In this document: piece after piece, positions 1-64,000 of the stretch
Position numbering within the stretch: position 1 is the stretch's first letter
Layout of the letters: every line of letters begins with the position of its first letter
Source of the DNA: Chryseosolibacter histidinae
GTDB taxonomy: Bacteria > Bacteroidota > Bacteroidia > Cytophagales > Cyclobacteriaceae
Length of the DNA: 64,000 nucleotides
Direction of reading: 5' to 3'
Assembly (NCBI RefSeq): GCF_018598225.1
Contig: NZ_JAHESF010000012.1
Location: 1-64,000 of the forward strand
Made by a program: the position numbers and the translations under genes
The notes under the pieces: model-generated
Told to the model about the DNA's origin: nothing
Seen by the model: only the letters and a program-made list of their open reading frames with translations
The model's database searches: none

Positions 1-35
1 CAAAGCTGAGCAGTACTAATTACCCGAACGCTTCG
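1..35 (+). rRNA. rrl: 23S ribosomal RNA, 3' end only
   Basis: The first ~35 bases match the extreme 3' end of bacterial 23S rRNA: the conserved AGTACTAATTACCC block and closing-stem bases, corresponding to GGTACTAATGAACC near the E. coli 3' end. Only the tail is inside the window. A 5S gene follows on the same strand after a ~240-bp spacer, which is the usual rrn order. The exact mature end is a guess. Confidence 0.75.
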
Positions 36-63
36 AACCCCCTGAATCTTCATCGAAGATTCT

Positions 64-269
64 GTCCCCCTGAAAAGAGGGACACGACAAGGCGCTTGCG
101 CAAAGTCGGGGGGGACTACAACGAAACACTATGTGCTCGTTCCGCTACTATACTTATCAAAAACTATTGTACTGCTCTTTCATCATCCATGTCGAACACA
201 TTGAAGTTGACAGTATAACAACTATCGACTATAGCATTAAGACCCGCCTTCGCTGAAGCTTCGGCGGGC
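64..269 (+). other. 23S-5S spacer with nested hairpins
   Basis: No gene is seen in the 23S-5S spacer. It holds several inverted repeats: GTCCC at 64-68 with GGGAC at 79-83; CGAC at 85-88 with GTCG at 105-108 around GCGCTTGCGC; and a strong palindromic stem at 243-268 with CCCGCC pairing GGCGGG around GAAGCTTC. These could be RNase III-type processing stems for the rRNA precursor or copies of a genomic palindromic repeat. I cannot tell which from one copy. No tRNA is present in the spacer. Confidence 0.45.
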
Positions 270-276
270 AAATCTT

Positions 277-385
277 AAGGTGACTATAGCGGTGGGGATC
301 ACCTCTTCCCATTCCGAACAGAGCAGTTAAGCCCACCAGCGCTGATGGTACTAGGATAACACCTGGGAGAGTAAGTCGTTGCCTT
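277..385 (+). rRNA. rrf: 5S ribosomal RNA
   Basis: A ~109-base sequence has the hallmarks of 5S rRNA: the CCATTCCGAACAGAG loop-B/helix-III segment, AAGCCCACCAGCGC in helix II/III, GATGGTACT for loop E, and GGGAGAGTAAGTCG in helix IV. The ends (AAGGTGACTATAGC and GTCGTTGCCTT) pair loosely to close helix I. It is directly followed by a strong intrinsic terminator, as expected for the last gene of an rrn operon. The ends are accurate to a few bases. Confidence 0.93.
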
Positions 386-395
386 TCTTCATCAT

Positions 396-427
396 AAAAG
401 CCTCGTAGTAATACGAGGCTTTTTTAT
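396..427 (+). terminator. Intrinsic terminator of the rRNA operon
   Basis: A perfect stem of AAAGCCTCGTA with TACGAGGCTTT, a 4-base loop (GTAA) and a following T-run lies about 10 bases after the 5S gene. This is a textbook Rho-independent terminator and ends the rrn transcript. Confidence 0.9.
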
Positions 428-502
428 TTTATAGCATTCCCTCAATTCTTCAATGAAACTTAGGCAATAAGGACACAGCTCCTTAGATCGCATTTGTCAC
501 AC

Positions 503-578
503 GCTCCTACTCCTCGCTTCTTACTCCTTGCTGCTTACTCCTCCTTCTGACTTCTGGCTCCTGACTTCTGGCTTCTTT
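503..578. repeat. Heptamer tandem repeat, CTCCTNR/CTTCTGR type
   Basis: About eleven consecutive units, nearly all exactly 7 bp, of the form CTCCTNR, then CTTCTGG and CTCCTGA (one unit is 6 bp). No reverse-complement arm is nearby, so this is a one-armed member of the heptamer family seen throughout the window. It lies between the rrn terminator and the next gene. The CTTCTGG/CTCCTG word recurs at 27713-27733. Confidence 0.8.
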
Positions 579-616
579 TTTTCCGTATCTTCATCCCTCG
601 AAATACCGGGTCTGAT

Positions 617-3280
617 TTGAAAAGAACTCCATTACTAATAACAGCAGGAATTGTACTATTCGTGATACTGGGATATTACGCTTATGACGTATTCCTCGTG
701 AAGGATCCCGTAAGACCCTGGGACCTGGTGCCCGCAGATGCCATGATCGTTTACGAAAAGAACAACTGCAATGCGTGCCTGGAAGAAGTGAACAAGTCAT
801 CACTGTTCAACATCATCGAAACTGCAGCCTCTTATAAAAAACCGGTAGACTCTATCAGGAACAGGATCGGGGCCGTGCTGAAAGACAAGCAGGGCTTTCT
901 CATCTCGGTGCACATCACCAAAAAAGACGACTTCGATTTTATTTACTACCTGCCTTACAGCAGCGCCACAACCGAAGATGCCTTCGCTTTTCCGAAAGGC
1001 AACTATAGGCGCAGCACACGCGAGTTCAATTCGGTTCAGATCCAGGAGCTCCGGTTCTCCGGACAGGTATTCTCATACGCCACCATTGGCGAAGTGTGGA
1101 TCGGAAGCTTCACACCCTTCCTGATCGAAGACGTGATCAGGACCTATGAAACCACGCCTGCATCCGAGCGCAAGAAGAATCGTCCGTCACAACAGGGATT
1201 CTCCAGCATTCAGGATGATGGTGGTAATGTATACGTGCGGCTGAAGATCTTTTCCGACTGGCTCTCGCTGTTCACGGCGAAGCCCCTGAACTTCGCGCTT
1301 GGAGAATCTGCCTTGCTTGACCTGAAATCTAACGGGAACAGCGTTGTGCTGAATGGGTTCAGCTACGACAGCCTCGACCGGTCAACGTACATGCTGTCAG
1401 CCTTTCGTCACCAGTCTCCCGTTTCATTTGGGTTGAAGCACGTGGTCTCCAACCGCACCATCGCAGTAAGCAGTTATGGTATCAGCGATGGCGCGGCGTT
1501 TTATGGCGATCTCCAAAAATTTGTCAAGCAGAAAAACCGGGCATTGAGCGATACACTGCTGAAGCTCTCCAGTACCCATAACCTGAAACTTGAAAATTTA
1601 TACAAGCTTATCTCCGACGAATTCAGTGTTTGCTTTCTTGAATCGCTGAAGGGCAGGAAGCTTTCCAGAATACTGCTCGTTGAAAGCAAACAACCGGAGC
1701 AGTGGTTGCAAACACTGAATACCGTCTCTGAAAAGTTGAGCGTTGATACAGTGTTCTTTGAAAGATATTCGCAGTATGAGATCCGGGAGGTACCCGTTTT
1801 CAGATTTTCAGAAAAGTTATTGTGGCCCTTCGTGAGCGGGTTCGATCAGAACTTTTATACATCGGTGGGCCAGGTGATCATCATTGCAGACAACCTCGAG
1901 GAGCTCAAACGATTTCTCGATGATATCGAAGCAGAAGATACCTGGGGAAAGTCGGTATCGCAAAACAGGTTTCTCGAGTCAACGCTCCTGGAATCGAACG
2001 TAAGCCTGTATTTCAATCCTGCGAAAGCATGGAACGTACTCAGCGCGGATCTTCAGCCACGGTGGAGCAATTTTGTGAGGGACAATCAGCCGCTGTTACA
2101 ATCGCTTCAGATGTCGTCTATCCAGTTCAGCCACCTTAACAATAGCTTTTACACCAACGCGTTGTTCACGTATAAACCTTTTGTTGCAACGGCTAAACCG
2201 GAAAAGGGTGGCGACAAGTTCATCACCAATTTTCAGCAAGGTATCTCCAGCCTGCATGCTGTAAGGAGTCATGTGAACCGGAGCAACGAGATCCTCATCC
2301 AGGATTCGCTTAACGATCTGAGCCTGCTCTCTTCCGAAGGAAAATTGTTCTGGAAGGTGCCCATCGGTGATCGCATCATCAGCGATGTAACACAGATCGA
2401 TTTTTTCAACAACGGCAAGCTCCAGTATTTCTTCTCTACTTCCAGCGCCATTCATATCATCGACCGCCTCGGAAATTATGTAGATCCGTATCCGTTACAT
2501 CTTCCCACGGCCGACATCGAGCACGTAAGCGTGATCGATTACGATAACAGTAAAAGGTACAGGATCCTGATCGCGGATAAAAAAGGAAAACTGATGATGT
2601 ATGATAAGTCGGGCGCGCTGCTGGAAGGATGGAATCCCAAAGATGTGGGAGGAAGCCTCGCCATGCCACCGCGACATCATCGCATCAAAGGAAAAGATTA
2701 CATACTGGCGGTGCGCAAAGACGGGCAGGTTTTTCTTATGAACAGAAGAGGCGAGAACCTGAAAAAATTCCCGCTGAACCTCGAGGCAATTCCATCCGGC
2801 GATTATGCGCTCGAGGTGGGCAGCACGATATCGGATACTTATTTCGTGCTCGTTTCGCGTGATGGCTTTAAGATCAGGTTTACTGTTGAGGGTAAGCTCC
2901 AGGGACGGGAAACGCTGTTAAAGACCTCGGTCACATCTAACTTCAGCCTCATCGGTGAAAAATCCAATAAATCTTACCTGATCCTGCAACAAGATGGCAA
3001 GCAGCTCACTATTGCGGATGAATCGGGGAAAAGGATCCTTTCCAACAATATTGTCGGATTAAGCCCGTCAGATATCAAGTATTTTGACTTTGGCGCTGGA
3101 AATGCCTTTATCGGGCTGATAGACCGTACGCAGGGCCTTTCCTACATCTACGACAGCCGCGGCAACCTGCTCACCGAGCCCCCGCTCGAGAGCACCGCAA
3201 TTGAGGTCAGGCCCATAAATTCGGAGCAATTCCGGGTATTTTTCATACATGGCAAGTCGCTGGTGATCCAGCCCCTGTAA
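617..3280 (+). CDS. Membrane-anchored protein with C-terminal propeller-like repeats (unrecognised)
   Basis: This 887-residue protein is not one I recognise by name. Residues ~4-24 form one hydrophobic segment (uncleaved anchor or signal peptide), so most of the chain should lie in the periplasm. The middle (~40-540) has no obvious motif. From ~560 to the end there are repeated short strands ending in DKSGALL, NRRGENL, DESGKRI and DSRGNLL, one per ~45 residues, which is typical of PQQ/WD40-like beta-propellers. The start is a TTG at 617; no ATG is near, and the anchor supports this start. Shine-Dalgarno is weak, as usual in this phylum. It is transcribed alone, 66 bp before the next gene. A structural role in envelope quality control or assembly is possible, but nothing in the sequence proves it. 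Confidence 0.85.
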   Translation: MKRTPLLITAGIVLFVILGYYAYDVFLVKDPVRPWDLVPADAMIVYEKNNCNACLEEVNKSSLFNIIETAASYKKPVDSIRNRIGAVLKDKQGFLISVHITKKDDFDFIYYLPYSSATTEDAFAFPKGNYRRSTREFNSVQIQELRFSGQVFSYATIGEVWIGSFTPFLIEDVIRTYETTPASERKKNRPSQQGFSSIQDDGGNVYVRLKIFSDWLSLFTAKPLNFALGESALLDLKSNGNSVVLNGFSYDSLDRSTYMLSAFRHQSPVSFGLKHVVSNRTIAVSSYGISDGAAFYGDLQKFVKQKNRALSDTLLKLSSTHNLKLENLYKLISDEFSVCFLESLKGRKLSRILLVESKQPEQWLQTLNTVSEKLSVDTVFFERYSQYEIREVPVFRFSEKLLWPFVSGFDQNFYTSVGQVIIIADNLEELKRFLDDIEAEDTWGKSVSQNRFLESTLLESNVSLYFNPAKAWNVLSADLQPRWSNFVRDNQPLLQSLQMSSIQFSHLNNSFYTNALFTYKPFVATAKPEKGGDKFITNFQQGISSLHAVRSHVNRSNEILIQDSLNDLSLLSSEGKLFWKVPIGDRIISDVTQIDFFNNGKLQYFFSTSSAIHIIDRLGNYVDPYPLHLPTADIEHVSVIDYDNSKRYRILIADKKGKLMMYDKSGALLEGWNPKDVGGSLAMPPRHHRIKGKDYILAVRKDGQVFLMNRRGENLKKFPLNLEAIPSGDYALEVGSTISDTYFVLVSRDGFKIRFTVEGKLQGRETLLKTSVTSNFSLIGEKSNKSYLILQQDGKQLTIADESGKRILSNNIVGLSPSDIKYFDFGAGNAFIGLIDRTQGLSYIYDSRGNLLTEPPLESTAIEVRPINSEQFRVFFIHGKSLVIQPL

Positions 3281-3346
3281 GTTTAGTGAACGGTTACTTT
3301 TCTGTAAATGAGGTATTTACAACCACTAAACTAAACTAACTCCGTC

Positions 3347-4189
3347 ATGAAACAACTATCCAATCGCTTTCTGCTGTTATGTTTGGCTATTCTAGCGATG
3401 ACCCCGGCCATCGCGCAGGTTTCAGTGCACCTGGGGGCTACCACAGCCTTGAACGCAACCTTCGTTTTGGATAAAGGCCTCTCTGAAGATCCTCGTTACA
3501 ATTCATCGTATACGTACAAATGGTCGCCCGTAGGTTTTAACTTCGGTATCGACCTGGGAAGGAAATTCGGTCTTTCGCTGGAGTCTATCATGGCCAAGCA
3601 GGGACAGATCTATAAGATGATCGACGCCGCAGAAAAGATCAAGGGCGAGAGGAGAATTGACATGAGCTACCTGCAGCTTCCGTTGCTGATGAAATTTATG
3701 AGCGGTGGCAGTGGCGGGGCGCGCGCCAATTTTAATCTTGGTCCGCAGATCTCGCTGTTAACCGATGCCGTTGAGTCTGTAAAGGCACAGGCCGGAACAT
3801 TTACAATTCCCCAGGATGTCGACTTCGCATCGATCCAGCAGGAGTTTCCTTCAGCCGTGAACAACGGTGACGGTACCTACACACTGCCGAACGATGTGCC
3901 CTCAAGGGATATCCTCACCAAAAAAGCCAACGACTTCAAGAACCAGGAGTTTGCCATTGCAGCAGCATTCGGACTGGACATCGATCTTTCTAAACATCTC
4001 TTTCTTACCACACAGGTACGCGCAAATTATAGTCTGACGGATATGCGCAACGGAGATGTGATCGACAAGCTGAAGAGCGGTGACGGTGGAAGTATTTTCG
4101 GGCAGCGTGCAAACCTGCTGGTGGGTGTTCAGCTGGGCCTCCACTACATGCTCGGCAAAACAAGATCGTTCAAAACCAAAGAAGATTAA
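3347..4189 (+). CDS. Outer-membrane beta-barrel protein, porin/PorT-like family
   Basis: A 280-residue protein begins with a clear Sec signal peptide (hydrophobic LLLCLAILAMTPAIA, cleavage near A-Q at ~23-24) followed by alternating hydrophobic strands such as GFNFGIDLGRKFGLSLESI. The carboxyl half contains FGLDIDLSKHLFLTTQVRANYSLTDM and ends with LLVGVQLGLHYML, the pattern of Bacteroidota small outer-membrane barrels (PF13568-type). A ~60-residue insert (about 140-195) carries an extracellular-loop-like segment. Substrate is unknown. The start ATG fits the signal peptide. It is followed by an intrinsic terminator shared with convergent bioA. Confidence 0.85.
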   Translation: MKQLSNRFLLLCLAILAMTPAIAQVSVHLGATTALNATFVLDKGLSEDPRYNSSYTYKWSPVGFNFGIDLGRKFGLSLESIMAKQGQIYKMIDAAEKIKGERRIDMSYLQLPLLMKFMSGGSGGARANFNLGPQISLLTDAVESVKAQAGTFTIPQDVDFASIQQEFPSAVNNGDGTYTLPNDVPSRDILTKKANDFKNQEFAIAAAFGLDIDLSKHLFLTTQVRANYSLTDMRNGDVIDKLKSGDGGSIFGQRANLLVGVQLGLHYMLGKTRSFKTKED

Positions 4190-4211
4190 TCAGCTACATT
4201 TAGTTACATAG

Positions 4212-4246
4212 AGAGGCGGTTTTTCAGAAACAGCCTCTTTTTTTAT
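4212..4246. terminator. Terminator between the barrel gene and bioA
   Basis: The stem GAGGC...GCCTC, extended by GTTT...AAAC, is followed by eight T. It lies between two convergent genes. It terminates the plus-strand barrel gene; the A-rich left side gives little for the minus strand. Confidence 0.75.
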
Positions 4247-5521
4247 TTACAACGTAGTGAGAAATTCTTCGATCGAATTGTGAACATGGTCCAGCTCCTC
4301 CGCCGTTATCACATAAGGTGGCAGAACATAGATCACATTTCCCAGCGGCCGGAGCAGGATGTTCTTCTCGAGAAAATAATGATAGATCTTTTTCCTGGCA
4401 GTGCTGGTGTACGATGTCTGCGCATCGGTCTGTACTTCCAATGCCATTAAAGTGCCGAGGCTTCTGACCGTTCTCACGTTTTTATGACCTTGTAATCGCA
4501 GCTTGAAAGCATGCTGCTGTTGTGTAATGCGGGCAATGTTCTGCTGGCATTGTGCGTTTGTGAGCAGCTCGTAGCTGGCGTTAGCGGCGGCACAGGCCAG
4601 GGGATTGGCGGTGTAGGAGTGGCCGTGAAAAAATGTTTTCAGAAAATCGTCGGTCTCGAAGGCGGAGACAATCTGTTGCGAGCAGGTAGTGATGCCCATC
4701 GGCAGTGTTCCGCCCGTTAAACCTTTTGATAGCGCCATGATATCGGGCTTGTGCTCAAGGTAGTCGCTGGCAAACATCCTTCCCGTTCGCCCGAAGCCGG
4801 TGAAAACCTCGTCGGCAATGCAGATCACATCATAGGCCCTGGCATAAGCGATCATCCTGTCGAGGATCTCGGGCCGGTACATGCGCATGCCGCCTGCACC
4901 TTGTACGAGCGGTTCAAAAATGAAAGCACAAACACTTCCGCCGTCTATCGCTGACTTGAACTGTTCGAATGCTTTTTCTTCGTACGCTTCATCCGGGAAA
5001 TCCACCGGTATAACATTGAAAAGATAACGCGCGAATGGATCAGTGAAGATTCCCCTGTCGCCCACCGACATCGACCCGAAAGTGTCGCCATGGTAAGCCC
5101 CCTGAAGCGCGATGATATTTTTCTTTTCGATGCCTTTGTTGTGCCAGTATTGCATGGCCATTTTCAGCGCCACCTCCACGGCAGTGCTTCCGTTGTCGGA
5201 GAAAAAGATCTTCTGTTGATTGTTCGGCAGGATCTTTTTCAGATTCTCTGACAGGCGGATGGCGGGCTCGTGCGTGAAACCTGCGAAGATCACATGTTCG
5301 AGCTTTCTTGCCTGTGTTGCCAGCGCTTCCGCGATGTGCGGATGAGAATGACCGTGAATGTTTACCCACCATGAAGAAACGGCGTCGATGATCTTTCGCC
5401 CGTCATGGGTGTGAAGATAAATTCCCGAAGCGGATGTGATCAGCAGCGGATCATCTGCTCCCCGCAAAGGGGTAAAGGGATGCCAGATGTTGTTCTTGTC
5501 TTTGATCAGTCGTTCATCCAT
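4247..5521 (-). CDS. bioA: Adenosylmethionine-8-amino-7-oxononanoate aminotransferase
   Basis: BioA transfers the amino group of S-adenosylmethionine to 7-keto-8-aminopelargonate to give diaminopelargonate, the penultimate intermediate before dethiobiotin. Seen: IWHPFTP near the N-terminus, SSWWVNIHGHSHP, QGAYHGDTFGSMSVG, the PLP aspartate in IADEVFTGFGRTG, and the PLP lysine in ALSKGLTGG, all class-III aminotransferase landmarks. Length (424 residues from MDERLI) matches BioA. I chose 5521 rather than the longer 5548 start because its ATG overlaps the end of bioD by 8 bp (translational coupling) and the homologous reading begins there. It is the last gene of the reductase-bioF-bioD-bioA operon. 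Confidence 0.95.
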   Translation of the reverse strand: MDERLIKDKNNIWHPFTPLRGADDPLLITSASGIYLHTHDGRKIIDAVSSWWVNIHGHSHPHIAEALATQARKLEHVIFAGFTHEPAIRLSENLKKILPNNQQKIFFSDNGSTAVEVALKMAMQYWHNKGIEKKNIIALQGAYHGDTFGSMSVGDRGIFTDPFARYLFNVIPVDFPDEAYEEKAFEQFKSAIDGGSVCAFIFEPLVQGAGGMRMYRPEILDRMIAYARAYDVICIADEVFTGFGRTGRMFASDYLEHKPDIMALSKGLTGGTLPMGITTCSQQIVSAFETDDFLKTFFHGHSYTANPLACAAANASYELLTNAQCQQNIARITQQQHAFKLRLQGHKNVRTVRSLGTLMALEVQTDAQTSYTSTARKKIYHYFLEKNILLRPLGNVIYVLPPYVITAEELDHVHNSIEEFLTTL

Positions 5522-6125
5522 TCCAGTTTCTTTTAAGGAGGTCGGCATATTTAATCACGGCGGCGTTGTCTATAACTTTTTCTTTGCTGATGTGCAGCAG
5601 GCAAGGAACCTCAGCGTGCTTCAGGATGATGCGCTCGCTTTCAGGATTCGCGTCGCCATTAAACACAATTCCTTTCAGCGGGATATTTCTCTTGCGCAGG
5701 GCTTCAACGGTAAGCAGTGTGTGATTGATGCTGCCGAGGTAAAGATCGGCCACGAGGACCGCTTCCGTGTTGAGTACCCTGATCAGGTCTATCACAAATT
5801 GGTTGTCATTCAGCGGAACGAGGCATCCACCGGCACCTTCAATGATCAAAGTGTTATTGGTATCGGGCAATTTAAAATCATCGAGCGCGATGTGTACGCC
5901 ATCCGCTTTCGCTGACGCGTGGGGTGAGGCAGGCGTGTTCAGCAGGAATCTTTCAGGATGGATCCGGGTCTGCTGGTTGGTGATCAGCTTTTTCACCGTG
6001 TCAGCATCGCGGGGCAAACCGGCCTGCACGGGTTTCCAATAATCTGCCTTCAGTGCTTCGCAAAAGATAGCCGAAACAAACGTTTTGCCACTATCGGTAT
6101 CGATGCCCGTGATAAAGTATCTCAT
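5514..6125 (-). CDS. bioD: Dethiobiotin synthetase
   Basis: BioD closes the ureido ring of dethiobiotin from diaminopelargonate, CO2 and ATP. The P-loop TGIDTDSGKTF is at residues ~6-16, KPVQAG follows at ~32, and IEGAGGCLVPL is the family's second nucleotide/substrate motif. At 203 residues it is slightly short of the ~220 usual, but complete. I chose the internal ATG at 6125 because the nine upstream codons lie outside the family alignment and read through the CGCAAAG repeat edge. It lies downstream of bioF with a 61-bp gap and overlaps bioA by 8 bp. Confidence 0.95.
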   Translation of the reverse strand: MRYFITGIDTDSGKTFVSAIFCEALKADYWKPVQAGLPRDADTVKKLITNQQTRIHPERFLLNTPASPHASAKADGVHIALDDFKLPDTNNTLIIEGAGGCLVPLNDNQFVIDLIRVLNTEAVLVADLYLGSINHTLLTVEALRKRNIPLKGIVFNGDANPESERIILKHAEVPCLLHISKEKVIDNAAVIKYADLLKRNWNG

Positions 6126-6138
6126 GCAATACAGTTCA

Positions 6139-6174
6139 CGCAAAGAACGCAAAGAAGGCGCAAAGGGCGCAAAG
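6139..6174. repeat. CGCAAAG short repeat in the bioF-bioD gap
   Basis: Four exact CGCAAAG words start at 6139, 6148, 6159 and 6168 (spacing 9, 11, 9 bp). They fill most of the only sizeable gap inside the biotin operon. Similar CGCAAAG/CGCAGAT runs are widespread intergenic repeats in bacteria. No inverted arm is seen here. An effect on bioD translation or on mRNA processing is possible but not shown. Confidence 0.7.
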
Positions 6175-6186
6175 ATTTTTTGCTTT

Positions 6187-7308
6187 TCAGCAACGTTTCA
6201 ATGCTTCGGCCAAATTGACGATGTCTTCGTCGCGGTTGAAGCTGTGCAGGCAGATCCGCAGCCTCTCGGAGTTCCGGGGTACCGTGGGAGAAAGGATGGG
6301 ACGCACATCGAACCCGTGTTGCTGCAAGGAGGAAGCTGCCTGTCTGGCCGCATCGTTGCCCGGGAAGATGGCCGTCTGTATAGCGCTTTTGCTAACGACC
6401 CTGTTGCTGAAATCCACGTGCTTGAGAAACATGGCGATCTTGCCGCGGAGCATTTGCTGCAGGCCGGGATTGTTCTTTAAATGATCGAGGGCACAGTCAA
6501 TGGAAACGAGGCTGTGGGGCGGCAGCGCCGTAGTATAAATGAAGGGCCGCGCAAAATTCATCAGGTACTGAACGAGGGCGGTTGATCCGGCCACGCAGGC
6601 GCCATGTATACCCAGTGCTTTGCCAAAGGTGTGGATGCGAATGTCTATTTTTTTCTCAAGGCCCTGCGCGATGGCCGACCCGCTGCCGTCACTACCTGCA
6701 ACACCCGTGCTGTGGGCCTCGTCAAGGATCACGGCTGCATCATATTTTTCAGCGAGTGTGGTCAGCTCCTGTAACGGGCACTCGTCTCCGTCCATGGAGT
6801 AGATGGACTCCACTGCAATGAAGATCTTCCCTGACTTTATACGTTTGATCTTTTTTTCAAGGTCGTGAAGATCATTGTGGCGGAAAGGGTGCCGTGTTGC
6901 CAGGCTGAGTCGTGCACCGTCTTTGATGCAGGCATGTGCCAGCTCGTCGTAGAGGATCGTATCATCTTTTTGAGGAATGGATGAAAGCACGGCCTGGTTG
7001 GCGGCGTAACCTGAGTTGAAAAGCAAAGCAGTCTCGCTCCTGAAAAATTCGGCGAGCTTTTTTTCCAGCGTTTCCGCATATAGTGAATTGCCAGACAGCA
7101 GCCTCGATCCGGTAGCGCCGTTGCGCTTCAATGGCAGCGAATCCATCTTCCTGCTGATGGCGTTGAAAAGATCTTCCGAGCGCGCCAGCCCCAGGTAGTC
7201 ATTAGAGGAAAAATCGATCAAATTCTGGCTGGTGGTAAGCTTTCTCAGCAACCCTTCTTCCGTTCTCCTGGCAATTTTTTGTGTCAGGAAATTTTCTAAG
7301 CCGCTCAT
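6187..7308 (-). CDS. bioF: 8-amino-7-oxononanoate synthase
   Basis: BioF condenses pimeloyl-thioester with alanine to 7-keto-8-aminopelargonate, the first ring-building step of biotin synthesis; it uses PLP. Family marks seen are NDYLGLA, NGATGSRLLSGNS, LFNSGYAAN, DEAHSTGVAG and the PLP lysine in FGKALGIHGACVAGS. From the ATG at 7308 the protein is 373 residues, close to the family norm. That start overlaps the stop of the upstream reductase as ATGA, which decides it over the longer reading from 7338. Pimeloyl-ACP supply genes (bioC, bioH) and bioB are not in the window. Confidence 0.95.
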   Translation of the reverse strand: MSGLENFLTQKIARRTEEGLLRKLTTSQNLIDFSSNDYLGLARSEDLFNAISRKMDSLPLKRNGATGSRLLSGNSLYAETLEKKLAEFFRSETALLFNSGYAANQAVLSSIPQKDDTILYDELAHACIKDGARLSLATRHPFRHNDLHDLEKKIKRIKSGKIFIAVESIYSMDGDECPLQELTTLAEKYDAAVILDEAHSTGVAGSDGSGSAIAQGLEKKIDIRIHTFGKALGIHGACVAGSTALVQYLMNFARPFIYTTALPPHSLVSIDCALDHLKNNPGLQQMLRGKIAMFLKHVDFSNRVVSKSAIQTAIFPGNDAARQAASSLQQHGFDVRPILSPTVPRNSERLRICLHSFNRDEDIVNLAEALKRC

Positions 7309-8162
7309 TTCCCCCTGGTTTTTTCGATCATGTCCCACATGGTGTCGGGGATCATTTCAAGGTGGCTGAATTCTCCGCCGTTGCGCAGCCACTCGCCTCC
7401 ATCGATGGTGATCACTTCGCCGTTCACATAGGCCGAGTAATCTGACATCAGGTAGGCCGCGAGGTTGGCCAGCTCCTGGTGCTCTCCCACCCGTTTTAAT
7501 GGAACACGTTCTGCGGGATCGAATTTTTTCACAAGGTCGCCGGGAAGCAACCTGCTCCAGGCGCCTTCTGTGGGGAATGGTCCCGGTGCAATGGCATTGC
7601 TCCTGATCTTATACTTGGCCCACTCCACGGCTAGCGATCGCGTAAGCGCCAGCACACCGGCCTTGCCACACGCAGAGGGAACAACGTAACCGGAGCCGGT
7701 CCACGCATAGGTTGTAACGATGTTGAGAAAAGTGCCGGGTTGTTTTTTTGCAATCCAGTTCTTACCGGCAGCAAGTGTTGTGTAGTAGGTTCCTTTCAGC
7801 ACAATGTCTACTACAATATCGAAGGCGCGGTGTGATAACCTTTCGGTAGGGCTGATGAAATTCCCCGCGGCGTTGTTCAGCACACCATGGATCTGGCCAA
7901 AGGTTGCCTCGGCACTCTTGATCACATTGTCTATCTCTTCATATTTGCGCACGTCGCAGGCCACTGCCAGTACTTTGCCGCCGGTTTCAGCAGAAAGGTC
8001 GCTGGCAGTTTTGTCTAGTACATCTTTTTTCCGGCTCGTGATCACGAGGTTGGCGCCAAGCTCAAGAAAGTATTTTCCCATGGAGCGGCCCAGTCCCGTA
8101 CCGCCTCCGGTGATGATGATGGTCTTGTCTTTGAGTGCACCTGGTTTGAGCATACCTTCCAT
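7305..8162 (-). CDS. SDR oxidoreductase, 2,4-dienoyl-CoA reductase (DECR) type
   Basis: This short-chain dehydrogenase has the NADP-binding TGGGTGLG and the NNAAGN motif. Its active site is not the classical YxxxK. It has TTYAWTGSGY followed by VVPSACGKAG, with Tyr and Lys 15 residues apart, the same arrangement as Tyr199/Lys214 of mammalian mitochondrial 2,4-dienoyl-CoA reductase. The C-terminal FNAIAPGPF-like segment, SRLLPG and LANLAAYLMSDYSAYVNG also match that family. Expected role: NADPH-dependent reduction of 2,4-dienoyl-CoA in unsaturated fatty-acid oxidation. The longer start at 8267 reads through a heptamer repeat, so I prefer ATG 8162 (285 residues; 8153 is an alternative). It leads the biotin operon, overlapping bioF by 4 bp; a link between acyl-CoA and pimelate supply is speculation. 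Confidence 0.9.
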   Translation of the reverse strand: MEGMLKPGALKDKTIIITGGGTGLGRSMGKYFLELGANLVITSRKKDVLDKTASDLSAETGGKVLAVACDVRKYEEIDNVIKSAEATFGQIHGVLNNAAGNFISPTERLSHRAFDIVVDIVLKGTYYTTLAAGKNWIAKKQPGTFLNIVTTYAWTGSGYVVPSACGKAGVLALTRSLAVEWAKYKIRSNAIAPGPFPTEGAWSRLLPGDLVKKFDPAERVPLKRVGEHQELANLAAYLMSDYSAYVNGEVITIDGGEWLRNGGEFSHLEMIPDTMWDMIEKTRGK

Positions 8163-8198
8163 AACTAGCTGTTTTAGTTGGGGAAAGGTAGTGGAAAA

Positions 8199-8348
8199 GT
8201 AGGCAGTAGGCAAAGGGGAGTCCATAGTCCATGGTCGATAGTCCATGGTAGGATAGTATTTGATCATCTAGCGTTTCCAGTCTTAGATCGTACCACAGTC
8301 CACGACATTTGCACGCATGCCATGGACTATGGACTATCGACCATCGAC
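8199..8348. repeat. Two-armed heptamer element (GTCCATR)
   Basis: Two GTAGGCA units (8199-8212) and one variant precede four GTCCATR/GTCGATA units (8220-8247). The core is 73 bp, and the reverse-complement arm has four units (8321-8348: CATGGAC, TATGGAC, TATCGAC, CATCGAC). The right arm ends 2 bp before the stop codon of the CHAT gene; the left part reaches the reductase start region. RNA of either strand could fold into a long stem. Confidence 0.88.
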
Positions 8349-8350
8349 TC

Positions 8351-11300
8351 TTAGATCCCGACCATCACAAAAGCACCCCAGTAGAATGGATGGGGGTATT
8401 TTTCCTTAAGTTTTTGCTGGGCGATGCGGAAGGCCGTGTGCGGGTCTTCCTGCCGCGATCTCTCTGAATAGAAGTTTGACATCAGCTCCTGCGTTGCAGC
8501 GTCATCAACACTCCACAAGCTCATGATCAGGTTTTTGGCACCGGCCATTTTAAACGCACGCTGCAGGCCGTAAACACCTTCGCCGTTTTTCACCACACCC
8601 AATCCTGTTTCGCAGGCCGACAACACCACAAGCTCTGTGTCTTCAAGCTTGAGGTTCATGGCTTCGTATGCGGTGAGAATGCCATCGTCACCATCATCGT
8701 TCACGGGCGTTCCTGTTTTTAGAAAGTTCTCTGCGCCGGCCAGGATGATGCCCGACTTCAGCAGCGGGCTGGGTACATAACCGGTGTTACCTTCCTGGGC
8801 GAGCTGACTGTTTTCTTCCTCTTCCAAAAAGTATCCGTGCGTGGCAATGTGCAGCACCATGGGACTGATCACCTGCTTGATCAAACCTTCAGACGCCATG
8901 TCTTCCATGAAAACCTCGGGGTTAGGACTTAGCTTCGAGATCTGGTTGATCTCGACCTGGGTTCCCGGCAGCACTGTTATACCATCTTCTCCACGCATGT
9001 AACGCAGCAGACCGCCGCGCAGGCCACGCGATAAGTTATCGCCACGGGTGAGGGAGCGTGTGGCGGTACCGGTGGCCGATGACTCCTCGGTTTGTAAATT
9101 GAATTTCGGGAAGCCGATCAGCACGGACGACTGGCTGTTCGATTTTGTTGTTCTCTTTTCCACCACCTCGCGGGTGTTGGTTACCAGCCTGATGTCATAG
9201 GCATCTAGCAGGAATTGCTGCGTTTCAGGATCTCTGATGGTGTTCAGGCTGATCTGGTTATAAACGCCATCGGGTGAGAGGTATATTTTTTTGATCTTAT
9301 TTTTCTTCAGGTACTCGTTCAGCGAGCCGAAATAGTTTTTGAACGACCTGTTGTCTTCGAGTGTGAACGTGATGTTGTTGCGATAATAGTTGAGGAATTT
9401 GTTTTCCATCTCTTTACCGCTTCCTGGCAACACAAGGTCGGGCTGAGTTTTGGTGTCTTTTGTCAGGATGAGGAAAGCGTACACAACGTCGTCCTGGAAT
9501 TTGCCGCCGGCCGCGGGTGAGTAAGCCTGATAACGAATGATCTCAACGGCAGCTTCGTTTTCTTTCAGTGTTTTTTGAATGTCGCGCCAGTCAACTTTTT
9601 TGCGGATGAACTGGCTTGAAAAAACTGCCGATCTGCGGGCCAGCGCTTTCTCCAGGAGATCTGCCGACTGCAGCAATGAATCGATCTTCGCGGGAGACTG
9701 GTTCTGGCTGTACAGTTTGGCGATCTGTTCTTTTTGTGATTGCCACAGCTCAAAATCGCGCAACAGCGTGGTGTCTTTGCTGTTTTGGATGGCCTCCTTC
9801 ACTTTTTCAGAGGCGTACATGATAGACGCCTTGGTGTTGATGTGATGGTTGTACACTTCGCCTGTGATGAGCGGGTCTTGTTTGCGGAGCTCCATGGCAA
9901 ACGAGTTGAAGATCTCGAACGATGGTTTGATGTTGGTGTAATAGAACTTCGCTTTCTCTTCTTCGGTGAGCACCGGGAACGACATGCCGATCTGATTGTA
10001 GTAATTTTCAAACACGGCACCGAACGTTTGCTGCGCTTCTTTCAATTGTTTCTGCTCCCATTGATACTCGGCTATCTTCTGAAGGCTCTGTGCGTACAGC
10101 GGATGTTTTTTGCCAAGCTTTTCAGCACGGATAGAGGCTGAGCTCTTCAGATACTTCAGTCCGGCAGCACCCTTGCCGGTTTTCCAGCAGGCGATGCCCA
10201 GGTTATACAAGGTGGATGCGTATTCTGGACTTTTATCACCCAGCGTTTTTTTGAAGATGGCCAACGCCTGTTCCAGCATCGGAATAGCTTTGTCAGGCGC
10301 ACCTGCCATCCTGTATACGCGGGCAAGGTTGTTGAGCTTGCGGGCGTAAGACGCTGTATTGGTCTCGTCATTCATTTTCTGGATCTCGAGCGCGCGTGTC
10401 AGCGACTTCTCTGCTGCCTTGAATTTACCTTCATCGCTGTACACCAGGCCCATGTTAGAGAGTGTAATGGCAAAGTCAGGGTGCGTGGTGCCGATAACAA
10501 CGCTGTCGGTAGCGCGGATCTCACGGAAGGTCTTTTCAGCGCGTTCGAGCTGGCCGAGGCTTTGATAGACCAGGGCCTGGTTGTTGAGCGTTGCGGGGTA
10601 AGCAACATTGTCGGGCGTGAGCTCTGCAAGCGCATGGTCAAACGCTTCTTCAGCCTGTGGAAATTTTCCCTGCTCCATGCAGAGGATGCCCATGTTGATC
10701 GACGCGCTGATGTACTCCGCTGAGCTCTCTCCGGCAGCTTTTGCCAGGATGGTGAGCGCGGTATTCAACGCTTTCGCAGCTTTTGAATATTGGCTGGTAA
10801 GCGTATACAGGTCGCCAAGCTTGCTCAGCAGCAGGCCGTGGTTGATTGAATTCTTTTCCTGTTGCCTGATGGTGGACGTCAGCAATTTTTCTGTCTCGTT
10901 GAACTTGTCGAGCTGGATGTAAATATCAGTGGTGCTGATCACAGACGATATGAATTCTTCGCTGGCGGCACCATAGATCTTGCGGTCGTTCTCGATGAGC
11001 TGATCGGCCATGAGGCCTGCCTGCCGATAGTTGCCCGCCTGCAGGTAAACATAGGCGAGGTTATACAACGAGCTGCTGAAGGCATCGGTGCTGGTGAGTC
11101 CCAGGTCTGCCCGTAATACTTTCTCACGTTCGAACCACGCAATGGCTTTATTCAGGTCGCCCAGCTGATTGTGTGCACTGCCGAGGTAAGAGAAACTATT
11201 GGCCACCAGCGTGTCGTGCTGATTTTTTGCCATCAGCTCAACATCGTTCGCCAGCTTGATGCAGGCAGCGAAATTCTGCGCTTCATAGTTCCGTTCCAGC

Positions 11301-11398
11301 TCCTGGTAAACTTTTGGTGTTGTCTGTGCGAAACATACGTTCACAGATGCCACGAATACCCAGAAATAGCGATTTGATCTCCCGAAAAAATTAATCAT
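8351..11398 (-). CDS. Secreted TPR-CHAT domain protein (caspase-like peptidase fold)
   Basis: A 1015-residue protein has an N-terminal signal peptide (hydrophobic YFWVFVASVNVCFA, cleavage near residue 24-25), then about ten tetratricopeptide repeats (~30-480; for example ASINMGILCMEQGKFPQAEE), a helical linker (~490-620), and a C-terminal CHAT domain (~680-1015). The caspase-type dyad is present: His854 in LHIATHGYF and Cys929 in VVLSACETG. CHAT proteins (Caspase HetF Associated with TPRs) are clan CD peptidases known from cyanobacterial HetF and from defence-linked proteases. Export to the periplasm or surface sets this one apart. It lies 19 bp after the giant LRR protein gene and is probably in one transcript with it, so that protein is a candidate partner or substrate (inference). 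Confidence 0.92.
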   Translation of the reverse strand: MINFFGRSNRYFWVFVASVNVCFAQTTPKVYQELERNYEAQNFAACIKLANDVELMAKNQHDTLVANSFSYLGSAHNQLGDLNKAIAWFEREKVLRADLGLTSTDAFSSSLYNLAYVYLQAGNYRQAGLMADQLIENDRKIYGAASEEFISSVISTTDIYIQLDKFNETEKLLTSTIRQQEKNSINHGLLLSKLGDLYTLTSQYSKAAKALNTALTILAKAAGESSAEYISASINMGILCMEQGKFPQAEEAFDHALAELTPDNVAYPATLNNQALVYQSLGQLERAEKTFREIRATDSVVIGTTHPDFAITLSNMGLVYSDEGKFKAAEKSLTRALEIQKMNDETNTASYARKLNNLARVYRMAGAPDKAIPMLEQALAIFKKTLGDKSPEYASTLYNLGIACWKTGKGAAGLKYLKSSASIRAEKLGKKHPLYAQSLQKIAEYQWEQKQLKEAQQTFGAVFENYYNQIGMSFPVLTEEEKAKFYYTNIKPSFEIFNSFAMELRKQDPLITGEVYNHHINTKASIMYASEKVKEAIQNSKDTTLLRDFELWQSQKEQIAKLYSQNQSPAKIDSLLQSADLLEKALARRSAVFSSQFIRKKVDWRDIQKTLKENEAAVEIIRYQAYSPAAGGKFQDDVVYAFLILTKDTKTQPDLVLPGSGKEMENKFLNYYRNNITFTLEDNRSFKNYFGSLNEYLKKNKIKKIYLSPDGVYNQISLNTIRDPETQQFLLDAYDIRLVTNTREVVEKRTTKSNSQSSVLIGFPKFNLQTEESSATGTATRSLTRGDNLSRGLRGGLLRYMRGEDGITVLPGTQVEINQISKLSPNPEVFMEDMASEGLIKQVISPMVLHIATHGYFLEEEENSQLAQEGNTGYVPSPLLKSGIILAGAENFLKTGTPVNDDGDDGILTAYEAMNLKLEDTELVVLSACETGLGVVKNGEGVYGLQRAFKMAGAKNLIMSLWSVDDAATQELMSNFYSERSRQEDPHTAFRIAQQKLKEKYPHPFYWGAFVMVGI

Positions 11399-11417
11399 AT
11401 GGAAGCCATTTACGTGA

Positions 11418-14400
11418 TCATTTGATGACTACATGAAGGGTTTTTACAATAATACCTTTCTCGCGAATATTCAACAAATAATTACCGGTGCGCATGGCGC
11501 GGATATCCAACGAAGTTTCACTGTCAGGAGCTTCCTGTGCCCGTATCTCTTTACCAGAAATGTCAAGCAAGGTGACGGTACGCGACGGTGATGCTGTTCC
11601 AAACCGGAGGTTGATCACATTGCTTGTAGGGTTGGGATACACCGATGCCTCGTATTGTTCTATGCCGGCAACACCGGTAACGATGGCCTGTCGTACGGTG
11701 ATCTTACCCTCTTCTACACGGGCTTCAACCTGCACCTGCGATTGCAGCGCCGGCCCGATCGGAATGGTGATGAACGATTTCTCATCCATCGGGTATCCGG
11801 GATACTGAATGTTGAGCCTGTACTCGCCTTCCGGCAGATTGGGGATCTCGAATTCACCGTTCTCGTTAGTGAACACATAGGCCACAAGTATCAGTCTTTC
11901 TTCCTTGGTGCGTCCTGAACGCTCAACCCTTCTCACACTTACACCTGCGCCTTTGATACGTTCTGCCCTCATCACCCTTCCTGCAGGTTGTCCGTCATCT
12001 TTTTCCACAAATCCCCTGATCACACCTTTTCCTGAAGGCGCATCGGTGGGTTTGAACTCCGCTATGATATCGAGTCCGTTCACAGGGTTATTCACGAAGA
12101 TGGTGTCGGCTTCCTCCCACAACGTGGTTCGTTTGTAATAAGTAGGCAGCACATTCGCATAGGCAGTAGGGCTGGGAAAACCGAGGATCTGGTAATCGGC
12201 CAGCACGGTCTGCTCAAACTTGTACGAGCCATCAGCATTGACGTTGTTCACCTGAATGGTGTCATAGCCGTCTGAAGCCGTTATGCGAAGCAAGGTGACA
12301 ATGCCCTGGGTGGCAGGAGTGGTAGCATTGATCAGCAACTTTCCGGAAAGATCGGAGGTTGCCAGGATGACCTTCGGTGCTGATTTCAAAGTCAGGCCGG
12401 GTACTACTGAATTGGTGACCTCGCAGACATACTCACCCATATTGGTGCGGTTGAGTGATGCTATGTTATACTGGCTGGCCGTAGCTCCTTTCACGGCAGC
12501 ATTGTTCAGTTTCCACTGATAAACATTGTTGGTACCTCCGGCTGTCACGTTCACGGCGTATGATGTGCCGGCGGGACGAAGCTCGCTGCCAGACGTTCCC
12601 AGGTTAGCCTGGTTGTTATAAGTTATCACGTTCAGGATCGACGCGTTTGGTTCGAGTGAAGCGAAATCCAACCTGTTGCCTGATACATTGACGGCGGTGA
12701 GCTGCGTGAGCGGGGTGATGTTCGGCAGCTGGGTGATCTTATTGTTCGATACGTTGATGCTCGTGAGGCTCAGCATATCGCTGATGGCAACGGGTACCTT
12801 GCCGGTGAGGTTGTTGTTCACGAGGTTGATGGCCGTAACACGGTTGGAAGAAACGGTAACACCGTTCCAGTTTGCAAGCCTGCCTTCAAGCCAGGCCGTT
12901 TTGTTGGTCCATGCGGTGCCGCCAGTTGCCTGATAGAGTTGTACCAACGACAGCGAATCTCGTCGCAGCGAAGATACCTTCAGGTTTACGGGGCGTCCCT
13001 GAAGTGTAAGGGTGGGCAGAAAGGTATTGGTTGCTTCAAAAGAATAAACACCTTCATCGGCAAATACCGGAGACGTTATGGTGTAGGTCGATGTGGTTGC
13101 ACCGCTGATGGCCACACCATCTTTTTTCCACTGGTATTGGTTTGATGTGCCGTCTACCGTTGCCGTGAGCGTATAAGCTGTGGCGGTCTGGATGGTCTCT
13201 GTGCGCTTGAGCCCTACGCTGTCTTGCGGCGCATAGATCATAACCGAAATGGTCTTGTTAGGTTCAAGGGTACCGAAGGTGAGCCTGTTCTTCGAAACGT
13301 CGAGCGTGGTCAGCGCAAGGCTGCTGAGGTTAGGCAGACTCGTGAGCTGGTTATCGCTCAGGTTGAGCTGACGCAGTGTGGTGCAGGTTGCCAGCGAGGT
13401 AGGTGTACTGCCGCTGAACTTATTTTTTTGCACGAACAATTGTTTGAGGGCCGGAAGCGCTCCGATGGCCGGAGGCAGCGATCCTGTGAGCTGATTGTTG
13501 CTGACGTTAATTCTTTGCAGCAGTGTCAGATTGGTGATGGCGGTGGGAAGCTCGCCGCTGAGCTGGTTGTTCGAGAGGTCCAGCGTATCCAGCTTGGCGA
13601 GATCGCCGATCGCTGCGGGAACGGTACCTGTTAAATTGTTTCCTGCCAGCACAATCTTCCTTACACGTCCGTCTTTCATCGTTACACCATGCCAGTTTTC
13701 CAGCCTGGAGGTAAGCCAGTTCGTTTTGTTCGTCCATGAAGCGCCTGCAGTGGTATTGTAAATAGATACTACGGCCAGGGAGTCAGTTGTATTGGTCGGC
13801 GCAATAACAACCACGGTCAATGGCTCACTGTATAATGTGACATCACTTACAAGGGGGTTGGTGATCTTCAGCTTGTAAATGCCAGCATCTGCATACGAAA
13901 CATCCGGCTTGCTATAAGTGTTCGTGTTTGCGCTGGGGATATCTTCTTCATTTTTCAACCACTGGTATGCATTGCCTGTTCCTCCCACGGTAAAAGATGC
14001 CGTGAAGGTCTCTCCCAGGTTCACCACCCTTTGGCCACCGGTGCGAATGGGTTTTTGGGGACTTAACAGGATGCCCTCGATCGAAGCATTGGGGGCGAGG
14101 TCTTCAAAGGTGAAGTAGTTTTCGGTCACGTTGAGCTCTGTAAAAGTTTTTGAGCTCAGGTCCGGCAGACCGGTGAATTCATTACTGAAGAGGTAAAGTG
14201 TGTGCAGCGCAGGTATCACCGAGAAGTCAGGTACATTGCCGCTGAGCTTGTTGGCATTCACGGTCAAAACCTCCAGCGCGCTGAGTGATGTCAGAGAAGT
14301 TGGGATCGATCCGGTGAGCAGGTTGTTGTGCAGGTTCATGTGTGCGAGTGCCGTCAGGTTCCCGATCTCAGAAGGTATGGGGCCGGAGAGCTGGTTGCCG

Positions 14401-16256
14401 CTCAGGTCCATGAACTGAAGTTGTGAAAGATCGCCGATCTGTGTGGGAATAGATCCCGTAAGGTCGTTGGCAGAAAGATCCAGCTGCTGAAGCGCAGAGA
14501 GATTGCCAAGGGTGGTGGGGATGGAGCCCGTCAGGTTATTGCTCCTGAACGAGAGGTTGGTCAACAAGGTGAGGTTCTGCAACGAAGGTATCGATCCGCT
14601 CAGCTCGTTGAAGCTCAGGTTCACAAAGGTTAGCATGGTCAGGTTGCCCAACGCTGCAGGTATTTCGCCGTCCAGCTTATTGCCATTCAAAATGAGCTTT
14701 GTAAGGCCAGTCAGGTTGCCGATCTCCGGTGGCAATGTTCCCGTCAGGTTGTTTACATTGAGGTCAAGCTCCGATACACGGACACCTTTGATGGTAACGC
14801 CTTCCCAGCTGTTCACGGCTCCGGTAAGCCAGTTACTTTTCCTCAGCCAGCCCGATGTTGGCTCTTCTACCACCAACAGGTTTTCTCCACCTTCAATCGG
14901 TGGTGGTGTTGTTGCCTGATACAAGGCTACGAGTGCCAGCGAATCTGCTGTGATTACACTAGGCACGCCGTTGATCCTGACCACGGCATCAACAGATTGT
15001 CCATAACAACCGTTGTTCTCCGGTATGATGGTGTAGGTGACAAGCTGCGCTATGCTAACAAGGTTGTCGATGGTCTGGGTGATAGGGCTTTCCGAACCTG
15101 ACGTTACACCATCTATGGAACCATCGTAAGAATAATTGTAGAAGAACGTGGTGCCCGGTAAGGTGCTGGAGAATGTAATATTTGTTGTGCCTCCGTCAGG
15201 GATCACCGGTTTGTTGTTGTTCACCACTACCACAGGCTTCGGTATTACATTGAAGGTTACTGTAAAAGATGAACCTACGCATCCACCGGTTACACTTGTA
15301 GGTGTTACGTTGTAAACAACATTTTGTACAGCATTCGTCGTATTGGTCAATGCTTCTTCTATGCTGGCGGTTGTCTGCGTGGAAGTGCTTTCGCCTGTCA
15401 CATTTGGATTATCGGTGGCTGACCACTCAAACGTAGACGGTACAAGCCCGTTGATATCATAAGCAAGCATATGTTTCATCGCCGAGCCGCTGCAGGCATC
15501 TACGCTGGCGGGATTCCCTGACGGGAACTGGCCGATGCCGACACTCTCGTATTTTTCGCCAGAGACGCAACCATTGGCATGGGTATAGCTTACGCGGATG
15601 CTTGCTTCCACGCCTGCATCCCATTGAATGGTAATGGAGGGATCAGAGGGAGTTCCACCGCTTATTATTGTACCTGACCCCGATTTAAGCCATGTATAAT
15701 CTGTTTTGCCTGTTTCTGTAGAATAAGTCCTTGTAGTTCCAGGGCATGCTTCGAAGATGCCTGAAATTGTGGGCATAGGATTGTCATTGCCGTTGACCCT
15801 GGCAACTACTGTGGTATTGAGGATGAGCCCGTTCACAGGAAGATCGCCGCTGGTATATTGGATCTCTGCAAGGCCTGCGGCAGAGGCAAAGAACCCAATG
15901 CCTGAAATAGTGAGCTTCTCCAGGGTTGATTCGTTGTCAACGTCAGTTTCACTGATCGTAACAGTGATCTCCGAGCTGGTAACGCTGATCTGCGCATCAA
16001 CATTCGGGGAGTTGAAGCTCACGGTACCCACACCGTATTGAAAGTTTCCCGAAAGGGGTGTTAAAACAATGGTACGGCCTGATCCATCAATATTAAAATC
16101 GGTGTTGGTTGTTTCCTGGATCACAATGTCAGCCAGGGTGGCAGGAGAACCGCCTACGCAAGCCTGATCGGTGACAGGGGTAATGGTGACCTGCGCCTGC
16201 GATTCAATGCAAAAGCAAACGCAGCAGAGCAGAGAGAGTGTAAAGAATTTGAACAT
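11418..16256 (-). CDS. Giant T9SS-secreted LRR/Ig-like surface protein
   Basis: This 1612-residue protein starts with a signal peptide (LSLLCCVCFCIESQAQ). Residues ~25-430 are Ig/PKD-like strands. Three blocks then each open with a DSLAxVxLY...WxGVT segment and continue into plant-type leucine-rich repeats (LxGxIP); the first block has about ten repeats. Each block is closed by an Ig-like module with YQWKxxG. A carboxypeptidase-regulatory-like domain (~1420-1520, ENGEFEIPNLPEGEYRLNI) precedes a T9SS type-A sorting domain (~1540-1612: VYPNPTSNVINL ... GNYLLNI). It should cross the outer membrane by type IX secretion and end up on the surface or be released. It follows a small lipoprotein gene and precedes the CHAT gene. 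A shorter paralogue is at 39407-41800. Confidence 0.93.
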   Translation of the reverse strand: MFKFFTLSLLCCVCFCIESQAQVTITPVTDQACVGGSPATLADIVIQETTNTDFNIDGSGRTIVLTPLSGNFQYGVGTVSFNSPNVDAQISVTSSEITVTISETDVDNESTLEKLTISGIGFFASAAGLAEIQYTSGDLPVNGLILNTTVVARVNGNDNPMPTISGIFEACPGTTRTYSTETGKTDYTWLKSGSGTIISGGTPSDPSITIQWDAGVEASIRVSYTHANGCVSGEKYESVGIGQFPSGNPASVDACSGSAMKHMLAYDINGLVPSTFEWSATDNPNVTGESTSTQTTASIEEALTNTTNAVQNVVYNVTPTSVTGGCVGSSFTVTFNVIPKPVVVVNNNKPVIPDGGTTNITFSSTLPGTTFFYNYSYDGSIDGVTSGSESPITQTIDNLVSIAQLVTYTIIPENNGCYGQSVDAVVRINGVPSVITADSLALVALYQATTPPPIEGGENLLVVEEPTSGWLRKSNWLTGAVNSWEGVTIKGVRVSELDLNVNNLTGTLPPEIGNLTGLTKLILNGNKLDGEIPAALGNLTMLTFVNLSFNELSGSIPSLQNLTLLTNLSFRSNNLTGSIPTTLGNLSALQQLDLSANDLTGSIPTQIGDLSQLQFMDLSGNQLSGPIPSEIGNLTALAHMNLHNNLLTGSIPTSLTSLSALEVLTVNANKLSGNVPDFSVIPALHTLYLFSNEFTGLPDLSSKTFTELNVTENYFTFEDLAPNASIEGILLSPQKPIRTGGQRVVNLGETFTASFTVGGTGNAYQWLKNEEDIPSANTNTYSKPDVSYADAGIYKLKITNPLVSDVTLYSEPLTVVVIAPTNTTDSLAVVSIYNTTAGASWTNKTNWLTSRLENWHGVTMKDGRVRKIVLAGNNLTGTVPAAIGDLAKLDTLDLSNNQLSGELPTAITNLTLLQRINVSNNQLTGSLPPAIGALPALKQLFVQKNKFSGSTPTSLATCTTLRQLNLSDNQLTSLPNLSSLALTTLDVSKNRLTFGTLEPNKTISVMIYAPQDSVGLKRTETIQTATAYTLTATVDGTSNQYQWKKDGVAISGATTSTYTITSPVFADEGVYSFEATNTFLPTLTLQGRPVNLKVSSLRRDSLSLVQLYQATGGTAWTNKTAWLEGRLANWNGVTVSSNRVTAINLVNNNLTGKVPVAISDMLSLTSINVSNNKITQLPNITPLTQLTAVNVSGNRLDFASLEPNASILNVITYNNQANLGTSGSELRPAGTSYAVNVTAGGTNNVYQWKLNNAAVKGATASQYNIASLNRTNMGEYVCEVTNSVVPGLTLKSAPKVILATSDLSGKLLINATTPATQGIVTLLRITASDGYDTIQVNNVNADGSYKFEQTVLADYQILGFPSPTAYANVLPTYYKRTTLWEEADTIFVNNPVNGLDIIAEFKPTDAPSGKGVIRGFVEKDDGQPAGRVMRAERIKGAGVSVRRVERSGRTKEERLILVAYVFTNENGEFEIPNLPEGEYRLNIQYPGYPMDEKSFITIPIGPALQSQVQVEARVEEGKITVRQAIVTGVAGIEQYEASVYPNPTSNVINLRFGTASPSRTVTLLDISGKEIRAQEAPDSETSLDIRAMRTGNYLLNIREKGIIVKTLHVVIK

Positions 16257-16390
16257 AACGATAAGATTAAAGCAGTAAGGTTTAAGATCCCGAATCCAAC
16301 GCCACGGATGCCGGGTGGATTAACGACGAATTATTTTCAAATTAAGTGGAAAGAACAGGGGCTAAAAATACCTGACATCAGGTAGTTCCG

Positions 16391-16470
16391 GTAATCAGTA
16401 ATCGGTGATCGGTGACCGGTAATGCATGGTATAAACCCAAACCGATTACTGAATACCAATTACCGATTAC
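16391..16470. repeat. Two-armed heptamer element (GTAATCR)
   Basis: The left arm has five units (16391-16425: GTAATCA, GTAATCG, GTGATCG, GTGACCG, GTAATGC). The right arm has four reverse-complement units (16443-16470: CGATTAC, TGAATAC, CAATTAC, CGATTAC). The right arm abuts the stop codon of the lipoprotein gene with no gap. The heptamer word differs from the GTCCATR sites but the architecture is the same. Confidence 0.88.
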
Positions 16471-16914
16471 CTATTTTTTAAGTGTAAAGACCACTTTCCC
16501 GGGAATCGAGCGCTGCCTTCCGCCTTCATAAGTGGTTTTGTCCCATTGCAACGACAATTTGAGCTCTGTCTTGCTCACGGTTTCGATGGTGATCTCCTTG
16601 TCGTCCTGGCCCCTGAGCATCACGGTGGCTGTGTTATCCTTAAATCTCCAGGTATCTTCCCTGAGCCATACGGGCGTGGTGCCGGTAGTAAATAGCTTGT
16701 CGGCGGTAAAGGTGATCGTAAAATCTTTAAAAAGATCGCTTGTTACGTCCAGGCCGTCAATAGTAATGGCTGCCGTGCCTGAGGGAGCCCATTGTCCGCC
16801 TTCGGTTAACAGTGCTGTTACCTGTTTTTCTTTGCTAACGGGTTTCGGATCGTCTTTACAGGATACCAATAACAGGGCTGTTACCAGCAAAATGGAGGTC
16901 AGAAGGTTTTTCAT
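16471..16914 (-). CDS. Small lipoprotein, paralogue of the one at 41853
   Basis: A 147-residue lipoprotein: hydrophobic SILLVTALLLVSC with a lipobox cysteine at ~19, then a charged spacer. The body contains WAPSGTAAITIDGLDVTSDLF, TTGTTPVWLREDTWRFKD, GQDDKEITI and LSLQWDKTTYEGGR, a small beta-rich fold I cannot name securely (it resembles DUF5004-like Bacteroidota lipoproteins). It lies just upstream of the giant LRR gene in the same direction. The plus-strand paralogue at 41853-42335 likewise accompanies an LRR-type T9SS protein. That repeated pairing suggests the lipoprotein and the T9SS cargo work together. Confidence 0.85.
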   Translation of the reverse strand: MKNLLTSILLVTALLLVSCKDDPKPVSKEKQVTALLTEGGQWAPSGTAAITIDGLDVTSDLFKDFTITFTADKLFTTGTTPVWLREDTWRFKDNTATVMLRGQDDKEITIETVSKTELKLSLQWDKTTYEGGRQRSIPGKVVFTLKK

Positions 16915-17089
16915 AATGGGGTATTAGGTAGTAAAATTAGTCTTTTTTAATTGTAATGCGTACAACGTTAAAGTTGATGCTACCACCCCGAATCGCCTAA
17001 TTCAGCGAGGGGACAAATTGGGGACAATGTGTTGCGGCCTGGATTAAGGCTTTGCGACGGATCAAAAAAGGGTGCCTCTGATCGGGGGA

Positions 17090-17272
17090 GTCCGCGGTCC
17101 ACAGTCGACAGTCCACGGCAGTGCCAGTGGTATTGGGGGACCATCTCTCATGTCACGTCAAGGGATTCCTGACCCACTGCATTTCCCAATTCCTAATGTC
17201 TAATTCCTGTTTCCAGCTCCGAACTAATATAACACTAACCTGGCTGTGGTCTGTGGACCGTCGACTGTGGAC
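17090..17272. repeat. Two-armed heptamer element (GTCCACR) with an inner heptamer run
   Basis: Left arm 17090-17117 (GTCCGCG, GTCCACA, GTCGACA, GTCCACG); right arm 17245-17272 (TGTGGTC, TGTGGAC, CGTCGAC, TGTGGAC). The core holds a separate run of AATTCCT, AATGTCT, AATTCCT at 17188-17208, again with 7-bp period. The right arm ends 7 bp before the stop of the DUF4249 gene. Confidence 0.88.
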
Positions 17273-17279
17273 TCTTCAA

Positions 17280-18164
17280 CTACTTCTTCTCATATACAAA
17301 AAAGGACTGGCTGAAGCCTCCAAAGATCCCGAAACCGTTTTCAATGTTGTTGTACACCCCGGCGGGTTGCGCAAACGGGTTGCCGGAGGTTTCATTTTGC
17401 AGGAGCGCCGTGGTTTTATAACGATAAAAATCTTCGCTGATGGTGCGAAGGAAAAAAAACACCCTCGCCGGCCCCGACTGGATCTGCCAATACTCTGATT
17501 CCAGCGATAAGGTGATCTCTCTTCCATCGAACAACAGGTCTTTGAAGAAAATGCCTTCGGAGCTGCCAACGTTCTCATTATCGATCGATGGATCCTTGCT
17601 GCTCATCAGAAGCATGCGTCTGGTGATTTGTGTTTCCCCCGTTCGCCCATCACGCCACCTTTTCTCCACAAATGCCGCGATCTGGTAAAAATTCTCTTCT
17701 CCGGCCCTGTCTTTCATCCGCAGTTTGATAAAAAATTTGTCTACAAAGCTCCCTCCCGGGCCAGGGCCATCCGGCAGGTCTACTTCTACACTGCCGATCT
17801 CCACCGGTAGCGGTATGTAAGAAGTGCCGCGAACAACGCCGTACGTTGCCGAGGTGGCCCTGATCTCATAAGCCTCGCCCGGCACAGGTGTATTGTCTCC
17901 GGTATACAAGCCGTTGCCATCACCCACCAGGGTATCAACAGCATGATCACCTTGATACATCACCACCAGGCCATCCGTCACAGGCTGATGGTCTGCTTCG
18001 TCCAGAATGTGGCGGCTCAGGGAAAGCTTCGCGCTCCATATACTATCCTGGATCATGAATGCATTCAGGGTAAGCACGGGAGGTTCAACGGGAACATCCA
18101 CATCAACCACCAGCTCGCATCCGGCGAAAAGCACTGCCATGCCTATGAAACTATATTTTTTCAT
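17280..18164 (-). CDS. DUF4249 family lipoprotein
   Basis: A 294-residue lipoprotein: SFIGMAVLFAGC gives a lipobox cysteine near residue 16, then DVDVPVEPPVLTLNAFM, the start typical of DUF4249. Further marks are a Gly-rich segment and the terminal IFGGFSQSFFVYEKK, typical of the family. DUF4249 proteins are partners of TonB-dependent receptors in Bacteroidota. Here the receptor gene ends 2 bp before this start, so they are translated as a pair. The longer reading from 18326 runs inside the receptor gene and lacks a signal sequence, so I use ATG 18164. Substrate unknown. Confidence 0.92.
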   Translation of the reverse strand: MKKYSFIGMAVLFAGCELVVDVDVPVEPPVLTLNAFMIQDSIWSAKLSLSRHILDEADHQPVTDGLVVMYQGDHAVDTLVGDGNGLYTGDNTPVPGEAYEIRATSATYGVVRGTSYIPLPVEIGSVEVDLPDGPGPGGSFVDKFFIKLRMKDRAGEENFYQIAAFVEKRWRDGRTGETQITRRMLLMSSKDPSIDNENVGSSEGIFFKDLLFDGREITLSLESEYWQIQSGPARVFFFLRTISEDFYRYKTTALLQNETSGNPFAQPAGVYNNIENGFGIFGGFSQSFFVYEKK

Positions 18165-18166
18165 AC

Positions 18167-20536
18167 TTAGAATTTGAATCGGTAAGCAACAGAGGGGATC
18201 AGCGGGAACAGGCTGTACTGGATGAATTTCTTCTGTCCATGTTTGTCGTACCCGATGTCCATGAAGAAAGGATTTTTGCGACTGTACACGTTGTAAATGG
18301 CAATGCTCCAGGCACGTTCTCCCCAATTTGTTTTTTTCTTCGTGGTATAGCTCAGGTCAAGCCGGTGGTACGCGCGCATCCTGTAGTTGTTGCGGCTTTC
18401 ATAGTAATCTATGGAGCCACCTGCATCGTAGAAGGTGCGCTCGGCAGGTACGTCAGACACGTTCTGTGCGTAAGAAGATTTCGGCAGCGACACCGCTGTG
18501 CCCGTTCCATACACCCAGGTCAAAGCAAGATCTTTATTTTCTTTCCACGAATAGGTGAGGGCAACTTCCACGTCGTGGCGCCGGTCATATTTGTAGGGGA
18601 AAGTTTTTCCGTTGTTGAGGTTGGCAAACGTGCGGTTTGTCCACGAGAGCGTATAGCCCACCCATCCGCTTACCTTTCCCGTCTTCTTCTGCAGAAAGAG
18701 CTCCGCGCCATAACTTTCGCCTGAGCCTGTCTCTACTTTGGTCTGCCAGTCGCTTTCAATGTTGAGGTAGCTCGCGCCGTCTTTGTACTCTATCAAACCT
18801 TTCATTTTTTTATAATAACCTTCCAGGCTCACCTCGTATGTCTTGTTCAGGTTGTAGGCAAGTCCCGCTGACGAAATGTATGATCGTTCGGGCCTCACCC
18901 GTGGTGTGGCAGGTACCCACAGGTCTGTAGGCAGACCCAGCCCTGCGTTGGTGAGCAGGTGAATGTATTGTGTCATTTGTGCGTAAGAAGCCTTGAGCGA
19001 TACGTCCGGTGTGAGCAGGTAACGTGCGCTGAACCGCGGCTGCAAGGAATGGTAAAATTTGTTCTGTACGTAGAAGCCTGAGGCATGCAAACCTGCGTTC
19101 ACCTTGAGCTTGTCGGTGATGAGAAAATCGTCTTCAACGTATCCGTAAAATTCTTCCGCAAAGATCTTACGCGCGCCAAAGGTGGTGTCTTTCTTTTCCG
19201 TGTCATGGTAGCTGTACACGCCTGGCGTAAAAAGGTGCTCGATGCCCTGCACGCCGAACTTGATGTAGTGGCTGGGGTTGGGTATGTAGTCCATATCCCA
19301 TTTCAGCGCGTAGTCGCGGATGCCGGAGGTATATTCATCTTTAAAGAACTCAGTGGTGGTGCCTGAGGCATCGGTGGTTTTGTTTTCAGACTTGGCCGAC
19401 ACAGCAAAGCGATAACGGCTGTAGGTGGCCGTAACGTTGCTGAAAAGTTTGTTGGTAAAGATCTTGTTCCAGCGCAACGCCGTGGTGATGTTGCCCCAGC
19501 GCAGGCTGAACTCATCTTCATAGCTCACATGTTCTTTGCCGTTTTGTGCTTGGTTGTCATAAGAATCTTTGAAGCGCGAATACGCCTTGTCATCGCCCAG
19601 GTAAGTGCTGAGATAAATCCGGTTCCGGTCGTTGATACGGTGGTTGATCTTGGTGTTCAGATCGTAGAAGAAATAACCTGTTGTAACGTCACCTTTCGAC
19701 AGCGCTTTCACCATGGGCCTCGAGAGCAGGTCGATATAGGTTCTTCGGGCAGAGACAATGAAAGAGGTCCTGTCTTTTTTAATGGGGCCTTCCACCGTTA
19801 AGCGCGACGCCACCAGGCCAAACGAGCCTTCGCCCTTCAGCGTTTTGGTGTTGCCTTCTTTCATGCTGATGTCTATCACGGAGCTGAGCCTGCCGCCATA
19901 TCGCGCCGGAAATCCACCTTTCACCAGCTCCACGTGATTGATGGCGTCGGCGTTGAATACAGAAATAAAACCGAAGAGGTGAGAGGCATTGTATACGGGC
20001 ACGCCATCCAGCAGCAACAGGTTTTGGTCAGGGCCACCACCGCGCACATAAAGACCGCTGCTGCCTTCGGCGCCCGACTGCACACCGGGCAACAGCTGCA
20101 GCACCTTGAGCACATCGGTTTCACCGAGCAGCGCCGGCATCGCTTTGATCTGCTCGATGGGCACATCTATCGTTCCCATCCGGGTGCTTTCCTGTATCGG
20201 GTCTTCGGCGGTGGCGGTGATCTCTACTTCCTTCAGTTGCGTGCCATCGTTGAGCTCAAGGTTAATGGTGGTGTCACGCGTTAGTAGAAACTTAAGCGTG
20301 AGGGGCTCATAGCCAACGTAAGAGACCCGCAGGTGTACCGTGTCGCGGGGTAGGGTGAGGCTGTAAAAACCGTAGTTGTTAGCGGTGGTTCCCTGCGTTG
20401 TGCCGATGCTGTAGATGCTGGCGCCGATCAAGTGTTCGCCACTGTTCCGTGATTTAACAGATCCGCTGATGGTGCGCTTTTGCGCCTGCAGGTACAGGGG
20501 TACCATGAAGAGGGTGATCACACAAAGTGATTTCAT
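18167..20536 (-). CDS. TonB-dependent outer-membrane receptor with carboxypeptidase-like N-domain
   Basis: A 789-residue receptor: signal peptide (LCVITLFMVPLYLQA), a carboxypeptidase-regulatory-like domain (~20-105: ISGSVKSRNSGEHLIGASI ... VGYEPLTL), a plug domain (~120-235: GETDVLKVLQLLPGVQSG, YVRGGGPDQNLLLLDGVPVY, FPARYGGRLSSVIDI) and a 22-strand-type barrel ending in YRFKF. It imports an unknown ligand with energy from TonB/ExbBD. The reading upstream of ATG 20536 passes through a heptamer repeat (GPWTIDRG-like peptide) and is not real. Partner: the DUF4249 lipoprotein immediately downstream. No cobalamin riboswitch or sigma/anti-sigma pair is adjacent. Confidence 0.93.
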   Translation of the reverse strand: MKSLCVITLFMVPLYLQAQKRTISGSVKSRNSGEHLIGASIYSIGTTQGTTANNYGFYSLTLPRDTVHLRVSYVGYEPLTLKFLLTRDTTINLELNDGTQLKEVEITATAEDPIQESTRMGTIDVPIEQIKAMPALLGETDVLKVLQLLPGVQSGAEGSSGLYVRGGGPDQNLLLLDGVPVYNASHLFGFISVFNADAINHVELVKGGFPARYGGRLSSVIDISMKEGNTKTLKGEGSFGLVASRLTVEGPIKKDRTSFIVSARRTYIDLLSRPMVKALSKGDVTTGYFFYDLNTKINHRINDRNRIYLSTYLGDDKAYSRFKDSYDNQAQNGKEHVSYEDEFSLRWGNITTALRWNKIFTNKLFSNVTATYSRYRFAVSAKSENKTTDASGTTTEFFKDEYTSGIRDYALKWDMDYIPNPSHYIKFGVQGIEHLFTPGVYSYHDTEKKDTTFGARKIFAEEFYGYVEDDFLITDKLKVNAGLHASGFYVQNKFYHSLQPRFSARYLLTPDVSLKASYAQMTQYIHLLTNAGLGLPTDLWVPATPRVRPERSYISSAGLAYNLNKTYEVSLEGYYKKMKGLIEYKDGASYLNIESDWQTKVETGSGESYGAELFLQKKTGKVSGWVGYTLSWTNRTFANLNNGKTFPYKYDRRHDVEVALTYSWKENKDLALTWVYGTGTAVSLPKSSYAQNVSDVPAERTFYDAGGSIDYYESRNNYRMRAYHRLDLSYTTKKKTNWGERAWSIAIYNVYSRKNPFFMDIGYDKHGQKKFIQYSLFPLIPSVAYRFKF

Positions 20537-20604
20537 GAGAGGTTGAGGGGTTAGGTGCGGAGATAACGTTTGGGGTTTCCGTTTTAGTATACGCAGGTAA
20601 AAAA

Positions 20605-20718
20605 GTCCACGGTCTATGGTCCATGGTCCATGGCCGTACATCATTTGCCTCTGGAATCGGAGCTTGCATTGAGGCCGGGCACCACGCGGCTATTGACTAT
20701 GGACTATCGACTATGGAC
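20605..20718. repeat. Two-armed heptamer element (GTCCATG) in a divergent promoter region
   Basis: Left arm 20605-20632 (GTCCACG, GTCTATG, GTCCATG, GTCCATG); right arm 20691-20718 (TATTGAC, TATGGAC, TATCGAC, TATGGAC). It is between the divergent starts of the TonB receptor and the OmpA lipoprotein, so at this site the element cannot be serving merely as a terminator for converging genes. Confidence 0.88.
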
Positions 20719-20765
20719 TGTTCTAATAATTCTTTATTTTTCGGACAAATAACATTTTTTAACCT

Positions 20766-21713
20766 ATGAAGAAATTATTGTTGGGTGCATGTTTGGTAAC
20801 CATTTTTTCATCGTGCATCGTCACCAAAAAGAAGTACGATGACCTGCTGGCGCAAAAGGTCCGCACGGAAGCCGACCTGGCCGACCGCGATGCGCAGTTG
20901 CAGAAAGCCAATACAGACCTGCAAGACCTTGACCAGAAGCTCAAGAAATTGAAGGAAGATACCACCAACCTCGGCATAGACGTACGCAACACCAGCCAGA
21001 AGCTGGCATCGCTCGAAAAGGAGCACGAGCAGCTCAACACCTATTACAAAAACCTGATGACCAGCAGCGGCAAGCTGAACCGCGACATCGCCCAGCAACA
21101 GGAGCAGCTTATGGCCATCCAGCAAAACCTGGAGAACACCCGCAAGCTGAACGATTCACTGAGCAACAGCCTGGCGGAGCGCGAAAAGAAAGTGCATGAG
21201 CTCGAAGCCGTGCTGGCTAACAAAGACAAGGCCGTGCAGGATCTGCGCTCGAAGATCACCAACGCCCTGCTCAACTTTAAAGAGAACGATATCACCGTAA
21301 AAGTGAAGAACGGAAAAGTATATGTTTCGCTGGCCGAGCAGTTGTTGTTCGGTAGCGGTAGCGTGGAGGTGGACGCCAAAGGTGTTACCGCCCTGCAGCA
21401 GCTGGCAAAGGCCATCAAAGATCAGCGCGACATCAACATCATGGTGGAAGGTCATACAGACAATGTGCCGATCTCGAAGAAATCACAGTACATGAGCGAC
21501 AACTGGGACCTGAGCGTGATGCGTGCTACGTCCATCACCCGCATTCTTACAAAAGCAGGTGTTGCTTCGCAGCAGATCACGGCTTCGGGCAGGGGAGAGT
21601 TTTCGCCGCTGATGGCCAACGACTCGCCGCAGAACAAATCACGGAACAGGAGAACGGAGATCATCATCACACCTGACCTCGACGAGCTGTTCAAGATCCT
21701 TGAATCAAACTAA
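20766..21713 (+). CDS. OmpA-family peptidoglycan-binding lipoprotein
   Basis: A 315-residue protein with a lipobox (GACLVTIFSSC, Cys ~17), a long coiled coil (~25-165, heptad-rich LAQKVRTEADLADRDAQLQ and following) and a C-terminal OmpA-like domain (~195-305). Peptidoglycan-binding marks are VEGHTDNVPI, NWDLSVMRA, ITASGRGEFSPL and NRRTEIII. It probably tethers the outer membrane to the cell wall; lipid anchoring plus a long rod would bridge the periplasm. Start ATG 20766 is fixed by the lipobox. A small membrane peptide gene follows 12 bp downstream. Confidence 0.93.
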   Translation: MKKLLLGACLVTIFSSCIVTKKKYDDLLAQKVRTEADLADRDAQLQKANTDLQDLDQKLKKLKEDTTNLGIDVRNTSQKLASLEKEHEQLNTYYKNLMTSSGKLNRDIAQQQEQLMAIQQNLENTRKLNDSLSNSLAEREKKVHELEAVLANKDKAVQDLRSKITNALLNFKENDITVKVKNGKVYVSLAEQLLFGSGSVEVDAKGVTALQQLAKAIKDQRDINIMVEGHTDNVPISKKSQYMSDNWDLSVMRATSITRILTKAGVASQQITASGRGEFSPLMANDSPQNKSRNRRTEIIITPDLDELFKILESN

Positions 21714-21725
21714 CCTGTAAACACC

Positions 21726-21893
21726 ATGAGCAGGCTCATATCATTACTCATCCTGGTGATCGACGTTATCGTGATCATCGACATCGTTCGCAGCAACAAA
21801 GACACCGAAAAGAAGATCCTGTGGATCATCGCCGTAGTATTTCTTCCCGTGCTCGGCCCGATCTTGTATTACTTCCTCGGTAACAGGAGGTAG
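21726..21893 (+). CDS. PLDc_N (phospholipase D nuclease N-terminal) membrane peptide
   Basis: A 55-residue protein, too short for the usual ORF cut-off. It has two hydrophobic helices (LISLLILVIDVIVIIDIV and IAVVFLPVLGPILYYFLG) separated by a charged RSNKDTEKKILW linker. The WIIAVVFLPVLGPILYYFLG ending is the signature of the PLDc_N domain, found at the N-terminus of cardiolipin synthases and as free small proteins. It starts 12 bp after the OmpA gene with ATG at 21726 and is probably co-transcribed with it. A heptamer element begins 4 bp after its stop codon. Confidence 0.85.
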   Translation: MSRLISLLILVIDVIVIIDIVRSNKDTEKKILWIIAVVFLPVLGPILYYFLGNRR

Positions 21894-21897
21894 GGGA

Positions 21898-21946
21898 GTC
21901 CACGGACCACGGTCCACGGTAGGGCGTGTAACGTCTTGCGGTGGAC
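21898..21946. repeat. Short heptamer element (GTCCACG)
   Basis: Three units (21898-21918: GTCCACG, GACCACG, GTCCACG), a short core containing GTAGGGCGTGTAACGTC, then one reverse-complement unit at 21940-21946 followed by a T-rich stretch. This is a reduced member of the family and might act as a terminator for the OmpA/PLDc_N transcript. Confidence 0.75.
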
Positions 21947-22019
21947 TGTTTTATTTAACAGGCAGCCCAGCTCTAAACCATAAATTGTAAATCGTTGGGC
22001 GTTGCCTCGTGCCTCGGCC

Positions 22020-22270
22020 CGGGCTATCCGCTGCAAGTCCTCCGCCGGCGCGCGAGCCATCGGGTGCGGGCTTTCCGCTGCTATCCCTAACGCTGGGTGC
22101 TTCGATTGAGAGGTGCGTGTTTGGCAACTCGGGTGTGGATGGCGTGGGGGGAGGACACCATGGTGTGTATTGCGCCTTTAGCGTGGGGCTTACACCCCAC
22201 GCTAGTTATGGCGCCCTTTCAGGGCTCGCCTTTGGATCGACCCTTTCAGGGTTTCGGACCCTGGAAGGGT
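22020..22270. repeat. Repeat-rich non-coding spacer: 21-bp direct repeat and three hairpins
   Basis: No gene is supported between 21947 and 22280. Seen here: two copies of CGGGCTWTCCGCTGC plus six further similar bases (22020-22040 and 22067-22087); a hairpin with GCGTGGGG at 22181-22188 pairing CCCCACGC at 22195-22202; a GCCC/GGGC hairpin at 22212-22223; and a 13-bp stem at 22240-22252/22258-22270 (ACCCTTTCAGGGT type). The last resembles the hairpin at 27671-27704. Open readings across this stretch have no coding character. Confidence 0.6.
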
Positions 22271-22280
22271 TGGCACAATG

Positions 22281-22555
22281 CGGAGCGAGCGTATTTAGTG
22301 CTTCGGAGCGAGTTTTATGAATTTCGGAGACTGACTTTATTTTTTCGGTGCTGGTTATTTCTTTTTCGGAGCAAGAAATTGATTATTCGGAGTATGTTCC
22401 ATGTTGCTTCTTGCTTGAATCTACTTTTTTGGAACGAGTTTTATGTTCGTCGGAGGACCAAGCAAACTTTTCGGAGGAAGTTTCATGTTTATCGGCTGAG
22501 TTTTTAAGCCTTGCGGCCACCACCTTTATTTCTTCGGGGGTTTCTATAAATAAAA
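22281..22555. repeat. 21-bp period array of CGGAG plus T-rich units
   Basis: About 13 degenerate units start with CGGAG (or CGGTG, CGGCT, CGGCC, CGGGG). Starts are 22281, then 22304, 22325, 22346, 22367, 22388, 22409 (degenerate), 22430 (TGGAA), 22451, 22472, 22493, 22514 and 22535. Every step after the first is exactly 21 bp. The consensus is close to CGGAGnnagttttatnttttt. The period equals two DNA helical turns and three codons. On the minus strand it reads as a 7-residue repeat rich in Ser, Lys and Glu, but a stop codon interrupts that frame, so I class it as non-coding. Confidence 0.8.
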
Positions 22556-22590
22556 AAGACAGGGAAGGTAATAGCCTCCTGCCTTTTTTA
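22552..22590. terminator. Bidirectional terminator downstream of the helical-protein gene
   Basis: AAAAAAG with CAGG and AGG pairs to CCT, CCTG and CTTTTTT across a short loop, giving U-runs on both strands. It lies 26 bp after the stop of the minus-strand gene at 22616. Confidence 0.65.
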
Positions 22591-22615
22591 ATGTTTAACA
22601 AATTGCTCTCAGGTC

Positions 22616-23356
22616 TTAATCACGCTTTACCGTAAACCTTAAGGAGCCGAATTGCTTGAACTGCGGACTTGTGGCGCCAAACAATGATTTAACATAGTTC
22701 TTCGTGCCCTGGGCTACATCATACAGGCCGGTGCCCTGGGCGTATAGCACTTTGTCACGGGCAATTCTAGCATTGCTGAGAGCGGTGGCGGCCAGGATCA
22801 CGGCGCTGTTCTTTGCCCGCATATCTTCAAGCATAGCGGTGAGCGTTGCCACCTTCAATGCGTCTTCATTGGGCTTATACGCCGGCTCCGCTGTGAGCGT
22901 CTGGATAAGCTGCGCAAAATGATTGATGGTGTTGTCAAAGCCCTGCTGCGAAACAGAGGCCGTTTTAGGTGCCTCGGCTGCCGATGCGTCTTCGCCTGCA
23001 GCGGGCTTTTTAAGTGACACTGCCCGCCGGCCCTGGATCTTGTTGTTTACTGTTTTTGCGTCGTCCAGGGTCTGCCGTGCTGCATCTGTCGCAGCAAGCG
23101 CGTTGACAATTCGGGTTGCCAATGGCTTCAGGTCTTTGAAAGCAATTTCACGCGCGTTGGTGGCATTGTCGTGCGCCGTCTTTGCTGCTTTCAGTGCCTG
23201 CAACGCTGTGTTTGCTTCGGCGAGTTGTGCCGTGAGCGCGGTTAACTTCAGTGATCCTTTTACAGGATTGTACGTGGGGCCGTAGCTGGTGCAGAGGCCG
23301 ATGAGCTCTTCAAACTTGGCCACGTTAATAGCGTGGCCTGACTCGTTAGATGCCAT
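22616..23356 (-). CDS. Helical hypothetical protein with internal duplication
   Basis: A 246-residue soluble protein from the ATG at 23356. The 28 codons upstream of it have no support. Its N-terminal half (INVAKFEELIGLCTSYGPTYNPVKGSLKL) and C-terminal half (INHFAQLIQTLTAEPAYKPNEDALKV) are similar, so it is an internal duplication of an Ala-rich helical hairpin, probably a pair of four-helix bundles; a Lys/Pro/Ala linker lies between. The type is widespread in Bacteroidota as hypothetical proteins. No signal peptide or catalytic motif. Function unknown. The following 23357-23776 spacer holds no gene. Confidence 0.8.
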   Translation of the reverse strand: MASNESGHAINVAKFEELIGLCTSYGPTYNPVKGSLKLTALTAQLAEANTALQALKAAKTAHDNATNAREIAFKDLKPLATRIVNALAATDAARQTLDDAKTVNNKIQGRRAVSLKKPAAGEDASAAEAPKTASVSQQGFDNTINHFAQLIQTLTAEPAYKPNEDALKVATLTAMLEDMRAKNSAVILAATALSNARIARDKVLYAQGTGLYDVAQGTKNYVKSLFGATSPQFKQFGSLRFTVKRD

Positions 23357-23776
23357 AAAAGAAAGGGTTTTAGTTGAACAATTATTTAAAGTGCATGAGC
23401 CTTGCAACGCGTTATTACTCTCTGAGAGAGCAAGGATCATTTGATTAAGATAACGATGGGAGATGGGAGTGTTGTGTTTTTGAGAGGCGAATTTTTGTGA
23501 GGAAGTGTATTTAGATCAGTAGTGGTGATAATTGTGGTAGAAGTCGGTATTGAAATTTACAACACTACATTAGTGTCCAGTATAATCATCAATATCCGCA
23601 ATAAAGTTACAAACTGCCCACTATGTATATCGGGCCGGTTTCCCATACGTAGAAAACTAATCTTTTTTTAAAAGAAGATAGTTATTTTAGCGAGATAGGG
23701 CTCATTAGGGCAATGGAATAAATGGGCTCCGTGCGGTATAGTTGAGGTTATAAGAATAACTACAAAATTAATAGGA
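23357..23776. other. AT-rich intergenic region upstream of the AAA-methyltransferase gene
   Basis: No open reading frame or RNA gene is supported in these 420 bp. Base composition shifts to AT-rich here and stays so to about 26.9 kb. The stretch must carry the promoters of the divergent genes on either side. The only marked word is TTAGGGCAATG at 23705-23715, which recurs at the other end of the cassette. Confidence 0.5.
23705..23715. promoter_or_regulatory. TTAGGGCAATG, copy 1 (operator or flanking repeat)
   Basis: This 11-bp word lies 62 bp before the AAA-methyltransferase start and recurs exactly at 26806-26816, just upstream of the XRE regulator start. Here it is preceded by AGGGCTCAT, giving AGGGC twice at 10-bp spacing. 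It is either an operator for the XRE protein controlling both promoters or a direct repeat flanking an insertion. Confidence 0.4.
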
Positions 23777-25687
23777 ATGAGAATCACCAAAGTAGAGATA
23801 CCAAAATCCGCAGATGGGATTGATCAAATAAAAATGGATAAATTAGGTAAGGTAGTTTTAATAGCAGGAAAGAATGGTTCAGGTAAGACAAGGATTTTGA
23901 ACAAAATTTTTGGAGCATTTAATACGAAACCCGTAAAACAGGTAATTGATAATGCCAAAACCCATTTGGAACAAGGTATGAACCAATTGGCCGATCGTGA
24001 TCGAGCGATAACGAACTTCACTGAGATTCTATCAAAAGAAAAGGACAATGTTCGTATTGAGGCAATTAATAAGGCAATATCAGACGAGATTAGATCAAGG
24101 GAAATGACATTAAAGGTAATTGCTCAATGTGAGACAGTTTTAGGCTGGAAGCAAATTGAAACTAGCGAAATCGGAGATTCTTATGTTGCAGTTCGATTTG
24201 TTCCGAAAATATTAAAATTGCACGACTGTAGCGCACTTCCAAGGAAGGAAATTACTAGTTATGCAGCTAGCATAAATTCAGTAGGTGTGGAAAGCCTCCC
24301 CCAAGGCTCTTTTGCCAAAATCCAAGTAATTCAAGATCGTTGGTTTAGTTCAACTCATCAGAATTCTCAAGTTCCAGAGAAGGAAAAATTAAAGGCCATA
24401 GAGGACTATGAGAAATTGACAAAAATTGTTGGCGTTTTTCTTGGTACTTCTATTGGCCGAAATATTGATGATGAGCCTACATTATTTGGCCTTCCAATGG
24501 GACAGTCTAATTTATCGGATGGTCAGAGAATTCTGCTTCAGTTTTGTTTGGCAATATATAGCCAGGAAACCGCATTGAAAGATTTAATTCTAATCCTTGA
24601 CGAACCGGAAAATCACCTTCATCCTTCAGTCATCATTGAAACAATTGAAAGAATACAGCAATGTGTTTTTGAAGGGCAAATTTGGATTGCGACTCATTCG
24701 GTTCCTTTGCTCGCTCATTTTGACCCATCACTTATTTGGTACGTGGAAGATGGCAAAATAGAGCACGCTGGAAAAATCCCCGAAAAAGTATTGCAAAGCC
24801 TGTTGGGTGACGAAAATGAGATTGCTAGGCTACAAGATTTTATCAGTTTGCCTGCTCAGTTCGCCACTAGCCGTTATGCGTTCGAATGCCTGCTGGATCC
24901 GGGCGTAGTTATGACCGATGGAAAAGATCCTCAATCATCGCAGGTTAGAACGGACTTGTTAAATCTGGTGTCGGCCGGCAAGCTTAGAGTTCTCGAGTTT
25001 GGAGCTGGTAAGGGACGCTTAATTTCAAATATTGTAGATCTGGATGAAGCCAATCATGAGAAATTGGTAGAAAAAATAGACTACGTTGCTTATGATAAAT
25101 ACCCAACAGATAAGGAGTATTGTGAAAATGCTTTAAGCAAGGCGTATGGAAACAGTGAAAGACGATACTTCAATGATATGGGACAACTCTTGTCAGTCTA
25201 TGACAAGGAGAGCTTTGATGTTGTTGTAATGTGCAATGTTCTTCACGAGATTGATCCGAAAGATTGGCTAAAATTATTCCGAGCTGATGGTATGATATCA
25301 AACCTCTTAAGTGAGAATGGAGTACTATTGCTTGTTGAGGATCATCAAATACCGGTTGGCGAAAAGGCTTATCAAAAAGGTTTTTTGGTGTTGGATACGC
25401 CGCAGTTGAAAGAATTATTCAAAATCACCGAAAGGGATATTGATTTTTCCTTTAGCCAAAAAAAGGAAGGTAGGTTAAAAGCACACCGAATTCCTAAAAG
25501 ACTTTTAATGCAAGTAGATGAAAAATCTCGATTAGCAGCCATTAAATCATTGAGTAATACAGCAAGAGAAAAAATTATTGAGATCCGGGAAATGAAAAAA
25601 AATTATCAGAACGGAAAGCTGCATGGATTCTGGACACAACAATTCGCAAATGCTCAATTAAACATTGCCGAATTTACGGGTGAATAG
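23777..25687 (+). CDS. AAA/ABC-type ATPase fused to a class I methyltransferase
   Basis: A 636-residue two-part protein. Part 1 (~1-370) is an ABC/OLD-like AAA ATPase: Walker A GKNGSGKT at 31-38, a short helical insert (~50-120), ABC signature LSDGQ near 246, Walker B LILILDEPENHLHP near 272, and the switch histidine in ATHS near 304. Part 2 (~375-600) is a SAM-dependent methyltransferase: motif I LEFGAGKGR near 406, the acidic strand-2 end VAYDKYP, and motif NVLHEIDPKDW near 486. No TOPRIM or nuclease domain follows the ATPase, unlike OLD or PARIS proteins. It is the first gene of an AT-rich operon with a two-TM protein and a convergent XRE regulator; anti-phage function is plausible but unproven. 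I do not know a named system with this fusion. Confidence 0.9.
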   Translation: MRITKVEIPKSADGIDQIKMDKLGKVVLIAGKNGSGKTRILNKIFGAFNTKPVKQVIDNAKTHLEQGMNQLADRDRAITNFTEILSKEKDNVRIEAINKAISDEIRSREMTLKVIAQCETVLGWKQIETSEIGDSYVAVRFVPKILKLHDCSALPRKEITSYAASINSVGVESLPQGSFAKIQVIQDRWFSSTHQNSQVPEKEKLKAIEDYEKLTKIVGVFLGTSIGRNIDDEPTLFGLPMGQSNLSDGQRILLQFCLAIYSQETALKDLILILDEPENHLHPSVIIETIERIQQCVFEGQIWIATHSVPLLAHFDPSLIWYVEDGKIEHAGKIPEKVLQSLLGDENEIARLQDFISLPAQFATSRYAFECLLDPGVVMTDGKDPQSSQVRTDLLNLVSAGKLRVLEFGAGKGRLISNIVDLDEANHEKLVEKIDYVAYDKYPTDKEYCENALSKAYGNSERRYFNDMGQLLSVYDKESFDVVVMCNVLHEIDPKDWLKLFRADGMISNLLSENGVLLLVEDHQIPVGEKAYQKGFLVLDTPQLKELFKITERDIDFSFSQKKEGRLKAHRIPKRLLMQVDEKSRLAAIKSLSNTAREKIIEIREMKKNYQNGKLHGFWTQQFANAQLNIAEFTGE

Positions 25688-25720
25688 ACCTAACACTGAA
25701 ATACTTAGTAGTTGAAAACG

Positions 25721-26551
25721 ATGAAGGGATTCAGAAGTGCTTTAAGAGAGAATAAATTGTTAATCGGCGTTGTGCTGACCATGGAACTCATTTCGTTTTT
25801 TGTTTGGAGGTATGGTAACGGTGGTTTAAGCGATTTTGGCCTGAATTTTTTTACGGAAATTCTTGGGGTATTTGTGACGGTTTTAATAATCGACTATTTG
25901 GTAGAACAGCGCGAGAAGAGAAAATTGATCCCCGTTAGACTGGCCATTTATCATGACGCTCAAAGGTTCTTTATCAGATTCTATTCGTTCTGGGTTGAAG
26001 CATATAGAATTTCTGTACCAGACAAGGCCCCTCCCACAATAGAACGCTTCTTTTCAGACGAAGGAATAGGAAAGGTGTTTCATAATCTATGGTTGGACTC
26101 ACAGCCTAACGTGACGCCGCCAAGAGACTGGTGGACATGGATCGGACAACATAGGGAGGAATTGACCGAGAAGGGGCACAAATTTTTGGAAAGGCACGTC
26201 ATCTATGCAGACCCAATACTGTATAAGGCAATTCATGCCTTTTGTGAAGGCACTTTTATGACGACATTACCTTTGATGAATTCCATTCGTCAATCAGATG
26301 CCCAATTCGGGAGCAAAAGACTGCACATTTTGGGTAACTGTGCGCCTAGACCGCAAACGGAAGATTATGAGAACATGCTTCAGGTTTATTACTGGCTTAG
26401 AAATAATTTCGATGTTCTAAAAAGGCACGAATCCAGAATATTTAAGGTGAGCTATGAGGCAATTACAGATGAGAATAGAGTATTAACATGTAGGGTGCCC
26501 GATGCGGTAGTATTAGAGTATTTTCAGGAGCAACAGAAAAGGAAAAGTTAG
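25721..26551 (+). CDS. Two-TM membrane protein, likely partner of the AAA-methyltransferase
   Basis: A 276-residue protein from the ATG at 25721. A TTG three codons earlier is less likely. It has two N-terminal membrane helices (~13-31 LLIGVVLTMELISFFVW and ~42-60 TEILGVFVTVLIIDYLV), then a basic VEQREKRKLIPVR stretch and ~210 soluble residues without a motif I recognise (WWTWIGQHREEL, HVIYADPILYKAIHAFCEG). The topology puts the large domain in the cytoplasm. It begins 33 bp after the ATPase stop and shares its AT-rich composition, so one operon is likely. Membrane proteins of this layout are common effectors in defence operons, which is analogy only. Its stop overlaps the XRE gene's stop by 4 bp, tail to tail. 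Confidence 0.8.
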   Translation: MKGFRSALRENKLLIGVVLTMELISFFVWRYGNGGLSDFGLNFFTEILGVFVTVLIIDYLVEQREKRKLIPVRLAIYHDAQRFFIRFYSFWVEAYRISVPDKAPPTIERFFSDEGIGKVFHNLWLDSQPNVTPPRDWWTWIGQHREELTEKGHKFLERHVIYADPILYKAIHAFCEGTFMTTLPLMNSIRQSDAQFGSKRLHILGNCAPRPQTEDYENMLQVYYWLRNNFDVLKRHESRIFKVSYEAITDENRVLTCRVPDAVVLEYFQEQQKRKS

Positions 26552-26796
26552 TCTTTCTTCACAAAATCAAAATCATAGTCAATCAACTCTTTCGGATGCA
26601 CTCCCAACCCTTTAGCTAGTTCAAAAAGTGTAGTAAGATTTAGATTGATGTTTTCGTCTGTTTCAATCTTACTAATCCGTGAATAATCCACATCACAAAG
26701 AAAAGACAGCGCCCTTTGACTCAAGCCTCGTTCTTGCCTGAGTCGAACAAGATTATCTCTGAATTTTTGAAGCCGCTTTTTATCTCGTGGTTTCAT
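26548..26796 (-). CDS. XRE-family helix-turn-helix regulator
   Basis: An 82-residue Cro/CI-type DNA-binding protein: FRDNLVRLRQERGLSQRALS is helix 1-2, CDVDYSRISKIETDE is the recognition helix region, and LTTLFELAKGLGVHPKELI the closing helices. It is almost only the HTH domain with a short acidic tail. It is convergent with the two-TM gene, overlapping by 4 bp at the stops. Just upstream of its start lies GCCCTCTTTAGGGC with the 11-bp word shared with the ATPase promoter, so autoregulation and control of the operon are likely (inference). Confidence 0.92.
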   Translation of the reverse strand: MKPRDKKRLQKFRDNLVRLRQERGLSQRALSFLCDVDYSRISKIETDENINLNLTTLFELAKGLGVHPKELIDYDFDFVKKD

Positions 26797-26799
26797 TCG

Positions 26800-26816
26800 C
26801 CCTCTTTAGGGCAATG
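26800..26816. promoter_or_regulatory. GCCCT-N4-AGGGC palindrome with TTAGGGCAATG, copy 2
   Basis: The inverted repeat GCCCT CTTT AGGGC lies within 20 bp of the XRE start codon. It contains the 11-bp word TTAGGGCAATG (26806-26816) seen 62 bp before the ATPase gene. An operator for the XRE protein is the simplest reading. A direct repeat left by insertion of the ~3.1-kb cassette is the alternative. Confidence 0.45.
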
Positions 26817-26978
26817 TGAAGGAAATAGTAAAAAAAAGTGCGGTAATATATTACCGCATGTGTTGGAATTTCCTAAATTGCTCATGAGTTAATTTTAATG
26901 CCCAATACTATAGGGTTAGATAAATACATATTTTAGCGATTCTCTAACGAAATTATAGAGTATTCGCACCGAGTGTCT

Positions 26979-27092
26979 CGTAACTGAAACCTAGGAAATT
27001 TCAACGACCACGAGACGAGGTGAGAATGGCTCACGCTATTGGCGTGAGCTCTCACTTGTCGTGGTCAGGGTTCTCCTAGGTACCCAGTTACG
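26979..27092 (+). ncRNA. Strongly base-paired 114-nt element (possible structured RNA)
   Basis: Five stems nest perfectly: CGTAACTG (26979) with CAGTTACG (27085-27092); CCTAGGA (26990) with TCCTAGG (27074-27080); GACCACGA (27006) with TCGTGGTC (27059-27066); TGAGA (27021) with TCTCA (27050-27054); and GCTCACGC (27029) with GCGTGAGC (27042-27049), closing a TATTG loop. Internal loops separate them, 36 pairs with no mismatch. A T-run follows at 27114-27121 on the plus strand. It matches no tRNA, RNase P, SRP, tmRNA or attC consensus that I can apply. It may be a regulatory RNA or a single-stranded-DNA hairpin site; strand is assigned only from the T-run. Confidence 0.6.
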
Positions 27093-27363
27093 GCGAGCTG
27101 AGGGCCGCGCCATATTTTTTTGCAACGCTTTTGGTTGCCTTCCGCTGACACTCATTTTGATGTACACCAAACCGTAACGCAACATGAGTCCATCCGAACA
27201 CATCTTCATTCTCTGTAGGCGCCCACCTACCTGAAAACTTCCTGTAAAGGAGCCCATAGGCCGTGCCCGGTGCAGCCCATACTTAATTATCGGTAAGGGT
27301 GGCGTTGTGCCGGTGCACTGGCCTTCCCGTAGTACATTTTCACATAATAACCTATACCCTTCT
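27093..27363. other. Non-coding stretch with a motif shared with 47059-47090
   Basis: No gene is supported here. At 27247-27275 the sequence AAGGAGCCCATAGGCCGTGC and following bases closely match AAGGAGTCCCATAGGCTGTG at 47061-47080, with one indel. Both are followed downstream by CGGTARGGTGGC (27291 and ~47130). The pair may be remnants of one repeat or structured leader family. Confidence 0.4.
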
Positions 27364-27606
27364 ATGATAGAACATGATAAAAACAACCGCCCTCGCAAGA
27401 TCATAATACCTGTTTCAACACAAGATGATATACTCAGATACCAGTTGGGTATTCTTGGCATACTAAGTAAGATAGAGGTGGGCAAGTGCACCCCTAGCCT
27501 GAGAGAAGATGTTAAGGCAACTTATGATTTGCTCAAACACATGCAGGCCGAAGATAATATTGAGCAACTGGTGGCAGTCGGTAAATTGAGACAGAGTGCA
27601 ATGTAA
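27364..27606 (+). CDS. Small hypothetical protein
   Basis: An 80-residue reading from ATG 27364 (MIEHDKNNRPRKIII) with good helical character: STQDDILRYQLGILGILSKI, LREDVKATYDLLKHMQ, NIEQLVAVGKLRQ. No motif is recognised. Codon use looks coding, and there is no competing frame with better character. The longer reading from 27307 has no support. It stands alone between the structured element and a hairpin repeat. It could belong to the accessory cassette before it. Confidence 0.5.
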   Translation: MIEHDKNNRPRKIIIPVSTQDDILRYQLGILGILSKIEVGKCTPSLREDVKATYDLLKHMQAEDNIEQLVAVGKLRQSAM

Positions 27607-27670
27607 GATCCCATGAAAAAGACCATCTCACACTTTTTCTCATTGGCACGAGTTCCCAAAAGTTGAACGC

Positions 27671-27733
27671 AACCCTTTGAGGGGTTCAAAACCCTCAAAG
27701 GGTTGGTAAAGCCTTCTGGCTCCTGGCTTCTTT
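27671..27733. repeat. ACCCTTTGAGGG hairpin and a short heptamer run
   Basis: A perfect 13-bp stem (27671-27683 with 27692-27704; AACCCTTTGAGGG type) resembles the hairpin at 22240-22270. It is followed by three 7-bp units (CTTCTGG, CTCCTGG, CTTCTTT; 27713-27733), the same word as in the repeat at 503-578. Confidence 0.7.
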
Positions 27734-27782
27734 TTGCAGGCCAGTAAAAAAAATCGGAACTTAGAAAGGTGATACATTTTTT

Positions 27783-28247
27783 ATGATAAACCTGACAAGG
27801 ACCGACTCCGACAACCCTGACTTCGTAGCCCTGGTAAAACTGCTCGATGCTGACCTGGCCAAACGAGATGGCGCAGACCATTCGTTCTATGCGCAGTTCA
27901 ACAAGATAGACAAGATCAGACATGTGGTGCTGGCCTATGAAAATGAAACTCCGGTGGGTTGCGGGGCCATCAAACAATTTGCGCCCGATGCCATGGAAGT
28001 GAAACGCATGTACATTTTACCGGAGCACAGAAATAAAGGTATTGCCACCATCATCCTGTCGGAGCTCGAGCGCTGGGCCGCTGAGTTGTCTTATGCCCGT
28101 TGTGTATTGGAGACAGGTAAGCGACAACCCGAAGCCATAGAGCTTTACAAAAAGAATGGATACAACGTGACACCAAACTATGGCCAGTATGTGGGTATAG
28201 AGAACAGCGTGTGTTTCGAGAAACGAATAAAAATGACCGGTCAGTGA
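27783..28247 (+). CDS. GNAT family N-acetyltransferase
   Basis: A 154-residue acetyltransferase of the GCN5 fold. VGCGAIKQF is strand 4, MEVKRMYILPEHRNKGIATIILSELERWA contains the acetyl-CoA pyrophosphate loop (Q/RxxGxG/A form, HRNKGIA), and CVLETGKRQPEAIELYKKNGYN is the C-terminal strand-helix with the usual tyrosine. Substrate cannot be read from the sequence. The start ATG at 27783 fits the first strand. It is a single gene with no evident operon partner. Confidence 0.93.
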   Translation: MINLTRTDSDNPDFVALVKLLDADLAKRDGADHSFYAQFNKIDKIRHVVLAYENETPVGCGAIKQFAPDAMEVKRMYILPEHRNKGIATIILSELERWAAELSYARCVLETGKRQPEAIELYKKNGYNVTPNYGQYVGIENSVCFEKRIKMTGQ

Positions 28248-28441
28248 AAGGCTGCCGGAGAAAAATTGAGCACGGTTCTTCCGAAATAACGTTCGTAAAA
28301 AAGATAACGCTGCCCTCGCTCACGTTTGAAATATGATATTTGGTGAGCCTGGCACCGAGGCGAATATTATCCCTTACAATTCCTTTTTTCAGAAATTGAA
28401 ATTCCCGCCAGTCATAAACTTAAGAATCTGAAAATCCTGAT

Positions 28442-28449
28442 TAACTTTG
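28442..28449 (+). promoter_or_regulatory. -7 box TAACTTTG before the E2 gene
   Basis: An exact match to the Bacteroidota TAnnTTTG box, 22 bp before the E2 start codon. No convincing -33 TTG lies at standard spacing, so this is a tentative promoter. Confidence 0.4.
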
Positions 28450-28470
28450 GGCTCAGAAAACGATTGAAAC

Positions 28471-29793
28471 ATGGCTCTAGTAGAACTGGTGATGCCTAAA
28501 ATGGGCGAAAGTATCATGGAAGCTACCATCCTGCACTGGCTTAAAAAACCAGGTGACAAGATCGAGCAGGACGAATCCGTTCTGGAAGTGGCAACCGACA
28601 AGGTAGATACCGAGGTGCCCTCTACCCATGCCGGTATCCTGAAGGAGATCCTCGCCAAAGAAGGTGAAGTAGTAAAGGTGGGCAAGCCCATCGCCGTGAT
28701 CACTACCGATGCCGATGATGTAAAAGCGCCAGCCGCTCCAGCTGCTGAATCGCGCAAAGCAGAGCCTGTGAAGCAGGAAATAAAAGAGACCGTGGCTGTT
28801 GCCGCACAGGGCTCGAATGGCGCTAATGGCGTTCACGTTACTGATTATAAGTCGTCCGGCCGCTTCTACTCGCCGCTGGTGAAAAACATTGCGAAAGAAG
28901 AAAACATACCTGTTGCCGAGCTCGAGACCATTGCGGGCAGCGGCTCCGAAGGCCGGGTTACAAAAAAAGATATTCTTAATTATGTGCAGCATCGCAAGCT
29001 AGGGGCTACGGTGCAGCAGGTACAACATCATGTGAGTGTCGGCAGCACGGCCGCACCGCAGCGTGTGCCGGTCTCTATCAGCGGTGGCGACGAGATCATC
29101 GAGATGGACCGCATGCGCAAGATGATCGCCGAACGTATGGTGGACTCAAAACGCATCTCCCCGCACGTTACGTCATTTGTGGAAGCCGACGTCACCAACA
29201 TCGTATTCTGGAGAAACAAGGTGAAGAACGAATTCCAGAAGCGCGAAGGCGATGCACTCACCTTTACGCCCATCTTCATCGAAGCGGTGGCATTGGCCAT
29301 CAAAGATTTTCCGATGATCAACGTACAGGTGGATGGCGACCGCATCATCAAGAAGAAAGACATCAACATCGGCATGGCCGTGGCACTGCCCACCGGAAAC
29401 CTGATCGTTCCTGTGATCAGGAATGCCGACCAGTATAACATTGGTGGACTGGCCAAGATCGTGAACGACCTGGCCAAACGTGCCCGCGAGAACAAGCTCA
29501 AGCCCGACGACCTCGCAGGTGGTACCTTCACTGTTTCTAACGTAGGCTCTTTCGGCAACGTGATGGGCACCCCCATCATCATGCAACCCCAGGTGGCCAT
29601 CCTGGCGCTGGGTGCCGTGCAGAAGAAACCTGCCGTGATCGAAACGCCTTACGGCGATGCCATCGCCATCCGCCACAAGATGTTTCTCTCTCACTCGTAC
29701 GATCACCGTGTGGTAGACGGTGCGCTGGGTGGAAGCCTCGTAAGAAGGGTGGCCGATTACCTCGAGAAATTTGATGTGAACCGATCGATCTGA
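28471..29793 (+). CDS. Dihydrolipoamide acyltransferase (E2) of a 2-oxo acid dehydrogenase complex
   Basis: E2 carries acyl groups on lipoyl-lysine between E1 and E3 in a 2-oxo acid dehydrogenase complex. Domains in this 440-residue protein: a lipoyl domain (1-78, lipoylated Lys44 in EVATDKVDTEVPS), an Ala/Pro/Glu linker, an E3-binding domain (~130-170, YSPLVKNIAKEENI ... GSGSEGRVTKKDIL), and the catalytic core (~205-440) with the active-site HxxxDG as DHRVVDG, His412. A single lipoyl domain and the core sequence fit the branched-chain or 2-oxoglutarate type better than the pyruvate type. E1 and E3 genes are not adjacent. Followed by a CGCAGAT repeat element. Confidence 0.93.
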   Translation: MALVELVMPKMGESIMEATILHWLKKPGDKIEQDESVLEVATDKVDTEVPSTHAGILKEILAKEGEVVKVGKPIAVITTDADDVKAPAAPAAESRKAEPVKQEIKETVAVAAQGSNGANGVHVTDYKSSGRFYSPLVKNIAKEENIPVAELETIAGSGSEGRVTKKDILNYVQHRKLGATVQQVQHHVSVGSTAAPQRVPVSISGGDEIIEMDRMRKMIAERMVDSKRISPHVTSFVEADVTNIVFWRNKVKNEFQKREGDALTFTPIFIEAVALAIKDFPMINVQVDGDRIIKKKDINIGMAVALPTGNLIVPVIRNADQYNIGGLAKIVNDLAKRARENKLKPDDLAGGTFTVSNVGSFGNVMGTPIIMQPQVAILALGAVQKKPAVIETPYGDAIAIRHKMFLSHSYDHRVVDGALGGSLVRRVADYLEKFDVNRSI

Positions 29794-29810
29794 TTGGGTT
29801 TGGTTTTTCC

Positions 29811-29951
29811 CGCAGATCCCGCAGATTTTCGCAGAATGCTAACAGCACTCCACCTTGTCTGTCAAATCAAAGTGGAAACAGAGCCAGCATAACATCCATT
29901 CTGCTGGATAAGACTATAGGAGACCATCTGCGTTCATCAGCGAAATCAGCG
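29811..29951. repeat. Two-armed CGCAGAT repeat element
   Basis: CGCAGAT/A words at 29811, 29820 and 29830 (period 9-10 bp), a ~90-bp core, and the reverse-complement-like words ATCTGCG (29926), ATCAGCG (29936) and ATCAGCG (29945). It begins 17 bp after the E2 stop. The layout of arm, core and inverted arm is as in the heptamer elements, but the period differs. Confidence 0.7.
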
Positions 29952-30034
29952 GGAAATGCATTCAATTCCTTACATCAGTTCCATTTCAACCTGCAATAGT
30001 TTTTGAAACCAGGCCGCTTTTTCTATTTTTAAGG

Positions 30035-30673
30035 ATGGCTAAGGTCATTTCTTTCATTAGCAGGAAAGGTGGTACAGGCAAAACCACCAACGCTATCAAC
30101 CTTGCAACCACGCTGCATCAGCTGGGCAAAAGGGTCATTTTGGTGGAAACAGACACCAACTATACCCTCAATACCCTCCGTAAAATGGAGGCATTCAAGG
30201 CTCAGAACGGCAAATCGCAAGAAAACGGGAAGGGCTTTGACATACTGGGCTCGCAAGACAATGAGGTGGCAGGCGAGCTGGCCGCCATCCGCGAAAGCAG
30301 AAAGACCGATGTGGTGATAGTAGACAGCGCCGGCAAAACTACCGACGAGGGTATTAAAAAGCTTTGCCTGGTGAGCGATGTTGTAGTAGTGCCTACCAGT
30401 CTTACCCAGAACGACCTGCTCGTAACTTACCAAACTGTAACGGACCTTGCCCCGGCACGTGAGCTTAACCCCAGGCTGAAGATCTTGATCCTTCCCAACC
30501 GCATTCACAGCGGCACCAACCTGTATACCGTGAGGGACAACCTGAAGAACCTCGATGCCATCATTCTGCCGATCATCGTTCCGCAAAAAAACCTGTTCGT
30601 CAACTTCAGCACCGTAGAACCTGAGAAAGAATACCAGCCCATCGCCAACGAAATCTTAAAGCACCTGTCATGA
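30035..30673 (+). CDS. ParA/MinD-like ATPase
   Basis: A 212-residue ParA-type Walker ATPase: the deviant Walker A KGGTGKTT at ~11-18 (signature lysine present), switch I/II region VVIVDSAGKTTDEGIKK near 90, and VVVPTSLTQNDLL. It lacks an N-terminal HTH, so it resembles small ParA proteins that position cargo (McdA, ParC, PpfA type) or partition plasmids. It overlaps the next gene by 4 bp (ATGA), whose product is probably its partner. No parS-like repeat is evident. Chromosomal context argues for cargo positioning rather than plasmid partition, but this is inference. Confidence 0.9.
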   Translation: MAKVISFISRKGGTGKTTNAINLATTLHQLGKRVILVETDTNYTLNTLRKMEAFKAQNGKSQENGKGFDILGSQDNEVAGELAAIRESRKTDVVIVDSAGKTTDEGIKKLCLVSDVVVVPTSLTQNDLLVTYQTVTDLAPARELNPRLKILILPNRIHSGTNLYTVRDNLKNLDAIILPIIVPQKNLFVNFSTVEPEKEYQPIANEILKHLS

Positions 30674-31068
30674 GCAAGAAGAAGAATACGCTGAAAGATC
30701 TCGACGAATTTTTAAAACAACAGGCAGCCACACTGGCACCTCCTTCAAAGCTGAGCGACAGAGTGCAGGCACCGGTTCAGAAAACCGTTCAGGAAGAAGC
30801 TCCGGAACCACAAGAAGAAGCGCCAATACAGCAGAATGGACATCACGTGTCAGCCGAGCAGCTGTTGAACGACCTTCGCGCCTTTGCAAAAAAAGAAGGC
30901 CACGGTTTCAGGCATCAGTTATATGATCTTATCATCAGGTCAGTAGAATCACAAAACCAGTTTTCAGCCGAAGACCGCATGCTGATCAACACAGCGTTGT
31001 ATCTCAAGAGCGGTGATCAGTGGCAGGACTCGATCAGGGAATATTGGAGGAAGAAAAATAGTCCATAG
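30670..31068 (+). CDS. Putative ParA partner protein
   Basis: A 132-residue protein, translationally coupled to parA (4-bp overlap). The N-terminus is basic and helical (KKKNTLKDLDEFLKQQAATL), then comes a Pro/Glu/Gln-rich linker (~40-65), and a compact helical C-domain (~72-125: SAEQLLNDLRAFAKKEG, HQLYDLIIRSVESQN). A basic N-terminus that could touch a ParA ATPase is typical of ParB-like or McdB-like partners. Not a recognised family. The last codons and stop (TAG at 31066-31068) lie inside the first unit of a heptamer repeat, so the C-terminus was set by that element. Confidence 0.8.
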   Translation: MSKKKNTLKDLDEFLKQQAATLAPPSKLSDRVQAPVQKTVQEEAPEPQEEAPIQQNGHHVSAEQLLNDLRAFAKKEGHGFRHQLYDLIIRSVESQNQFSAEDRMLINTALYLKSGDQWQDSIREYWRKKNSP

Positions 31069-31218
31069 TCGATGGTCCATAGTCCATGGACGTGAATTGC
31101 TGATTCTTGTATTGCCGACTATTCATGGTGCGGTGAGTCCCGATAGCTATCGGAATACAACGCACCATATTGAATCTTCACCTGCTCTGCCATGGACTAT
31201 CGACCATGGACCATGGAC
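31061..31218. repeat. Two-armed heptamer element (GTCCATR) between convergent genes
   Basis: Left arm 31061-31088 (GTCCATA, GTCGATG, GTCCATA, GTCCATG); right arm 31191-31218 (CATGGAC, TATCGAC, CATGGAC, CATGGAC). The core contains GGTGCGGTGAG and the palindrome CCGATAGCTATCGG with an outer TGGTGCG/CGCACCA stem. The left arm supplies the stop codon of the ParA partner; the right arm ends 5 bp before the stop of the T9SS gene. Confidence 0.9.
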
Positions 31219-31223
31219 TCTTC

Positions 31224-32360
31224 TCACCTCTTCAGCGACAAATATCCATTCACCAACGCAGCGCCGTTGTTCCTGTCCACCTCATAATAGTAAGTGCCCT
31301 CGGGAAGATCTTCTTCACCGCCGATATTTTTCTTTCCTGTAAAGATGTGCTGCTGGTTATCGTAGCCTGTCATCTCGAATACCTTATCGCCCCAGCGATT
31401 GAAGATCCTTACTTTGTTGGAAGGAAATCGTTCGATGTTCTCTATGCGGAGAAAACTATTGAGATGATCGGTGCTGTTGGGAGAAACGGCGTTATAAACA
31501 AAGATGGAGCCGTCATCTTCTACAGTACCGATGGCCACGAAGGGCAGCATAACGGCACCGCTGCTGGTGATGAAATCATTGGATGGAGATGATGTTTTTC
31601 CCAGGCTCCTGAAAGGGGAGGCAACACCATCGGATTGTGTCACAACGGCTTTTTCAAGGTTGGTCACAATATCTTCATCCCGCAAGGGAAGTATGATTTT
31701 GGCGGTGGCAAGTGAACCTGAAACAAGATCGATTTTCCAGTAACGACTCCTGGAGACAGCATTGAGCGGTTCTGTGTACCGCAGCGTGGTGCCGTTGAGC
31801 TCATAGCCACTGATACCTACTTCGGCCGACGAGCCTTCAATGTTTGTAAGTGTTACAGGCAGGTACAGGGTTCCGTTTCCCAGCGGAAAAGTTTTGCTGC
31901 CAGTACCCTGGTGATATACGGTGCCGACAATGTGTGCCTGGTCCGAGCCGCCGGTTACAGCAGCGCCACTGTTGAAAATGATGCTGGCGTTGTTTGCCGA
32001 TACCAGGATACCTTCTGAAAGGTTGAGCTCATTTTCGATGGTGATATTGGCCTGAAAGATCTTTTCGCCGCCACCGCTGATGGTGAGCTTGCTGAACGAT
32101 TGGTCATTGTGATTGATCACTTGCGGCAGGCTGCTGTTGAACGTGATCTGTCCCTGGCCCGCATCATACTGGTTCTTGTTGATCCAGGCGCCGCCGATCT
32201 GCATATCACCGTTGTTAACGATCGTGCCGTTGTTCACAAGACTGTCGCGCACAAACAATACGCTGCCCGCAGTGATGCTGATGACCGAGCTGTTATGAAG
32301 GCTCTGTGCCTGCACGAAGAAGGTCGCGACCAGGCTGAGCATGGTTATTACAGTTCTCAT
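31224..32360 (-). CDS. T9SS cargo with gliding-motility-type (type B) C-terminal domain
   Basis: A 378-residue secreted protein: signal peptide (VITMLSLVATFFVQA), a beta-helix-like body of short NNG-rich strands (SLVNNGTIVNNGDMQIGGAW, NITIENELNLSEG), and at the end the type-B T9SS domain (~295-378). The latter is marked by FPSNKVRIFNRWGDKVFEM, GYDN and EGTYYYEV. It should be exported by T9SS and attached to or released from the surface. It begins 3 bp after the upstream secreted protein gene (32364), so both are one transcriptional unit. Resembles the first half of the LRR-type protein at 39407 in its NNG strands. Confidence 0.9.
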   Translation of the reverse strand: MRTVITMLSLVATFFVQAQSLHNSSVISITAGSVLFVRDSLVNNGTIVNNGDMQIGGAWINKNQYDAGQGQITFNSSLPQVINHNDQSFSKLTISGGGEKIFQANITIENELNLSEGILVSANNASIIFNSGAAVTGGSDQAHIVGTVYHQGTGSKTFPLGNGTLYLPVTLTNIEGSSAEVGISGYELNGTTLRYTEPLNAVSRSRYWKIDLVSGSLATAKIILPLRDEDIVTNLEKAVVTQSDGVASPFRSLGKTSSPSNDFITSSGAVMLPFVAIGTVEDDGSIFVYNAVSPNSTDHLNSFLRIENIERFPSNKVRIFNRWGDKVFEMTGYDNQQHIFTGKKNIGGEEDLPEGTYYYEVDRNNGAALVNGYLSLKR

Positions 32361-32363
32361 AGA

Positions 32364-33527
32364 CTAACCTTTGATCGGTGTTACCGCGCGATTGATAGTG
32401 AGCCACGTTGTACCATCTGAGATCACGGTGATTGAGTAGGCAATATTGGTTTGGTAATATAAAGCCTCTGAAGCGGAGGAGCCGTCGATCAATTCGGAGG
32501 AGGTCACCCTTACCGCTTCGCCAGAATTACGGGCAGTCGATCTGATGATCAATATTCTTCCAGTATAACCTGAAGCTTTTGGAAGACGGATCTCCATGGG
32601 CTTGGCCGTTACTGCTGTGATAATAAGGTAATCGTTGTCCTTGACATCGTAAATATCCGTGGCAATGGTTGTGAAGCCTACATACTGGGCACCCCTTACA
32701 TTCAAGGCGCCGGACGCGGGATCAGTTTTTCCCCAATTAATGCTCACAGCGGAGAGTCCTAGGGCCGATCGTCCGCCCGCGTCGTTGCCTGCTCCCAGCA
32801 CGGCATCCAGCGAAGGCGTACTGGTCGTTGGCAGATTTGACCATTGAGTGATACCTCCCACGGTGGTGAGCACCTGACCATTGGCCGTGGAGGGTGTGAT
32901 CTTGCCTGGCGCGATCGCGTTATTGGCGATGGCAGGATTCGGATAGGTTCCGGAAAGGACTCCGCCTGCCGGACCTGTAGGCGCTGCGGTGATTGTCACA
33001 CTATTACCATTGCTGATGCTTAATTGTCCGGAGGTAGCGTTGAACGCCAGGGTCTGCTCATCGGTATTGGTGCCCGAGAACGGCGCAAGATTGATGCTGG
33101 TAGCAGTGGTGTTGCCGGTGATCTTCAACGAGCCGCCCACGAGCTGCAGGTCCTGGATCTCGTTCGTAGGGCTGGTATCTACAGCGGAGATGGTGTTGCC
33201 GGTGATGGAGATGCCCGTTCCGGCAGTCAGCGCCACATCACTGCCAACGCGCAGGGGCAGCCATTGGTTTGTTTGCCAGAAGTAGAATTTCTGATCGTCG
33301 GTGTCGTATACCATAAGTCCGTTGTCCTGGGCGCTTAATCCTGCAATTGCATTGCGCTGCGCAGTGGTGAGCTTGGGAACGAGAAAACCCTGGTTGTTTC
33401 CGGGAGATCTCAGGTCGAGCACAGCTTTGGGGTTGGGGGTGATGGTGCCGATGCCCACCTGGGCCGCGACATGGCGACTAAAGAAAATAATACTGAACAA
33501 CAGAATGAGGGGGACGGAGATCTTCAT
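32364..33527 (-). CDS. Secreted tail-fibre/adhesin-like protein
   Basis: A 387-residue protein with a signal peptide (LILLFSIIFFSRHVAA). The N-domain VGIGTITPNPKAVLDLRSPGNNQGFLVPKLTTAQR and GLMVYDTDDQKFYFW is a conserved module shared with 37876-39396 (VGVATPNPNAVLHVES ... GFILPRLTTAQR). The middle is a GNTISAVDTS and GPAGGVLSGTYPNPAIANNAI stretch like phage tail-fibre and collagen-like stalks. A role as a stalked surface protein is inferred. It is the first gene of a pair with the type-B T9SS cargo and parallels the pair 37876/39407. Confidence 0.85.
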   Translation of the reverse strand: MKISVPLILLFSIIFFSRHVAAQVGIGTITPNPKAVLDLRSPGNNQGFLVPKLTTAQRNAIAGLSAQDNGLMVYDTDDQKFYFWQTNQWLPLRVGSDVALTAGTGISITGNTISAVDTSPTNEIQDLQLVGGSLKITGNTTATSINLAPFSGTNTDEQTLAFNATSGQLSISNGNSVTITAAPTGPAGGVLSGTYPNPAIANNAIAPGKITPSTANGQVLTTVGGITQWSNLPTTSTPSLDAVLGAGNDAGGRSALGLSAVSINWGKTDPASGALNVRGAQYVGFTTIATDIYDVKDNDYLIITAVTAKPMEIRLPKASGYTGRILIIRSTARNSGEAVRVTSSELIDGSSASEALYYQTNIAYSITVISDGTTWLTINRAVTPIKG

Positions 33528-33650
33528 TTTTTTGGGTTATTTATTTAAGAACAAACGGGAAAAAATATCAAAACAGCAGGTGATTGCAAAAGCCGCTTCG
33601 CCGGGTTTACCGGATTCGGAGATAAACAGGCTGTGCTGATAAAATTCCAC

Positions 33651-33658
33651 TATTTTTG
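33651..33658 (+). promoter_or_regulatory. -7 box TATTTTTG before the trans-sulfuration gene
   Basis: An exact TAnnTTTG match 22 bp before the ATG at 33681, at the same distance as in the E2 gene. No clear -33 element. No SAM riboswitch is recognisable in the 150-bp leader. Confidence 0.4.
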
Positions 33659-33680
33659 AGCCTTCTAAACGATCGAACAC

Positions 33681-34826
33681 ATGAAATTCGGAACCAAAGC
33701 AGTGCATGCAGGCGTAGCACCAGATCCTTCAACAGGAGCCATCATGACGCCTATTTTTCAAACTTCAACCTATGTTCAGGAGGCTCCGGCCAAACATAAA
33801 GGGTATGCTTACGCGCGGGGGGCAAACCCTACACGCAACACGCTGCAGCAAAGCCTGGCAGCACTGGAGAATGGAAAGTTCGCCATCTGCTTTTCGTCTG
33901 GCATGGGCGCCACCGATGCAGTGATCAAGTTGCTGAACCCTGGCGACGAAGTAATCACCAGCAACGATCTCTATGGCGGATCGTACCGGATGTTCAAACG
34001 CGTGTTTGAAAAGTACGGCATCAAATTCCATTTCACGGACCTCACCCATGCCGACAACGTCAAGCCGCTCATCAACAACAAAACCAAACTGTTCTGGCTG
34101 GAGACACCCACCAATCCGCTCATGAACATTGTCGATATCAAGGCCTTCACCGACATCGCCAAAAAGAACAACATCCTGGTAGCGGTAGATAACACTTTTG
34201 CATCGCCTTACCTTCAGAATCCCCTTGACCTGGGGGCAGACATTGTGATGCACTCTGTTACCAAATACCTGGGCGGACACTCTGATGTGATCATGGGAGC
34301 GCTTGTGCTGAATGATGAAAAGCTTTACCAGGAGCTGGCCTTCATTCAGAACTCGTGCGGTGCGGTTCCCGGTCCACAGGACTCGTTCCTTGTGCTGCGC
34401 GGTATCAAGACCCTTCATCTCCGCATGGAGCGCCACTGCATCAACGGTCGCAAGGTGGCTGAGTACCTGAAGAAACATCCGAAGGTGGGCAAGGTTTACT
34501 GGCCGGGATTCTCCGATCATCCCAACCACGAGATCGCCAAAAAACAAATGCGCGATTTCGGTGGAATGCTTTCGTTCACCCTTAAAGACGATAGCGTTGA
34601 AAAAGCAAATAAACTGATGGTAAGTGTTGAGCTGTTCTCGCTGGCAGAATCGCTGGGCGGTGTTGAATCGCTCATCAGCCACCCCGCATCAATGACCCAC
34701 GCCAGCATCCCCAAAGAAGAACGCATCAAGAGTGGTCTCGTAGACTCGCTGATCCGCCTGAGCATAGGCGTGGAAGATCATGAGGACCTGATCGCGGATT
34801 TAGAGCAGGCACTCGGGAAGGTTTAA
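33681..34826 (+). CDS. Trans-sulfuration PLP enzyme (cystathionine gamma-synthase/lyase family)
   Basis: A 381-residue Cys/Met-metabolism PLP enzyme. Seen are YAYARGANPTRNTLQQSLAALE, the phosphate-binding SSGMGATDA (~72-80), WLETPTNPLMNI, VAVDNTFASPY, and the Schiff-base Lys195 in HSVTKYLGGHSDV. The end has SLGGVESLISHPASMTHASIP and LIRLSIGVEDHEDLIADL. Family members make or cleave cystathionine (MetB, MetC, MccB); the sequence alone does not settle which, so I give no symbol. Cytoplasmic and probably monocistronic. It is followed 3 bp after its stop by a heptamer element that separates it from a convergent small gene. Confidence 0.92.
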   Translation: MKFGTKAVHAGVAPDPSTGAIMTPIFQTSTYVQEAPAKHKGYAYARGANPTRNTLQQSLAALENGKFAICFSSGMGATDAVIKLLNPGDEVITSNDLYGGSYRMFKRVFEKYGIKFHFTDLTHADNVKPLINNKTKLFWLETPTNPLMNIVDIKAFTDIAKKNNILVAVDNTFASPYLQNPLDLGADIVMHSVTKYLGGHSDVIMGALVLNDEKLYQELAFIQNSCGAVPGPQDSFLVLRGIKTLHLRMERHCINGRKVAEYLKKHPKVGKVYWPGFSDHPNHEIAKKQMRDFGGMLSFTLKDDSVEKANKLMVSVELFSLAESLGGVESLISHPASMTHASIPKEERIKSGLVDSLIRLSIGVEDHEDLIADLEQALGKV

Positions 34827-34829
34827 ATA

Positions 34830-34974
34830 GTTGCCGGTTGCCAGTTACCGGTTGCCAGTTTCGTGCGGTGTAAATTTCACCATCCGGTTTCTTCAGTGTG
34901 GACTGGAGAAACACTCTCCGTTCATTCCATGACACGCGTTTAAACCGGCAACCGGTAACTGGCAACTGGTAACC
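34830..34974. repeat. Two-armed heptamer element (GTTGCCR) between convergent genes
   Basis: Left arm 34830-34857 (GTTGCCG, GTTGCCA, GTTACCG, GTTGCCA); right arm 34943-34974 (AACCGGC, AACCGGT, AACTGGC, AACTGGT, then AACC). It starts 3 bp after one stop codon and ends 6 bp before the other. The core begins with a GTGCGGTGTAA segment also found in other elements. Confidence 0.9.
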
Positions 34975-34980
34975 AATGCG

Positions 34981-35307
34981 CTAGTTGGCGCGCGGCCGAT
35001 CCTGCCTGTCGTGCTTCTGGCGTGAGATGTCACGGCTGGCGCGGTTTTGTTTGCGTTGCAGCCTGGCACGTTCGCGGTCTGTTACCGTACCGTCTGCCTC
35101 GGCCCTGTGCTCTGTTCTGCGGATGTTACGTTGTTCAGCCCTGAGTTTTTTGGCTTCAGCACGCGTTACCTCGCCTGACGCCACGCCTTCGCGGATGCGG
35201 GCATTTTGATTTTGCTGGCGTGCATCCACCAGAGGCGTTTCCTGCGCATAGGCCACACCCGACCCGATCAGCACCAACAGTACCCCTAATACCATGATCG
35301 TTTTCAT
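34981..35307 (-). CDS. Small secreted highly charged protein
   Basis: A 108-residue protein: signal peptide (MVLGVLLVLIGSGVAYA, cleavage before QETP), then a mature part that is almost wholly charged and helical. About 30 residues are Arg or Lys (RADGTVTDRERARLQRKQNRASRDI). One acidic DGTVTDRE segment resembles a calcium-binding or EF-hand-like turn. No family recognised beyond periplasmic basic proteins found across Bacteroidota. Monocistronic. Confidence 0.75.
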   Translation of the reverse strand: MKTIMVLGVLLVLIGSGVAYAQETPLVDARQQNQNARIREGVASGEVTRAEAKKLRAEQRNIRRTEHRAEADGTVTDRERARLQRKQNRASRDISRQKHDRQDRPRAN

Positions 35308-35356
35308 AATTGTTCAGTTAGTTTTGTTGCCCCTTTGACAACAAAGAGAGGGGAAG

Positions 35357-35439
35357 GTTTAAAGTTTCAGGTTTAAAGTTGTGCTTCGAACGAAGGGTGA
35401 CCTCAACTTTAAACTTCTAACTTTAAACTTTAAACTTGT
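35357..35439. repeat. Two-armed heptamer element (GTTTAAA) that encodes the kinase C-terminus
   Basis: Left arm 35357-35384 (GTTTAAA, GTTTCAG, GTTTAAA, GTTGTGC); right arm 35405-35439 (AACTTTA, AACTTCT, AACTTTA, AACTTTA, AACTTGT), with a short 20-bp core. The stop codon (35430-35432) and last codons of the histidine kinase lie inside the right arm. Confidence 0.9.
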
Positions 35440-37520
35440 TGCTTCTCCTGCGGAAACCTCACAACGAACTCACTGCCGTTTTTGTGATCGGAGTGAAGCT
35501 CGATCTTGCCTTTGAGGCGGTCTACCAGTGTTTTTACGATGGCGAGGCCCAATCCATTGGAGCTTTCGCCTGCGGTGGGTCTGGCGCTGAGCTTTTTGAA
35601 TTTCTGAAAGAGCTGTTCCTTGTCTTGTGAGGTGAAGCCAGGCCCTTTGTCTTTGATGCGGATCCAGAACTCATGGTCTGTGCGGTCTGCGGAGATATCT
35701 ATGGTTGAGCTCTTCGGAGAGAATTTGATGGCGTTAGAAAGCAGGTTGTCAAAGATCCTGTCAAGGTAATCCTTATCGATGTGCACCTCTTCATTCTCTA
35801 CACGTGTGATGTTGAGATGGATCTTCTTGGCTTCAGCTTCGGGCGCAAATGCTTCTGTTCTTTCGAGCAGGAATTTGCTGATATCGAACGATGAATAATT
35901 AGGCTCTACGTTCTCCTCCAGCATGTGCACATCCAGCAGGTCGGTGATCAGGCCGAGGCCGGAGCGGGTGGCGGCTTTGACCATGGCCACATATTCAAGG
36001 TGTTCTTTGCTGAGCTGCCCGTCTGTCTCGAGCAGGTAAATGATGCCATCGATGCGGTTGAGTGGCGATTTAAGATCGTGCGCCACGATGCTCATCAGTG
36101 TATCTTTTTCGTGGTTGAGCTCCGAGAGCTGATGATTGCGTTTAGACAACTTTTCATTCTGGCGGATGATCTCCTCACGCTGCTGCTGGATCTCCACATT
36201 CTGCTGCAGAAGTTTTTCATTGATGGCCCTGCGCTTCTTTCCGTTCAGCCATTGCAGCACACCCAGCAGGCTTACGCCCACCACAATCACGGCAAGTGTT
36301 ATGTTCTGCAGTTTTTGTTGCTGGATAATGGCATCGTTCCGCGCCTGCCGGGCCTTCAGCAACTCGTTTTCCTGTTCCTTGCGGGCGATCTCGATCTCAA
36401 ACTGCATGCGCTCCACCTGCCGGGTAAGATCCAGGTCCTTGACAGAATCTTTCAAAAGCAGGTAAAGGTTCTGGTGCACCAGGCTTTCGCTCCTGTTGTG
36501 TTGCTTGTCCGAGATCTGCCATAGAAAATAGCTGGCATCCATTTTCGCGTTGAGGTCCTTGGTGCGGGTGGCGATGTCGAGCGACATGGAGAAATATTTC
36601 TTGGCACCATTGAGATCGTTTCGCTTGAGCAGTACCTGGCCCATGGTGCCATAGGCATTTGGCAGCATGCGGGTGTTGTTCTTGGCCTGGATCACCTTCA
36701 GTCCCTCTTTGCACATGGCCTCCGCTTCATTGAGCATGCCCGTGATCATGTATGATTTTGCCAGGAAGGTTTTGATCTCGGCCAGGTTGATCTCGTCGTT
36801 GATCACATGCCCAGTGGAATCGGCAAGTTTAAAGAAGCTGACGGATTTTTCAGGCTGGTTCGATTCCAGGTAATTTCGGCCCAGGTACACCATGGCCGAC
36901 ATGATATCGCGCGGATTGCCCAGTGATAGCCTGATCTGATAAGCCTTCAGGAAACTGTCTTCGGCTTTGGCGTAGTCGCGCTGGCTTTGATACAGGTTGC
37001 CGATGCTCTGATAGACATAGGCCAGTCCTGATGAATCGTTCAGCGCTGTGAAAAGCAGGCGCGCCTTTACAAAATAGTCATACGATCTTGAGAGCAGCCC
37101 CTGCTCGTAGAACAACCTGCCGATGTTGTTATTGGAGTGTGCAATCTGCAGGGAATCCTGTTGCAGAATGGAGAGATCCAGTGCACGGCTGTAGTATTCA
37201 AAAGCTTTGATCCGCTCCCCTTTGTAATTATAGGCCAGGCCCATGAAGTTGAGCGATTTTGCCAGCCCTTTGCTGAGGTTGAGGTCTTCGCCCAGGGCGT
37301 AGGCGCGGTTGCTGTAAAAGATGGTGCTGTCAGGGTTCGCGAACCGGTGTTCCCAGGCCAGGTCATTGAGCAGGTTGAAGCGCTCCGTTCCCGTTTTGCC
37401 CCGCAGCCGGTGCCTGAGGCTGTCGATCAGGTGAAGATTTTGTGCAAAGGAGACAAGTGGCAACAGCCAAAGAGAAACAATGATGCATGTCTGTCTTACG
37501 TTGGGCTTACCTCCGAGCAT
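35430..37520 (-). CDS. TPR-containing sensor histidine kinase
   Basis: A 696-residue kinase: N-terminal signal/anchor (TCIIVSLWLLPLVSFA), about eight TPRs (~30-350), a membrane helix (~405-425, LAVIVVGVSLLGVLQWL), a coiled coil (~430-470), HisKA with phospho-acceptor His481 in SIVAHDLKSPLNRI, and HATPase_c with N-box DNLLSNAIKFSP and G-boxes KDKGPGF and NGLGLAIVKTLV. The TPR part lies in the periplasm, the catalytic part in the cytoplasm. No response regulator is adjacent (orphan kinase). The end of the gene runs into a heptamer repeat. Confidence 0.93.
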   Translation of the reverse strand: MLGGKPNVRQTCIIVSLWLLPLVSFAQNLHLIDSLRHRLRGKTGTERFNLLNDLAWEHRFANPDSTIFYSNRAYALGEDLNLSKGLAKSLNFMGLAYNYKGERIKAFEYYSRALDLSILQQDSLQIAHSNNNIGRLFYEQGLLSRSYDYFVKARLLFTALNDSSGLAYVYQSIGNLYQSQRDYAKAEDSFLKAYQIRLSLGNPRDIMSAMVYLGRNYLESNQPEKSVSFFKLADSTGHVINDEINLAEIKTFLAKSYMITGMLNEAEAMCKEGLKVIQAKNNTRMLPNAYGTMGQVLLKRNDLNGAKKYFSMSLDIATRTKDLNAKMDASYFLWQISDKQHNRSESLVHQNLYLLLKDSVKDLDLTRQVERMQFEIEIARKEQENELLKARQARNDAIIQQQKLQNITLAVIVVGVSLLGVLQWLNGKKRRAINEKLLQQNVEIQQQREEIIRQNEKLSKRNHQLSELNHEKDTLMSIVAHDLKSPLNRIDGIIYLLETDGQLSKEHLEYVAMVKAATRSGLGLITDLLDVHMLEENVEPNYSSFDISKFLLERTEAFAPEAEAKKIHLNITRVENEEVHIDKDYLDRIFDNLLSNAIKFSPKSSTIDISADRTDHEFWIRIKDKGPGFTSQDKEQLFQKFKKLSARPTAGESSNGLGLAIVKTLVDRLKGKIELHSDHKNGSEFVVRFPQEKQQV

Positions 37521-37701
37521 TTAAGACAAAGTTAAACAATCATTCGAACAATGAATGCCGTCATAATGAATTTGTTAGCTGTGCAGGTGGTCAGTCCACT
37601 TCCTCAAAATTGATCGCGGCCATTAGGTCTCGTCAATAACCCTCAGGACGATGAAGTGATCACAATCTGAGGCCAATATCGGATGCCGAACACTACACGG
37701 C

Positions 37702-37729
37702 TGTGGTCTGTGGACTGTCGACCGTGGAC
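37702..37729. repeat. One-armed heptamer element (TGTGGAC)
   Basis: Four units (TGTGGTC, TGTGGAC, TGTCGAC, CGTGGAC) of the right-arm orientation. The sequence just before (ATATCGGATGCCGAACACTACACGG) resembles the 3' core of the element at 45232. No left arm is seen. It lies in the 355-bp divergent region 37521-37875, which otherwise holds no gene. Confidence 0.75.
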
Positions 37730-37875
37730 TAACTACATAACAATATCCGCCACATTTCAAAATACCCATAACTAAGGATTGACGGTTCGGGCCACGGCGC
37801 GCTATCATTACTCCATCAAAGCGCAACCCTAATCTCTTTGTAGCTATAAATTATCTAACCTCAAATTCTTACTTC

Positions 37876-39396
37876 ATGAAAAAACGTGTTCTATTCTTTG
37901 GCTTTTTAATGGTGGCCGGCTGTGTGTGTGCCTTGGCGCAGAACAAAACCATGGGCGTTGGCGTGGCTACACCCAATCCCAACGCTGTGCTGCATGTTGA
38001 GTCTCCTACAGGAAATCAGGGATTTATTTTACCCAGGCTTACTACCGCACAACGTACGGCGACCGGTTTTGTCAGTGTGCTCGGCCCCGCTGATAATGGT
38101 CTCCTGGTTTATGATACTGACCTCAGCACAGTTTTCACGTGGGATGGTTCCGCATGGAGTGGACCGGAACTCACCCTGCCTTATGCGGACACGGTGACCT
38201 CAGCATCTGACGGATCGGACCTCTTAAGGCTTGTATATGCAGGCTCCGGAGCAGGGAAAGTTAGCGTGGCACATTTCGAAAATGCGAACCCCAACAGCGG
38301 AAATACAGCGCTATGGGCGCAGACCAACAGCAACCAACCTTTGTCAGCAGCCATCTATGGATTGAACACCGGCACCGGCGATGCTGCAGGTGTATTCAGG
38401 ATCAATAACCCCGCCAGCAATTTTTCCGCGGCGTTTGCTGAGACCAACGGAAACGGGCCGGCATTTTCTGCAAGGCAGAACGGGAACGGCGGGGGAATCT
38501 ATGTGGTCAAGGATGGTGGCGGATCGCCCAACGTGGCCGCGGTTTTTTCGCGACACATTGGCCCTTCAGGATATGCAGGTATCTTCCAGAATGAGAATGC
38601 GGCTAACCCGAGAAGCGCATTGTTCGCAGAATCTGTAGGCTCCGGTGAATCCATCTGGGCACAGAAGTCCCTGCCCGAGAGCACGGGCATTGCCATCTTC
38701 GGAGATCACTTGGGCTCATCGGGTCAGGCGGGGCTCTTTACTATTGACAATGGTTCCAATCCTTCTCCCGCCCTCGAAGCGAAGACCAATGGTACCGGCA
38801 ATGCAGCAAGGTTTGAGATCAATAACGTGAACAGTGGCTCACCGGCGTTGTGGGTGCAGACCAACAGCAATCAACCTTTATCAACACCGATCTATGGCTT
38901 GAACACTGGCACGGGTGATCCCGCAGGTGTGTTCAGGGTGAACAATCCAGCCAGCGCCGTGTCAGCGCTTTATGGCGAGCACAATGGCAGCGGCCCGGCG
39001 ATCTTTGCTAACCAGATCGGAACAGGACGCGCAGGTCAGTTCCAGATCACAAATGCTTCAAGCACTGAGTCTGCATTGAGGGCTGTGACCACATCCGGTA
39101 CAGGGATAGGACTCAGCGTGGCAAACAACGGCAATGGCAATGCGCTCACGATCTCCAGCGGAAGTGTTAAGGTATCCACGAATGTGGTTACATCTACGTC
39201 CATCACTACGCGCGCAGCTGCATATCGTATCACTTCGGGAGGCACTGCATTTAGTTTTGGTTTCGGCCCAACTGACGGCGAAATGTTCATGGTATTCAAC
39301 GACACCGGGTCTACCATTACCGTAGAGGGGATATCCATCCTCAACGGTGAAGGGAAGATCCTCATCAACTTCGCAGGCACATTCAAGGGCCTCTAA
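37876..39396 (+). CDS. Secreted repeat protein, first gene of the second LRR cassette
   Basis: A 506-residue protein with a signal peptide (LFFGFLMVAGCVCALA) and the same N-module as 32364-33527 (ATPNPNAVLHVESPTGNQGF, LTTAQRT, DNGLLVYDTD). The body is built from ~35-residue repeats containing ALWAQTNSNQPLSAAIYGLN, GTGDAAGVFRINNPASN and NGNGPAF, found almost identically twice (near 150 and 325), plus related units. Such repeats suit a fibrous surface stalk. It is followed 10 bp later by the LRR-type T9SS protein and then a lipoprotein, so all three are probably co-transcribed. Confidence 0.85.
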   Translation: MKKRVLFFGFLMVAGCVCALAQNKTMGVGVATPNPNAVLHVESPTGNQGFILPRLTTAQRTATGFVSVLGPADNGLLVYDTDLSTVFTWDGSAWSGPELTLPYADTVTSASDGSDLLRLVYAGSGAGKVSVAHFENANPNSGNTALWAQTNSNQPLSAAIYGLNTGTGDAAGVFRINNPASNFSAAFAETNGNGPAFSARQNGNGGGIYVVKDGGGSPNVAAVFSRHIGPSGYAGIFQNENAANPRSALFAESVGSGESIWAQKSLPESTGIAIFGDHLGSSGQAGLFTIDNGSNPSPALEAKTNGTGNAARFEINNVNSGSPALWVQTNSNQPLSTPIYGLNTGTGDPAGVFRVNNPASAVSALYGEHNGSGPAIFANQIGTGRAGQFQITNASSTESALRAVTTSGTGIGLSVANNGNGNALTISSGSVKVSTNVVTSTSITTRAAAYRITSGGTAFSFGFGPTDGEMFMVFNDTGSTITVEGISILNGEGKILINFAGTFKGL

Positions 39397-39406
39397 AACC
39401 ACAGGC

Positions 39407-41800
39407 ATGATAAGATCTTTATTAATACTCATACTTCTGCTCGCAGGATTGAACGGCTACGCGCAGTTCATCACCAACAGTGGCATCCCGATCACCAACG
39501 GTGCCCTGGTCACAACGAACGGAAGCTGGACCAGCGATGCGGGAACAGTGATCGTGAACAATGGCGTGATCAGCACCACAGAGAGTTTTGTGAACAATGG
39601 TTCGCTTGATCCCGTCAGTACCGGCGGTTTTATTCTCCGGTTCGCTACCGATAAGAATTTTAATGCCGGTGGCTCTCGCATGGGGTTTCTCGTGAAAGAC
39701 GGCGCCGGTACCGCGCTCGTTAGCCGAACCATTTCTGTGCGCGACAGCCTCGTGCTAAAGAACGGACTGACCAGGCTGCTCAGCGCTACAGACACAGTAT
39801 TTGCCGGGCCCGGCGCGCGGGTGTCGTCTAACCCATCGTCATATGTGGAAGGCCTCGTAGCCAGGGCTGGCAATGGCGATCTCGTGTTTCCTGTGGGGCG
39901 AAATGGAATGTATCTTCCGTTGAAGCTTTACCGCATGCAGGCACAACGCGCTACCGTATCCCTCATCGATGCCCCTGCCGGTTATTCGGCAGGACCGGGA
40001 CTTGATTCGCTCATTAATTTCCCGTACGCATGGAAAGTGCACGAGAAGGCGAAGACCGATACGGCAGCTTACGTAGAGGTCAGCTATCCCAACACCCTTC
40101 CCATCGGCGCCAACCCTATTGTTGTGCGTGAGGTAGCAGGACTGAAATATGCGAGCATGGGTGCAAGGTTCACTTCCAATACCTCAGGCCGCGTTACCGT
40201 TCGCAGCTACTCAAAAAGACTCACCGGCATGTTTACCGTGGCCAATGGATTCAAGGTTGACCTCGTCACCGATTCCCTTGCGCTCGTAGCATTGTATCAA
40301 TCTACAGGTGGTCCTTCGTGGTCCTTGAAGAACAACTGGCTCACTGGCAAGATAGACACCTGGTCTGGTGTAACCGTCAACGGCCAGAGCATCACGGCCC
40401 TCAGTCTGCCTGCTAACAAGCTCACAGGCGCCATACCTGACGCGCTGGTGGATATCGATGCACTGCAAACCATTGATCTTTCCGGCAATAGTATTACAGC
40501 GATCCCTGATTTCACCCTCAATGATCAGATCAGCGCGCTCAATGTTTCTAACAACAAGTTGAGCTTTGCATCGCTCGAGCCCAATGCATCGGTGCCCGGA
40601 TTGAATTACAGTACCCAGGCTGCTCTTGGAACGGCTAGTGAGTCGCTGATCGCAGCAGGAGCGCCTGTACAGTTAACGGTGAACGCGGGTGGTAGCAAGA
40701 GTCAGTATCAGTGGAAGAGAAATGGCCAGGCCGTCGCCGGTGCAACTGCGCCTGTGTATGCCATCGCGTCCATCAGCAGGACGAATATGGGTGAGTATGT
40801 TGCTGAAGTCACCAACCCGTTGCTTCCCGGCCTTACGCTGAAGTCAGCACCGCAGCGTGCACTGGCCTACGCAAATGTCAGTGGCAAGCTGATGGTAGCG
40901 CAGAATGAAGCCGCCACGAAGGGATCGCTTACATTGTTCAGGGTCACGCCGGCGGCCTATGATACCATTGGCACGGTGCAGGTACAGGCAGACGGAAGCT
41001 ACACCTTCCAGAAAGTGGTGCTGGATGATTACCAGCTCCTGGGATTTGCCGATACGCTGGCTTATTCACGCGCATTGCCGACCTATTACAGGAACACCAT
41101 CTTCTGGGAAGAGGCGGACGTGGTACCGGTTGAAAACAATTTAAACGGTCTTACCATCGTCTCCGCCCTCAAGCCCGCGCCGGCGTCGGGTCGCGGCTCC
41201 ATCAGTGGATACCTCGAAGAGGATGATGGCAACGCAAGGCTGAGCGAAGCACAACGGGTAAAACGAATAGAAGGTGCTGGTGTTAGCGTACGGAGGGTAG
41301 AACGCACCGGCCGTGGTAAGGAAGAGATCCTTGTGCTGGTAGCCTACGTGTTCACCGATGAGAACGGCGAGTTTACATTGCCCAACCTGCCTCCGGCGGA
41401 GTATCGCCTCAACATCCAGTATCCCGGATATCCCATGGATGAAAGCTCGTTCATCACCATCCCGCTGGGCACTGCGCTGCAATCGCAGGTGAGCGTTGAA
41501 GCCGTGGTGCAAAATGGTAAGATCAATGTGCGCAAGCGTGTGATCACCGGCATCGCCGAGACTCGGCAATACGCACAGGTATATCCGAACCCGGCGGTAG
41601 ACTTCATCCATCTGAAGTTTGAAGGCGCCACAGACCGCCAGATCTCACTGGTCGATCTGAATGGCAGCGCGGTGGTCACAACAGCATCGCAGGATGCGGA
41701 AGCAGTGGTAGATGTGCGACGAGCGCATCCGGGTATCTATCTGCTTCTGGTGAAAGAGAAGGGCGTTGCTGTAAAGACTTTCAAGGTTAGCATTGAATAA
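39407..41800 (+). CDS. T9SS-secreted LRR/Ig-like surface protein, paralogue of 11418-16256
   Basis: A 797-residue protein from ATG 39407: signal peptide (LILILLLAGLNGYA), an NNG-strand beta-helix-like part (~25-280), one LRR block starting DSLALVALYQSTGGPSWSLK with WSGVTVNGQSIT and NKLTGAIP, an Ig-like module (QYQWKRNGQ), a carboxypeptidase-regulatory-like domain (ENGEFTLPNLPPAEYRLNIQ), and a T9SS type-A sorting domain (VYPNPAVDFIHLKFEG ... GIYLLLVKEKG). The last ~370 residues closely parallel those of the giant protein at 11418. The earlier reading start at 39347 overlaps the upstream gene and lacks a signal sequence. Confidence 0.92.
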   Translation: MIRSLLILILLLAGLNGYAQFITNSGIPITNGALVTTNGSWTSDAGTVIVNNGVISTTESFVNNGSLDPVSTGGFILRFATDKNFNAGGSRMGFLVKDGAGTALVSRTISVRDSLVLKNGLTRLLSATDTVFAGPGARVSSNPSSYVEGLVARAGNGDLVFPVGRNGMYLPLKLYRMQAQRATVSLIDAPAGYSAGPGLDSLINFPYAWKVHEKAKTDTAAYVEVSYPNTLPIGANPIVVREVAGLKYASMGARFTSNTSGRVTVRSYSKRLTGMFTVANGFKVDLVTDSLALVALYQSTGGPSWSLKNNWLTGKIDTWSGVTVNGQSITALSLPANKLTGAIPDALVDIDALQTIDLSGNSITAIPDFTLNDQISALNVSNNKLSFASLEPNASVPGLNYSTQAALGTASESLIAAGAPVQLTVNAGGSKSQYQWKRNGQAVAGATAPVYAIASISRTNMGEYVAEVTNPLLPGLTLKSAPQRALAYANVSGKLMVAQNEAATKGSLTLFRVTPAAYDTIGTVQVQADGSYTFQKVVLDDYQLLGFADTLAYSRALPTYYRNTIFWEEADVVPVENNLNGLTIVSALKPAPASGRGSISGYLEEDDGNARLSEAQRVKRIEGAGVSVRRVERTGRGKEEILVLVAYVFTDENGEFTLPNLPPAEYRLNIQYPGYPMDESSFITIPLGTALQSQVSVEAVVQNGKINVRKRVITGIAETRQYAQVYPNPAVDFIHLKFEGATDRQISLVDLNGSAVVTTASQDAEAVVDVRRAHPGIYLLLVKEKGVAVKTFKVSIE

Positions 41801-41852
41801 TATTGAACAAGGGGAAGTGGTGTTTCACTTCCCCGCTTTAAACACGTTTCGT

Positions 41853-42335
41853 ATGAACACAAATCCGATAAGAACACTGGTTGTCAGCATCCTGGTGATG
41901 ATGGCCGTCATCTGCCTCTCTGTTTCCCTGTGGGGCTGTAAAGACGATCCGAAGCCGCGTCAAACCGAAACACAAAGGGTCACCAAACTGCTCACTGCCA
42001 ACGGAGGTACGTGGTCGCCATCAGGCGCTGCTGCCATTACAGCCGATGGCATCGATGTAACGCAGGAGCTGTTTGCCGGTTTTTCAATAACTTTTTCGGA
42101 GAACACTTTCACTACCACGGGTACAAGCCCGGTGTGGTTGCGTCAGGATACCTGGAGCTTCAAGGATGAAACGGCAACCGTGATCGTACGCGGCCAGGAC
42201 AGCAAGGAGATTACCATTGTGTCGATATCAGATTCACAGCTGAAACTGACCATGACCTGGGACCAGACCACATACGAGGGCGGCAGGGCAAGATCGCTGG
42301 CAGGGAAATACGAGCTTGTGTTACGTAAAGGTTAA
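41853..42335 (+). CDS. Small lipoprotein, paralogue of 16471-16914
   Basis: A 160-residue lipoprotein from ATG 41853: hydrophobic VVSILVMMAVICLSVSLWGC gives a lipobox cysteine. Then follows a body nearly superimposable on the protein at 16471: WSPSGAAAITADGIDVTQELF, TTGTSPVWLRQDTWSFKDE, GQDSKEITI, MTWDQTTYEGGRARS. It is 52 bp downstream of the LRR T9SS gene, the same partnership but the opposite gene order compared with the 11-17 kb cassette. Function unknown; surface-protein assembly or anchoring is a guess. Confidence 0.87.
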   Translation: MNTNPIRTLVVSILVMMAVICLSVSLWGCKDDPKPRQTETQRVTKLLTANGGTWSPSGAAAITADGIDVTQELFAGFSITFSENTFTTTGTSPVWLRQDTWSFKDETATVIVRGQDSKEITIVSISDSQLKLTMTWDQTTYEGGRARSLAGKYELVLRKG

Positions 42336-42449
42336 TTTGCGAATTGCAGATTTTTAATCCCGCTGGCTTTCGGATCAGATTCCCTTCAATCGCATATCAA
42401 AATTTGAAATCGCAGATTGTCGTATATTGTGGGCTTAAATTCCCCAATT

Positions 42450-42896
42450 ATGAAAAAGATCACGACTGTTTTTTTACTGGTGCTGTTAGCAACGGGATTA
42501 TCCTATGGCCAGGACGATCCACAATACAAGGCTGCTTTGAAAAAGATGTTTGAAGTATCAGGAACGGAAGAGACTTATAAGGCTGCGTTGAAACAGGTTA
42601 TAGGAATGTTTAAACAGCAGAAGCCTAACGTACCGGAAGCAGTCTGGACTGATTTTGAAAAGGAATTCTCGAGCACGTCACTGAGCAGTCTTGTGGATAT
42701 GTTGTCTCCTGTTTACCAGAAATACATGACCAAAGATGACCTGCAGAAGATGACAGAGTTTTACCTGACGCCGGTGGGAAAAAAGTATGCTGCTAACACG
42801 CCGCTGATCATGCAGGAGTCGATGCAGGTAGGCCAGCAGTGGGGCATGAAGATCGGTCAGCAGTTTCAGGAGAAGCTGAAGGAGAAAGGATACTAA
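42450..42896 (+). CDS. DUF2059 family secreted protein
   Basis: A 148-residue protein: signal peptide (TVFLLVLLATGLSYG), then a helical domain with MFEVSGTEETYKAALKQVI, VWTDFEKEFSSTSLSSLVDMLSPVYQKYMTKDDLQKMTEFYLTPVGKKYA, the hallmark of DUF2059 (the segment with FYxTPxGxK). The function is unknown in the literature I know; members are periplasmic. The start ATG 42450 is fixed by the signal peptide. Ends 44 bp before a strong terminator. Confidence 0.9.
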   Translation: MKKITTVFLLVLLATGLSYGQDDPQYKAALKKMFEVSGTEETYKAALKQVIGMFKQQKPNVPEAVWTDFEKEFSSTSLSSLVDMLSPVYQKYMTKDDLQKMTEFYLTPVGKKYAANTPLIMQESMQVGQQWGMKIGQQFQEKLKEKGY

Positions 42897-42940
42897 TGAA
42901 CCGTACAGCGTTCCGGTCTGCAGATCGGTTGACGTTTTTT

Positions 42941-42976
42941 ACCGGCCCGTGTTGCTACGCGGGCCGGTTTTATTTT
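42941..42976 (+). terminator. Terminator of the DUF2059 gene
   Basis: Stem ACCGGCCCG with CGGGCCGGT around a 10-base loop, followed by TTTATTTT. Strong Rho-independent terminator; a T-run at 42935-42940 precedes the stem. Confidence 0.85.
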
Positions 42977-43019
42977 GAGCATTGTCAATTCCCACCAATC
43001 GAATAGAATAAGCTGTTGG

Positions 43020-43049
43020 TAGTGTGGCGTTATATATAACGCCACACTA
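43020..43049. promoter_or_regulatory. 30-bp perfect palindrome
   Basis: A perfect inverted repeat without spacer: the 15-base half TAGTGTGGCGTTATA at 43020-43034 is followed by its exact complement at 43035-43049. It lies in a 530-bp gene-free stretch (42897-43430), which is otherwise T-rich and unremarkable. Too symmetric for a typical terminator; fits an operator or a cruciform-forming site. Confidence 0.75.
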
Positions 43050-43430
43050 TTCGCGACTTATCTCTCTCTCTACGAACACTTTTTTTCAGAAGTTTTTTGA
43101 AAAAAATTGGGCATTCATTGTAAAGTTTTTTACTTGCCGGCACATTGGTAGTTAACGAATAATTTTTTCGCGCAATGTTCCGGTGTTTCCCACCGGCCTT
43201 TTCTTTGGCATTGCGGGTTTACAATTCAGCGACCGGTAGCTGAAAGTTTGTTCCAGTCATTTTGGAGCAACATGTAAACCGGGAGGTGTTTACGGGTATA
43301 GGCTACCATTTAACCTTGATCATTCTGTAAAGAGCGAACGCGTGTCGCAGCTCAAAGTGTGAATCGCTCTATTCAACGTTACTGCACAGCGTATGTGCTT
43401 TTTTCCGGATGATCGCATTCTCTCAACATT

Positions 43431-43790
43431 ATGGCAAAAAAAACAGAGAGCCCACTCAATGAAGAAGAAATCAACGGCGACGACGTCAACGAAGCAGTTG
43501 ATGTTGATGAAGTTGATGATGCAGAAACTTCTCCAGGAGAAGAAGTTGTGATCAAGCTTCCACCCAACTGCAGGGTGAACGAACCCATCATCTACCAGCT
43601 TGACATATTGCTTGACTTTGTGCACCCGCGCAGGCTTAAGAAAGACCTGATCGAAGTGCTCCTGCTGTATCTCTCGCACGACTGCGAGAATCTTTCCGGT
43701 AGTTTTAAAGAGACGGCAGAAAACTACCTGCTGCTTTTTCAGTGGCTCGATACCGTGGAGAAGGAAATGGATGAAAGAGGTTTCGAGTGA
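43431..43790 (+). CDS. Small acidic-N-terminus cytoplasmic protein
   Basis: A 119-residue protein without a signal peptide. The first ~45 residues are strongly acidic and probably disordered (EEINGDDVNEAVDVDEVDDAE). The rest is a compact helical domain (IYQLDILLDFVHPRRLKKDLIEVLLLYLSHD, ETAENYLLLFQWLDTVEKEMDE). No family recognised. It is alone, after a long leader that includes the 30-bp palindrome 380 bp upstream. Confidence 0.75.
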   Translation: MAKKTESPLNEEEINGDDVNEAVDVDEVDDAETSPGEEVVIKLPPNCRVNEPIIYQLDILLDFVHPRRLKKDLIEVLLLYLSHDCENLSGSFKETAENYLLLFQWLDTVEKEMDERGFE

Positions 43791-43870
43791 TCTTCAATTA
43801 TCACCTCGGGGAATTGACCGGAAGTGGAGCAACCGGTCAATTCACCTGATGTGAATGCAATGTATGCTTG

Positions 43871-44266
43871 TTATTTTGTCCAGTAGTCGATCACCGTGAC
43901 TTTATCGAGATGTGGTTTCAATACTTCGACAAAGGCTTTGTGCTCCGGGTGGATCAGGTAAGCATCCCTGTCCTTGTCGGAGGTAAAGGTTACAAAAAAA
44001 CAATGTGTCAATCCCTGGTTCAGGTTTTCGGGACTTGTATTGGTGCCCCATTCAAAATCTTTGATAAGCGGAAGCTTGCCAGGCAGTGCGCGGAAAGCAT
44101 CTTCTACTTTCTTCACATCCTGGGCGCTTGAAGTATCCTTGAATTTGAACAGTACAACATGCCGCAACACTTTGGGGCTGTCGGTTCTGGTTTGTGCATG
44201 AGTGGTTGTTACAGACATAAACAGGGTTACGATAACAGCATAAAAAACAACTTTGATCTTTTTCAT
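43871..44266 (-). CDS. Secreted Dabb (stress-responsive A/B barrel) domain protein
   Basis: A 131-residue protein with a signal peptide (VVFYAVIVTLFMSVTTTHA) and one Dabb domain: VLRHVVLFKFKDTSSAQDVKKVEDAFRALP ... FEWGTNTSPENLNQGLTHCFFVTFTSDKDRDAYLIHPEHKAFVE. This is the ferredoxin-like dimeric barrel fold (the HxxxxKFK and HPxHxxF motifs are present). Members with signal peptides are common in Bacteroidota and often accompany sugar-catabolic DUF1080 proteins; here the divergent neighbour is DUF1080. Biochemical role not established. Confidence 0.92.
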   Translation of the reverse strand: MKKIKVVFYAVIVTLFMSVTTTHAQTRTDSPKVLRHVVLFKFKDTSSAQDVKKVEDAFRALPGKLPLIKDFEWGTNTSPENLNQGLTHCFFVTFTSDKDRDAYLIHPEHKAFVEVLKPHLDKVTVIDYWTK

Positions 44267-44418
44267 AAAATATGGAGGTGATATGGACTTTTAAAGTTAG
44301 AAGATATTTTGAACAGATCCGCTGGCGTCGGGCCGCCTTTTATGGAATATGTGTGCCCTTGATGGGGTGCAACCACAAACTTTCTTATTTTTAGTCACCG
44401 TAAAAATTAAGCGTAACT

Positions 44419-45207
44419 ATGAAAAATACAAGCTCCATTACCGTTAGCACCTTCATGAGCCTTTTGATCATCGTGTTGGCAGGTACAATCTCAACTGTTG
44501 TTGCCCAGGTGGGTGTTGGGACCAAACCCGAGAAAGGTGCCGTGATGTATCTCGACGGCACGCGGAAGATGCTGGATGAAAAATGGACTTACTGGGAAGG
44601 ACCACGGCTGGCAGCAACACTTCCCATCAAATGGATTGTGGTGAAAGACCCCGTTGGCAAAGGGAGCGCCGTTAACAGCAACGACCCTACTGCTGCCGGC
44701 GGCAAATATGGTTCTGCTGATATCGTTACCAAAAAAGCATTCCGCGACTTTCGCCTGCATGTTGAATTTCTGATCTCGAAGCCCGGCGGAAATAGCGGCG
44801 TGTACCTTCAGAACCGTTATGAGATCCAGGTGCTCGATGGCGACTCCACTAAACACGGTATGGGTGCTATCATCAATGAATCAGAGTCACCTTATCATGC
44901 CTATAATGGAGTTGGCAAATGGAACGCTTACGATATTGTTTTTCGTGCCGCGCGGTTCAATAACGGAACGCTCACCGAAAAAGCAATGGTTACGATTTAC
45001 TTCAATGGCAAGAAAGTACACACCAATCATCCCATCAACCAGGTGTGGGGCGGTCCGAACTCAGGCATCGACGGAGGGAACGACGGTGGCAAAGGAATTA
45101 CAGATACTCCCGGTGGTTTGAAGTTGCAAGCCGAAGGTCACGATGTGCTCTACCGCAACATCTGGATCAAAGAGCTTGACCTGAAAAATGCTGATACTGA
45201 CTTCTGA
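44419..45207 (+). CDS. DUF1080 (3-keto-disaccharide hydrolase-like) secreted protein
   Basis: A 262-residue protein: signal peptide (LLIIVLAGTISTVVA), then a DUF1080 beta-jelly-roll domain (~45-255). Typical motifs: YGSADIVTKKAFRDFRLHVEF, SGVYLQNRYEIQVLD, PYHAYNGVGKWNAYDIVF, VTIYFNGKKVHTNHPI and QAEGHDVLYRNIWIKEL. Family members hydrolyse 3-keto-glycosides or bind polysaccharide. Its divergent partner is the Dabb protein 152 bp away. The start ATG 44419 is fixed by the signal peptide. Confidence 0.93.
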   Translation: MKNTSSITVSTFMSLLIIVLAGTISTVVAQVGVGTKPEKGAVMYLDGTRKMLDEKWTYWEGPRLAATLPIKWIVVKDPVGKGSAVNSNDPTAAGGKYGSADIVTKKAFRDFRLHVEFLISKPGGNSGVYLQNRYEIQVLDGDSTKHGMGAIINESESPYHAYNGVGKWNAYDIVFRAARFNNGTLTEKAMVTIYFNGKKVHTNHPINQVWGGPNSGIDGGNDGGKGITDTPGGLKLQAEGHDVLYRNIWIKELDLKNADTDF

Positions 45208-45231
45208 AGAAAAATTGACAATTGACAAATA

Positions 45232-45368
45232 GTCCAAGGTCGACAGACCACTGTCCACGGTAGTGCGGTGTGACATCGACTAATCGTACCTCGTTACTTT
45301 GTTCCTTCAAGGCAGCAGCTATCCGGATACACACATCGGCCGTGGAATGTCGACGGTGGACCGTGGGC
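45232..45368. repeat. Two-armed heptamer element (GTCCAAG/GTCCACG)
   Basis: Left arm 45232-45259 (GTCCAAG, GTCGACA, GACCACT, GTCCACG), preceded by two ATTGACA units; right arm 45341-45368 (CGTGGAA, TGTCGAC, GGTGGAC, CGTGGGC). The core begins GTAGTGCGGTGTGACATC and ends with AGCTATCCGGATACACAC, segments that recur in other elements. It lies 24 bp after the DUF1080 stop and before the YceI gene. Confidence 0.87.
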
Positions 45369-45426
45369 TCTTTCTCGGTACATTATTTTTCCATGGTGTT
45401 CCCGTACTAAAACTGAAAAGATAAAA

Positions 45427-46125
45427 ATGAAACGGAACATGGAAACAGTGCGCAGATCAGTGATCCTGCTAATGAGTATTGCTGCTTTAATGCTGGTGAG
45501 CTGCGAGAGAGCGCCCAAAGGAGACGAAGCGAAGATCGCAGAAAAGGAAGAAGCAGTGGTGCCTACCGGCCAGGCTTTCGTTGTTGATACAGCCCGATCG
45601 TATGTAAAATTTACAGGTCATGGCGTGGGCAAAAACCACCCCGGAACATTTAAGCTCAACTACGGCGCTGTGGCCGTTGACAAAGACTCACTTTCAGGCG
45701 GCACTTTTGTGATCAACATCAAGTCGATGCAGATGGAGCAGAAGGGTGCGGATATCACCACCAAGCTGAAGCCCCACCTGTTGAGTGGTGATTTCTTCGA
45801 TGCTGAAAAATTTGGTACAGCCGCCTTCGAGATCACCAACGTTGTTCCGTATAAACCGAAAGACGCTGAAAGGTCATTGGTGGAAGGAGCCAACTTCTAT
45901 ATCAGCGGGAATCTGACGCTGAAGGGAGTGACCAAAAATGTAAGCTTCCCTGCTCATGTAGACCTGGATGGACATTCGCTCAAAGCAAAATCGAACTTTG
46001 ATATCGATAGAAGGCAATGGCAGATGAACTACGGAAATGATAAAACATTGGGAGATAAATTCATTTCTGAGACGGTGAACATCGAGCTCTACCTCGAAGC
46101 AAGAAGAGAAGAGGGAAATACCTGA
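45427..46125 (+). CDS. YceI-family lipoprotein
   Basis: A 232-residue lipoprotein: SVILLMSIAALMLVSC gives a lipobox Cys near residue 26, then a spacer and a YceI lipocalin-like domain (~45-230). Marks are FVVDTARSYVKFTGHGVGKNHPGTF, GGTFVINIKSMQME, LLSGDFFDAEKFGTAAFEIT, ISGNLTLKGVTKNVSFP and KSNFDIDRRQWQMNYG. YceI proteins bind long isoprenoid or amphipathic lipids, and this one should be anchored in the periplasm or outer membrane. Start ATG 45427; a second in-frame ATG at 45439 is possible. Confidence 0.92.
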   Translation: MKRNMETVRRSVILLMSIAALMLVSCERAPKGDEAKIAEKEEAVVPTGQAFVVDTARSYVKFTGHGVGKNHPGTFKLNYGAVAVDKDSLSGGTFVINIKSMQMEQKGADITTKLKPHLLSGDFFDAEKFGTAAFEITNVVPYKPKDAERSLVEGANFYISGNLTLKGVTKNVSFPAHVDLDGHSLKAKSNFDIDRRQWQMNYGNDKTLGDKFISETVNIELYLEARREEGNT

Positions 46126-46131
46126 CCGGGT

Positions 46132-46410
46132 TTATTTCCCCGGCCCTTTCCCTCTTTTTCTCCTTCCGTCTACTTTCGTGTCTTCCTTGATCTGCACATG
46201 ATTGCATAACAGGTCCAGCAAGTCACCGGGTTCTTCGTCAATAGCCAATGCGATTGAAACGATTTCGATCGCCAGGATTCGGTCAGTGGATTGTGTGGCG
46301 AGGGCAGTCAGCTTTTGCTTAGAGATGCCCGTTCTTCTTGATATGCTTGCCTGGTTGACAGATTTGTTCGCAAACAAAATTCCGAGTTTGGTCAGTTTAG
46401 GTTTGGCCAT
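46132..46410 (-). CDS. Small XRE-like helix-turn-helix protein A
   Basis: A 92-residue protein: MAKPKLTKLGILFANKSVNQASISRRTGISKQKLTALAT is a Cro/CI-type HTH start, with NQASISRRTGISKQKL as the turn and recognition helix. After LAIEIVSIALAIDEEPGDLLDLL comes a basic tail (GRRKRGKGPGK). It is a close relative of the next gene (46474) in the same order and direction, a tandem duplicate. It overlaps no other gene; its stop is 7 bp from the YceI stop, tail to tail. Confidence 0.82.
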   Translation of the reverse strand: MAKPKLTKLGILFANKSVNQASISRRTGISKQKLTALATQSTDRILAIEIVSIALAIDEEPGDLLDLLCNHVQIKEDTKVDGRRKRGKGPGK

Positions 46411-46473
46411 TTGAATTGAATGATTAAGTGGTTTAGCAGGTTTGTTTTGCAGCGTGAAGCCATGACATGAAGA

Positions 46474-46773
46474 TCATCCTTCCGCTCTATGATCAGTGGA
46501 GGCAGCTGGGGGACGTTTCTTTTTTTTGCTCATCGATTTCTTGTCTCCATTCACAGGGTCTTCCTTCAGCGTCAGGCCGACATATATATATTTCAGAAGT
46601 CGCGGCGGAGGTGTTTTGATAGCCAGTGCTATCCGGTAGAGCTCATTGCCCTGGAGTTTAGCAGTCATGCTATTCGAAAGCCTCGTAAGCCTCGGTTCCG
46701 AGATCCCGGTCTGACGAGACAAGCTTGCCCTGTTGATCTTATTCTTCGCCAGGTATTCACCCAGTTTGGTCAT
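46474..46773 (-). CDS. Small XRE-like helix-turn-helix protein B
   Basis: A 99-residue protein from ATG 46773 (MTKLGEYLAKNKINRASLSRQTGISEPRLTRLS). The HTH matches protein A residue by residue in the ASxSRxTGIS core; NELYRIALAIKTPPPRLLKYIYVGL follows. Its tail is also basic and longer (KKSMSKKKKRPPAAS). The 19 codons upstream in the longer reading are unsupported. Tandem paralogues that keep an HTH and a Lys/Arg tail suggest small DNA-binding regulators; targets unknown. Confidence 0.8.
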   Translation of the reverse strand: MTKLGEYLAKNKINRASLSRQTGISEPRLTRLSNSMTAKLQGNELYRIALAIKTPPPRLLKYIYVGLTLKEDPVNGDKKSMSKKKKRPPAASTDHRAEG

Positions 46774-47188
46774 AATATTTTGGCCCTCCGATCCATTTTT
46801 TGTGCAAATAAATTCCAATATTCTGATCATTTAAAATGTTTTTGTAAACATTAAGTTATAAAAAAAGGAATTTTGATCATAAAATATGGATTAATGTACT
46901 TGTATTTAGATATTAATTGGGTATAATTGTTCTTAAAATCGGAATTTATATATGATAGACAACCCGATGATTATACTACATCACCCCCGGGGTACCAGCC
47001 AGGACATTGGCGTTATGAAGGGGGGAAGTAATGTGCTGTTAACCTGTTTGATCTGGTAAGAAGGAGTCCCATAGGCTGTGCGCGGCACATTTCAGCCTTA
47101 GTCTGGAACTGGAGTGTGCTGGCGCATAAGCCGGTAGGGTGGCAGGATTTTTCTCAATGTTAAACACGAAAGTATTTTCAATAAACTT
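46774..47188. other. Gene-free region upstream of the truncated sigma gene
   Basis: The first ~170 bp are very AT-rich (promoter of the XRE-like genes on the minus strand). From ~46980 a GC-richer stretch holds AAGGAGTCCCATAGGCTGTG (47061-47080) with a GGCTG/CAGCC hairpin, similar to 27247-27275. CGGTAGGGTGGC follows at ~47131. I see no gene here. Confidence 0.5.
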
Positions 47189-47683
47189 ATGCGCCGAGTA
47201 ATGCCCCATCTCTTTAGAAATGTTTCAAACCGGTTCAGCTTGCTCTTCAGCAGGCGCACCGAAAGCTCCGGGACAAGTCACGGTGCTGGTATTACAGTAG
47301 ACAATGACATCAGTGAAGCCATCGTCTGCGCGTTCTCGCATGGCAGCGAGCCGGCGTTCCGGCAGATCTATGATCGTTATGCGCCGGCTATCTATAGGGT
47401 TGTGCAGCGTTATTTTCAGTCGTCGGCCCTGGCAGAAGAATTGGTGGAAGAGTTGTTCTCAACACTATGGCGTGAACGTGGCTTGTACAGCGATGTCGTG
47501 CAGCTCAGGAGCTGGCTCTTCATCTCCGCCAGGAATCTCGCCATACATTACCTCGAGAAGATGACCGTTGAAATGTTATCCGCCAGCACTGCACAACAGA
47601 ATGTCAGCAATGAAACAACTTCGGTTCTGAAAACAGCTGTCCCGCCGGTTAATATGTTGCAACATCCATTGAAAAGTGCGTAA
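47189..47683 (+). CDS. ECF sigma factor lacking region 4 (truncated)
   Basis: A 164-residue protein whose middle (~45-128) is ECF sigma region 2: GSEPAFRQIYDRYAPAIYRVVQRYFQSSALAEELVEELFSTLWRERGLY, closely parallel to the complete sigma at 57235 (GSETAFRQIYDQYAPAIYRVATRYF). After LAIHYLEKMTVEML the similarity ends and a 35-residue unrelated tail leads to the stop; no -35-binding region 4 is present in any frame before 48022. An N-terminal 45-residue extension is also unusual. A terminator follows 2 bp after the stop. It precedes fecR-susC-susD, where a full FecI-type sigma is normally found. Either a decayed gene or a sigma-2-only regulator. The start at 47189 could also be the ATG at 47201. 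Confidence 0.8.
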   Translation: MRRVMPHLFRNVSNRFSLLFSRRTESSGTSHGAGITVDNDISEAIVCAFSHGSEPAFRQIYDRYAPAIYRVVQRYFQSSALAEELVEELFSTLWRERGLYSDVVQLRSWLFISARNLAIHYLEKMTVEMLSASTAQQNVSNETTSVLKTAVPPVNMLQHPLKSA

Positions 47684-47684
47684 C

Positions 47685-47708
47685 AACCCCAGGTATAGGG
47701 GTTTTCAT
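47685..47708 (+). terminator. Terminator right after the truncated sigma gene
   Basis: AACCCC pairs GGGGTT around a 7-base loop, followed by TTCATTT. It begins 2 bp after the stop codon. A terminator so close means the shortened reading frame is the natural end of the transcript. Confidence 0.65.
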
Positions 47709-48022
47709 TTAGCCTGTACGTTGGCGCCACATAGCAATATTTTTCGGCTGCAGTTATGCCAGACGGATAAAATTTCACGGTTTGAAAATCGATAAAGACG
47801 ATCCCGGAGGTGTATTCAGTTTTTTTTCTTATATTATATTACCTGAAACCTGTTTTATGCGATAATTTTTCTTAGTTTGAACTAGGTGTTTCAAGCCTCC
47901 AGGAGACTGTACTAAAAAATGTGAAATCTGTTGACCCTGGTCATGACACACTTTGTCTTCGTAAACCCTATAGTTTTTGTTCCAGGTTGGGAAAACAACG
48001 GATCTTCTGAAATTTACAGCGT

Positions 48023-49024
48023 ATGATGCCGACCCATTTCAATAAGCTGCTTCAGCGTTACCTCGACAAAACAGCGTCTGGTGACGAGCGGAATGAATTT
48101 TTCAAACTGGTAAGGTCTGGCGAGCATGATCACGATCTGGATAAAAACTTCATTGACCTGCTGCACACCGAGATTCGCAACCCCGTGGCTAAGGAAGAGA
48201 AAGCTGTGCTGGAACGCGTCTTCCATAAAATGACAGGCAACGAGCCCCCTGCCGAAGTGTATGAGATCCGTCAACCCGCGGCCATACGGGCGCATTGGTG
48301 GATGGCCGCAGCGGCTGTAGTGCTGATGACTGTAGTGGCGTGGGTATGGATGATCCGGCAGCGTGTGAGCGCAGACAGGATGATCGTTGCCGGCCCCGAA
48401 TATGTTAGCTTCCCCGATGGCAGCAACGTGGTGTTGAACGAAGGCAGTACCCTCTACTATAGCAAAGCATCTTATGGAAGAGACTTCCGGGAGGTCACGC
48501 TCGAAGGAGAAGCGTACTTCGATATCCAGCACGACGCTTCCGCTCCCTTTCTCGTGCATACGGATAACGTTACCACTACTGTATTGGGAACAGCATTCAA
48601 TATCAACGCTTTTCCGAACGCCAAGCAGATAGTGGTCACTGTCACACGCGGCAAAGTGGAGGTTAGCGACGACCAGGAGACCTTCGATCAGATCATTCCC
48701 GATCAATGCATCACGGTAAACGCGCTCACCGGCGAGTTTGTGAAGACAGACGTAGATGCCCGGATGGCGCTCGCCTGGATGAACAAATACCTTATTCTCG
48801 ATCGGGTAACTATGGAAGAGGCCGCGCGGCTCATCGAAGCAAAGTACCATGTGAAAGTTACCGTTGTAAACGACGCCCTGAAGAAATGTACCATCTCTGC
48901 CAAGTTCCTGAAGAGTGAGCAGCTCAGGCAGGTGCTGGATGTGGTAAGCGTTCCGCTCGGTGCATCGTATACCATGAAAGACGGCAATGTATCCATCAAC
49001 GGTGATGGATCGAATTGTAAATAG
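48023..49024 (+). CDS. FecR-family anti-sigma factor (first copy)
   Basis: A 333-residue FecR: N-terminal cytoplasmic sigma-binding part (~1-85), a membrane helix (~93-112, WWMAAAAVVLMTVVAWVWMI), the periplasmic FecR domain (~125-235: SFPDGSNVVLNEGSTLYY, VTLEGEAYFDIQHD, VTTTVLGTAFNINAF, VTVTRGKVEVSDD), and the DUF4974 C-domain (~250-330). FecR holds a sigma factor until the TonB receptor signals. The nearest sigma is the truncated one upstream, and the receptor-binding partner is the STN domain of the SusC that follows. Paralogues at 57984 and 59184. Confidence 0.93.
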   Translation: MMPTHFNKLLQRYLDKTASGDERNEFFKLVRSGEHDHDLDKNFIDLLHTEIRNPVAKEEKAVLERVFHKMTGNEPPAEVYEIRQPAAIRAHWWMAAAAVVLMTVVAWVWMIRQRVSADRMIVAGPEYVSFPDGSNVVLNEGSTLYYSKASYGRDFREVTLEGEAYFDIQHDASAPFLVHTDNVTTTVLGTAFNINAFPNAKQIVVTVTRGKVEVSDDQETFDQIIPDQCITVNALTGEFVKTDVDARMALAWMNKYLILDRVTMEEAARLIEAKYHVKVTVVNDALKKCTISAKFLKSEQLRQVLDVVSVPLGASYTMKDGNVSINGDGSNCK

Positions 49025-49177
49025 CAAAGACCTGCGTTGAGCCCGCCGCGTAAAGCCGGGTTCCTGGTTTTCAACAGACGCCAAAAATGAATAACCCCAT
49101 AAGTAGACCTTAATAAACTGTTAGTTGACGAGGGAAGAAGATCAGAGCCTTCTCCCGATAAGACCTAAAGAATAGTG

Positions 49178-52100
49178 ATGCGAGTAAATTTCTACTGCGG
49201 CTTCTTTTTGATCGTCGGCATGATGCTTTCAATGATTCTTGAAGGCAATGCCCAAAACACCACCAAGGGCGGCATACATACTATTGAGGTTACTGTAGAG
49301 CTGAATGACGAGTCGCTGGAGAGCTGCTTTAAAAGTATTGAAAGACAAACCGGTCTGTTGTTTGCATTCCTTCCGGGCCAGGTCGATCCCTACACTTCTA
49401 TTACCCTGCCGAAAGCAACGCGCACGGTAAGCGCCACACTTGACCTTGTGCTGAAGCATACTTCGCTCACCTACCGTCAGATGAACAACAGCATTGTCAT
49501 CTTTGAGAAGCCCACGCCATCGCGATCAGAGACCACAGACGCAAAGGAGGAGATGGCAGTACCGGCGCTGCATGTTGTCACCGGAAAAGTAACAGGCCCT
49601 GATGGCGAGCCCGTCCCTGAGGCAAACGTGCAGATCAAAGGAGCTCATGCCGTGACCACGGACCTCGATGGCCGATATACGGCTGAAGTATTAGATCACG
49701 ATGTACTGGTCTTTTCATTTGTAGGTTATAAAACTGTAGAGACGAATGTGAACAGTCGCAAAGTCATCGATCTTGCCATGGAATATGAGGTCCCGTTGCT
49801 GCAGGAAGTGGAGGTCAATGCGGGTTACTGGAAAGTAAAGGGGCGTGAGCAAACTGGTAATATTTCAAAGGTGACAGCGAAAGAGATCGAGAATCAACCG
49901 GTATCTAATCCGTTGGTTGCTTTGGAGGGAAGGGTGCCCGGGGTGTATATCCATCAGTATTCAGGTGTTCCAGGTGGCGGTGTTTCTATTCAGATCAGGG
50001 GTACAAACAGTTTGAGGGAGTATGCCAATGATCCCTTATATATTATCGATGGGGTACCTTTTCCATCAACGCAAGTTTCTTCATCTTTCATAAGTGGTGC
50101 GATTATTCCTAATGCCAATCCGCTTAATAACATCAATATCGCAGATATCGAAAGCATCGAGATCCTGAAAGACGCCGATGCCACAGCCATTTATGGTTCA
50201 CGTGGTGCCAATGGCGTGGTGCTGGTCACCACAAAGGCCGGTAGAAAAGCGAGCGGGAGCATGCAGGTGAATGTTGATTTTCGCCAGGGCGTTGGCAGAA
50301 TTACCCGTACTATGGATCTGCTTAACACACAACAGTGGCTCGAGATGAGGAAGGAAGCGTTCAGGAATGATGGCGTAACGATGACAGCTAACAATGCCCC
50401 TGATTTGCTGCGGTGGGACACCACACGGTATACCGATTGGCAAAAGGTGCTTCTTGGTGGCACGGCAAGGGTCTCAGATGTCAAGGCTTCAGTCTCAGGT
50501 GGAGATGAATTTACGCGGTATCTCTTCAGCACTAACTATTACAGGGAGTCAACAGTCTTTCCTGGTGATTTCAGCTTCCGAAAAGGCTCGGCTCATTTTA
50601 ATTTTAATCATGCCACCCGCAACGATGGCTTCAGGTTTTCTTTGCTGGCCAGCTACACAGGCACTGGTAACAACCTTCCAAAGACTGATCCCATTGGCGC
50701 TGCCATTCAGCTCGCACCAGTGGCTCCGCGCGTTTATGACGATCAAGGGGAGCTTAACTGGGAAAATGGAACATGGGCCAATCCTTTTGGTGCGCTGAGG
50801 CAAACCTATACCAGTAACATTGGTACGGTTGTGGTAAATTCGATAATCAGCTATAGAGTACTCCCGGGGCTTTATATGAACAATAACCTGGGCTACACCA
50901 ATGTGCAGGTGGATGAGCTACAAAAGAACCCGATCAGTTCTTTAAATCCGACAGCACCTGATCGGACAGGCTCGAGCATGTTTGGCGACAACAAAGTGAA
51001 CACCTGGATAGCAGAGCCTCAATTGGAATATCGGGACACCATAGGTGCACATGGCGTACTAAAAATGCTCGTTGGCACAACATTTCAGCAAACCATAAGC
51101 AAGGGGCAAACGCTGTGGGCAAAAGGTTACAGGAACGATGATCTGTTGGAGGACCCATTGTCAGCTCCTGAGATTGAGGTCGCGGAAAATGCCTATGCAC
51201 AGTATCGTTACAATGCCATTTTTGGCCGCATCAATTTCAACTGGAAGGAAAAGTATATTATAAATCTCACCGGCCGGAGGGATGGCTCCAGCAGGTTTGG
51301 TCCTGGAAAACAATTTGCCAACTTTGGAGCAATAGGCACAGCGTGGATTTTTTCATCGGAGCCTTTTATAGAGCATGTTTTCCCATTTCTTAGCTATGGA
51401 AAATTGAGAGCCAGCCACGGCATCACGGGCAGTGATCAGATAGGGGATTACCAGTACCTCGACTCTTACTCTTCAACTTCCAATACATACAACGGGTTAA
51501 AAGGCACCGTACCCATACGATTGTATAATCCAGATTATTCCTGGGAAAGTAACAAAAAAACAGAAGCCGCCATCGAACTGGGCTTTGCCGGAAACAGAAT
51601 ACTATTAAGCACAAGCTATTACCATAACCTTTCGTCTAACCAGTTGGTAGGGCATTCCCTACCGGTGATCACCGGACAGGCGTCTATTAACAGTAACCTT
51701 GGCGCTGTTGTGCAGAATACAGGTGTGGAGGTTATGTTGAACACCGTCAATGTTTTTAACAGCAACTTTACGTGGAAGACCTACATCAATGCCACTGCTC
51801 CTCAAAACAAGCTGATCAATTATCCTAACCTTAAAGGATCCGATTATGATCAAAGATACGTCGTCGGCCAGCCGTTATCTATTCGACAAAAATACCATTA
51901 TACCGGGGTTAATCCTGAGACCGGTATTTATACATTCGAGGACGTAGACGGAGATGGCAACATGTCGGCGCCTAACGATTACCAATCCCTCAAAAAGGTC
52001 ACGCAGCAGTTTTACGGAGGTATACAGAATAATATCCGGTACAAGAACTGGCAATTGGATGTTTTTTTTCAGTTTGTGAAACAGACTGGCATTAATTACT

Positions 52101-52504
52101 TGTCGATGTTCCTGAACACGCCTGGTTCGAGGCTTACCAATCAACCTGTTCAAGTGTTGGACCGCTGGCAGCAACCGGGTGATATTACCGGCATTCAGCA
52201 GTTCACTCAACGAGGTGGTGGTCCACTTGGAGTCGCTGCAACTGCTTATAACAATGCACGAGAGTACAGTGACTATGCCATCAGCGATGCTTCCTTTGTC
52301 AGGCTGAAGAATGTTTCACTGTCGTGGCAGCTCAGATCAAGCTGGCTCAAGAGCATGCGCCTGCAGCAAGGTAGCGTTTATGTGCAGGGGCAGAATTTGT
52401 TAACTTTTACAAAGTATGCGGGTTATGATCCTGAGATTCCAGTGGGTTCCAGATCATTGCCACCTTTACGCATTGTGATGGCGGGAATACAGCTAACTTT
52501 TTAA
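49178..52504 (+). CDS. SusC-like TonB-dependent receptor with STN signalling domain
   Basis: An 1108-residue receptor: signal peptide (GFFLIVGMMLSMILEGNA), an STN domain (~32-85, LESCFKSIERQTGLLFAFLPGQV), the carboxypeptidase-like domain (~135-205, VTGKVTGPDGEPVPEANVQIKG), the SusC signature plug (VALEGRVPGVYI, IRGTNSL, PLYIIDGVPF, SIEILKDADATAIYGSRGANGVVLV) and the barrel. It imports an oligosaccharide or other polymer breakdown product with the SusD partner 9 bp downstream. The STN domain links it to FecR signalling. The ATG at 49178 is preferred over the GTG three bases earlier. Confidence 0.95.
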   Translation: MRVNFYCGFFLIVGMMLSMILEGNAQNTTKGGIHTIEVTVELNDESLESCFKSIERQTGLLFAFLPGQVDPYTSITLPKATRTVSATLDLVLKHTSLTYRQMNNSIVIFEKPTPSRSETTDAKEEMAVPALHVVTGKVTGPDGEPVPEANVQIKGAHAVTTDLDGRYTAEVLDHDVLVFSFVGYKTVETNVNSRKVIDLAMEYEVPLLQEVEVNAGYWKVKGREQTGNISKVTAKEIENQPVSNPLVALEGRVPGVYIHQYSGVPGGGVSIQIRGTNSLREYANDPLYIIDGVPFPSTQVSSSFISGAIIPNANPLNNINIADIESIEILKDADATAIYGSRGANGVVLVTTKAGRKASGSMQVNVDFRQGVGRITRTMDLLNTQQWLEMRKEAFRNDGVTMTANNAPDLLRWDTTRYTDWQKVLLGGTARVSDVKASVSGGDEFTRYLFSTNYYRESTVFPGDFSFRKGSAHFNFNHATRNDGFRFSLLASYTGTGNNLPKTDPIGAAIQLAPVAPRVYDDQGELNWENGTWANPFGALRQTYTSNIGTVVVNSIISYRVLPGLYMNNNLGYTNVQVDELQKNPISSLNPTAPDRTGSSMFGDNKVNTWIAEPQLEYRDTIGAHGVLKMLVGTTFQQTISKGQTLWAKGYRNDDLLEDPLSAPEIEVAENAYAQYRYNAIFGRINFNWKEKYIINLTGRRDGSSRFGPGKQFANFGAIGTAWIFSSEPFIEHVFPFLSYGKLRASHGITGSDQIGDYQYLDSYSSTSNTYNGLKGTVPIRLYNPDYSWESNKKTEAAIELGFAGNRILLSTSYYHNLSSNQLVGHSLPVITGQASINSNLGAVVQNTGVEVMLNTVNVFNSNFTWKTYINATAPQNKLINYPNLKGSDYDQRYVVGQPLSIRQKYHYTGVNPETGIYTFEDVDGDGNMSAPNDYQSLKKVTQQFYGGIQNNIRYKNWQLDVFFQFVKQTGINYLSMFLNTPGSRLTNQPVQVLDRWQQPGDITGIQQFTQRGGGPLGVAATAYNNAREYSDYAISDASFVRLKNVSLSWQLRSSWLKSMRLQQGSVYVQGQNLLTFTKYAGYDPEIPVGSRSLPPLRIVMAGIQLTF

Positions 52505-52513
52505 TCGACTCGC

Positions 52514-53953
52514 ATGAAACTGATACTATTCAATAACGCGCGGGGGAAACACCAAGGCAAAGGTGGAAGCATAACCGTGATATTACTGTTTATGTTAACA
52601 TGCTGTGTTGCCTGCGCGGAATTTCTGAACATAGATGAACCTAAAAACCAGGTTGTTGGCGGAGCAGCTTACAAAGACGATGCCTCGGCCACATCAGCCA
52701 TTATCGGCATCTACACAAAAATAATGGAAGCCCCGGCATTCGCCAGTGGAAGCATCACATTGCATGCGGGATTTTCAGCAGATGAAATCAATCAATCTAA
52801 TGTAAACGGCTTCCAGACCAACAGCTTGTTGCCTACAGACCCGGAACTCAAAAGCAGCTTGTGGGAGCCTGGTTATAAATATATCTATTATGCTAATTCA
52901 TTGCTGGAAGGCATTTCAACGTCATCCAATGTTAGCCTTGGCGTTAGAAGAAAGCTTGAAGGCGAAGCCAAGTTTATCCGTGCTTTTTCTTTCTTTTACC
53001 TTACCAATCTGTTTGGTGATGTGCCGTTGGTCACAACAACAGACTACAAAATAAATGAAATGTTCCACCGTACGCCACAAGCAGAAGTATATGAGCAAAT
53101 AGTCAGCGACTTGCTAGATGCTGAAGGCCTTTTGCCGGCTGACTATTCCATTTATGGCAATGAAAGAATAAGGCCCAACAAAAGTGCTGCCACTGCATTG
53201 CTGGCAAGGGTTTATCTGTTTAGGAATAGGTGGTCGGAAGCAGAAGCCGCAGCCACTTCGGTGATCAATAATACCGAATTGTACAGTCTTCAAGATAGCG
53301 TGTATGAAGTTTTTCTTGCTAAGGTAAAGCAACAACCGAACCGTGAGGCGCTCTGGCAGCTGGCGCCGGTAAGCATCAGCTATACCTTTGAAAAGCAGCT
53401 CTTTAATTTTGATAGCCAGAATCTTACATCATCCAATTTGTTGTGCGGTAGTGCTGTTAATGCCTTCGAGGCTGGGGACAAGCGCAAAAAATACTGGATC
53501 GGTAGTGCAGTTGTTGATAAACGGTCATACTTTTTCCCGTCTAAGTATAAGGCAGGTGATAATGCATCTGAGGCGGCAAAGGAATATTCCATGGTATTGC
53601 GTCTCGCTGAGCAATACCTGATCCGTGCCGAAGCCCGGGCACAGCAAAATAAGCTCGCCGAAGCCATCGCAGATGTAGATACGATCCGCCATCGTGCGGG
53701 GTTGCCGCTTATTCAGAATACCAATCCCGGCATAGGCAAAGAAGAGTTGATACTTGCCATCATGCAAGAGAGAAGAGTAGAGTTTATGGCTGAGTGGGGC
53801 CACCGCTGGCTTGACCTGAAACGAACCCTACGAGCAGATGCTGTATTGTCTTCTGTAAAAGCAGACTGGCAGCCTACGGATGTTCTCTATCCAATCCCAC
53901 AATCAGAGATCGATAACAATCCGAACCTTCAACCGCAGAACGAAGGGTATTGA
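52514..53953 (+). CDS. SusD-like (RagB) nutrient-binding lipoprotein
   Basis: A 479-residue SusD/RagB protein: ILLFMLTCCVACAEFLNID contains the lipobox (cysteine ~35) and the typical LNID start of the mature chain. TPR-like helices follow: KYIYYANSLLEGIST, GEAKFIRAFSFFYLTNLFGDVPLVT, AATALLARVYLFRNRWSEAEA. The C-terminus has the VLRLAEQYLIRAEARAQ, ADVDTIRHRAGLP, QERRVEFMAEWGHRWLDLKRT and IPQSEIDNNPNLQPQNEGY signatures. It caps the SusC barrel from outside. No glycoside hydrolase or PUL enzymes are nearby, so the substrate is open. Confidence 0.95.
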   Translation: MKLILFNNARGKHQGKGGSITVILLFMLTCCVACAEFLNIDEPKNQVVGGAAYKDDASATSAIIGIYTKIMEAPAFASGSITLHAGFSADEINQSNVNGFQTNSLLPTDPELKSSLWEPGYKYIYYANSLLEGISTSSNVSLGVRRKLEGEAKFIRAFSFFYLTNLFGDVPLVTTTDYKINEMFHRTPQAEVYEQIVSDLLDAEGLLPADYSIYGNERIRPNKSAATALLARVYLFRNRWSEAEAAATSVINNTELYSLQDSVYEVFLAKVKQQPNREALWQLAPVSISYTFEKQLFNFDSQNLTSSNLLCGSAVNAFEAGDKRKKYWIGSAVVDKRSYFFPSKYKAGDNASEAAKEYSMVLRLAEQYLIRAEARAQQNKLAEAIADVDTIRHRAGLPLIQNTNPGIGKEELILAIMQERRVEFMAEWGHRWLDLKRTLRADAVLSSVKADWQPTDVLYPIPQSEIDNNPNLQPQNEGY

Positions 53954-53966
53954 GTCGAAGCACTGA

Positions 53967-55082
53967 TTAGCGCTGCAAAATCCGGATCAGATCATCGTTA
54001 AGATAAAATACTTCTGTCCCTTCCTTTTTTGGTGTAAGAATTTTGGCCTGCACCAGCTCATCCATGTATTTGGTCAATGTTGTTCGTGATGTTTTTTTCA
54101 CCGCATCACCGATTGTTTTTAAACGGCTATAGGGCTGATGGAACAGCGCTTCATTCACTTCCTTCGTATACCATTTTATATGCTTCTTGCCATGCTCGAG
54201 CGTGGCCTTCATCTGCGCGACTATTTCGTTGATCAGTTCGTTAGACAACTTGGCGGTGACTTCCACAGCATCGAGCATATAGAGTATCCAGGGCTTCCAC
54301 GCACCTCGCTGTGTTACGCCTGCAAGATTGTAATAGTAGTCTGTTTTGTTAACAATGATATACTTCGATAAGTATAAAACGGGTTGTGAAAGCAGTCCTT
54401 TTTGTACCAGGTAAAGCAAATTCAGGATACGACCCGTCCGTCCATTGCCATCCTGGAACGGGTGTATGGCTTCAAACTGATAGTGGGCAATACACATTTT
54501 TAAGATAGGGTCAGCCGGATACCTGTTGTCATCATTAAGATAATCCAATAGATTGCTCATCAGATTTTCCACCATTCCTTCGCCTCTGGGAGGGGTGTAA
54601 ATGATCTCTCCTGTTCTGAATTCGCTTTGGCCTTGACGAATTACAACCTGTGCCTGCGGTGGACGAAGGCCAGCGGTTGTTTCTTTGATCTGCTGAAAGA
54701 TCTGAACGACAAGATTCATGGAAATTGAATCATCGTTTTGCAACTGACGGTACGCTTCCCACAGTGCTTCTCTGTATTTTAAAACTTCTTTCGTGGCGGG
54801 GTTCGCTCTCTCCTCACGGGCGGTGTCTGATATGGCTTTATAAAGTTCATCTTCTGTTGTAAAAATATTCTCGATGGCCGTTGAAGTTTTTGCCTCCTGA
54901 AGGGCGATCGTATTAACCAGCATCGAAGGGTTTGGAAGCCGTTGTACATTAGCCCCGAAAGTTGCCAGAACCCGCGACGTTGTGATTAACTTTTTGAGTA
55001 TTTCCGGGTCACTCTCAATTTCTGCTGGCGGAGGCAGCGGTGGAAGCTCATTGTAAGGTAGCGTTCTGTCGTATTTAGCCAT
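53967..55082 (-). CDS. Fic-domain AMPylase-type protein with winged-helix tail
   Basis: A 371-residue Fic protein: an N-terminal Fic_N region with the inhibitory motif (S/T)xxxE(G/N) as S-T-A-I-E-N (~67-72), the Fic core (~110-260) with the active-site HPFQDGNGRTGR (His207), and a C-terminal winged-helix-like domain (~290-371, YSRLKTIGDAVKKTSRTTLTKYMDELVQAKIL). Fic enzymes transfer AMP from ATP to hydroxyl side chains, and the helix-turn-helix tail suggests DNA binding and self-regulation, as in HTH-Fic proteins of Bacteroidota. It is followed tail to tail by susD. Its upstream region carries the repeated TGGACA words described below. Confidence 0.93.
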   Translation of the reverse strand: MAKYDRTLPYNELPPLPPPAEIESDPEILKKLITTSRVLATFGANVQRLPNPSMLVNTIALQEAKTSTAIENIFTTEDELYKAISDTAREERANPATKEVLKYREALWEAYRQLQNDDSISMNLVVQIFQQIKETTAGLRPPQAQVVIRQGQSEFRTGEIIYTPPRGEGMVENLMSNLLDYLNDDNRYPADPILKMCIAHYQFEAIHPFQDGNGRTGRILNLLYLVQKGLLSQPVLYLSKYIIVNKTDYYYNLAGVTQRGAWKPWILYMLDAVEVTAKLSNELINEIVAQMKATLEHGKKHIKWYTKEVNEALFHQPYSRLKTIGDAVKKTSRTTLTKYMDELVQAKILTPKKEGTEVFYLNDDLIRILQR

Positions 55083-55087
55083 TCAAA

Positions 55088-55225
55088 TGTCCATTTGTTT
55101 CGATAATCTGGACACCGGCATAAAGATATTGCTTAAAACTGGACATAAAACGCCTAAATGTTCATTTTTTTTAAAAAAATGGACATGTACTAAAAATTTG
55201 CCCATTTTATCTAAAAAACTGGACA
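55088..55225. promoter_or_regulatory. Repeated TGGACA motif upstream of the Fic gene
   Basis: TGGACA occurs exactly at 55109, 55140, 55180 and 55220 and reversed (TGTCCA) at 55088, all in the AT-rich 214 bp between the Fic gene start and the next gene. Two copies extend to a longer shared block, TGGACA followed by CCGGCAT (55109 and 55220). The Fic protein has a DNA-binding-like tail, so operator sites are likely. The region also serves as spacer to the convergent-side gene at 55297. Confidence 0.6.
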
Positions 55226-55296
55226 AACCGGCATTTGGCGTTCAATTTTAATTAAAAATACCGCCCAGCCATTCCCAGGGGCCACTAGGATATGCT

Positions 55297-56388
55297 TCAG
55301 GGTTGGTGATCTTTCGTTCCCGGATCCCGGTTTAAGGGCTGAAAATACTTCTGTTCCAGGCGGTGGATCACAGCATAGTGATCATATAGCGCAACGAGTT
55401 TGTCACCGGCAACTTTGAATTCCCTTAACTTCTCTTCATTAAAATCGAAGAGGTAAAAGCTAAACCGGTAAGTCCCGTCCTGTAAGTTGTAGACGTCGAT
55501 CACTGAAGCCGTGTTGAAGGCTTCATCGGTTTCATTTTTTGCCTGCAGGGCTGAGTTCACAAAAAGATAGTTACCTGATGTTGCACTTTTTCTGTTCACC
55601 ATGAGTGGAGGCGCTGCCAATGTAATAGAATTATCTGACCGGATGGTGGCTACCTTGATCTGTGCGTGGCTTACTGTGTCGATCGTCTTTCCGTGGTAGA
55701 GCAGGTTGAGGCTGGTATCCATGCAAATGAACTGGTTGCGGTAGTAGTAAAGGTAAATCAGCATGTTCAGCTCCTGGTTAAAATGCATCATGCCATCGGT
55801 GCAGAAGAGCCCGTCTACCTGTTTTACGAGTAATGTTGTGTCCATCTTTAGGTGAGGGTATGTACTGGTCTCCTTGCTTAAAAAAAATCCTTTTGTGGGA
55901 TTCGCAGAACGAATTATTAACGATGTTGGGCTGACAGGAACAGCCTCGCTGAAGTAAGCACTGTCATACATATACCGACTTGCGCGCCATTGTCCTACGT
56001 GACCTTTCAGCAGGGCTGGCCGTATGCCATCGGTGATATAAAAGAAAGGAGAATCTACTGCTACCCTGATGCTTTTGAATTTTTGAACGTCAGCATCTTC
56101 GAGAGAAAGACGCACGCGCTGTGTATCGACTGATACTGGGTTCAACTCCAGCAACTGAAGGGGCGCTGCAAAATTGCTGAGATAAAAATGATGGGGAGTT
56201 GCGCCGGCAATATAATAGGAGCTGTATTTGATATCGAGCGCCTTGTGAAATGCCACGGGATGTGGCGGAAAGAGTCGCGTGAACGTGTTGTGCTGGTGAT
56301 TCAGTTTACCAGCTACCAGATAAAGAACAAAAATAACAAGCAGACTGAAGAAGAAGACAGTGGAAATTAAGACGAAAGTCTTTTTCAT
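55297..56388 (-). CDS. Membrane-anchored hypothetical protein, possible six-bladed propeller
   Basis: A 363-residue protein: a 20-residue hydrophobic N-terminus (TVFFFSLLVIFVLYLVAG), then repeating strand patterns with no Cys and several His. Blade-like segments (YYIAGATPHHFYLSNFA, GLFCTDGMMHFNQELNMLIYLYYYRN, GKTIDTVSHAQIKVATIRSDN) suggest a BF3164-like propeller, but I am not certain. It is downstream of, and in the same direction as, the small DUF6520-like peptide gene, with a 102-bp gap. Confidence 0.8.
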   Translation of the reverse strand: MKKTFVLISTVFFFSLLVIFVLYLVAGKLNHQHNTFTRLFPPHPVAFHKALDIKYSSYYIAGATPHHFYLSNFAAPLQLLELNPVSVDTQRVRLSLEDADVQKFKSIRVAVDSPFFYITDGIRPALLKGHVGQWRASRYMYDSAYFSEAVPVSPTSLIIRSANPTKGFFLSKETSTYPHLKMDTTLLVKQVDGLFCTDGMMHFNQELNMLIYLYYYRNQFICMDTSLNLLYHGKTIDTVSHAQIKVATIRSDNSITLAAPPLMVNRKSATSGNYLFVNSALQAKNETDEAFNTASVIDVYNLQDGTYRFSFYLFDFNEEKLREFKVAGDKLVALYDHYAVIHRLEQKYFQPLNRDPGTKDHQP

Positions 56389-56490
56389 TTTGAATGTGTG
56401 TGGCGAAAGCCCACGATCCTGATCTTATAGCAGAAATTATGATTCATTTCATCTGCAGATCGCAGACCGTGGGCTATGAGCTAAAAAATT

Positions 56491-56769
56491 TTACCACTTC
56501 CTATACGGCGTGAGGCAAGTACCGCCAATCCGGACGCTATATATTTCCAGAACGCCATCGTATCCTGGAAAATAGGCGGTGCAAATCTGCGAACCGGAGC
56601 TGTTGGTACATCCGCTCGGAACCGAAATTCCTCCTTCGCTAATGCACAAACCTTCATAGGTGTAGCCGAAAACACCAGTCTCTGCAGAACTGGACGCGGT
56701 CGATGCAACGGCTCCGGCAACAGCTAGCGCGAAAGCCGTCATGGTCATGACGATTCGGATTTTTTTCAT
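56491..56769 (-). CDS. Small secreted Cys-containing peptide, DUF6520-like
   Basis: A 92-residue protein from ATG 56769: signal peptide (IVMTMTAFALAVAGAVAS), then ~70 residues with four cysteines in GLCISEGG, SGCTNSSGSQICTAYF and GGTCLTPY. The pattern of signal peptide, short Ser/Thr-rich stretch and conserved Cys matches DUF6520-type peptides of Bacteroidota, which often lie beside redoxin or MauE genes; neither is present here. The reading from 56838 starts before a real start. Transcribed toward 55297. Confidence 0.75.
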   Translation of the reverse strand: MKKIRIVMTMTAFALAVAGAVASTASSSAETGVFGYTYEGLCISEGGISVPSGCTNSSGSQICTAYFPGYDGVLEIYSVRIGGTCLTPYRKW

Positions 56770-57234
56770 AACAACGGGATGCCTTTTCGCTTCAAAAGGC
56801 AACGAAAACTTTAAGTTTAGAAAATAGACTTCGATCAACTCGGAGGGAAAGAGTATTTGGCTTACATGGGTTAAGTTAGGTATTATCTGTTTTTTTTCCC
56901 TGCGCCGCTGCAGTAAAAAATTATACTGAATACTCCCTTTTCTTACATCGTTTTAGTAGAAATTACGGTAGCGGTATTTGCCGTTTTTTGCAGGTTTTTT
57001 GGGCTAATCCATACAATGATACAGCCTTTCAATCGATTCCCGACACCCGAATTTACCGGTAACAAAACGTATTTTTCGATAAAAGCACCATCCCAGGGGT
57101 TGCCGCGCAAAGTTTGTTTTGCCCCGGGTAAATAAAATGTTTAACTGTTTTATTAAATTTATAGTAGGTTGTCATGAAAAACTGGCAGACCGCGGGAATG
57201 TCAGGATAAAATTAGGAGCCCAACTTATTTCGCC
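56770..57234. other. Divergent intergenic region before the complete ECF sigma gene
   Basis: No gene is supported in these 465 bp. It is AT-rich with several T-tracts (56888-56895, 56978-57000) and GTTTAACTGTTTTATTAAATTT near 57141, likely the sigma promoter. No repeat of the heptamer family is present. Confidence 0.5.
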
Positions 57235-57801
57235 ATGCAAGCCCCCTACGATGAAAAGAAAGCCCTTGCGCTACTGGCGCTAGGTAGCGAAACCGCTTTT
57301 CGGCAGATCTATGACCAGTACGCACCTGCGATTTACAGGGTGGCTACACGGTATTTCCAGTCTGCCGAGCTGGCCGAAGACCTTGTACAGGAGATCTTTT
57401 CCAGTCTCTGGCTAAAACGGGAGGAGTTTTGCAGGGTGCAGGAGTTCAGGTTTTACCTGTTCACCATGGCTAAGAACCTGGCCATCACATACCTTAAAAA
57501 AATGGCCCGGCAATCGCTCGTAAACCAGGAATTTTCAGACCGTCAGGGTATAGACAGTACTAACTTCGACCGCTACGAAGAGTTGCTCCAGCAGGCTGTA
57601 GCACAGCTTCCGCCGCAGCAGAAGCAGATCTTCAACATGGCCAAGGTAAATGGCATGAGCCACGAGCATATTGCCCGGCAACTGAACCTTTCGCCCAGCA
57701 CCGTCAATAACCACATGGTTGCAGCCCTCAAGTTCATTCGCCAGCATGTACCCCGTTATATCATTCAGCTTGCGTTTATTCAGCGCCTTTTTGACCAATA
57801 G
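57235..57801 (+). CDS. ECF RNA polymerase sigma factor (FecI-like), complete
   Basis: A 188-residue ECF sigma: region 2 (~20-90: GSETAFRQIYDQYAPAIYRVATRYFQSAELAEDLVQEIFSSLW) and region 4 (~125-180: AVAQLPPQQKQIFNMAKVNGMSHEHIARQLNLSPSTVNNHMVAALKFI with the HTH). It should be released by the FecR encoded 183 bp downstream and recruit RNA polymerase to its target promoters. Unlike its relative at 47189 it has both binding regions. Its stop codon (57799-57801) lies in the first unit of a heptamer element, so the last residues FDQ end at the element edge. Confidence 0.95.
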   Translation: MQAPYDEKKALALLALGSETAFRQIYDQYAPAIYRVATRYFQSAELAEDLVQEIFSSLWLKREEFCRVQEFRFYLFTMAKNLAITYLKKMARQSLVNQEFSDRQGIDSTNFDRYEELLQQAVAQLPPQQKQIFNMAKVNGMSHEHIARQLNLSPSTVNNHMVAALKFIRQHVPRYIIQLAFIQRLFDQ

Positions 57802-57839
57802 GCAGTAGGCAAAGGGCAATAGGTTTGCCTACCGCCTGC
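57798..57839. repeat. Compact heptamer element (RTAGGCA)
   Basis: ATAGGCA, GTAGGCA, AAGGGCA, ATAGGTT, then the reverse-complement units TGCCTAC and CGCCTGC (57826-57839). It forms a short hairpin directly at the sigma gene stop. The GTAGGCA word also occurs at 8199-8212. Confidence 0.85.
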
Positions 57840-57983
57840 TGAGAAAGGTAGTTCGCAGAAAAAAAATAATATTCTCACGGTAAGGCTAGTTATTATCGCG
57901 GTCCCGGTACTCTTTATTGAGAATCTCCCCGAATTTGCGATGTAGGCACCGTTGGTATCAGTAGACCTTCAAACCAGGTTTGT

Positions 57984-58997
57984 ATGACAAACGACTTCAA
58001 AGTACTATTGCAGCGTTTCCTCGACCAGACCATTACGCCGGAAGAAGATGCCGAGTTCCGCAAGTTGCTGAACTCAGGCCTCTATGACGAGTACTGGGGA
58101 AACGAGCTGTTCGGGTCGCTTGTCTCAGAACCGCAAATTATACTGGGTAAGGACGAGGAAGCACTGGAACGCGTCTATCGCAACGCCCTCAAAGCACGCG
58201 CCGAAGCCACCCTGAGCCCTGAAGTGGAGCTTGTTGTGGTAGATCGGAAACGTGTATTGAAACGGTGGTTGGCCGTGGCAGCCATGATCAGCATTGTGCT
58301 GGTACCCGTAGTATGGCTCTCGATCGGCAGCACAGAGACATCTGAAAAGCTCACAGAGATCAAAGGACCGGCACGCTTCCAGCTTCCCGACAAAAGCAGT
58401 GTGCTGCTCGACAATAACACCATACTCACTTACAATGAAGCTACATTCGGCAAAGGCATTCGTGAAGTTGCCCTTACCGGTCAGGCCTTCTTCAAAGTGA
58501 CTCACGATGCCACCGCGCCTTTTGTTGTGCGCTCGGAGGAGATGACTACCACGGTACTCGGTACATCGTTCAATGTCAACTCACGGCCTCAGAAAGATAA
58601 ACGCGTCACGGTAAGCGAAGGTAAGGTTGAAGTGAAAGATGCAGACGACCGCCGTGCCTACATTACGCCCGGGCAGCAGATCATGCTGAGCGCCGGCCAT
58701 GATCCGCTGAAACACGAAGTGAATATCGACACGGTGCTGGCATGGAAAGGAAAATTTATCCTTTTTGATAAGATCTCCCTCGGGGAGGTCGCGCAGCGCC
58801 TTGAAGAAAGATTCAATGTAGCCGTGAAATTTTCCGATGAAGCGCTGAAGTCGATCATTATTGAAGCCTCCTTTGTGAAGGATGAGGATATGGAGATCTC
58901 GAACGTGCTCACGGTTGTATGCACTACTGCAAACATCGATTTTATGCTGAATGAGCAAACAGTCATGTTCAGCGCAAAAGCACACGCGTCTTTGTGA
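57984..58997 (+). CDS. FecR-family anti-sigma factor (second copy)
   Basis: A 337-residue FecR: N-domain (~1-85), membrane helix (~92-112, WLAVAAMISIVLVPVVWLSI), FecR domain (~120-230: FQLPDKSSVLLDNNTILTYN, EVALTGQAFFKVTHD, EMTTTVLGTSFNV), and a DUF4974 C-domain (~250-325: KFILFDKISLGEVAQRLEERFNVAVKFSDEALK). Paired with the sigma at 57235. No SusC/SusD follows; the next gene is a third FecR. The unusual pairing is discussed in the findings. Confidence 0.94.
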   Translation: MTNDFKVLLQRFLDQTITPEEDAEFRKLLNSGLYDEYWGNELFGSLVSEPQIILGKDEEALERVYRNALKARAEATLSPEVELVVVDRKRVLKRWLAVAAMISIVLVPVVWLSIGSTETSEKLTEIKGPARFQLPDKSSVLLDNNTILTYNEATFGKGIREVALTGQAFFKVTHDATAPFVVRSEEMTTTVLGTSFNVNSRPQKDKRVTVSEGKVEVKDADDRRAYITPGQQIMLSAGHDPLKHEVNIDTVLAWKGKFILFDKISLGEVAQRLEERFNVAVKFSDEALKSIIIEASFVKDEDMEISNVLTVVCTTANIDFMLNEQTVMFSAKAHASL

Positions 58998-59183
58998 TGA
59001 TGCTTTGATCTTTTGACCTGCCATTTTAATTTAGATCTTCATTTTTCTTCATTTAATTTTTTTACGCCATCCACTAGTTATCCCTACTTTATTGGTCGTC
59101 TTATAAATAAATAAGCTGCGAATATTTACTCAGGGTCAACTTTAGCGTAGCTTATAATTGTTTTTGGCTTTTGTATTTGTGCT

Positions 59184-60188
59184 ATGGACGGCTTTGATAA
59201 GTTACTTCAGCTCTACCTGGACGGCATTGCTTCCCGTGAAGAACGCATTCAGCTCTTCAGGCTGATCCTGTCAGGAGAATACGACTACGGGATCGACGGC
59301 CGCCTTATTTCAATGATGGAGGATGAGATGCGGAGAATGGCACCGGATGACGAAAAGGTCATCCTGGAAAAATTATACCAGAAGCTGAACATTACGGAAG
59401 TAGCGCTTGCGCCTGTTCAGGGCCGCGTCAAAAAACGTTATTGGATCCCCGCCGCTACGGTTGTGCTGCTGATAACCGTGATCGTTACCGCCTGGGTGGT
59501 GCGCAGCCTGGTCAGCCAGGAAAACAACACGGCACCCGGTAGTGAAAAATTCCTTGCCTTTTCAGGGAAACAATTTATCCGCCTGCCCGACGGAAGCACC
59601 GTGCTGCTCAACGACAGCAGCCAGCTCAGCTACCGCGAGTCGGAAGCAGAAGGATTCCGCGAAGTAACACTCACCGGTGAAGCCTTCTTCGACGTGAAGC
59701 CCAGCACCACCAAAGCTTTTGTGGTGCGCTCTGGCAATGTTAAAACAACCGTGCTCGGTACATCCTTCAATATCAGCGCCAGGCCACACCAGAAACAAGT
59801 GGTGGTTACCTGTACCCGCGGCAAAGTGCAGGTGAGCAATGAGCAGCACAAATTCGATGTGATCAAGCCCAATGAGCAGCTGGCCGTGAACACCGTCACC
59901 CACAGCTTTGTGAAAACCACCGTCAGCGCAGACACCGGCCTGGAGTGGAAAAACAGTTTTCTCATCATAGATCGCGTACCCCTGGAAGAAGCCGCCATCC
60001 TGATCGGTAACAAGTATAATGTAACAGTAGTGATTGCCGATGCACAGATGAAGCCGTGTGTTGTGAGCTCAACGTTCATGAACAATGAAAACCTGGAAGA
60101 CGTGCTGCGCATCATCAGCACCCTGGTGCAGGGCGATTTCAACATCAGCGGAAGCACCGCGACGTTGACGGGAAAAGGCTGCCGGTAA
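59184..60188 (+). CDS. FecR-family anti-sigma factor (third copy)
   Basis: A 334-residue FecR: N-domain (~1-80), membrane helix (~87-107, IPAATVVLLITVIVTAWVVRSL), FecR domain (RLPDGSTVLLNDSSQLSYR, EVTLTGEAFFDVKPS, VKTTVLGTSFNISARP, VTCTRGKVQVSNE), and a DUF4974 C-domain (SFLIIDRVPLEEAAILIGNKYNV). Closer to the copy at 48023 than to the one at 57984 in the VTxTRGKVxVS segment and the cysteine tail. It has no sigma or SusC neighbour of its own. Start ATG 59184. Confidence 0.93.
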   Translation: MDGFDKLLQLYLDGIASREERIQLFRLILSGEYDYGIDGRLISMMEDEMRRMAPDDEKVILEKLYQKLNITEVALAPVQGRVKKRYWIPAATVVLLITVIVTAWVVRSLVSQENNTAPGSEKFLAFSGKQFIRLPDGSTVLLNDSSQLSYRESEAEGFREVTLTGEAFFDVKPSTTKAFVVRSGNVKTTVLGTSFNISARPHQKQVVVTCTRGKVQVSNEQHKFDVIKPNEQLAVNTVTHSFVKTTVSADTGLEWKNSFLIIDRVPLEEAAILIGNKYNVTVVIADAQMKPCVVSSTFMNNENLEDVLRIISTLVQGDFNISGSTATLTGKGCR

Positions 60189-60317
60189 AAAGATAACGAG
60201 CCGTGGCAATACGGCAGAAAAGATATCCGTTGATCGAAGGGTTGCCAGATACGGGCAACAGCGCTGAGATGACGGGGCTTACCCAAACAAAGTGACTTAA
60301 GTGTCACACCCAACAGC

Positions 60318-60343
60318 AACCAGGAGGGCTTCCCCTCCTGGTT
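60318..60343. terminator. Hairpin after the last FecR gene
   Basis: AACCAGGAGGG pairs CCCTCCTGGTT around four bases. It is 130 bp after the FecR stop and lacks a U-run, so it may be a 3'-end stabilising hairpin rather than a terminator. Confidence 0.5.
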
Positions 60344-61122
60344 ACCATTAAAGGTTAGTTGATCGAATTTGCGCTACGCCGTCCACGTAGCGGCTCCGTT
60401 GTTGATAATACTAATTTCGTTTTCGTTTCGGATTTACACTTATGCGAGACGGAGTATTTACTTATGCTGGACGGAGTTTTTTTAGGACGAGCGCTTTTTG
60501 TTTAACCTTGGTTAATAACCAGAAGCACTTTCTTCAACAGTAGTCAGACAATAGCTCAATGGCGCGGTCTGAACGTGCTCCGCGAAGGGACGGGAGTCCA
60601 TAAGACCTTGGGTCAAATAAAAAATGGAAACCTGTGTGATGCCTTCCCGGTTAAGCCCGGGGAATCCGGGATGCTCATCGGGGCAGGGATGCCGAAGATG
60701 AGAGGCACCTCACAGGTGTTCCTGATTAAAGCCGTCGAGAAAACAGGATGGGATCCGTTTTCTCCCTACACTGAAAATTCGACAAGCGCAGCCACACCTA
60801 CTTACGTTTAACGGAGTTTTTTCATCGCAATACGGAGAGAAATTCAGGCATCACCGATCGAATCGGGATGGAGTTTTTTCCACAGTACCTGGTGATGTCT
60901 CGGAAGGTTCAATGTGATGCGCCCACGGAACGGCTGGAAGCGACGACGGTTCATCGATTGCACAGAATATAATCAATCTGAAGGGCATTTCAAACGATCG
61001 GCCTACACTTTATTGGTTGACGTCTATCGCAAGATCCACCGCGATGAAAAAATTACTTCTTCCGGCTCTAGTTATCGTGTAACAAATTCCACTCTTATGA
61101 TTGAGGTATAAACCGTTGGCGC
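60344..61122. other. Long gene-free region with spaced CGGAG words and a structured segment
   Basis: No gene is supported in these 780 bp; short readings at 60575-60811 and 60914-61111 lack coding character. CGGA(G) words with T-rich followers occur at 60429, 60450, 60472 (spacing 21 and 22) and at 60812, 60833 (spacing 21), like a degenerate copy of the 21-bp array at 22281. At 60630-60717 nested pairs (ACCTGTG/CACAGGT, GCCT/AGGC, CTCATC/GATGAG, GGCA/TGCC) suggest a structured segment. Confidence 0.55.
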
Positions 61123-62184
61123 ATGATCGTTCCGATGTCCGGTGCCGGTAGTATAGCAGGGGAGAAGTTTTCTTCGCTGTGGCACCTTGTGGGCAACACA
61201 CCAATGGTGGAGGTTATCTACACTTATCGCGGTAGCAAACGTTCCATCTTTGCCAAGTGCGAGTACCACAATTTTACCGGCAGCATCAAAGACAGGATGG
61301 CGCTCTATATCCTGGAGCATGCCTACCTCGAAGAGAAGATTCGCCCCGGTGATCCGATCGTTGAGACCACTACGGGCAACGCCGGCATTTCGCTGGCCGC
61401 CATTGGCAGACGCCTCGGACACCCGGTAACGGTGATCATACCAGACTCGCTTACGCGTGAAAGGACTGATATCATCAAAAGCCTGGGCGCTGAAGTGATC
61501 TCCGTTGATCTCGGACATGGCTTTCAGCGCAGCATCCGCCTGGCCGAAGAGATGGCGGCAGAAGACCCGAACGTCTTTTTGCCCCACCAGTTCTCTAACG
61601 CGTTGAACGCCGAGGCGCATGAGCAGACCACTGCAACGGAGATCTGGGGTCAGCTGGCAGTAAGAGGCCTGAGACCCGATGCTTTTGTTGCAGGTGTTGG
61701 TACTGGTGGCACAGTGATGGGCGTGGGCAGGTTCCTGAAGATGAAAGACCGGTCTATCATGGTGCATCCGCTGGAGCCGGTAGAGTCGCCGGCGCTGTCA
61801 ACAGGCAGCAAAACAGGAACGCACCGCATTTGTGGTATCTCAGACGAGTTCGTGCCCGGTATTGTGAAGTTAGGCAACCTCGACAGTATTGTGCAGGTAC
61901 ATGATGGCGACGCCATTCGTGCAGCGCAGATGTTGGCCGCACAGCTCGGACTGGATGTGGGCATCTCATCGGGAGCCAACTTCATCGGTGCCGTAAAAGT
62001 GCAGAACATGCTGGGCGCGCATGCATGTGTGACCACGGTATTTCCCGACAGTAACAAGAAATACCTGAGCACAGACCTGGTAAAAGAAGAACCGGCAAGG
62101 AATGGCTACCTCTCCGCAGAAATTGCGCTTGCTGAGTGCAAGCCGGTGAGTGGAGCGCGGACCGCCAATGTTTCGATATTATAA
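61123..62184 (+). CDS. PLP-dependent cysteine synthase family enzyme
   Basis: A 353-residue fold-type II PLP enzyme of the cysteine synthase/cystathionine beta-synthase family. Marks: LVGNTPMVEV, the PLP lysine in NFTGSIKDRMALYI (~residue 55), the TTGNAGISLAA substrate-carboxylate loop, FLPHQFSNALNAEAHEQTTATEIW, the phosphate-binding GVGTGGTVMGVGRFLK and the SSGANFIGA C-terminal loop. It makes cysteine from O-acetylserine and sulfide or a related compound. The TTGNAG loop, against the usual TSGNTG, is a mild oddity that could shift substrate choice. Start at 61123 or the ATG at 61135. Single gene; no sulfate-assimilation genes adjacent. Confidence 0.92.
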   Translation: MIVPMSGAGSIAGEKFSSLWHLVGNTPMVEVIYTYRGSKRSIFAKCEYHNFTGSIKDRMALYILEHAYLEEKIRPGDPIVETTTGNAGISLAAIGRRLGHPVTVIIPDSLTRERTDIIKSLGAEVISVDLGHGFQRSIRLAEEMAAEDPNVFLPHQFSNALNAEAHEQTTATEIWGQLAVRGLRPDAFVAGVGTGGTVMGVGRFLKMKDRSIMVHPLEPVESPALSTGSKTGTHRICGISDEFVPGIVKLGNLDSIVQVHDGDAIRAAQMLAAQLGLDVGISSGANFIGAVKVQNMLGAHACVTTVFPDSNKKYLSTDLVKEEPARNGYLSAEIALAECKPVSGARTANVSIL

Positions 62185-62570
62185 GTTGGCTATTGTTGAA
62201 TACCCTCTTCCTGTATGCTTGTAGAAGCCCGGGAAGGCATATGCGCAGGGGCATGACCCCGTAAGCAGCGCTGCGAAGCAGTGACATCAAAAGGCTCGGA
62301 GCCCACCTTAATGTTCACTGCTTCGCTGGAAGGGGGCCTGTAATAAGACACGTAACATGATCAATGGAAAAAATGCAAAGGCATTCAAGATAAACGGGTA
62401 AAAATAGGCTTCAGGACCGTGGCCGGAATCCTAAGACGTAGGATCTCTTCATGATTTTAGGTTAATAGAAAAACTAGCATGTTGGCCGCCGGTTCCTGAA
62501 AATTTCAAATCTCTGATCTCTGATCGAAAGATCCGGAGGTCAGAGATTTTTCGAATCAAAATTGTACTGC
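62185..62570. other. Spacer with a long inverted repeat and a terminator-like hairpin
   Basis: No gene is seen. GCGAAGCAGTGA (62273-62284) pairs TCACTGCTTCGC (62315-62326) around an inner GGCTCGGAGCC hairpin, a cruciform-like structure 90 bp after the cysteine synthase stop. A second hairpin at 62510-62550 has two CTCTGAT units (62511-62524) pairing TCAGAGA, then a T-run. It resembles a compact heptamer element and sits only ~20 bp before the next start. Confidence 0.6.
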
Positions 62571-63920
62571 ATGAGAAAGAGTCTTTGGTATGCTGATCAG
62601 GATATTTGCCGGTTCTGGGAGATCGAGGTAACGGGTAGCTCGTTCACAGTGGTAGAAGGCTGGGAAGGGACCGTGGGGCAGACCTCTGTTTCTCGTTTCG
62701 ACACGGGAGAAGAGTGCCTGGAGCAGGCTGGCTTGCTGATCGCCCGGCAGATGGAGCTCGGCTATATCGAGCAGTGCGAAGGCTACATCAAAAGATTTGA
62801 ACCGCCGCAGGATGTGAAAAAAGTGCTCGCCAAACAGCGGCTCATCATTACCCGCCGCGGCATGTTCGCGTTGGACCCACTGGAAGATATCAGGCTGGTC
62901 AGTGTAGTGATCCGCCATGAAAGCAGGGATGTGGAAAAGAATGGTATGTTCTGCACTACCGCCTATGCGTTGGTGGTCGACGAAGATTCACAAAGAATGC
63001 TGGTGTGGCTTCCCGTGGCCGGATTCTATGGCACCTGGGACCAGGTCAACCAGCAGCTTTATATTTTTCCCCGTGTCACATGGAGCGATATTGAACCCAA
63101 CCTGCCGACATACCTGCATCATCCCCCAGAGACCGATACCTTTGGCAGCGCCGAAGCTTATGACAGGTTGTGGGATTGTCTTGATTTTATTCCGGATAGC
63201 TTTGTAGCCCAGGCAGAAGAGATCGAAAGCCTGCCCGATGCAGAGAAAATGCGTGCGGCCCGGGCGTTGCTTCATCAGTACGAGCTGCGGTTGCTGCGTC
63301 ATCCGGTAAGCACTCACCTCAACAGTGCCTTCTGTGCGCTGGTGAAACTTTATTGTTCCCTGGCCACATCATTGAAGCGGCAGGAGCGTTATGCCGAAGC
63401 CGCCGCATGGATGGAGCGCAGCCTGCTGATCGTGACACAGTCACAAATTTATCGTACTACGCTGTTTGTCGATATTTATATGCAGCTGAGCCTCTGCTGC
63501 TTCCGTCTCTGTAATTTTGAAGCCTCGCTGCGGTACGTAGCCTTGTATCAGGCATATAACCCCGGTGCACAGGAAGCCTGTGATGAGATCAGGGCATCTG
63601 TTTACCGGGTACGTCAGTTATACCAGCTGGCCATCGATTCAAGGTTGAAAACCCTGAAACAACGATCTGCCGAATGCTACCAGGAGGCTATACGCATTAC
63701 CCAACGCGCGGTGGCCGTGGCTCCTGACGATCCACAGCTTTATTTTAATCTTGCCTGCTTTTATTCGCTGTCCTATAAAACCAAAGAAGCGCTGTTCTGT
63801 CTCGAAGAAGCTTTGAAAAAAGGCTACAAAACCCCCGGCGATCTGCTCACCGAACAGGATCTTCAAAACATTCGCAGCACCAAAGAGTTTGAAGTGATGA
63901 CGGTTCGTTTTAAGGTCTGA
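62571..63920 (+). CDS. WGR-domain and TPR-containing protein
   Basis: A 449-residue cytoplasmic protein from ATG 62571. Its N-terminus (~1-75) is a WGR domain: KSLWYADQDICRFWEIEV, then VVEGWEGTVGQTSVSRF and ECLEQAGLLIARQMELGY, matching the WGR fold of PARP-type and bacterial proteins that bind DNA or nucleic-acid ends. The Trp-Gly-Arg core appears here as W-E-G. The middle (~100-230) has no motif I know. The C-terminal half (~270-445) is TPR: CSLATSLKRQERYAEAAAWMERSL and AVAVAPDDPQLYFNLACFYSLSYKTKEALFCLEEALKKGY. Role unknown; a scaffold or sensor is plausible. Confidence 0.85.
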   Translation: MRKSLWYADQDICRFWEIEVTGSSFTVVEGWEGTVGQTSVSRFDTGEECLEQAGLLIARQMELGYIEQCEGYIKRFEPPQDVKKVLAKQRLIITRRGMFALDPLEDIRLVSVVIRHESRDVEKNGMFCTTAYALVVDEDSQRMLVWLPVAGFYGTWDQVNQQLYIFPRVTWSDIEPNLPTYLHHPPETDTFGSAEAYDRLWDCLDFIPDSFVAQAEEIESLPDAEKMRAARALLHQYELRLLRHPVSTHLNSAFCALVKLYCSLATSLKRQERYAEAAAWMERSLLIVTQSQIYRTTLFVDIYMQLSLCCFRLCNFEASLRYVALYQAYNPGAQEACDEIRASVYRVRQLYQLAIDSRLKTLKQRSAECYQEAIRITQRAVAVAPDDPQLYFNLACFYSLSYKTKEALFCLEEALKKGYKTPGDLLTEQDLQNIRSTKEFEVMTVRFKV

Positions 63921-63937
63921 GGAGAGAAGCCTGCAAT

Positions 63938-64000
63938 TTAAGTATTGGAGATCTTCAGGTCGCTGGGCGGATATCCGAATCTTTTCCTGAAGGCTGCCGT
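63938..64000 (-). CDS. AraC-family transcriptional regulator, C-terminal end only (partial)
   Basis: The minus strand from the window edge reads TAAFRKRFGYPPSDLKISNT and then a stop at 63938-63940. AFRKRFGYPPSDLK is the second HTH of AraC/XylS regulators (consensus FxRxFGxSPxxYR). Only the last 20 residues are inside the window, so the sensor domain and target cannot be judged. It is tail to tail with the WGR gene. Confidence 0.8.
   Translation of the reverse strand, partial: TAAFRKRFGYPPSDLKISNT

What the first reader, a model, noticed from the sequence alone, without database searches (positions are those of the whole stretch)
503..57839. A genome-scale family of inverted heptamer repeats (7-bp period) in intergenic sites
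At twelve sites, short words repeat in steps of exactly 7 bp (503-578, 8199-8348, 16391-16470, 17090-17272, 20605-20718, 21898-21946, 27713-27733, 31061-31218, 34830-34974, 35357-35439, 45232-45368, 57798-57839), with a further single arm at 37702. Most have left arm, unique core and reverse-complement right arm. The word changes (GTCCATR, GTTGCCR, GTAATCR, GTTTAAA, RTAGGCA) while the architecture and period stay the same, and within one site the two arms co-vary. Heptanucleotide STRR repeats are known from filamentous cyanobacteria (established); a paired, word-swapping version in a Bacteroidota chromosome is, to my knowledge, not described. The co-variation implies selection for pairing or a copying mechanism that renews both arms.
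Basis: partly seen in the sequence, partly recalled or inferred. Interest (0 to 1): 0.88.

Follow-up and report, generated by a model that had tools for sequence, protein, structure and literature searches.

The report
Paired seven-base repeat arms after genes
This bacterium's genome carries an estimated two thousand short arrays of seven-letter DNA words, often set as mirror-image pairs right after the ends of genes, in several word families that are nearly absent from the relatives examined, and how such word arrays get copied around a genome is not known.

Summary
The repeats are real. In 439 kb, runs repeating at lag 7 number 86, against 0-4 at lags other than 14 and 0 at lag 7 in one shuffle. 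In 1.039 Mb there are 308 arrays; 269 fit eight degenerate words. Neighbouring left/right arms share a word in 73 of 81 cases (15.5 expected); right-before-left order was not seen within 300 bp. Of 67 non-divergent pairs, 54 lie within 15 bp of a stop codon.

Cores are mostly unrelated. No target duplications or REP tags, no RVT_1 match. One of two like elements carries a second word's arm on each side of the same core. So the arm, not the whole element, appears to be what is copied.

Best reading: REPIN/BIME-like extragenic hairpins with STRR-type heptamer arms, kept as gene 3' ends. Paired heptamers are known from a Nostoc intron. Copying mechanism unknown. New variant of a known kind.

The parts
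510..576 (-). two neighbouring heptamer arrays (words AAGNAGY and AGRAGYC, right-arm sense) between the 5S rRNA gene and the next gene; no inverted partner
8219..8249 (+). left arm, word GTCSAYR (T sub-type), four units
8320..8348 (-). right arm of the same pair, 2 bp from the stop of gene 8351-11398 (-)
16389..16422 (+). left arm, word GTRWTCR
16441..16475 (-). right arm, word GTRWTCR, overlapping the stop of gene 16471-16914 (-)
17090..17118 (+). left arm, word GTCSAYR (C sub-type)
17244..17273 (-). right arm, word GTCSAYR, 7 bp from a stop codon
20605..20635 (+). left arm, word GTCSAYR; divergent gene pair; no array in the orthologous interval of G002
20688..20721 (-). right arm, word GTCSAYR
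21898..21920 (+). three-unit left arm, word GTCCACG, after the small gene 21725-21893; G002 has an array of another word at the corresponding 3' end
31058..31089 (+). left arm, word GTCSAYR; overlaps the stop codon of gene 30670-31068 (+)
31190..31218 (-). right arm, 5 bp from the stop of gene 31224-32360 (-)
34830..34860 (+). left arm, word GTTRCCR, 3 bp after the stop of gene 33681-34826 (+), a Cys/Met-metabolism PLP enzyme
34943..34973 (-). right arm, word GTTRCCR, 7 bp from the stop of gene 34981-35307 (-)
35354..35380 (+). left arm, word GTTTNAR
35405..35437 (-). right arm, word GTTTNAR, overlapping the stop of gene 35430-37520 (-)
37701..37729 (-). solo right arm, word GTCSAYR
45232..45261 (+). 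left arm, word GTCSAYR, decayed; found by the word scan only
45339..45368 (-). right arm, word GTCSAYR, decayed; found by the word scan only
57798..57839 (.). weak RTAGGCA-type array with an imperfect inverted partner; seen by eye, below both scan thresholds

Best explanation
A population of extragenic inverted-repeat elements that is built and placed like REPINs/BIMEs, but whose two arms are tandem arrays of a degenerate heptamer (STRR-type). Shown: period 7; shared word and fixed polarity of neighbouring arms; placement just after stop codons; mostly unrelated cores; word families nearly private to this genome among those searched; a pair of like elements, one of which has arms of a second word on both sides of the same core. 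Inferred: the arm (about 28-40 bp) is the copied unit, deposited on both sides of existing intergenic DNA in inverted sense; the resulting long imperfect hairpin is kept where it serves as, or replaces, the 3' end of one or two transcripts (terminator or exonuclease barrier); near-perfect pairs of arms are lost or selected against. What copies the arms is not known.
For: Period and abundance. Word sharing 73 of 81 vs 15.5 expected. Polarity: 107 neighbouring pairs of assigned arms within 300 bp are +- (79), ++ (15) or -- (13), none -+. Placement: convergent intervals hold 88 arms vs 31.7 expected by length, divergent 34 vs 88.9 (own gene caller); 54 of 67 non-divergent pairs lie within 15 bp of a stop vs 37.2 for random placement in the same interval, maximum 45 in 1000 trials. 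Intrinsic terminators, stop to next gene: 4 of 56 codirectional 3' ends with an arm at the stop vs 47 of 165 without, P 8e-4; in a fixed 220-base stretch 1 of 56 vs 43 of 187 codirectional and 6 of 67 vs 38 of 177 convergent. Cores: 80 cores, 7 between-site similarities among 3160 pairs, 3 of them one shared palindrome. Arms of a second word around a shared core: C26 167160-167377 vs 168975-169123. Three of four folded sites are strong RNA hairpins, z -9.7, -6.5, -4.9.
Against: In the interval-wide test convergent 3' ends show no significant terminator deficit (8/67 vs 25/113, P 0.11). One of four folded sites is no better a hairpin than shuffles (z -1.07). Six of 73 pairs lie between divergent genes. 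117 of 269 assigned arms have no same-word partner within 320 bp. Inverted same-word neighbours are not the rule in related genomes: G028 0 of 16, G002 9 of 26. No transcript data. Gene ends come from my own simple caller. That the second word's arms were gained rather than lost is inferred, from one pair of elements.
Confidence: 0.5

Rival explanations
1. Whole-element transposition (MITE): arm-core-arm moves as one piece by a transposase acting on terminal inverted repeats.
For: GTCSAYR arms have mostly four units with recurrent outer (AGA) and inner (GC) edges; two close-lying pairs of sites share core and word (C11 218499/220044, C31 16631/20566).
Against: Cores are unrelated in nearly all comparisons while 92-95% of the invariant arm bases are kept; no excess of shared flanking words (6-mers shared in 0/39 and 1/21); no transposase among the three proteins tested between distant solo arms.
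Confidence: 0.15
2. REPIN proper, moved by a REP-associated tyrosine transposase.
For: Inverted doublets, extragenic, hundreds of matches, spacing of the same order (GTCSAYR gap between arms 66-123 bp in 20 of 28 pairs; REPIN doublets 71 and 110 bp, measured differently, PMC3116915, passages). Own genome has four Y1_Tnp matches, one with a heptamer pair 205 bp past the gene end.
Against: Single GTCSAYR arms fold no better than shuffled (-2.61 vs -2.49) and neither word carries a fixed GTAG/CGTC tag; heptamer arrays lie in 1 of 4 loci of about 3.2 kb around Y1 matches, which the density of arrays would give by chance; G005 (93% complete) has 15 RGTTTVA matches and no Y1_Tnp match.
Confidence: 0.12
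3. Selection for base pairing, or hairpin-templated correction, makes the two arms follow each other.
For: Shared word and shared C/T sub-type.
Against: In-register excess of mismatches at the other degenerate positions (264 vs 228, 0 of 5000); no G:U preference on the sense strand.
Confidence: 0.08
4. Repeat addition: a polymerase adds heptamer units to the two 3' ends at a broken or nicked place (telomerase-like or by slippage), and the ends are joined around whatever DNA lies between.
For: Would explain fixed polarity, same word on both sides, independent unit order, unrelated cores, composite arms and solo arms. Bacterial RTs that add short tandem repeats exist (DRT10, 9-nt repeats, PMC12632851, abstract and passages).
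Against: No RVT_1 match in this genome. Mostly four-unit GTCSAYR arms with unit-specific variants do not look like open-ended addition.
Confidence: 0.15
5. Arrays are binding sites of proteins that read contiguous 7-bp units, as the pSM19035 ParB/omega protein does with heptads.
For: At least four contiguous heptads are needed for full activity there (PMC9499535, passages), and GTCSAYR arms mostly have four units; two-state degeneracy looks like tolerated positions.
Against: Needs many proteins with different words in one genome; gives no route for copying to hundreds of sites. No candidate protein was sought.
Confidence: 0.1

Closest known systems
REPIN / REP doublets (BIMEs)
   Same: extragenic inverted doublets, hundreds of copies, spacing of the same order, predicted hairpins (PMC3116915, abstract and passages); REP ends often supply a neighbouring stop codon (PMC3733652, passages)
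   Different: arms are tandem heptamers; no GTAG/CGTC tag; no link to a Y1 transposase shown
STRR heptanucleotide repeats of filamentous cyanobacteria
   Same: tandem degenerate heptamers between genes (name and definition recalled; no paper on them was read)
   Different: here often inverted pairs with fixed polarity, close to stop codons, several words in one genome
[quoted passage not shown]
   Same: degenerate heptamers that base-pair into a hairpin; two repeat-motif classes (PMC3488679, passages)
   Different: one locus inside an intron, not hundreds of intergenic sites
TAACTGA repeats of Beggiatoaceae, cyanobacteria and some Bacteroidetes
   Same: heptamer arrays between genes, also in Bacteroidetes (PMC4679880, abstract and passages)
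   Different: direct arrays of one word, mostly just upstream of start codons in the main genome described
ParB/omega heptads of plasmid pSM19035
   Same: contiguous 7-bp units, at least four needed (PMC9499535, passages)
   Different: a plasmid partition site for one protein

Membership tests
REPIN / REP | extragenic, high-copy, doublets in inverted orientation | tested here: met
   289 of 308 arrays intergenic
REPIN / REP | each unit an imperfect palindrome | tested here: inconclusive
   single-arm folding like shuffled for GTCSAYR (-2.61 vs -2.49), somewhat stronger for GTTRCCR (-3.37 vs -2.56)
REPIN / REP | GTAG or CGTC tag at one end | tested here: not met
   any one of five tag words at any one end in at most 9 of 78 GTCSAYR arms and at most 1 of 42 GTTRCCR arms
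REPIN / REP | cognate RAYT beside copies of the repeat | tested here: inconclusive
   heptamer pair in 1 of 4 loci around Y1_Tnp matches
MITE | target-site duplication | tested here: not met
   no excess of shared 4- to 7-mers in the 14 bases outside 39+21 elements; older, decayed duplications would be missed
MITE | homologous interior among copies | tested here: not met
   80 cores, 7 between-site similarities in 3160 pairs, 3 due to one palindrome
STRR | tandem degenerate heptamers in intergenic DNA (definition recalled) | tested here: met
Nostoc trnL P6b repeats | inside a group I intron | tested here: not met
   Rfam search of the window finds only 5S rRNA and Acido-Lenti-1
RT-made tandem repeats (DRT10-like) | reverse transcriptase in the genome | tested here: not met
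   0 RVT_1 matches at E 0.001 in G000; a very divergent RT or one in an assembly gap is not excluded
intrinsic terminator | short G+C hairpin followed by a T run | tested here: not met
   3' ends with an arm at the stop are poorer, not richer, in such sites

The most novel reading that the evidence does not exclude
A bacterial process writes the same seven-base word, in inverted sense, on both sides of existing intergenic DNA. It is neither transposition of an element with its contents nor mutual correction of the arms: the arms are added as units, repeatedly and with changing words, so that each lineage has its own vocabulary at the ends of its genes.
Probability: 0.2. Interest if true: 0.85.

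Novelty: new variant of a known kind. Interest (0 to 1): 0.62.

Why it matters
An estimated 2000 arrays in one 8 Mb genome (363 found in 1.439 Mb, 25 per 100 kb), in word families that are absent or rare in 58 relatives including two of the same genus, mean fast turnover at gene 3' ends. If arms and not whole elements are copied, this is a route of repeat spread that REP, MITE and slippage models do not cover, and it is directly testable by comparing strains. [quoted passage not shown]

Tried and rejected
Reverse-transcriptase (telomerase-like) origin in its simple form: attractive on anatomy, but no RVT_1 match in G000; kept only as a generic repeat-addition rival. RAYT link: arrays in 1 of 4 loci around Y1 matches; G005 has one of the words without a Y1 match. 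Autonomous element between distant solo arms: of four +/- combinations found, the three proteins tested are a Peptidase_S74-domain protein, an HhH-GPD repair protein and one without a Pfam match. RNA-level wobble pairing: no bias. Shared positions with G002: of 36 orthologous 3' ends, arms at 7 here (two of the 7 flank one and the same element) and at 1 in G002, the same one, P 0.19, so nearly all of these positions differ; two further shared positions (after gene 21725-21893 and after 5S rRNA) were seen by eye only. Mirror versus same order of two words in composite arms: both occur, no claim made. The inner motif GTGYRGTGTGA shared by GTCSAYR and GTTRCCR elements (10 of 70 and 7 of 42 arm insides at two mismatches or fewer, 0.4% of random 24-mers) was picked by eye from the same elements, so its enrichment is partly circular. 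The expectation that related genomes show paired arms failed in part: of neighbouring arrays within 300 bp, inverted same-word in own 85 of 136, G002 9 of 26, G028 0 of 16, G019 1 of 2; the G028 and G019 stretches were chosen because they hold GTCSAYR matches, so their densities are biased. Of 80 named loci fetched around one gene in other genomes I scanned 48; 39 of the 48 had no lag-7 run. In one search the reversed control is not empty in some relatives (G002 3 matches against 4 in the control, G035 0 against 8), so the low counts there mean little.

Rows dropped: 39 of 308 arrays not assignable to a word were left out of the pairing counts. The position and terminator tests cover the 1.039 Mb for which I called genes, not the later 0.4 Mb. 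The in-register test covers only four-unit arms of two words (39 and 21 pairs) in 1.439 Mb. The RNA fold was run on 4 sites.
Full report
OBSERVATION. The listed sites were read directly. Eight of twelve are inverted pairs (one of them, 45232, decayed and found only by the word scan), one is a same-sense double array (503-578), one is a left arm with a vestigial partner (21898), and two (27713, 57798) are weak and below both scan thresholds. In 439 kb of this genome lag 7 gives 86 runs and lag 14 gives 74; the other lags from 4 to 15 give 0-4, and one shuffled copy gives 0 at lag 7. A transition-tolerant scan of 1.039 Mb gives 308 arrays; 269 fit eight degenerate words: GTCSAYR 62, GTTTNAR 54, GTTRCCR 50, RTACGAR 36, GTRWTCR 26, AGRAGYC 20, AAGNAGY 17, RTAGGCA 4.

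HOST AND DISTRIBUTION. The window is the start of contig C26 of an 8.04 Mb genome in 122 contigs. Three-unit patterns count 514 (GTCSAYR), 294 (GTTRCCR), 179 (RTACGAR) and 324 (RGTTTVA) in this genome; among the 58 relatives searched they occur in 5, 0, 1 and 8 genomes, with at most 15 matches in any one. Same-genus G002 has arrays of its own, mostly other words, 62 in 460 kb. The GTCSAYR word also occurs in 40 stretches of the viral-contig collection, 3 of the 40 with an inverted pair, and in five relatives, so words recur in other lineages.

ARCHITECTURE. Neighbouring left and right arms share the word in 73 of 81 cases against 15.5 expected. Among 107 neighbouring pairs of assigned arms within 300 bp none has a right arm before a left arm. 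GTCSAYR arms mostly have four units with recurrent AGA outer and GC inner edges, and their GTCGAY unit lies mostly in position 2 or 3. There are 25 same-sense neighbours with different words (15 ++ and 10 --), some directly fused. Of 269 assigned arms 117 have no same-word partner within 320 bp.

ARMS DO NOT MATCH UNIT BY UNIT. For 39 GTCSAYR and 21 GTTRCCR four-unit pairs, the C/T position of GTCSAYR agrees between arms (21 mismatches vs 75.2), but the other main degenerate positions mismatch more often in register than when right arms are shuffled among sites: 163 vs 143.9 (P 0.007), 101 vs 84.6 (P 0.006), together 264 vs 228.4, reached by 0 of 5000 shuffles. This argues against selection for exact pairing and against in-register correction. 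Mismatches do not favour G:U on the sense strand. A plausible reason, inferred only, is that near-perfect long hairpins are lost.

POSITION. With my own gene caller, arms number 88 in convergent intervals (31.7 expected by length), 167 in codirectional (168.4) and 34 in divergent (88.9); 16 of 308 fall in genes and 3 at edges. Of 67 non-divergent pairs 54 lie within 15 bp of a stop codon; random placement inside the same intervals gives 37.2 on average and at most 45 in 1000 trials. In convergent intervals the spare DNA beside the pair has a median of 9 bp. Codirectional 3' ends with an arm at the stop rarely have an intrinsic terminator before the next gene (4 of 56 against 47 of 165, P 8e-4); for convergent ends the difference is not significant (8 of 67 against 25 of 113, P 0.11); a first version with a fixed stretch gave 1/56 vs 43/187 and 6/67 vs 38/177 (P 0.025). 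At gene 33681-34826 the element is present here, while G002 has a hairpin followed by a T run downstream of the orthologue (by eye). RNA folding of four sites gave z of -9.7, -6.5, -4.9 and -1.07.

CORES. Among 80 cores of 40-260 bp, 7 between-site similarities were found in 3160 pairs, 3 of them due to one palindrome (TCCCGATAGCTATCGGGA); shuffled cores gave none. Invariant arm positions are kept at 94.6% and 92.1%. So arms are shared while cores mostly are not. Two elements 1.8 kb apart share core and GTTTNAR arms, but one has in addition a GTTRCCR arm on each side; gain is the simpler reading, though loss is not excluded. Two pairs of sites with like cores bear the same word (C11, C31), and one further pair (C30/C36) shares a 32-bp core piece but different words.

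COMPARISON WITH G002. At 36 orthologous gene 3' ends, arms are present at 7 here (six elements) and at 1 in G002, the same one, with partly different words. The orthologous interval of site 20605 lacks an array in G002. The flanks are too diverged to show clean empty sites.

MACHINERY. No RVT_1 match in this genome. Four Y1_Tnp matches, one with a heptamer pair nearby. G005 has 15 RGTTTVA matches and no Y1_Tnp match. No excess of shared flanking words, no fixed REP tag, and no palindromic single arms in GTCSAYR. Rfam has no family at the sites in the window.

READING. The elements work like REPINs/BIMEs at gene 3' ends but fail the REP tag test and two MITE tests, target duplication and homologous interior. 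Their arms belong in kind with STRR heptamers (recalled). Paired, two-class heptamers are already known in the Nostoc trnL intron (PMC3488679, passages), so pairing and word change are not wholly new. New here, as far as my searches reach, are the scale, the number of words, the fixed polarity, the placement at stop codons, the unit-level anti-match and the independence of arms from cores. The mechanism of copying is open; I hold arm-wise copying with 3'-end function at 0.5.

Noticed in passing
window 31130-31170; also C27:66185, C27:151410, C26:154555 of the same genome: A separate palindrome like TCCCGATAGCTATCGGGA lies inside several cores; its 16-bp centre occurs 10 times in the 1.44 Mb read. 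It looks like an unrelated small repeat family.
   Followed up: partly
window 22182-22226: Rfam match to Acido-Lenti-1 RNA, 41.2 bits against a gathering score of 37, some 260 bp past the arm at 21898-21920.
   Followed up: no
window 27670-27705: Inverted repeat (AACCCTTTGAGGGGTT and AACCCTCAAAGGGTT) just before the weak array at 27713.
   Followed up: no
L225 (G001 C122), 3' end of the orthologue of 33681-34826: G001 has a short inverted repeat GTTTAGGGTTAAAG...CTTTAACCCTAAAC after the stop, like a two-unit version of the arms (by eye).
   Followed up: no
L057, L059, L060, L061 (G028): G028 stretches hold many period-7 arrays of other words (28 in 100 kb, biased choice of stretches) but no inverted same-word neighbours among 16 neighbouring pairs.
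   Followed up: no
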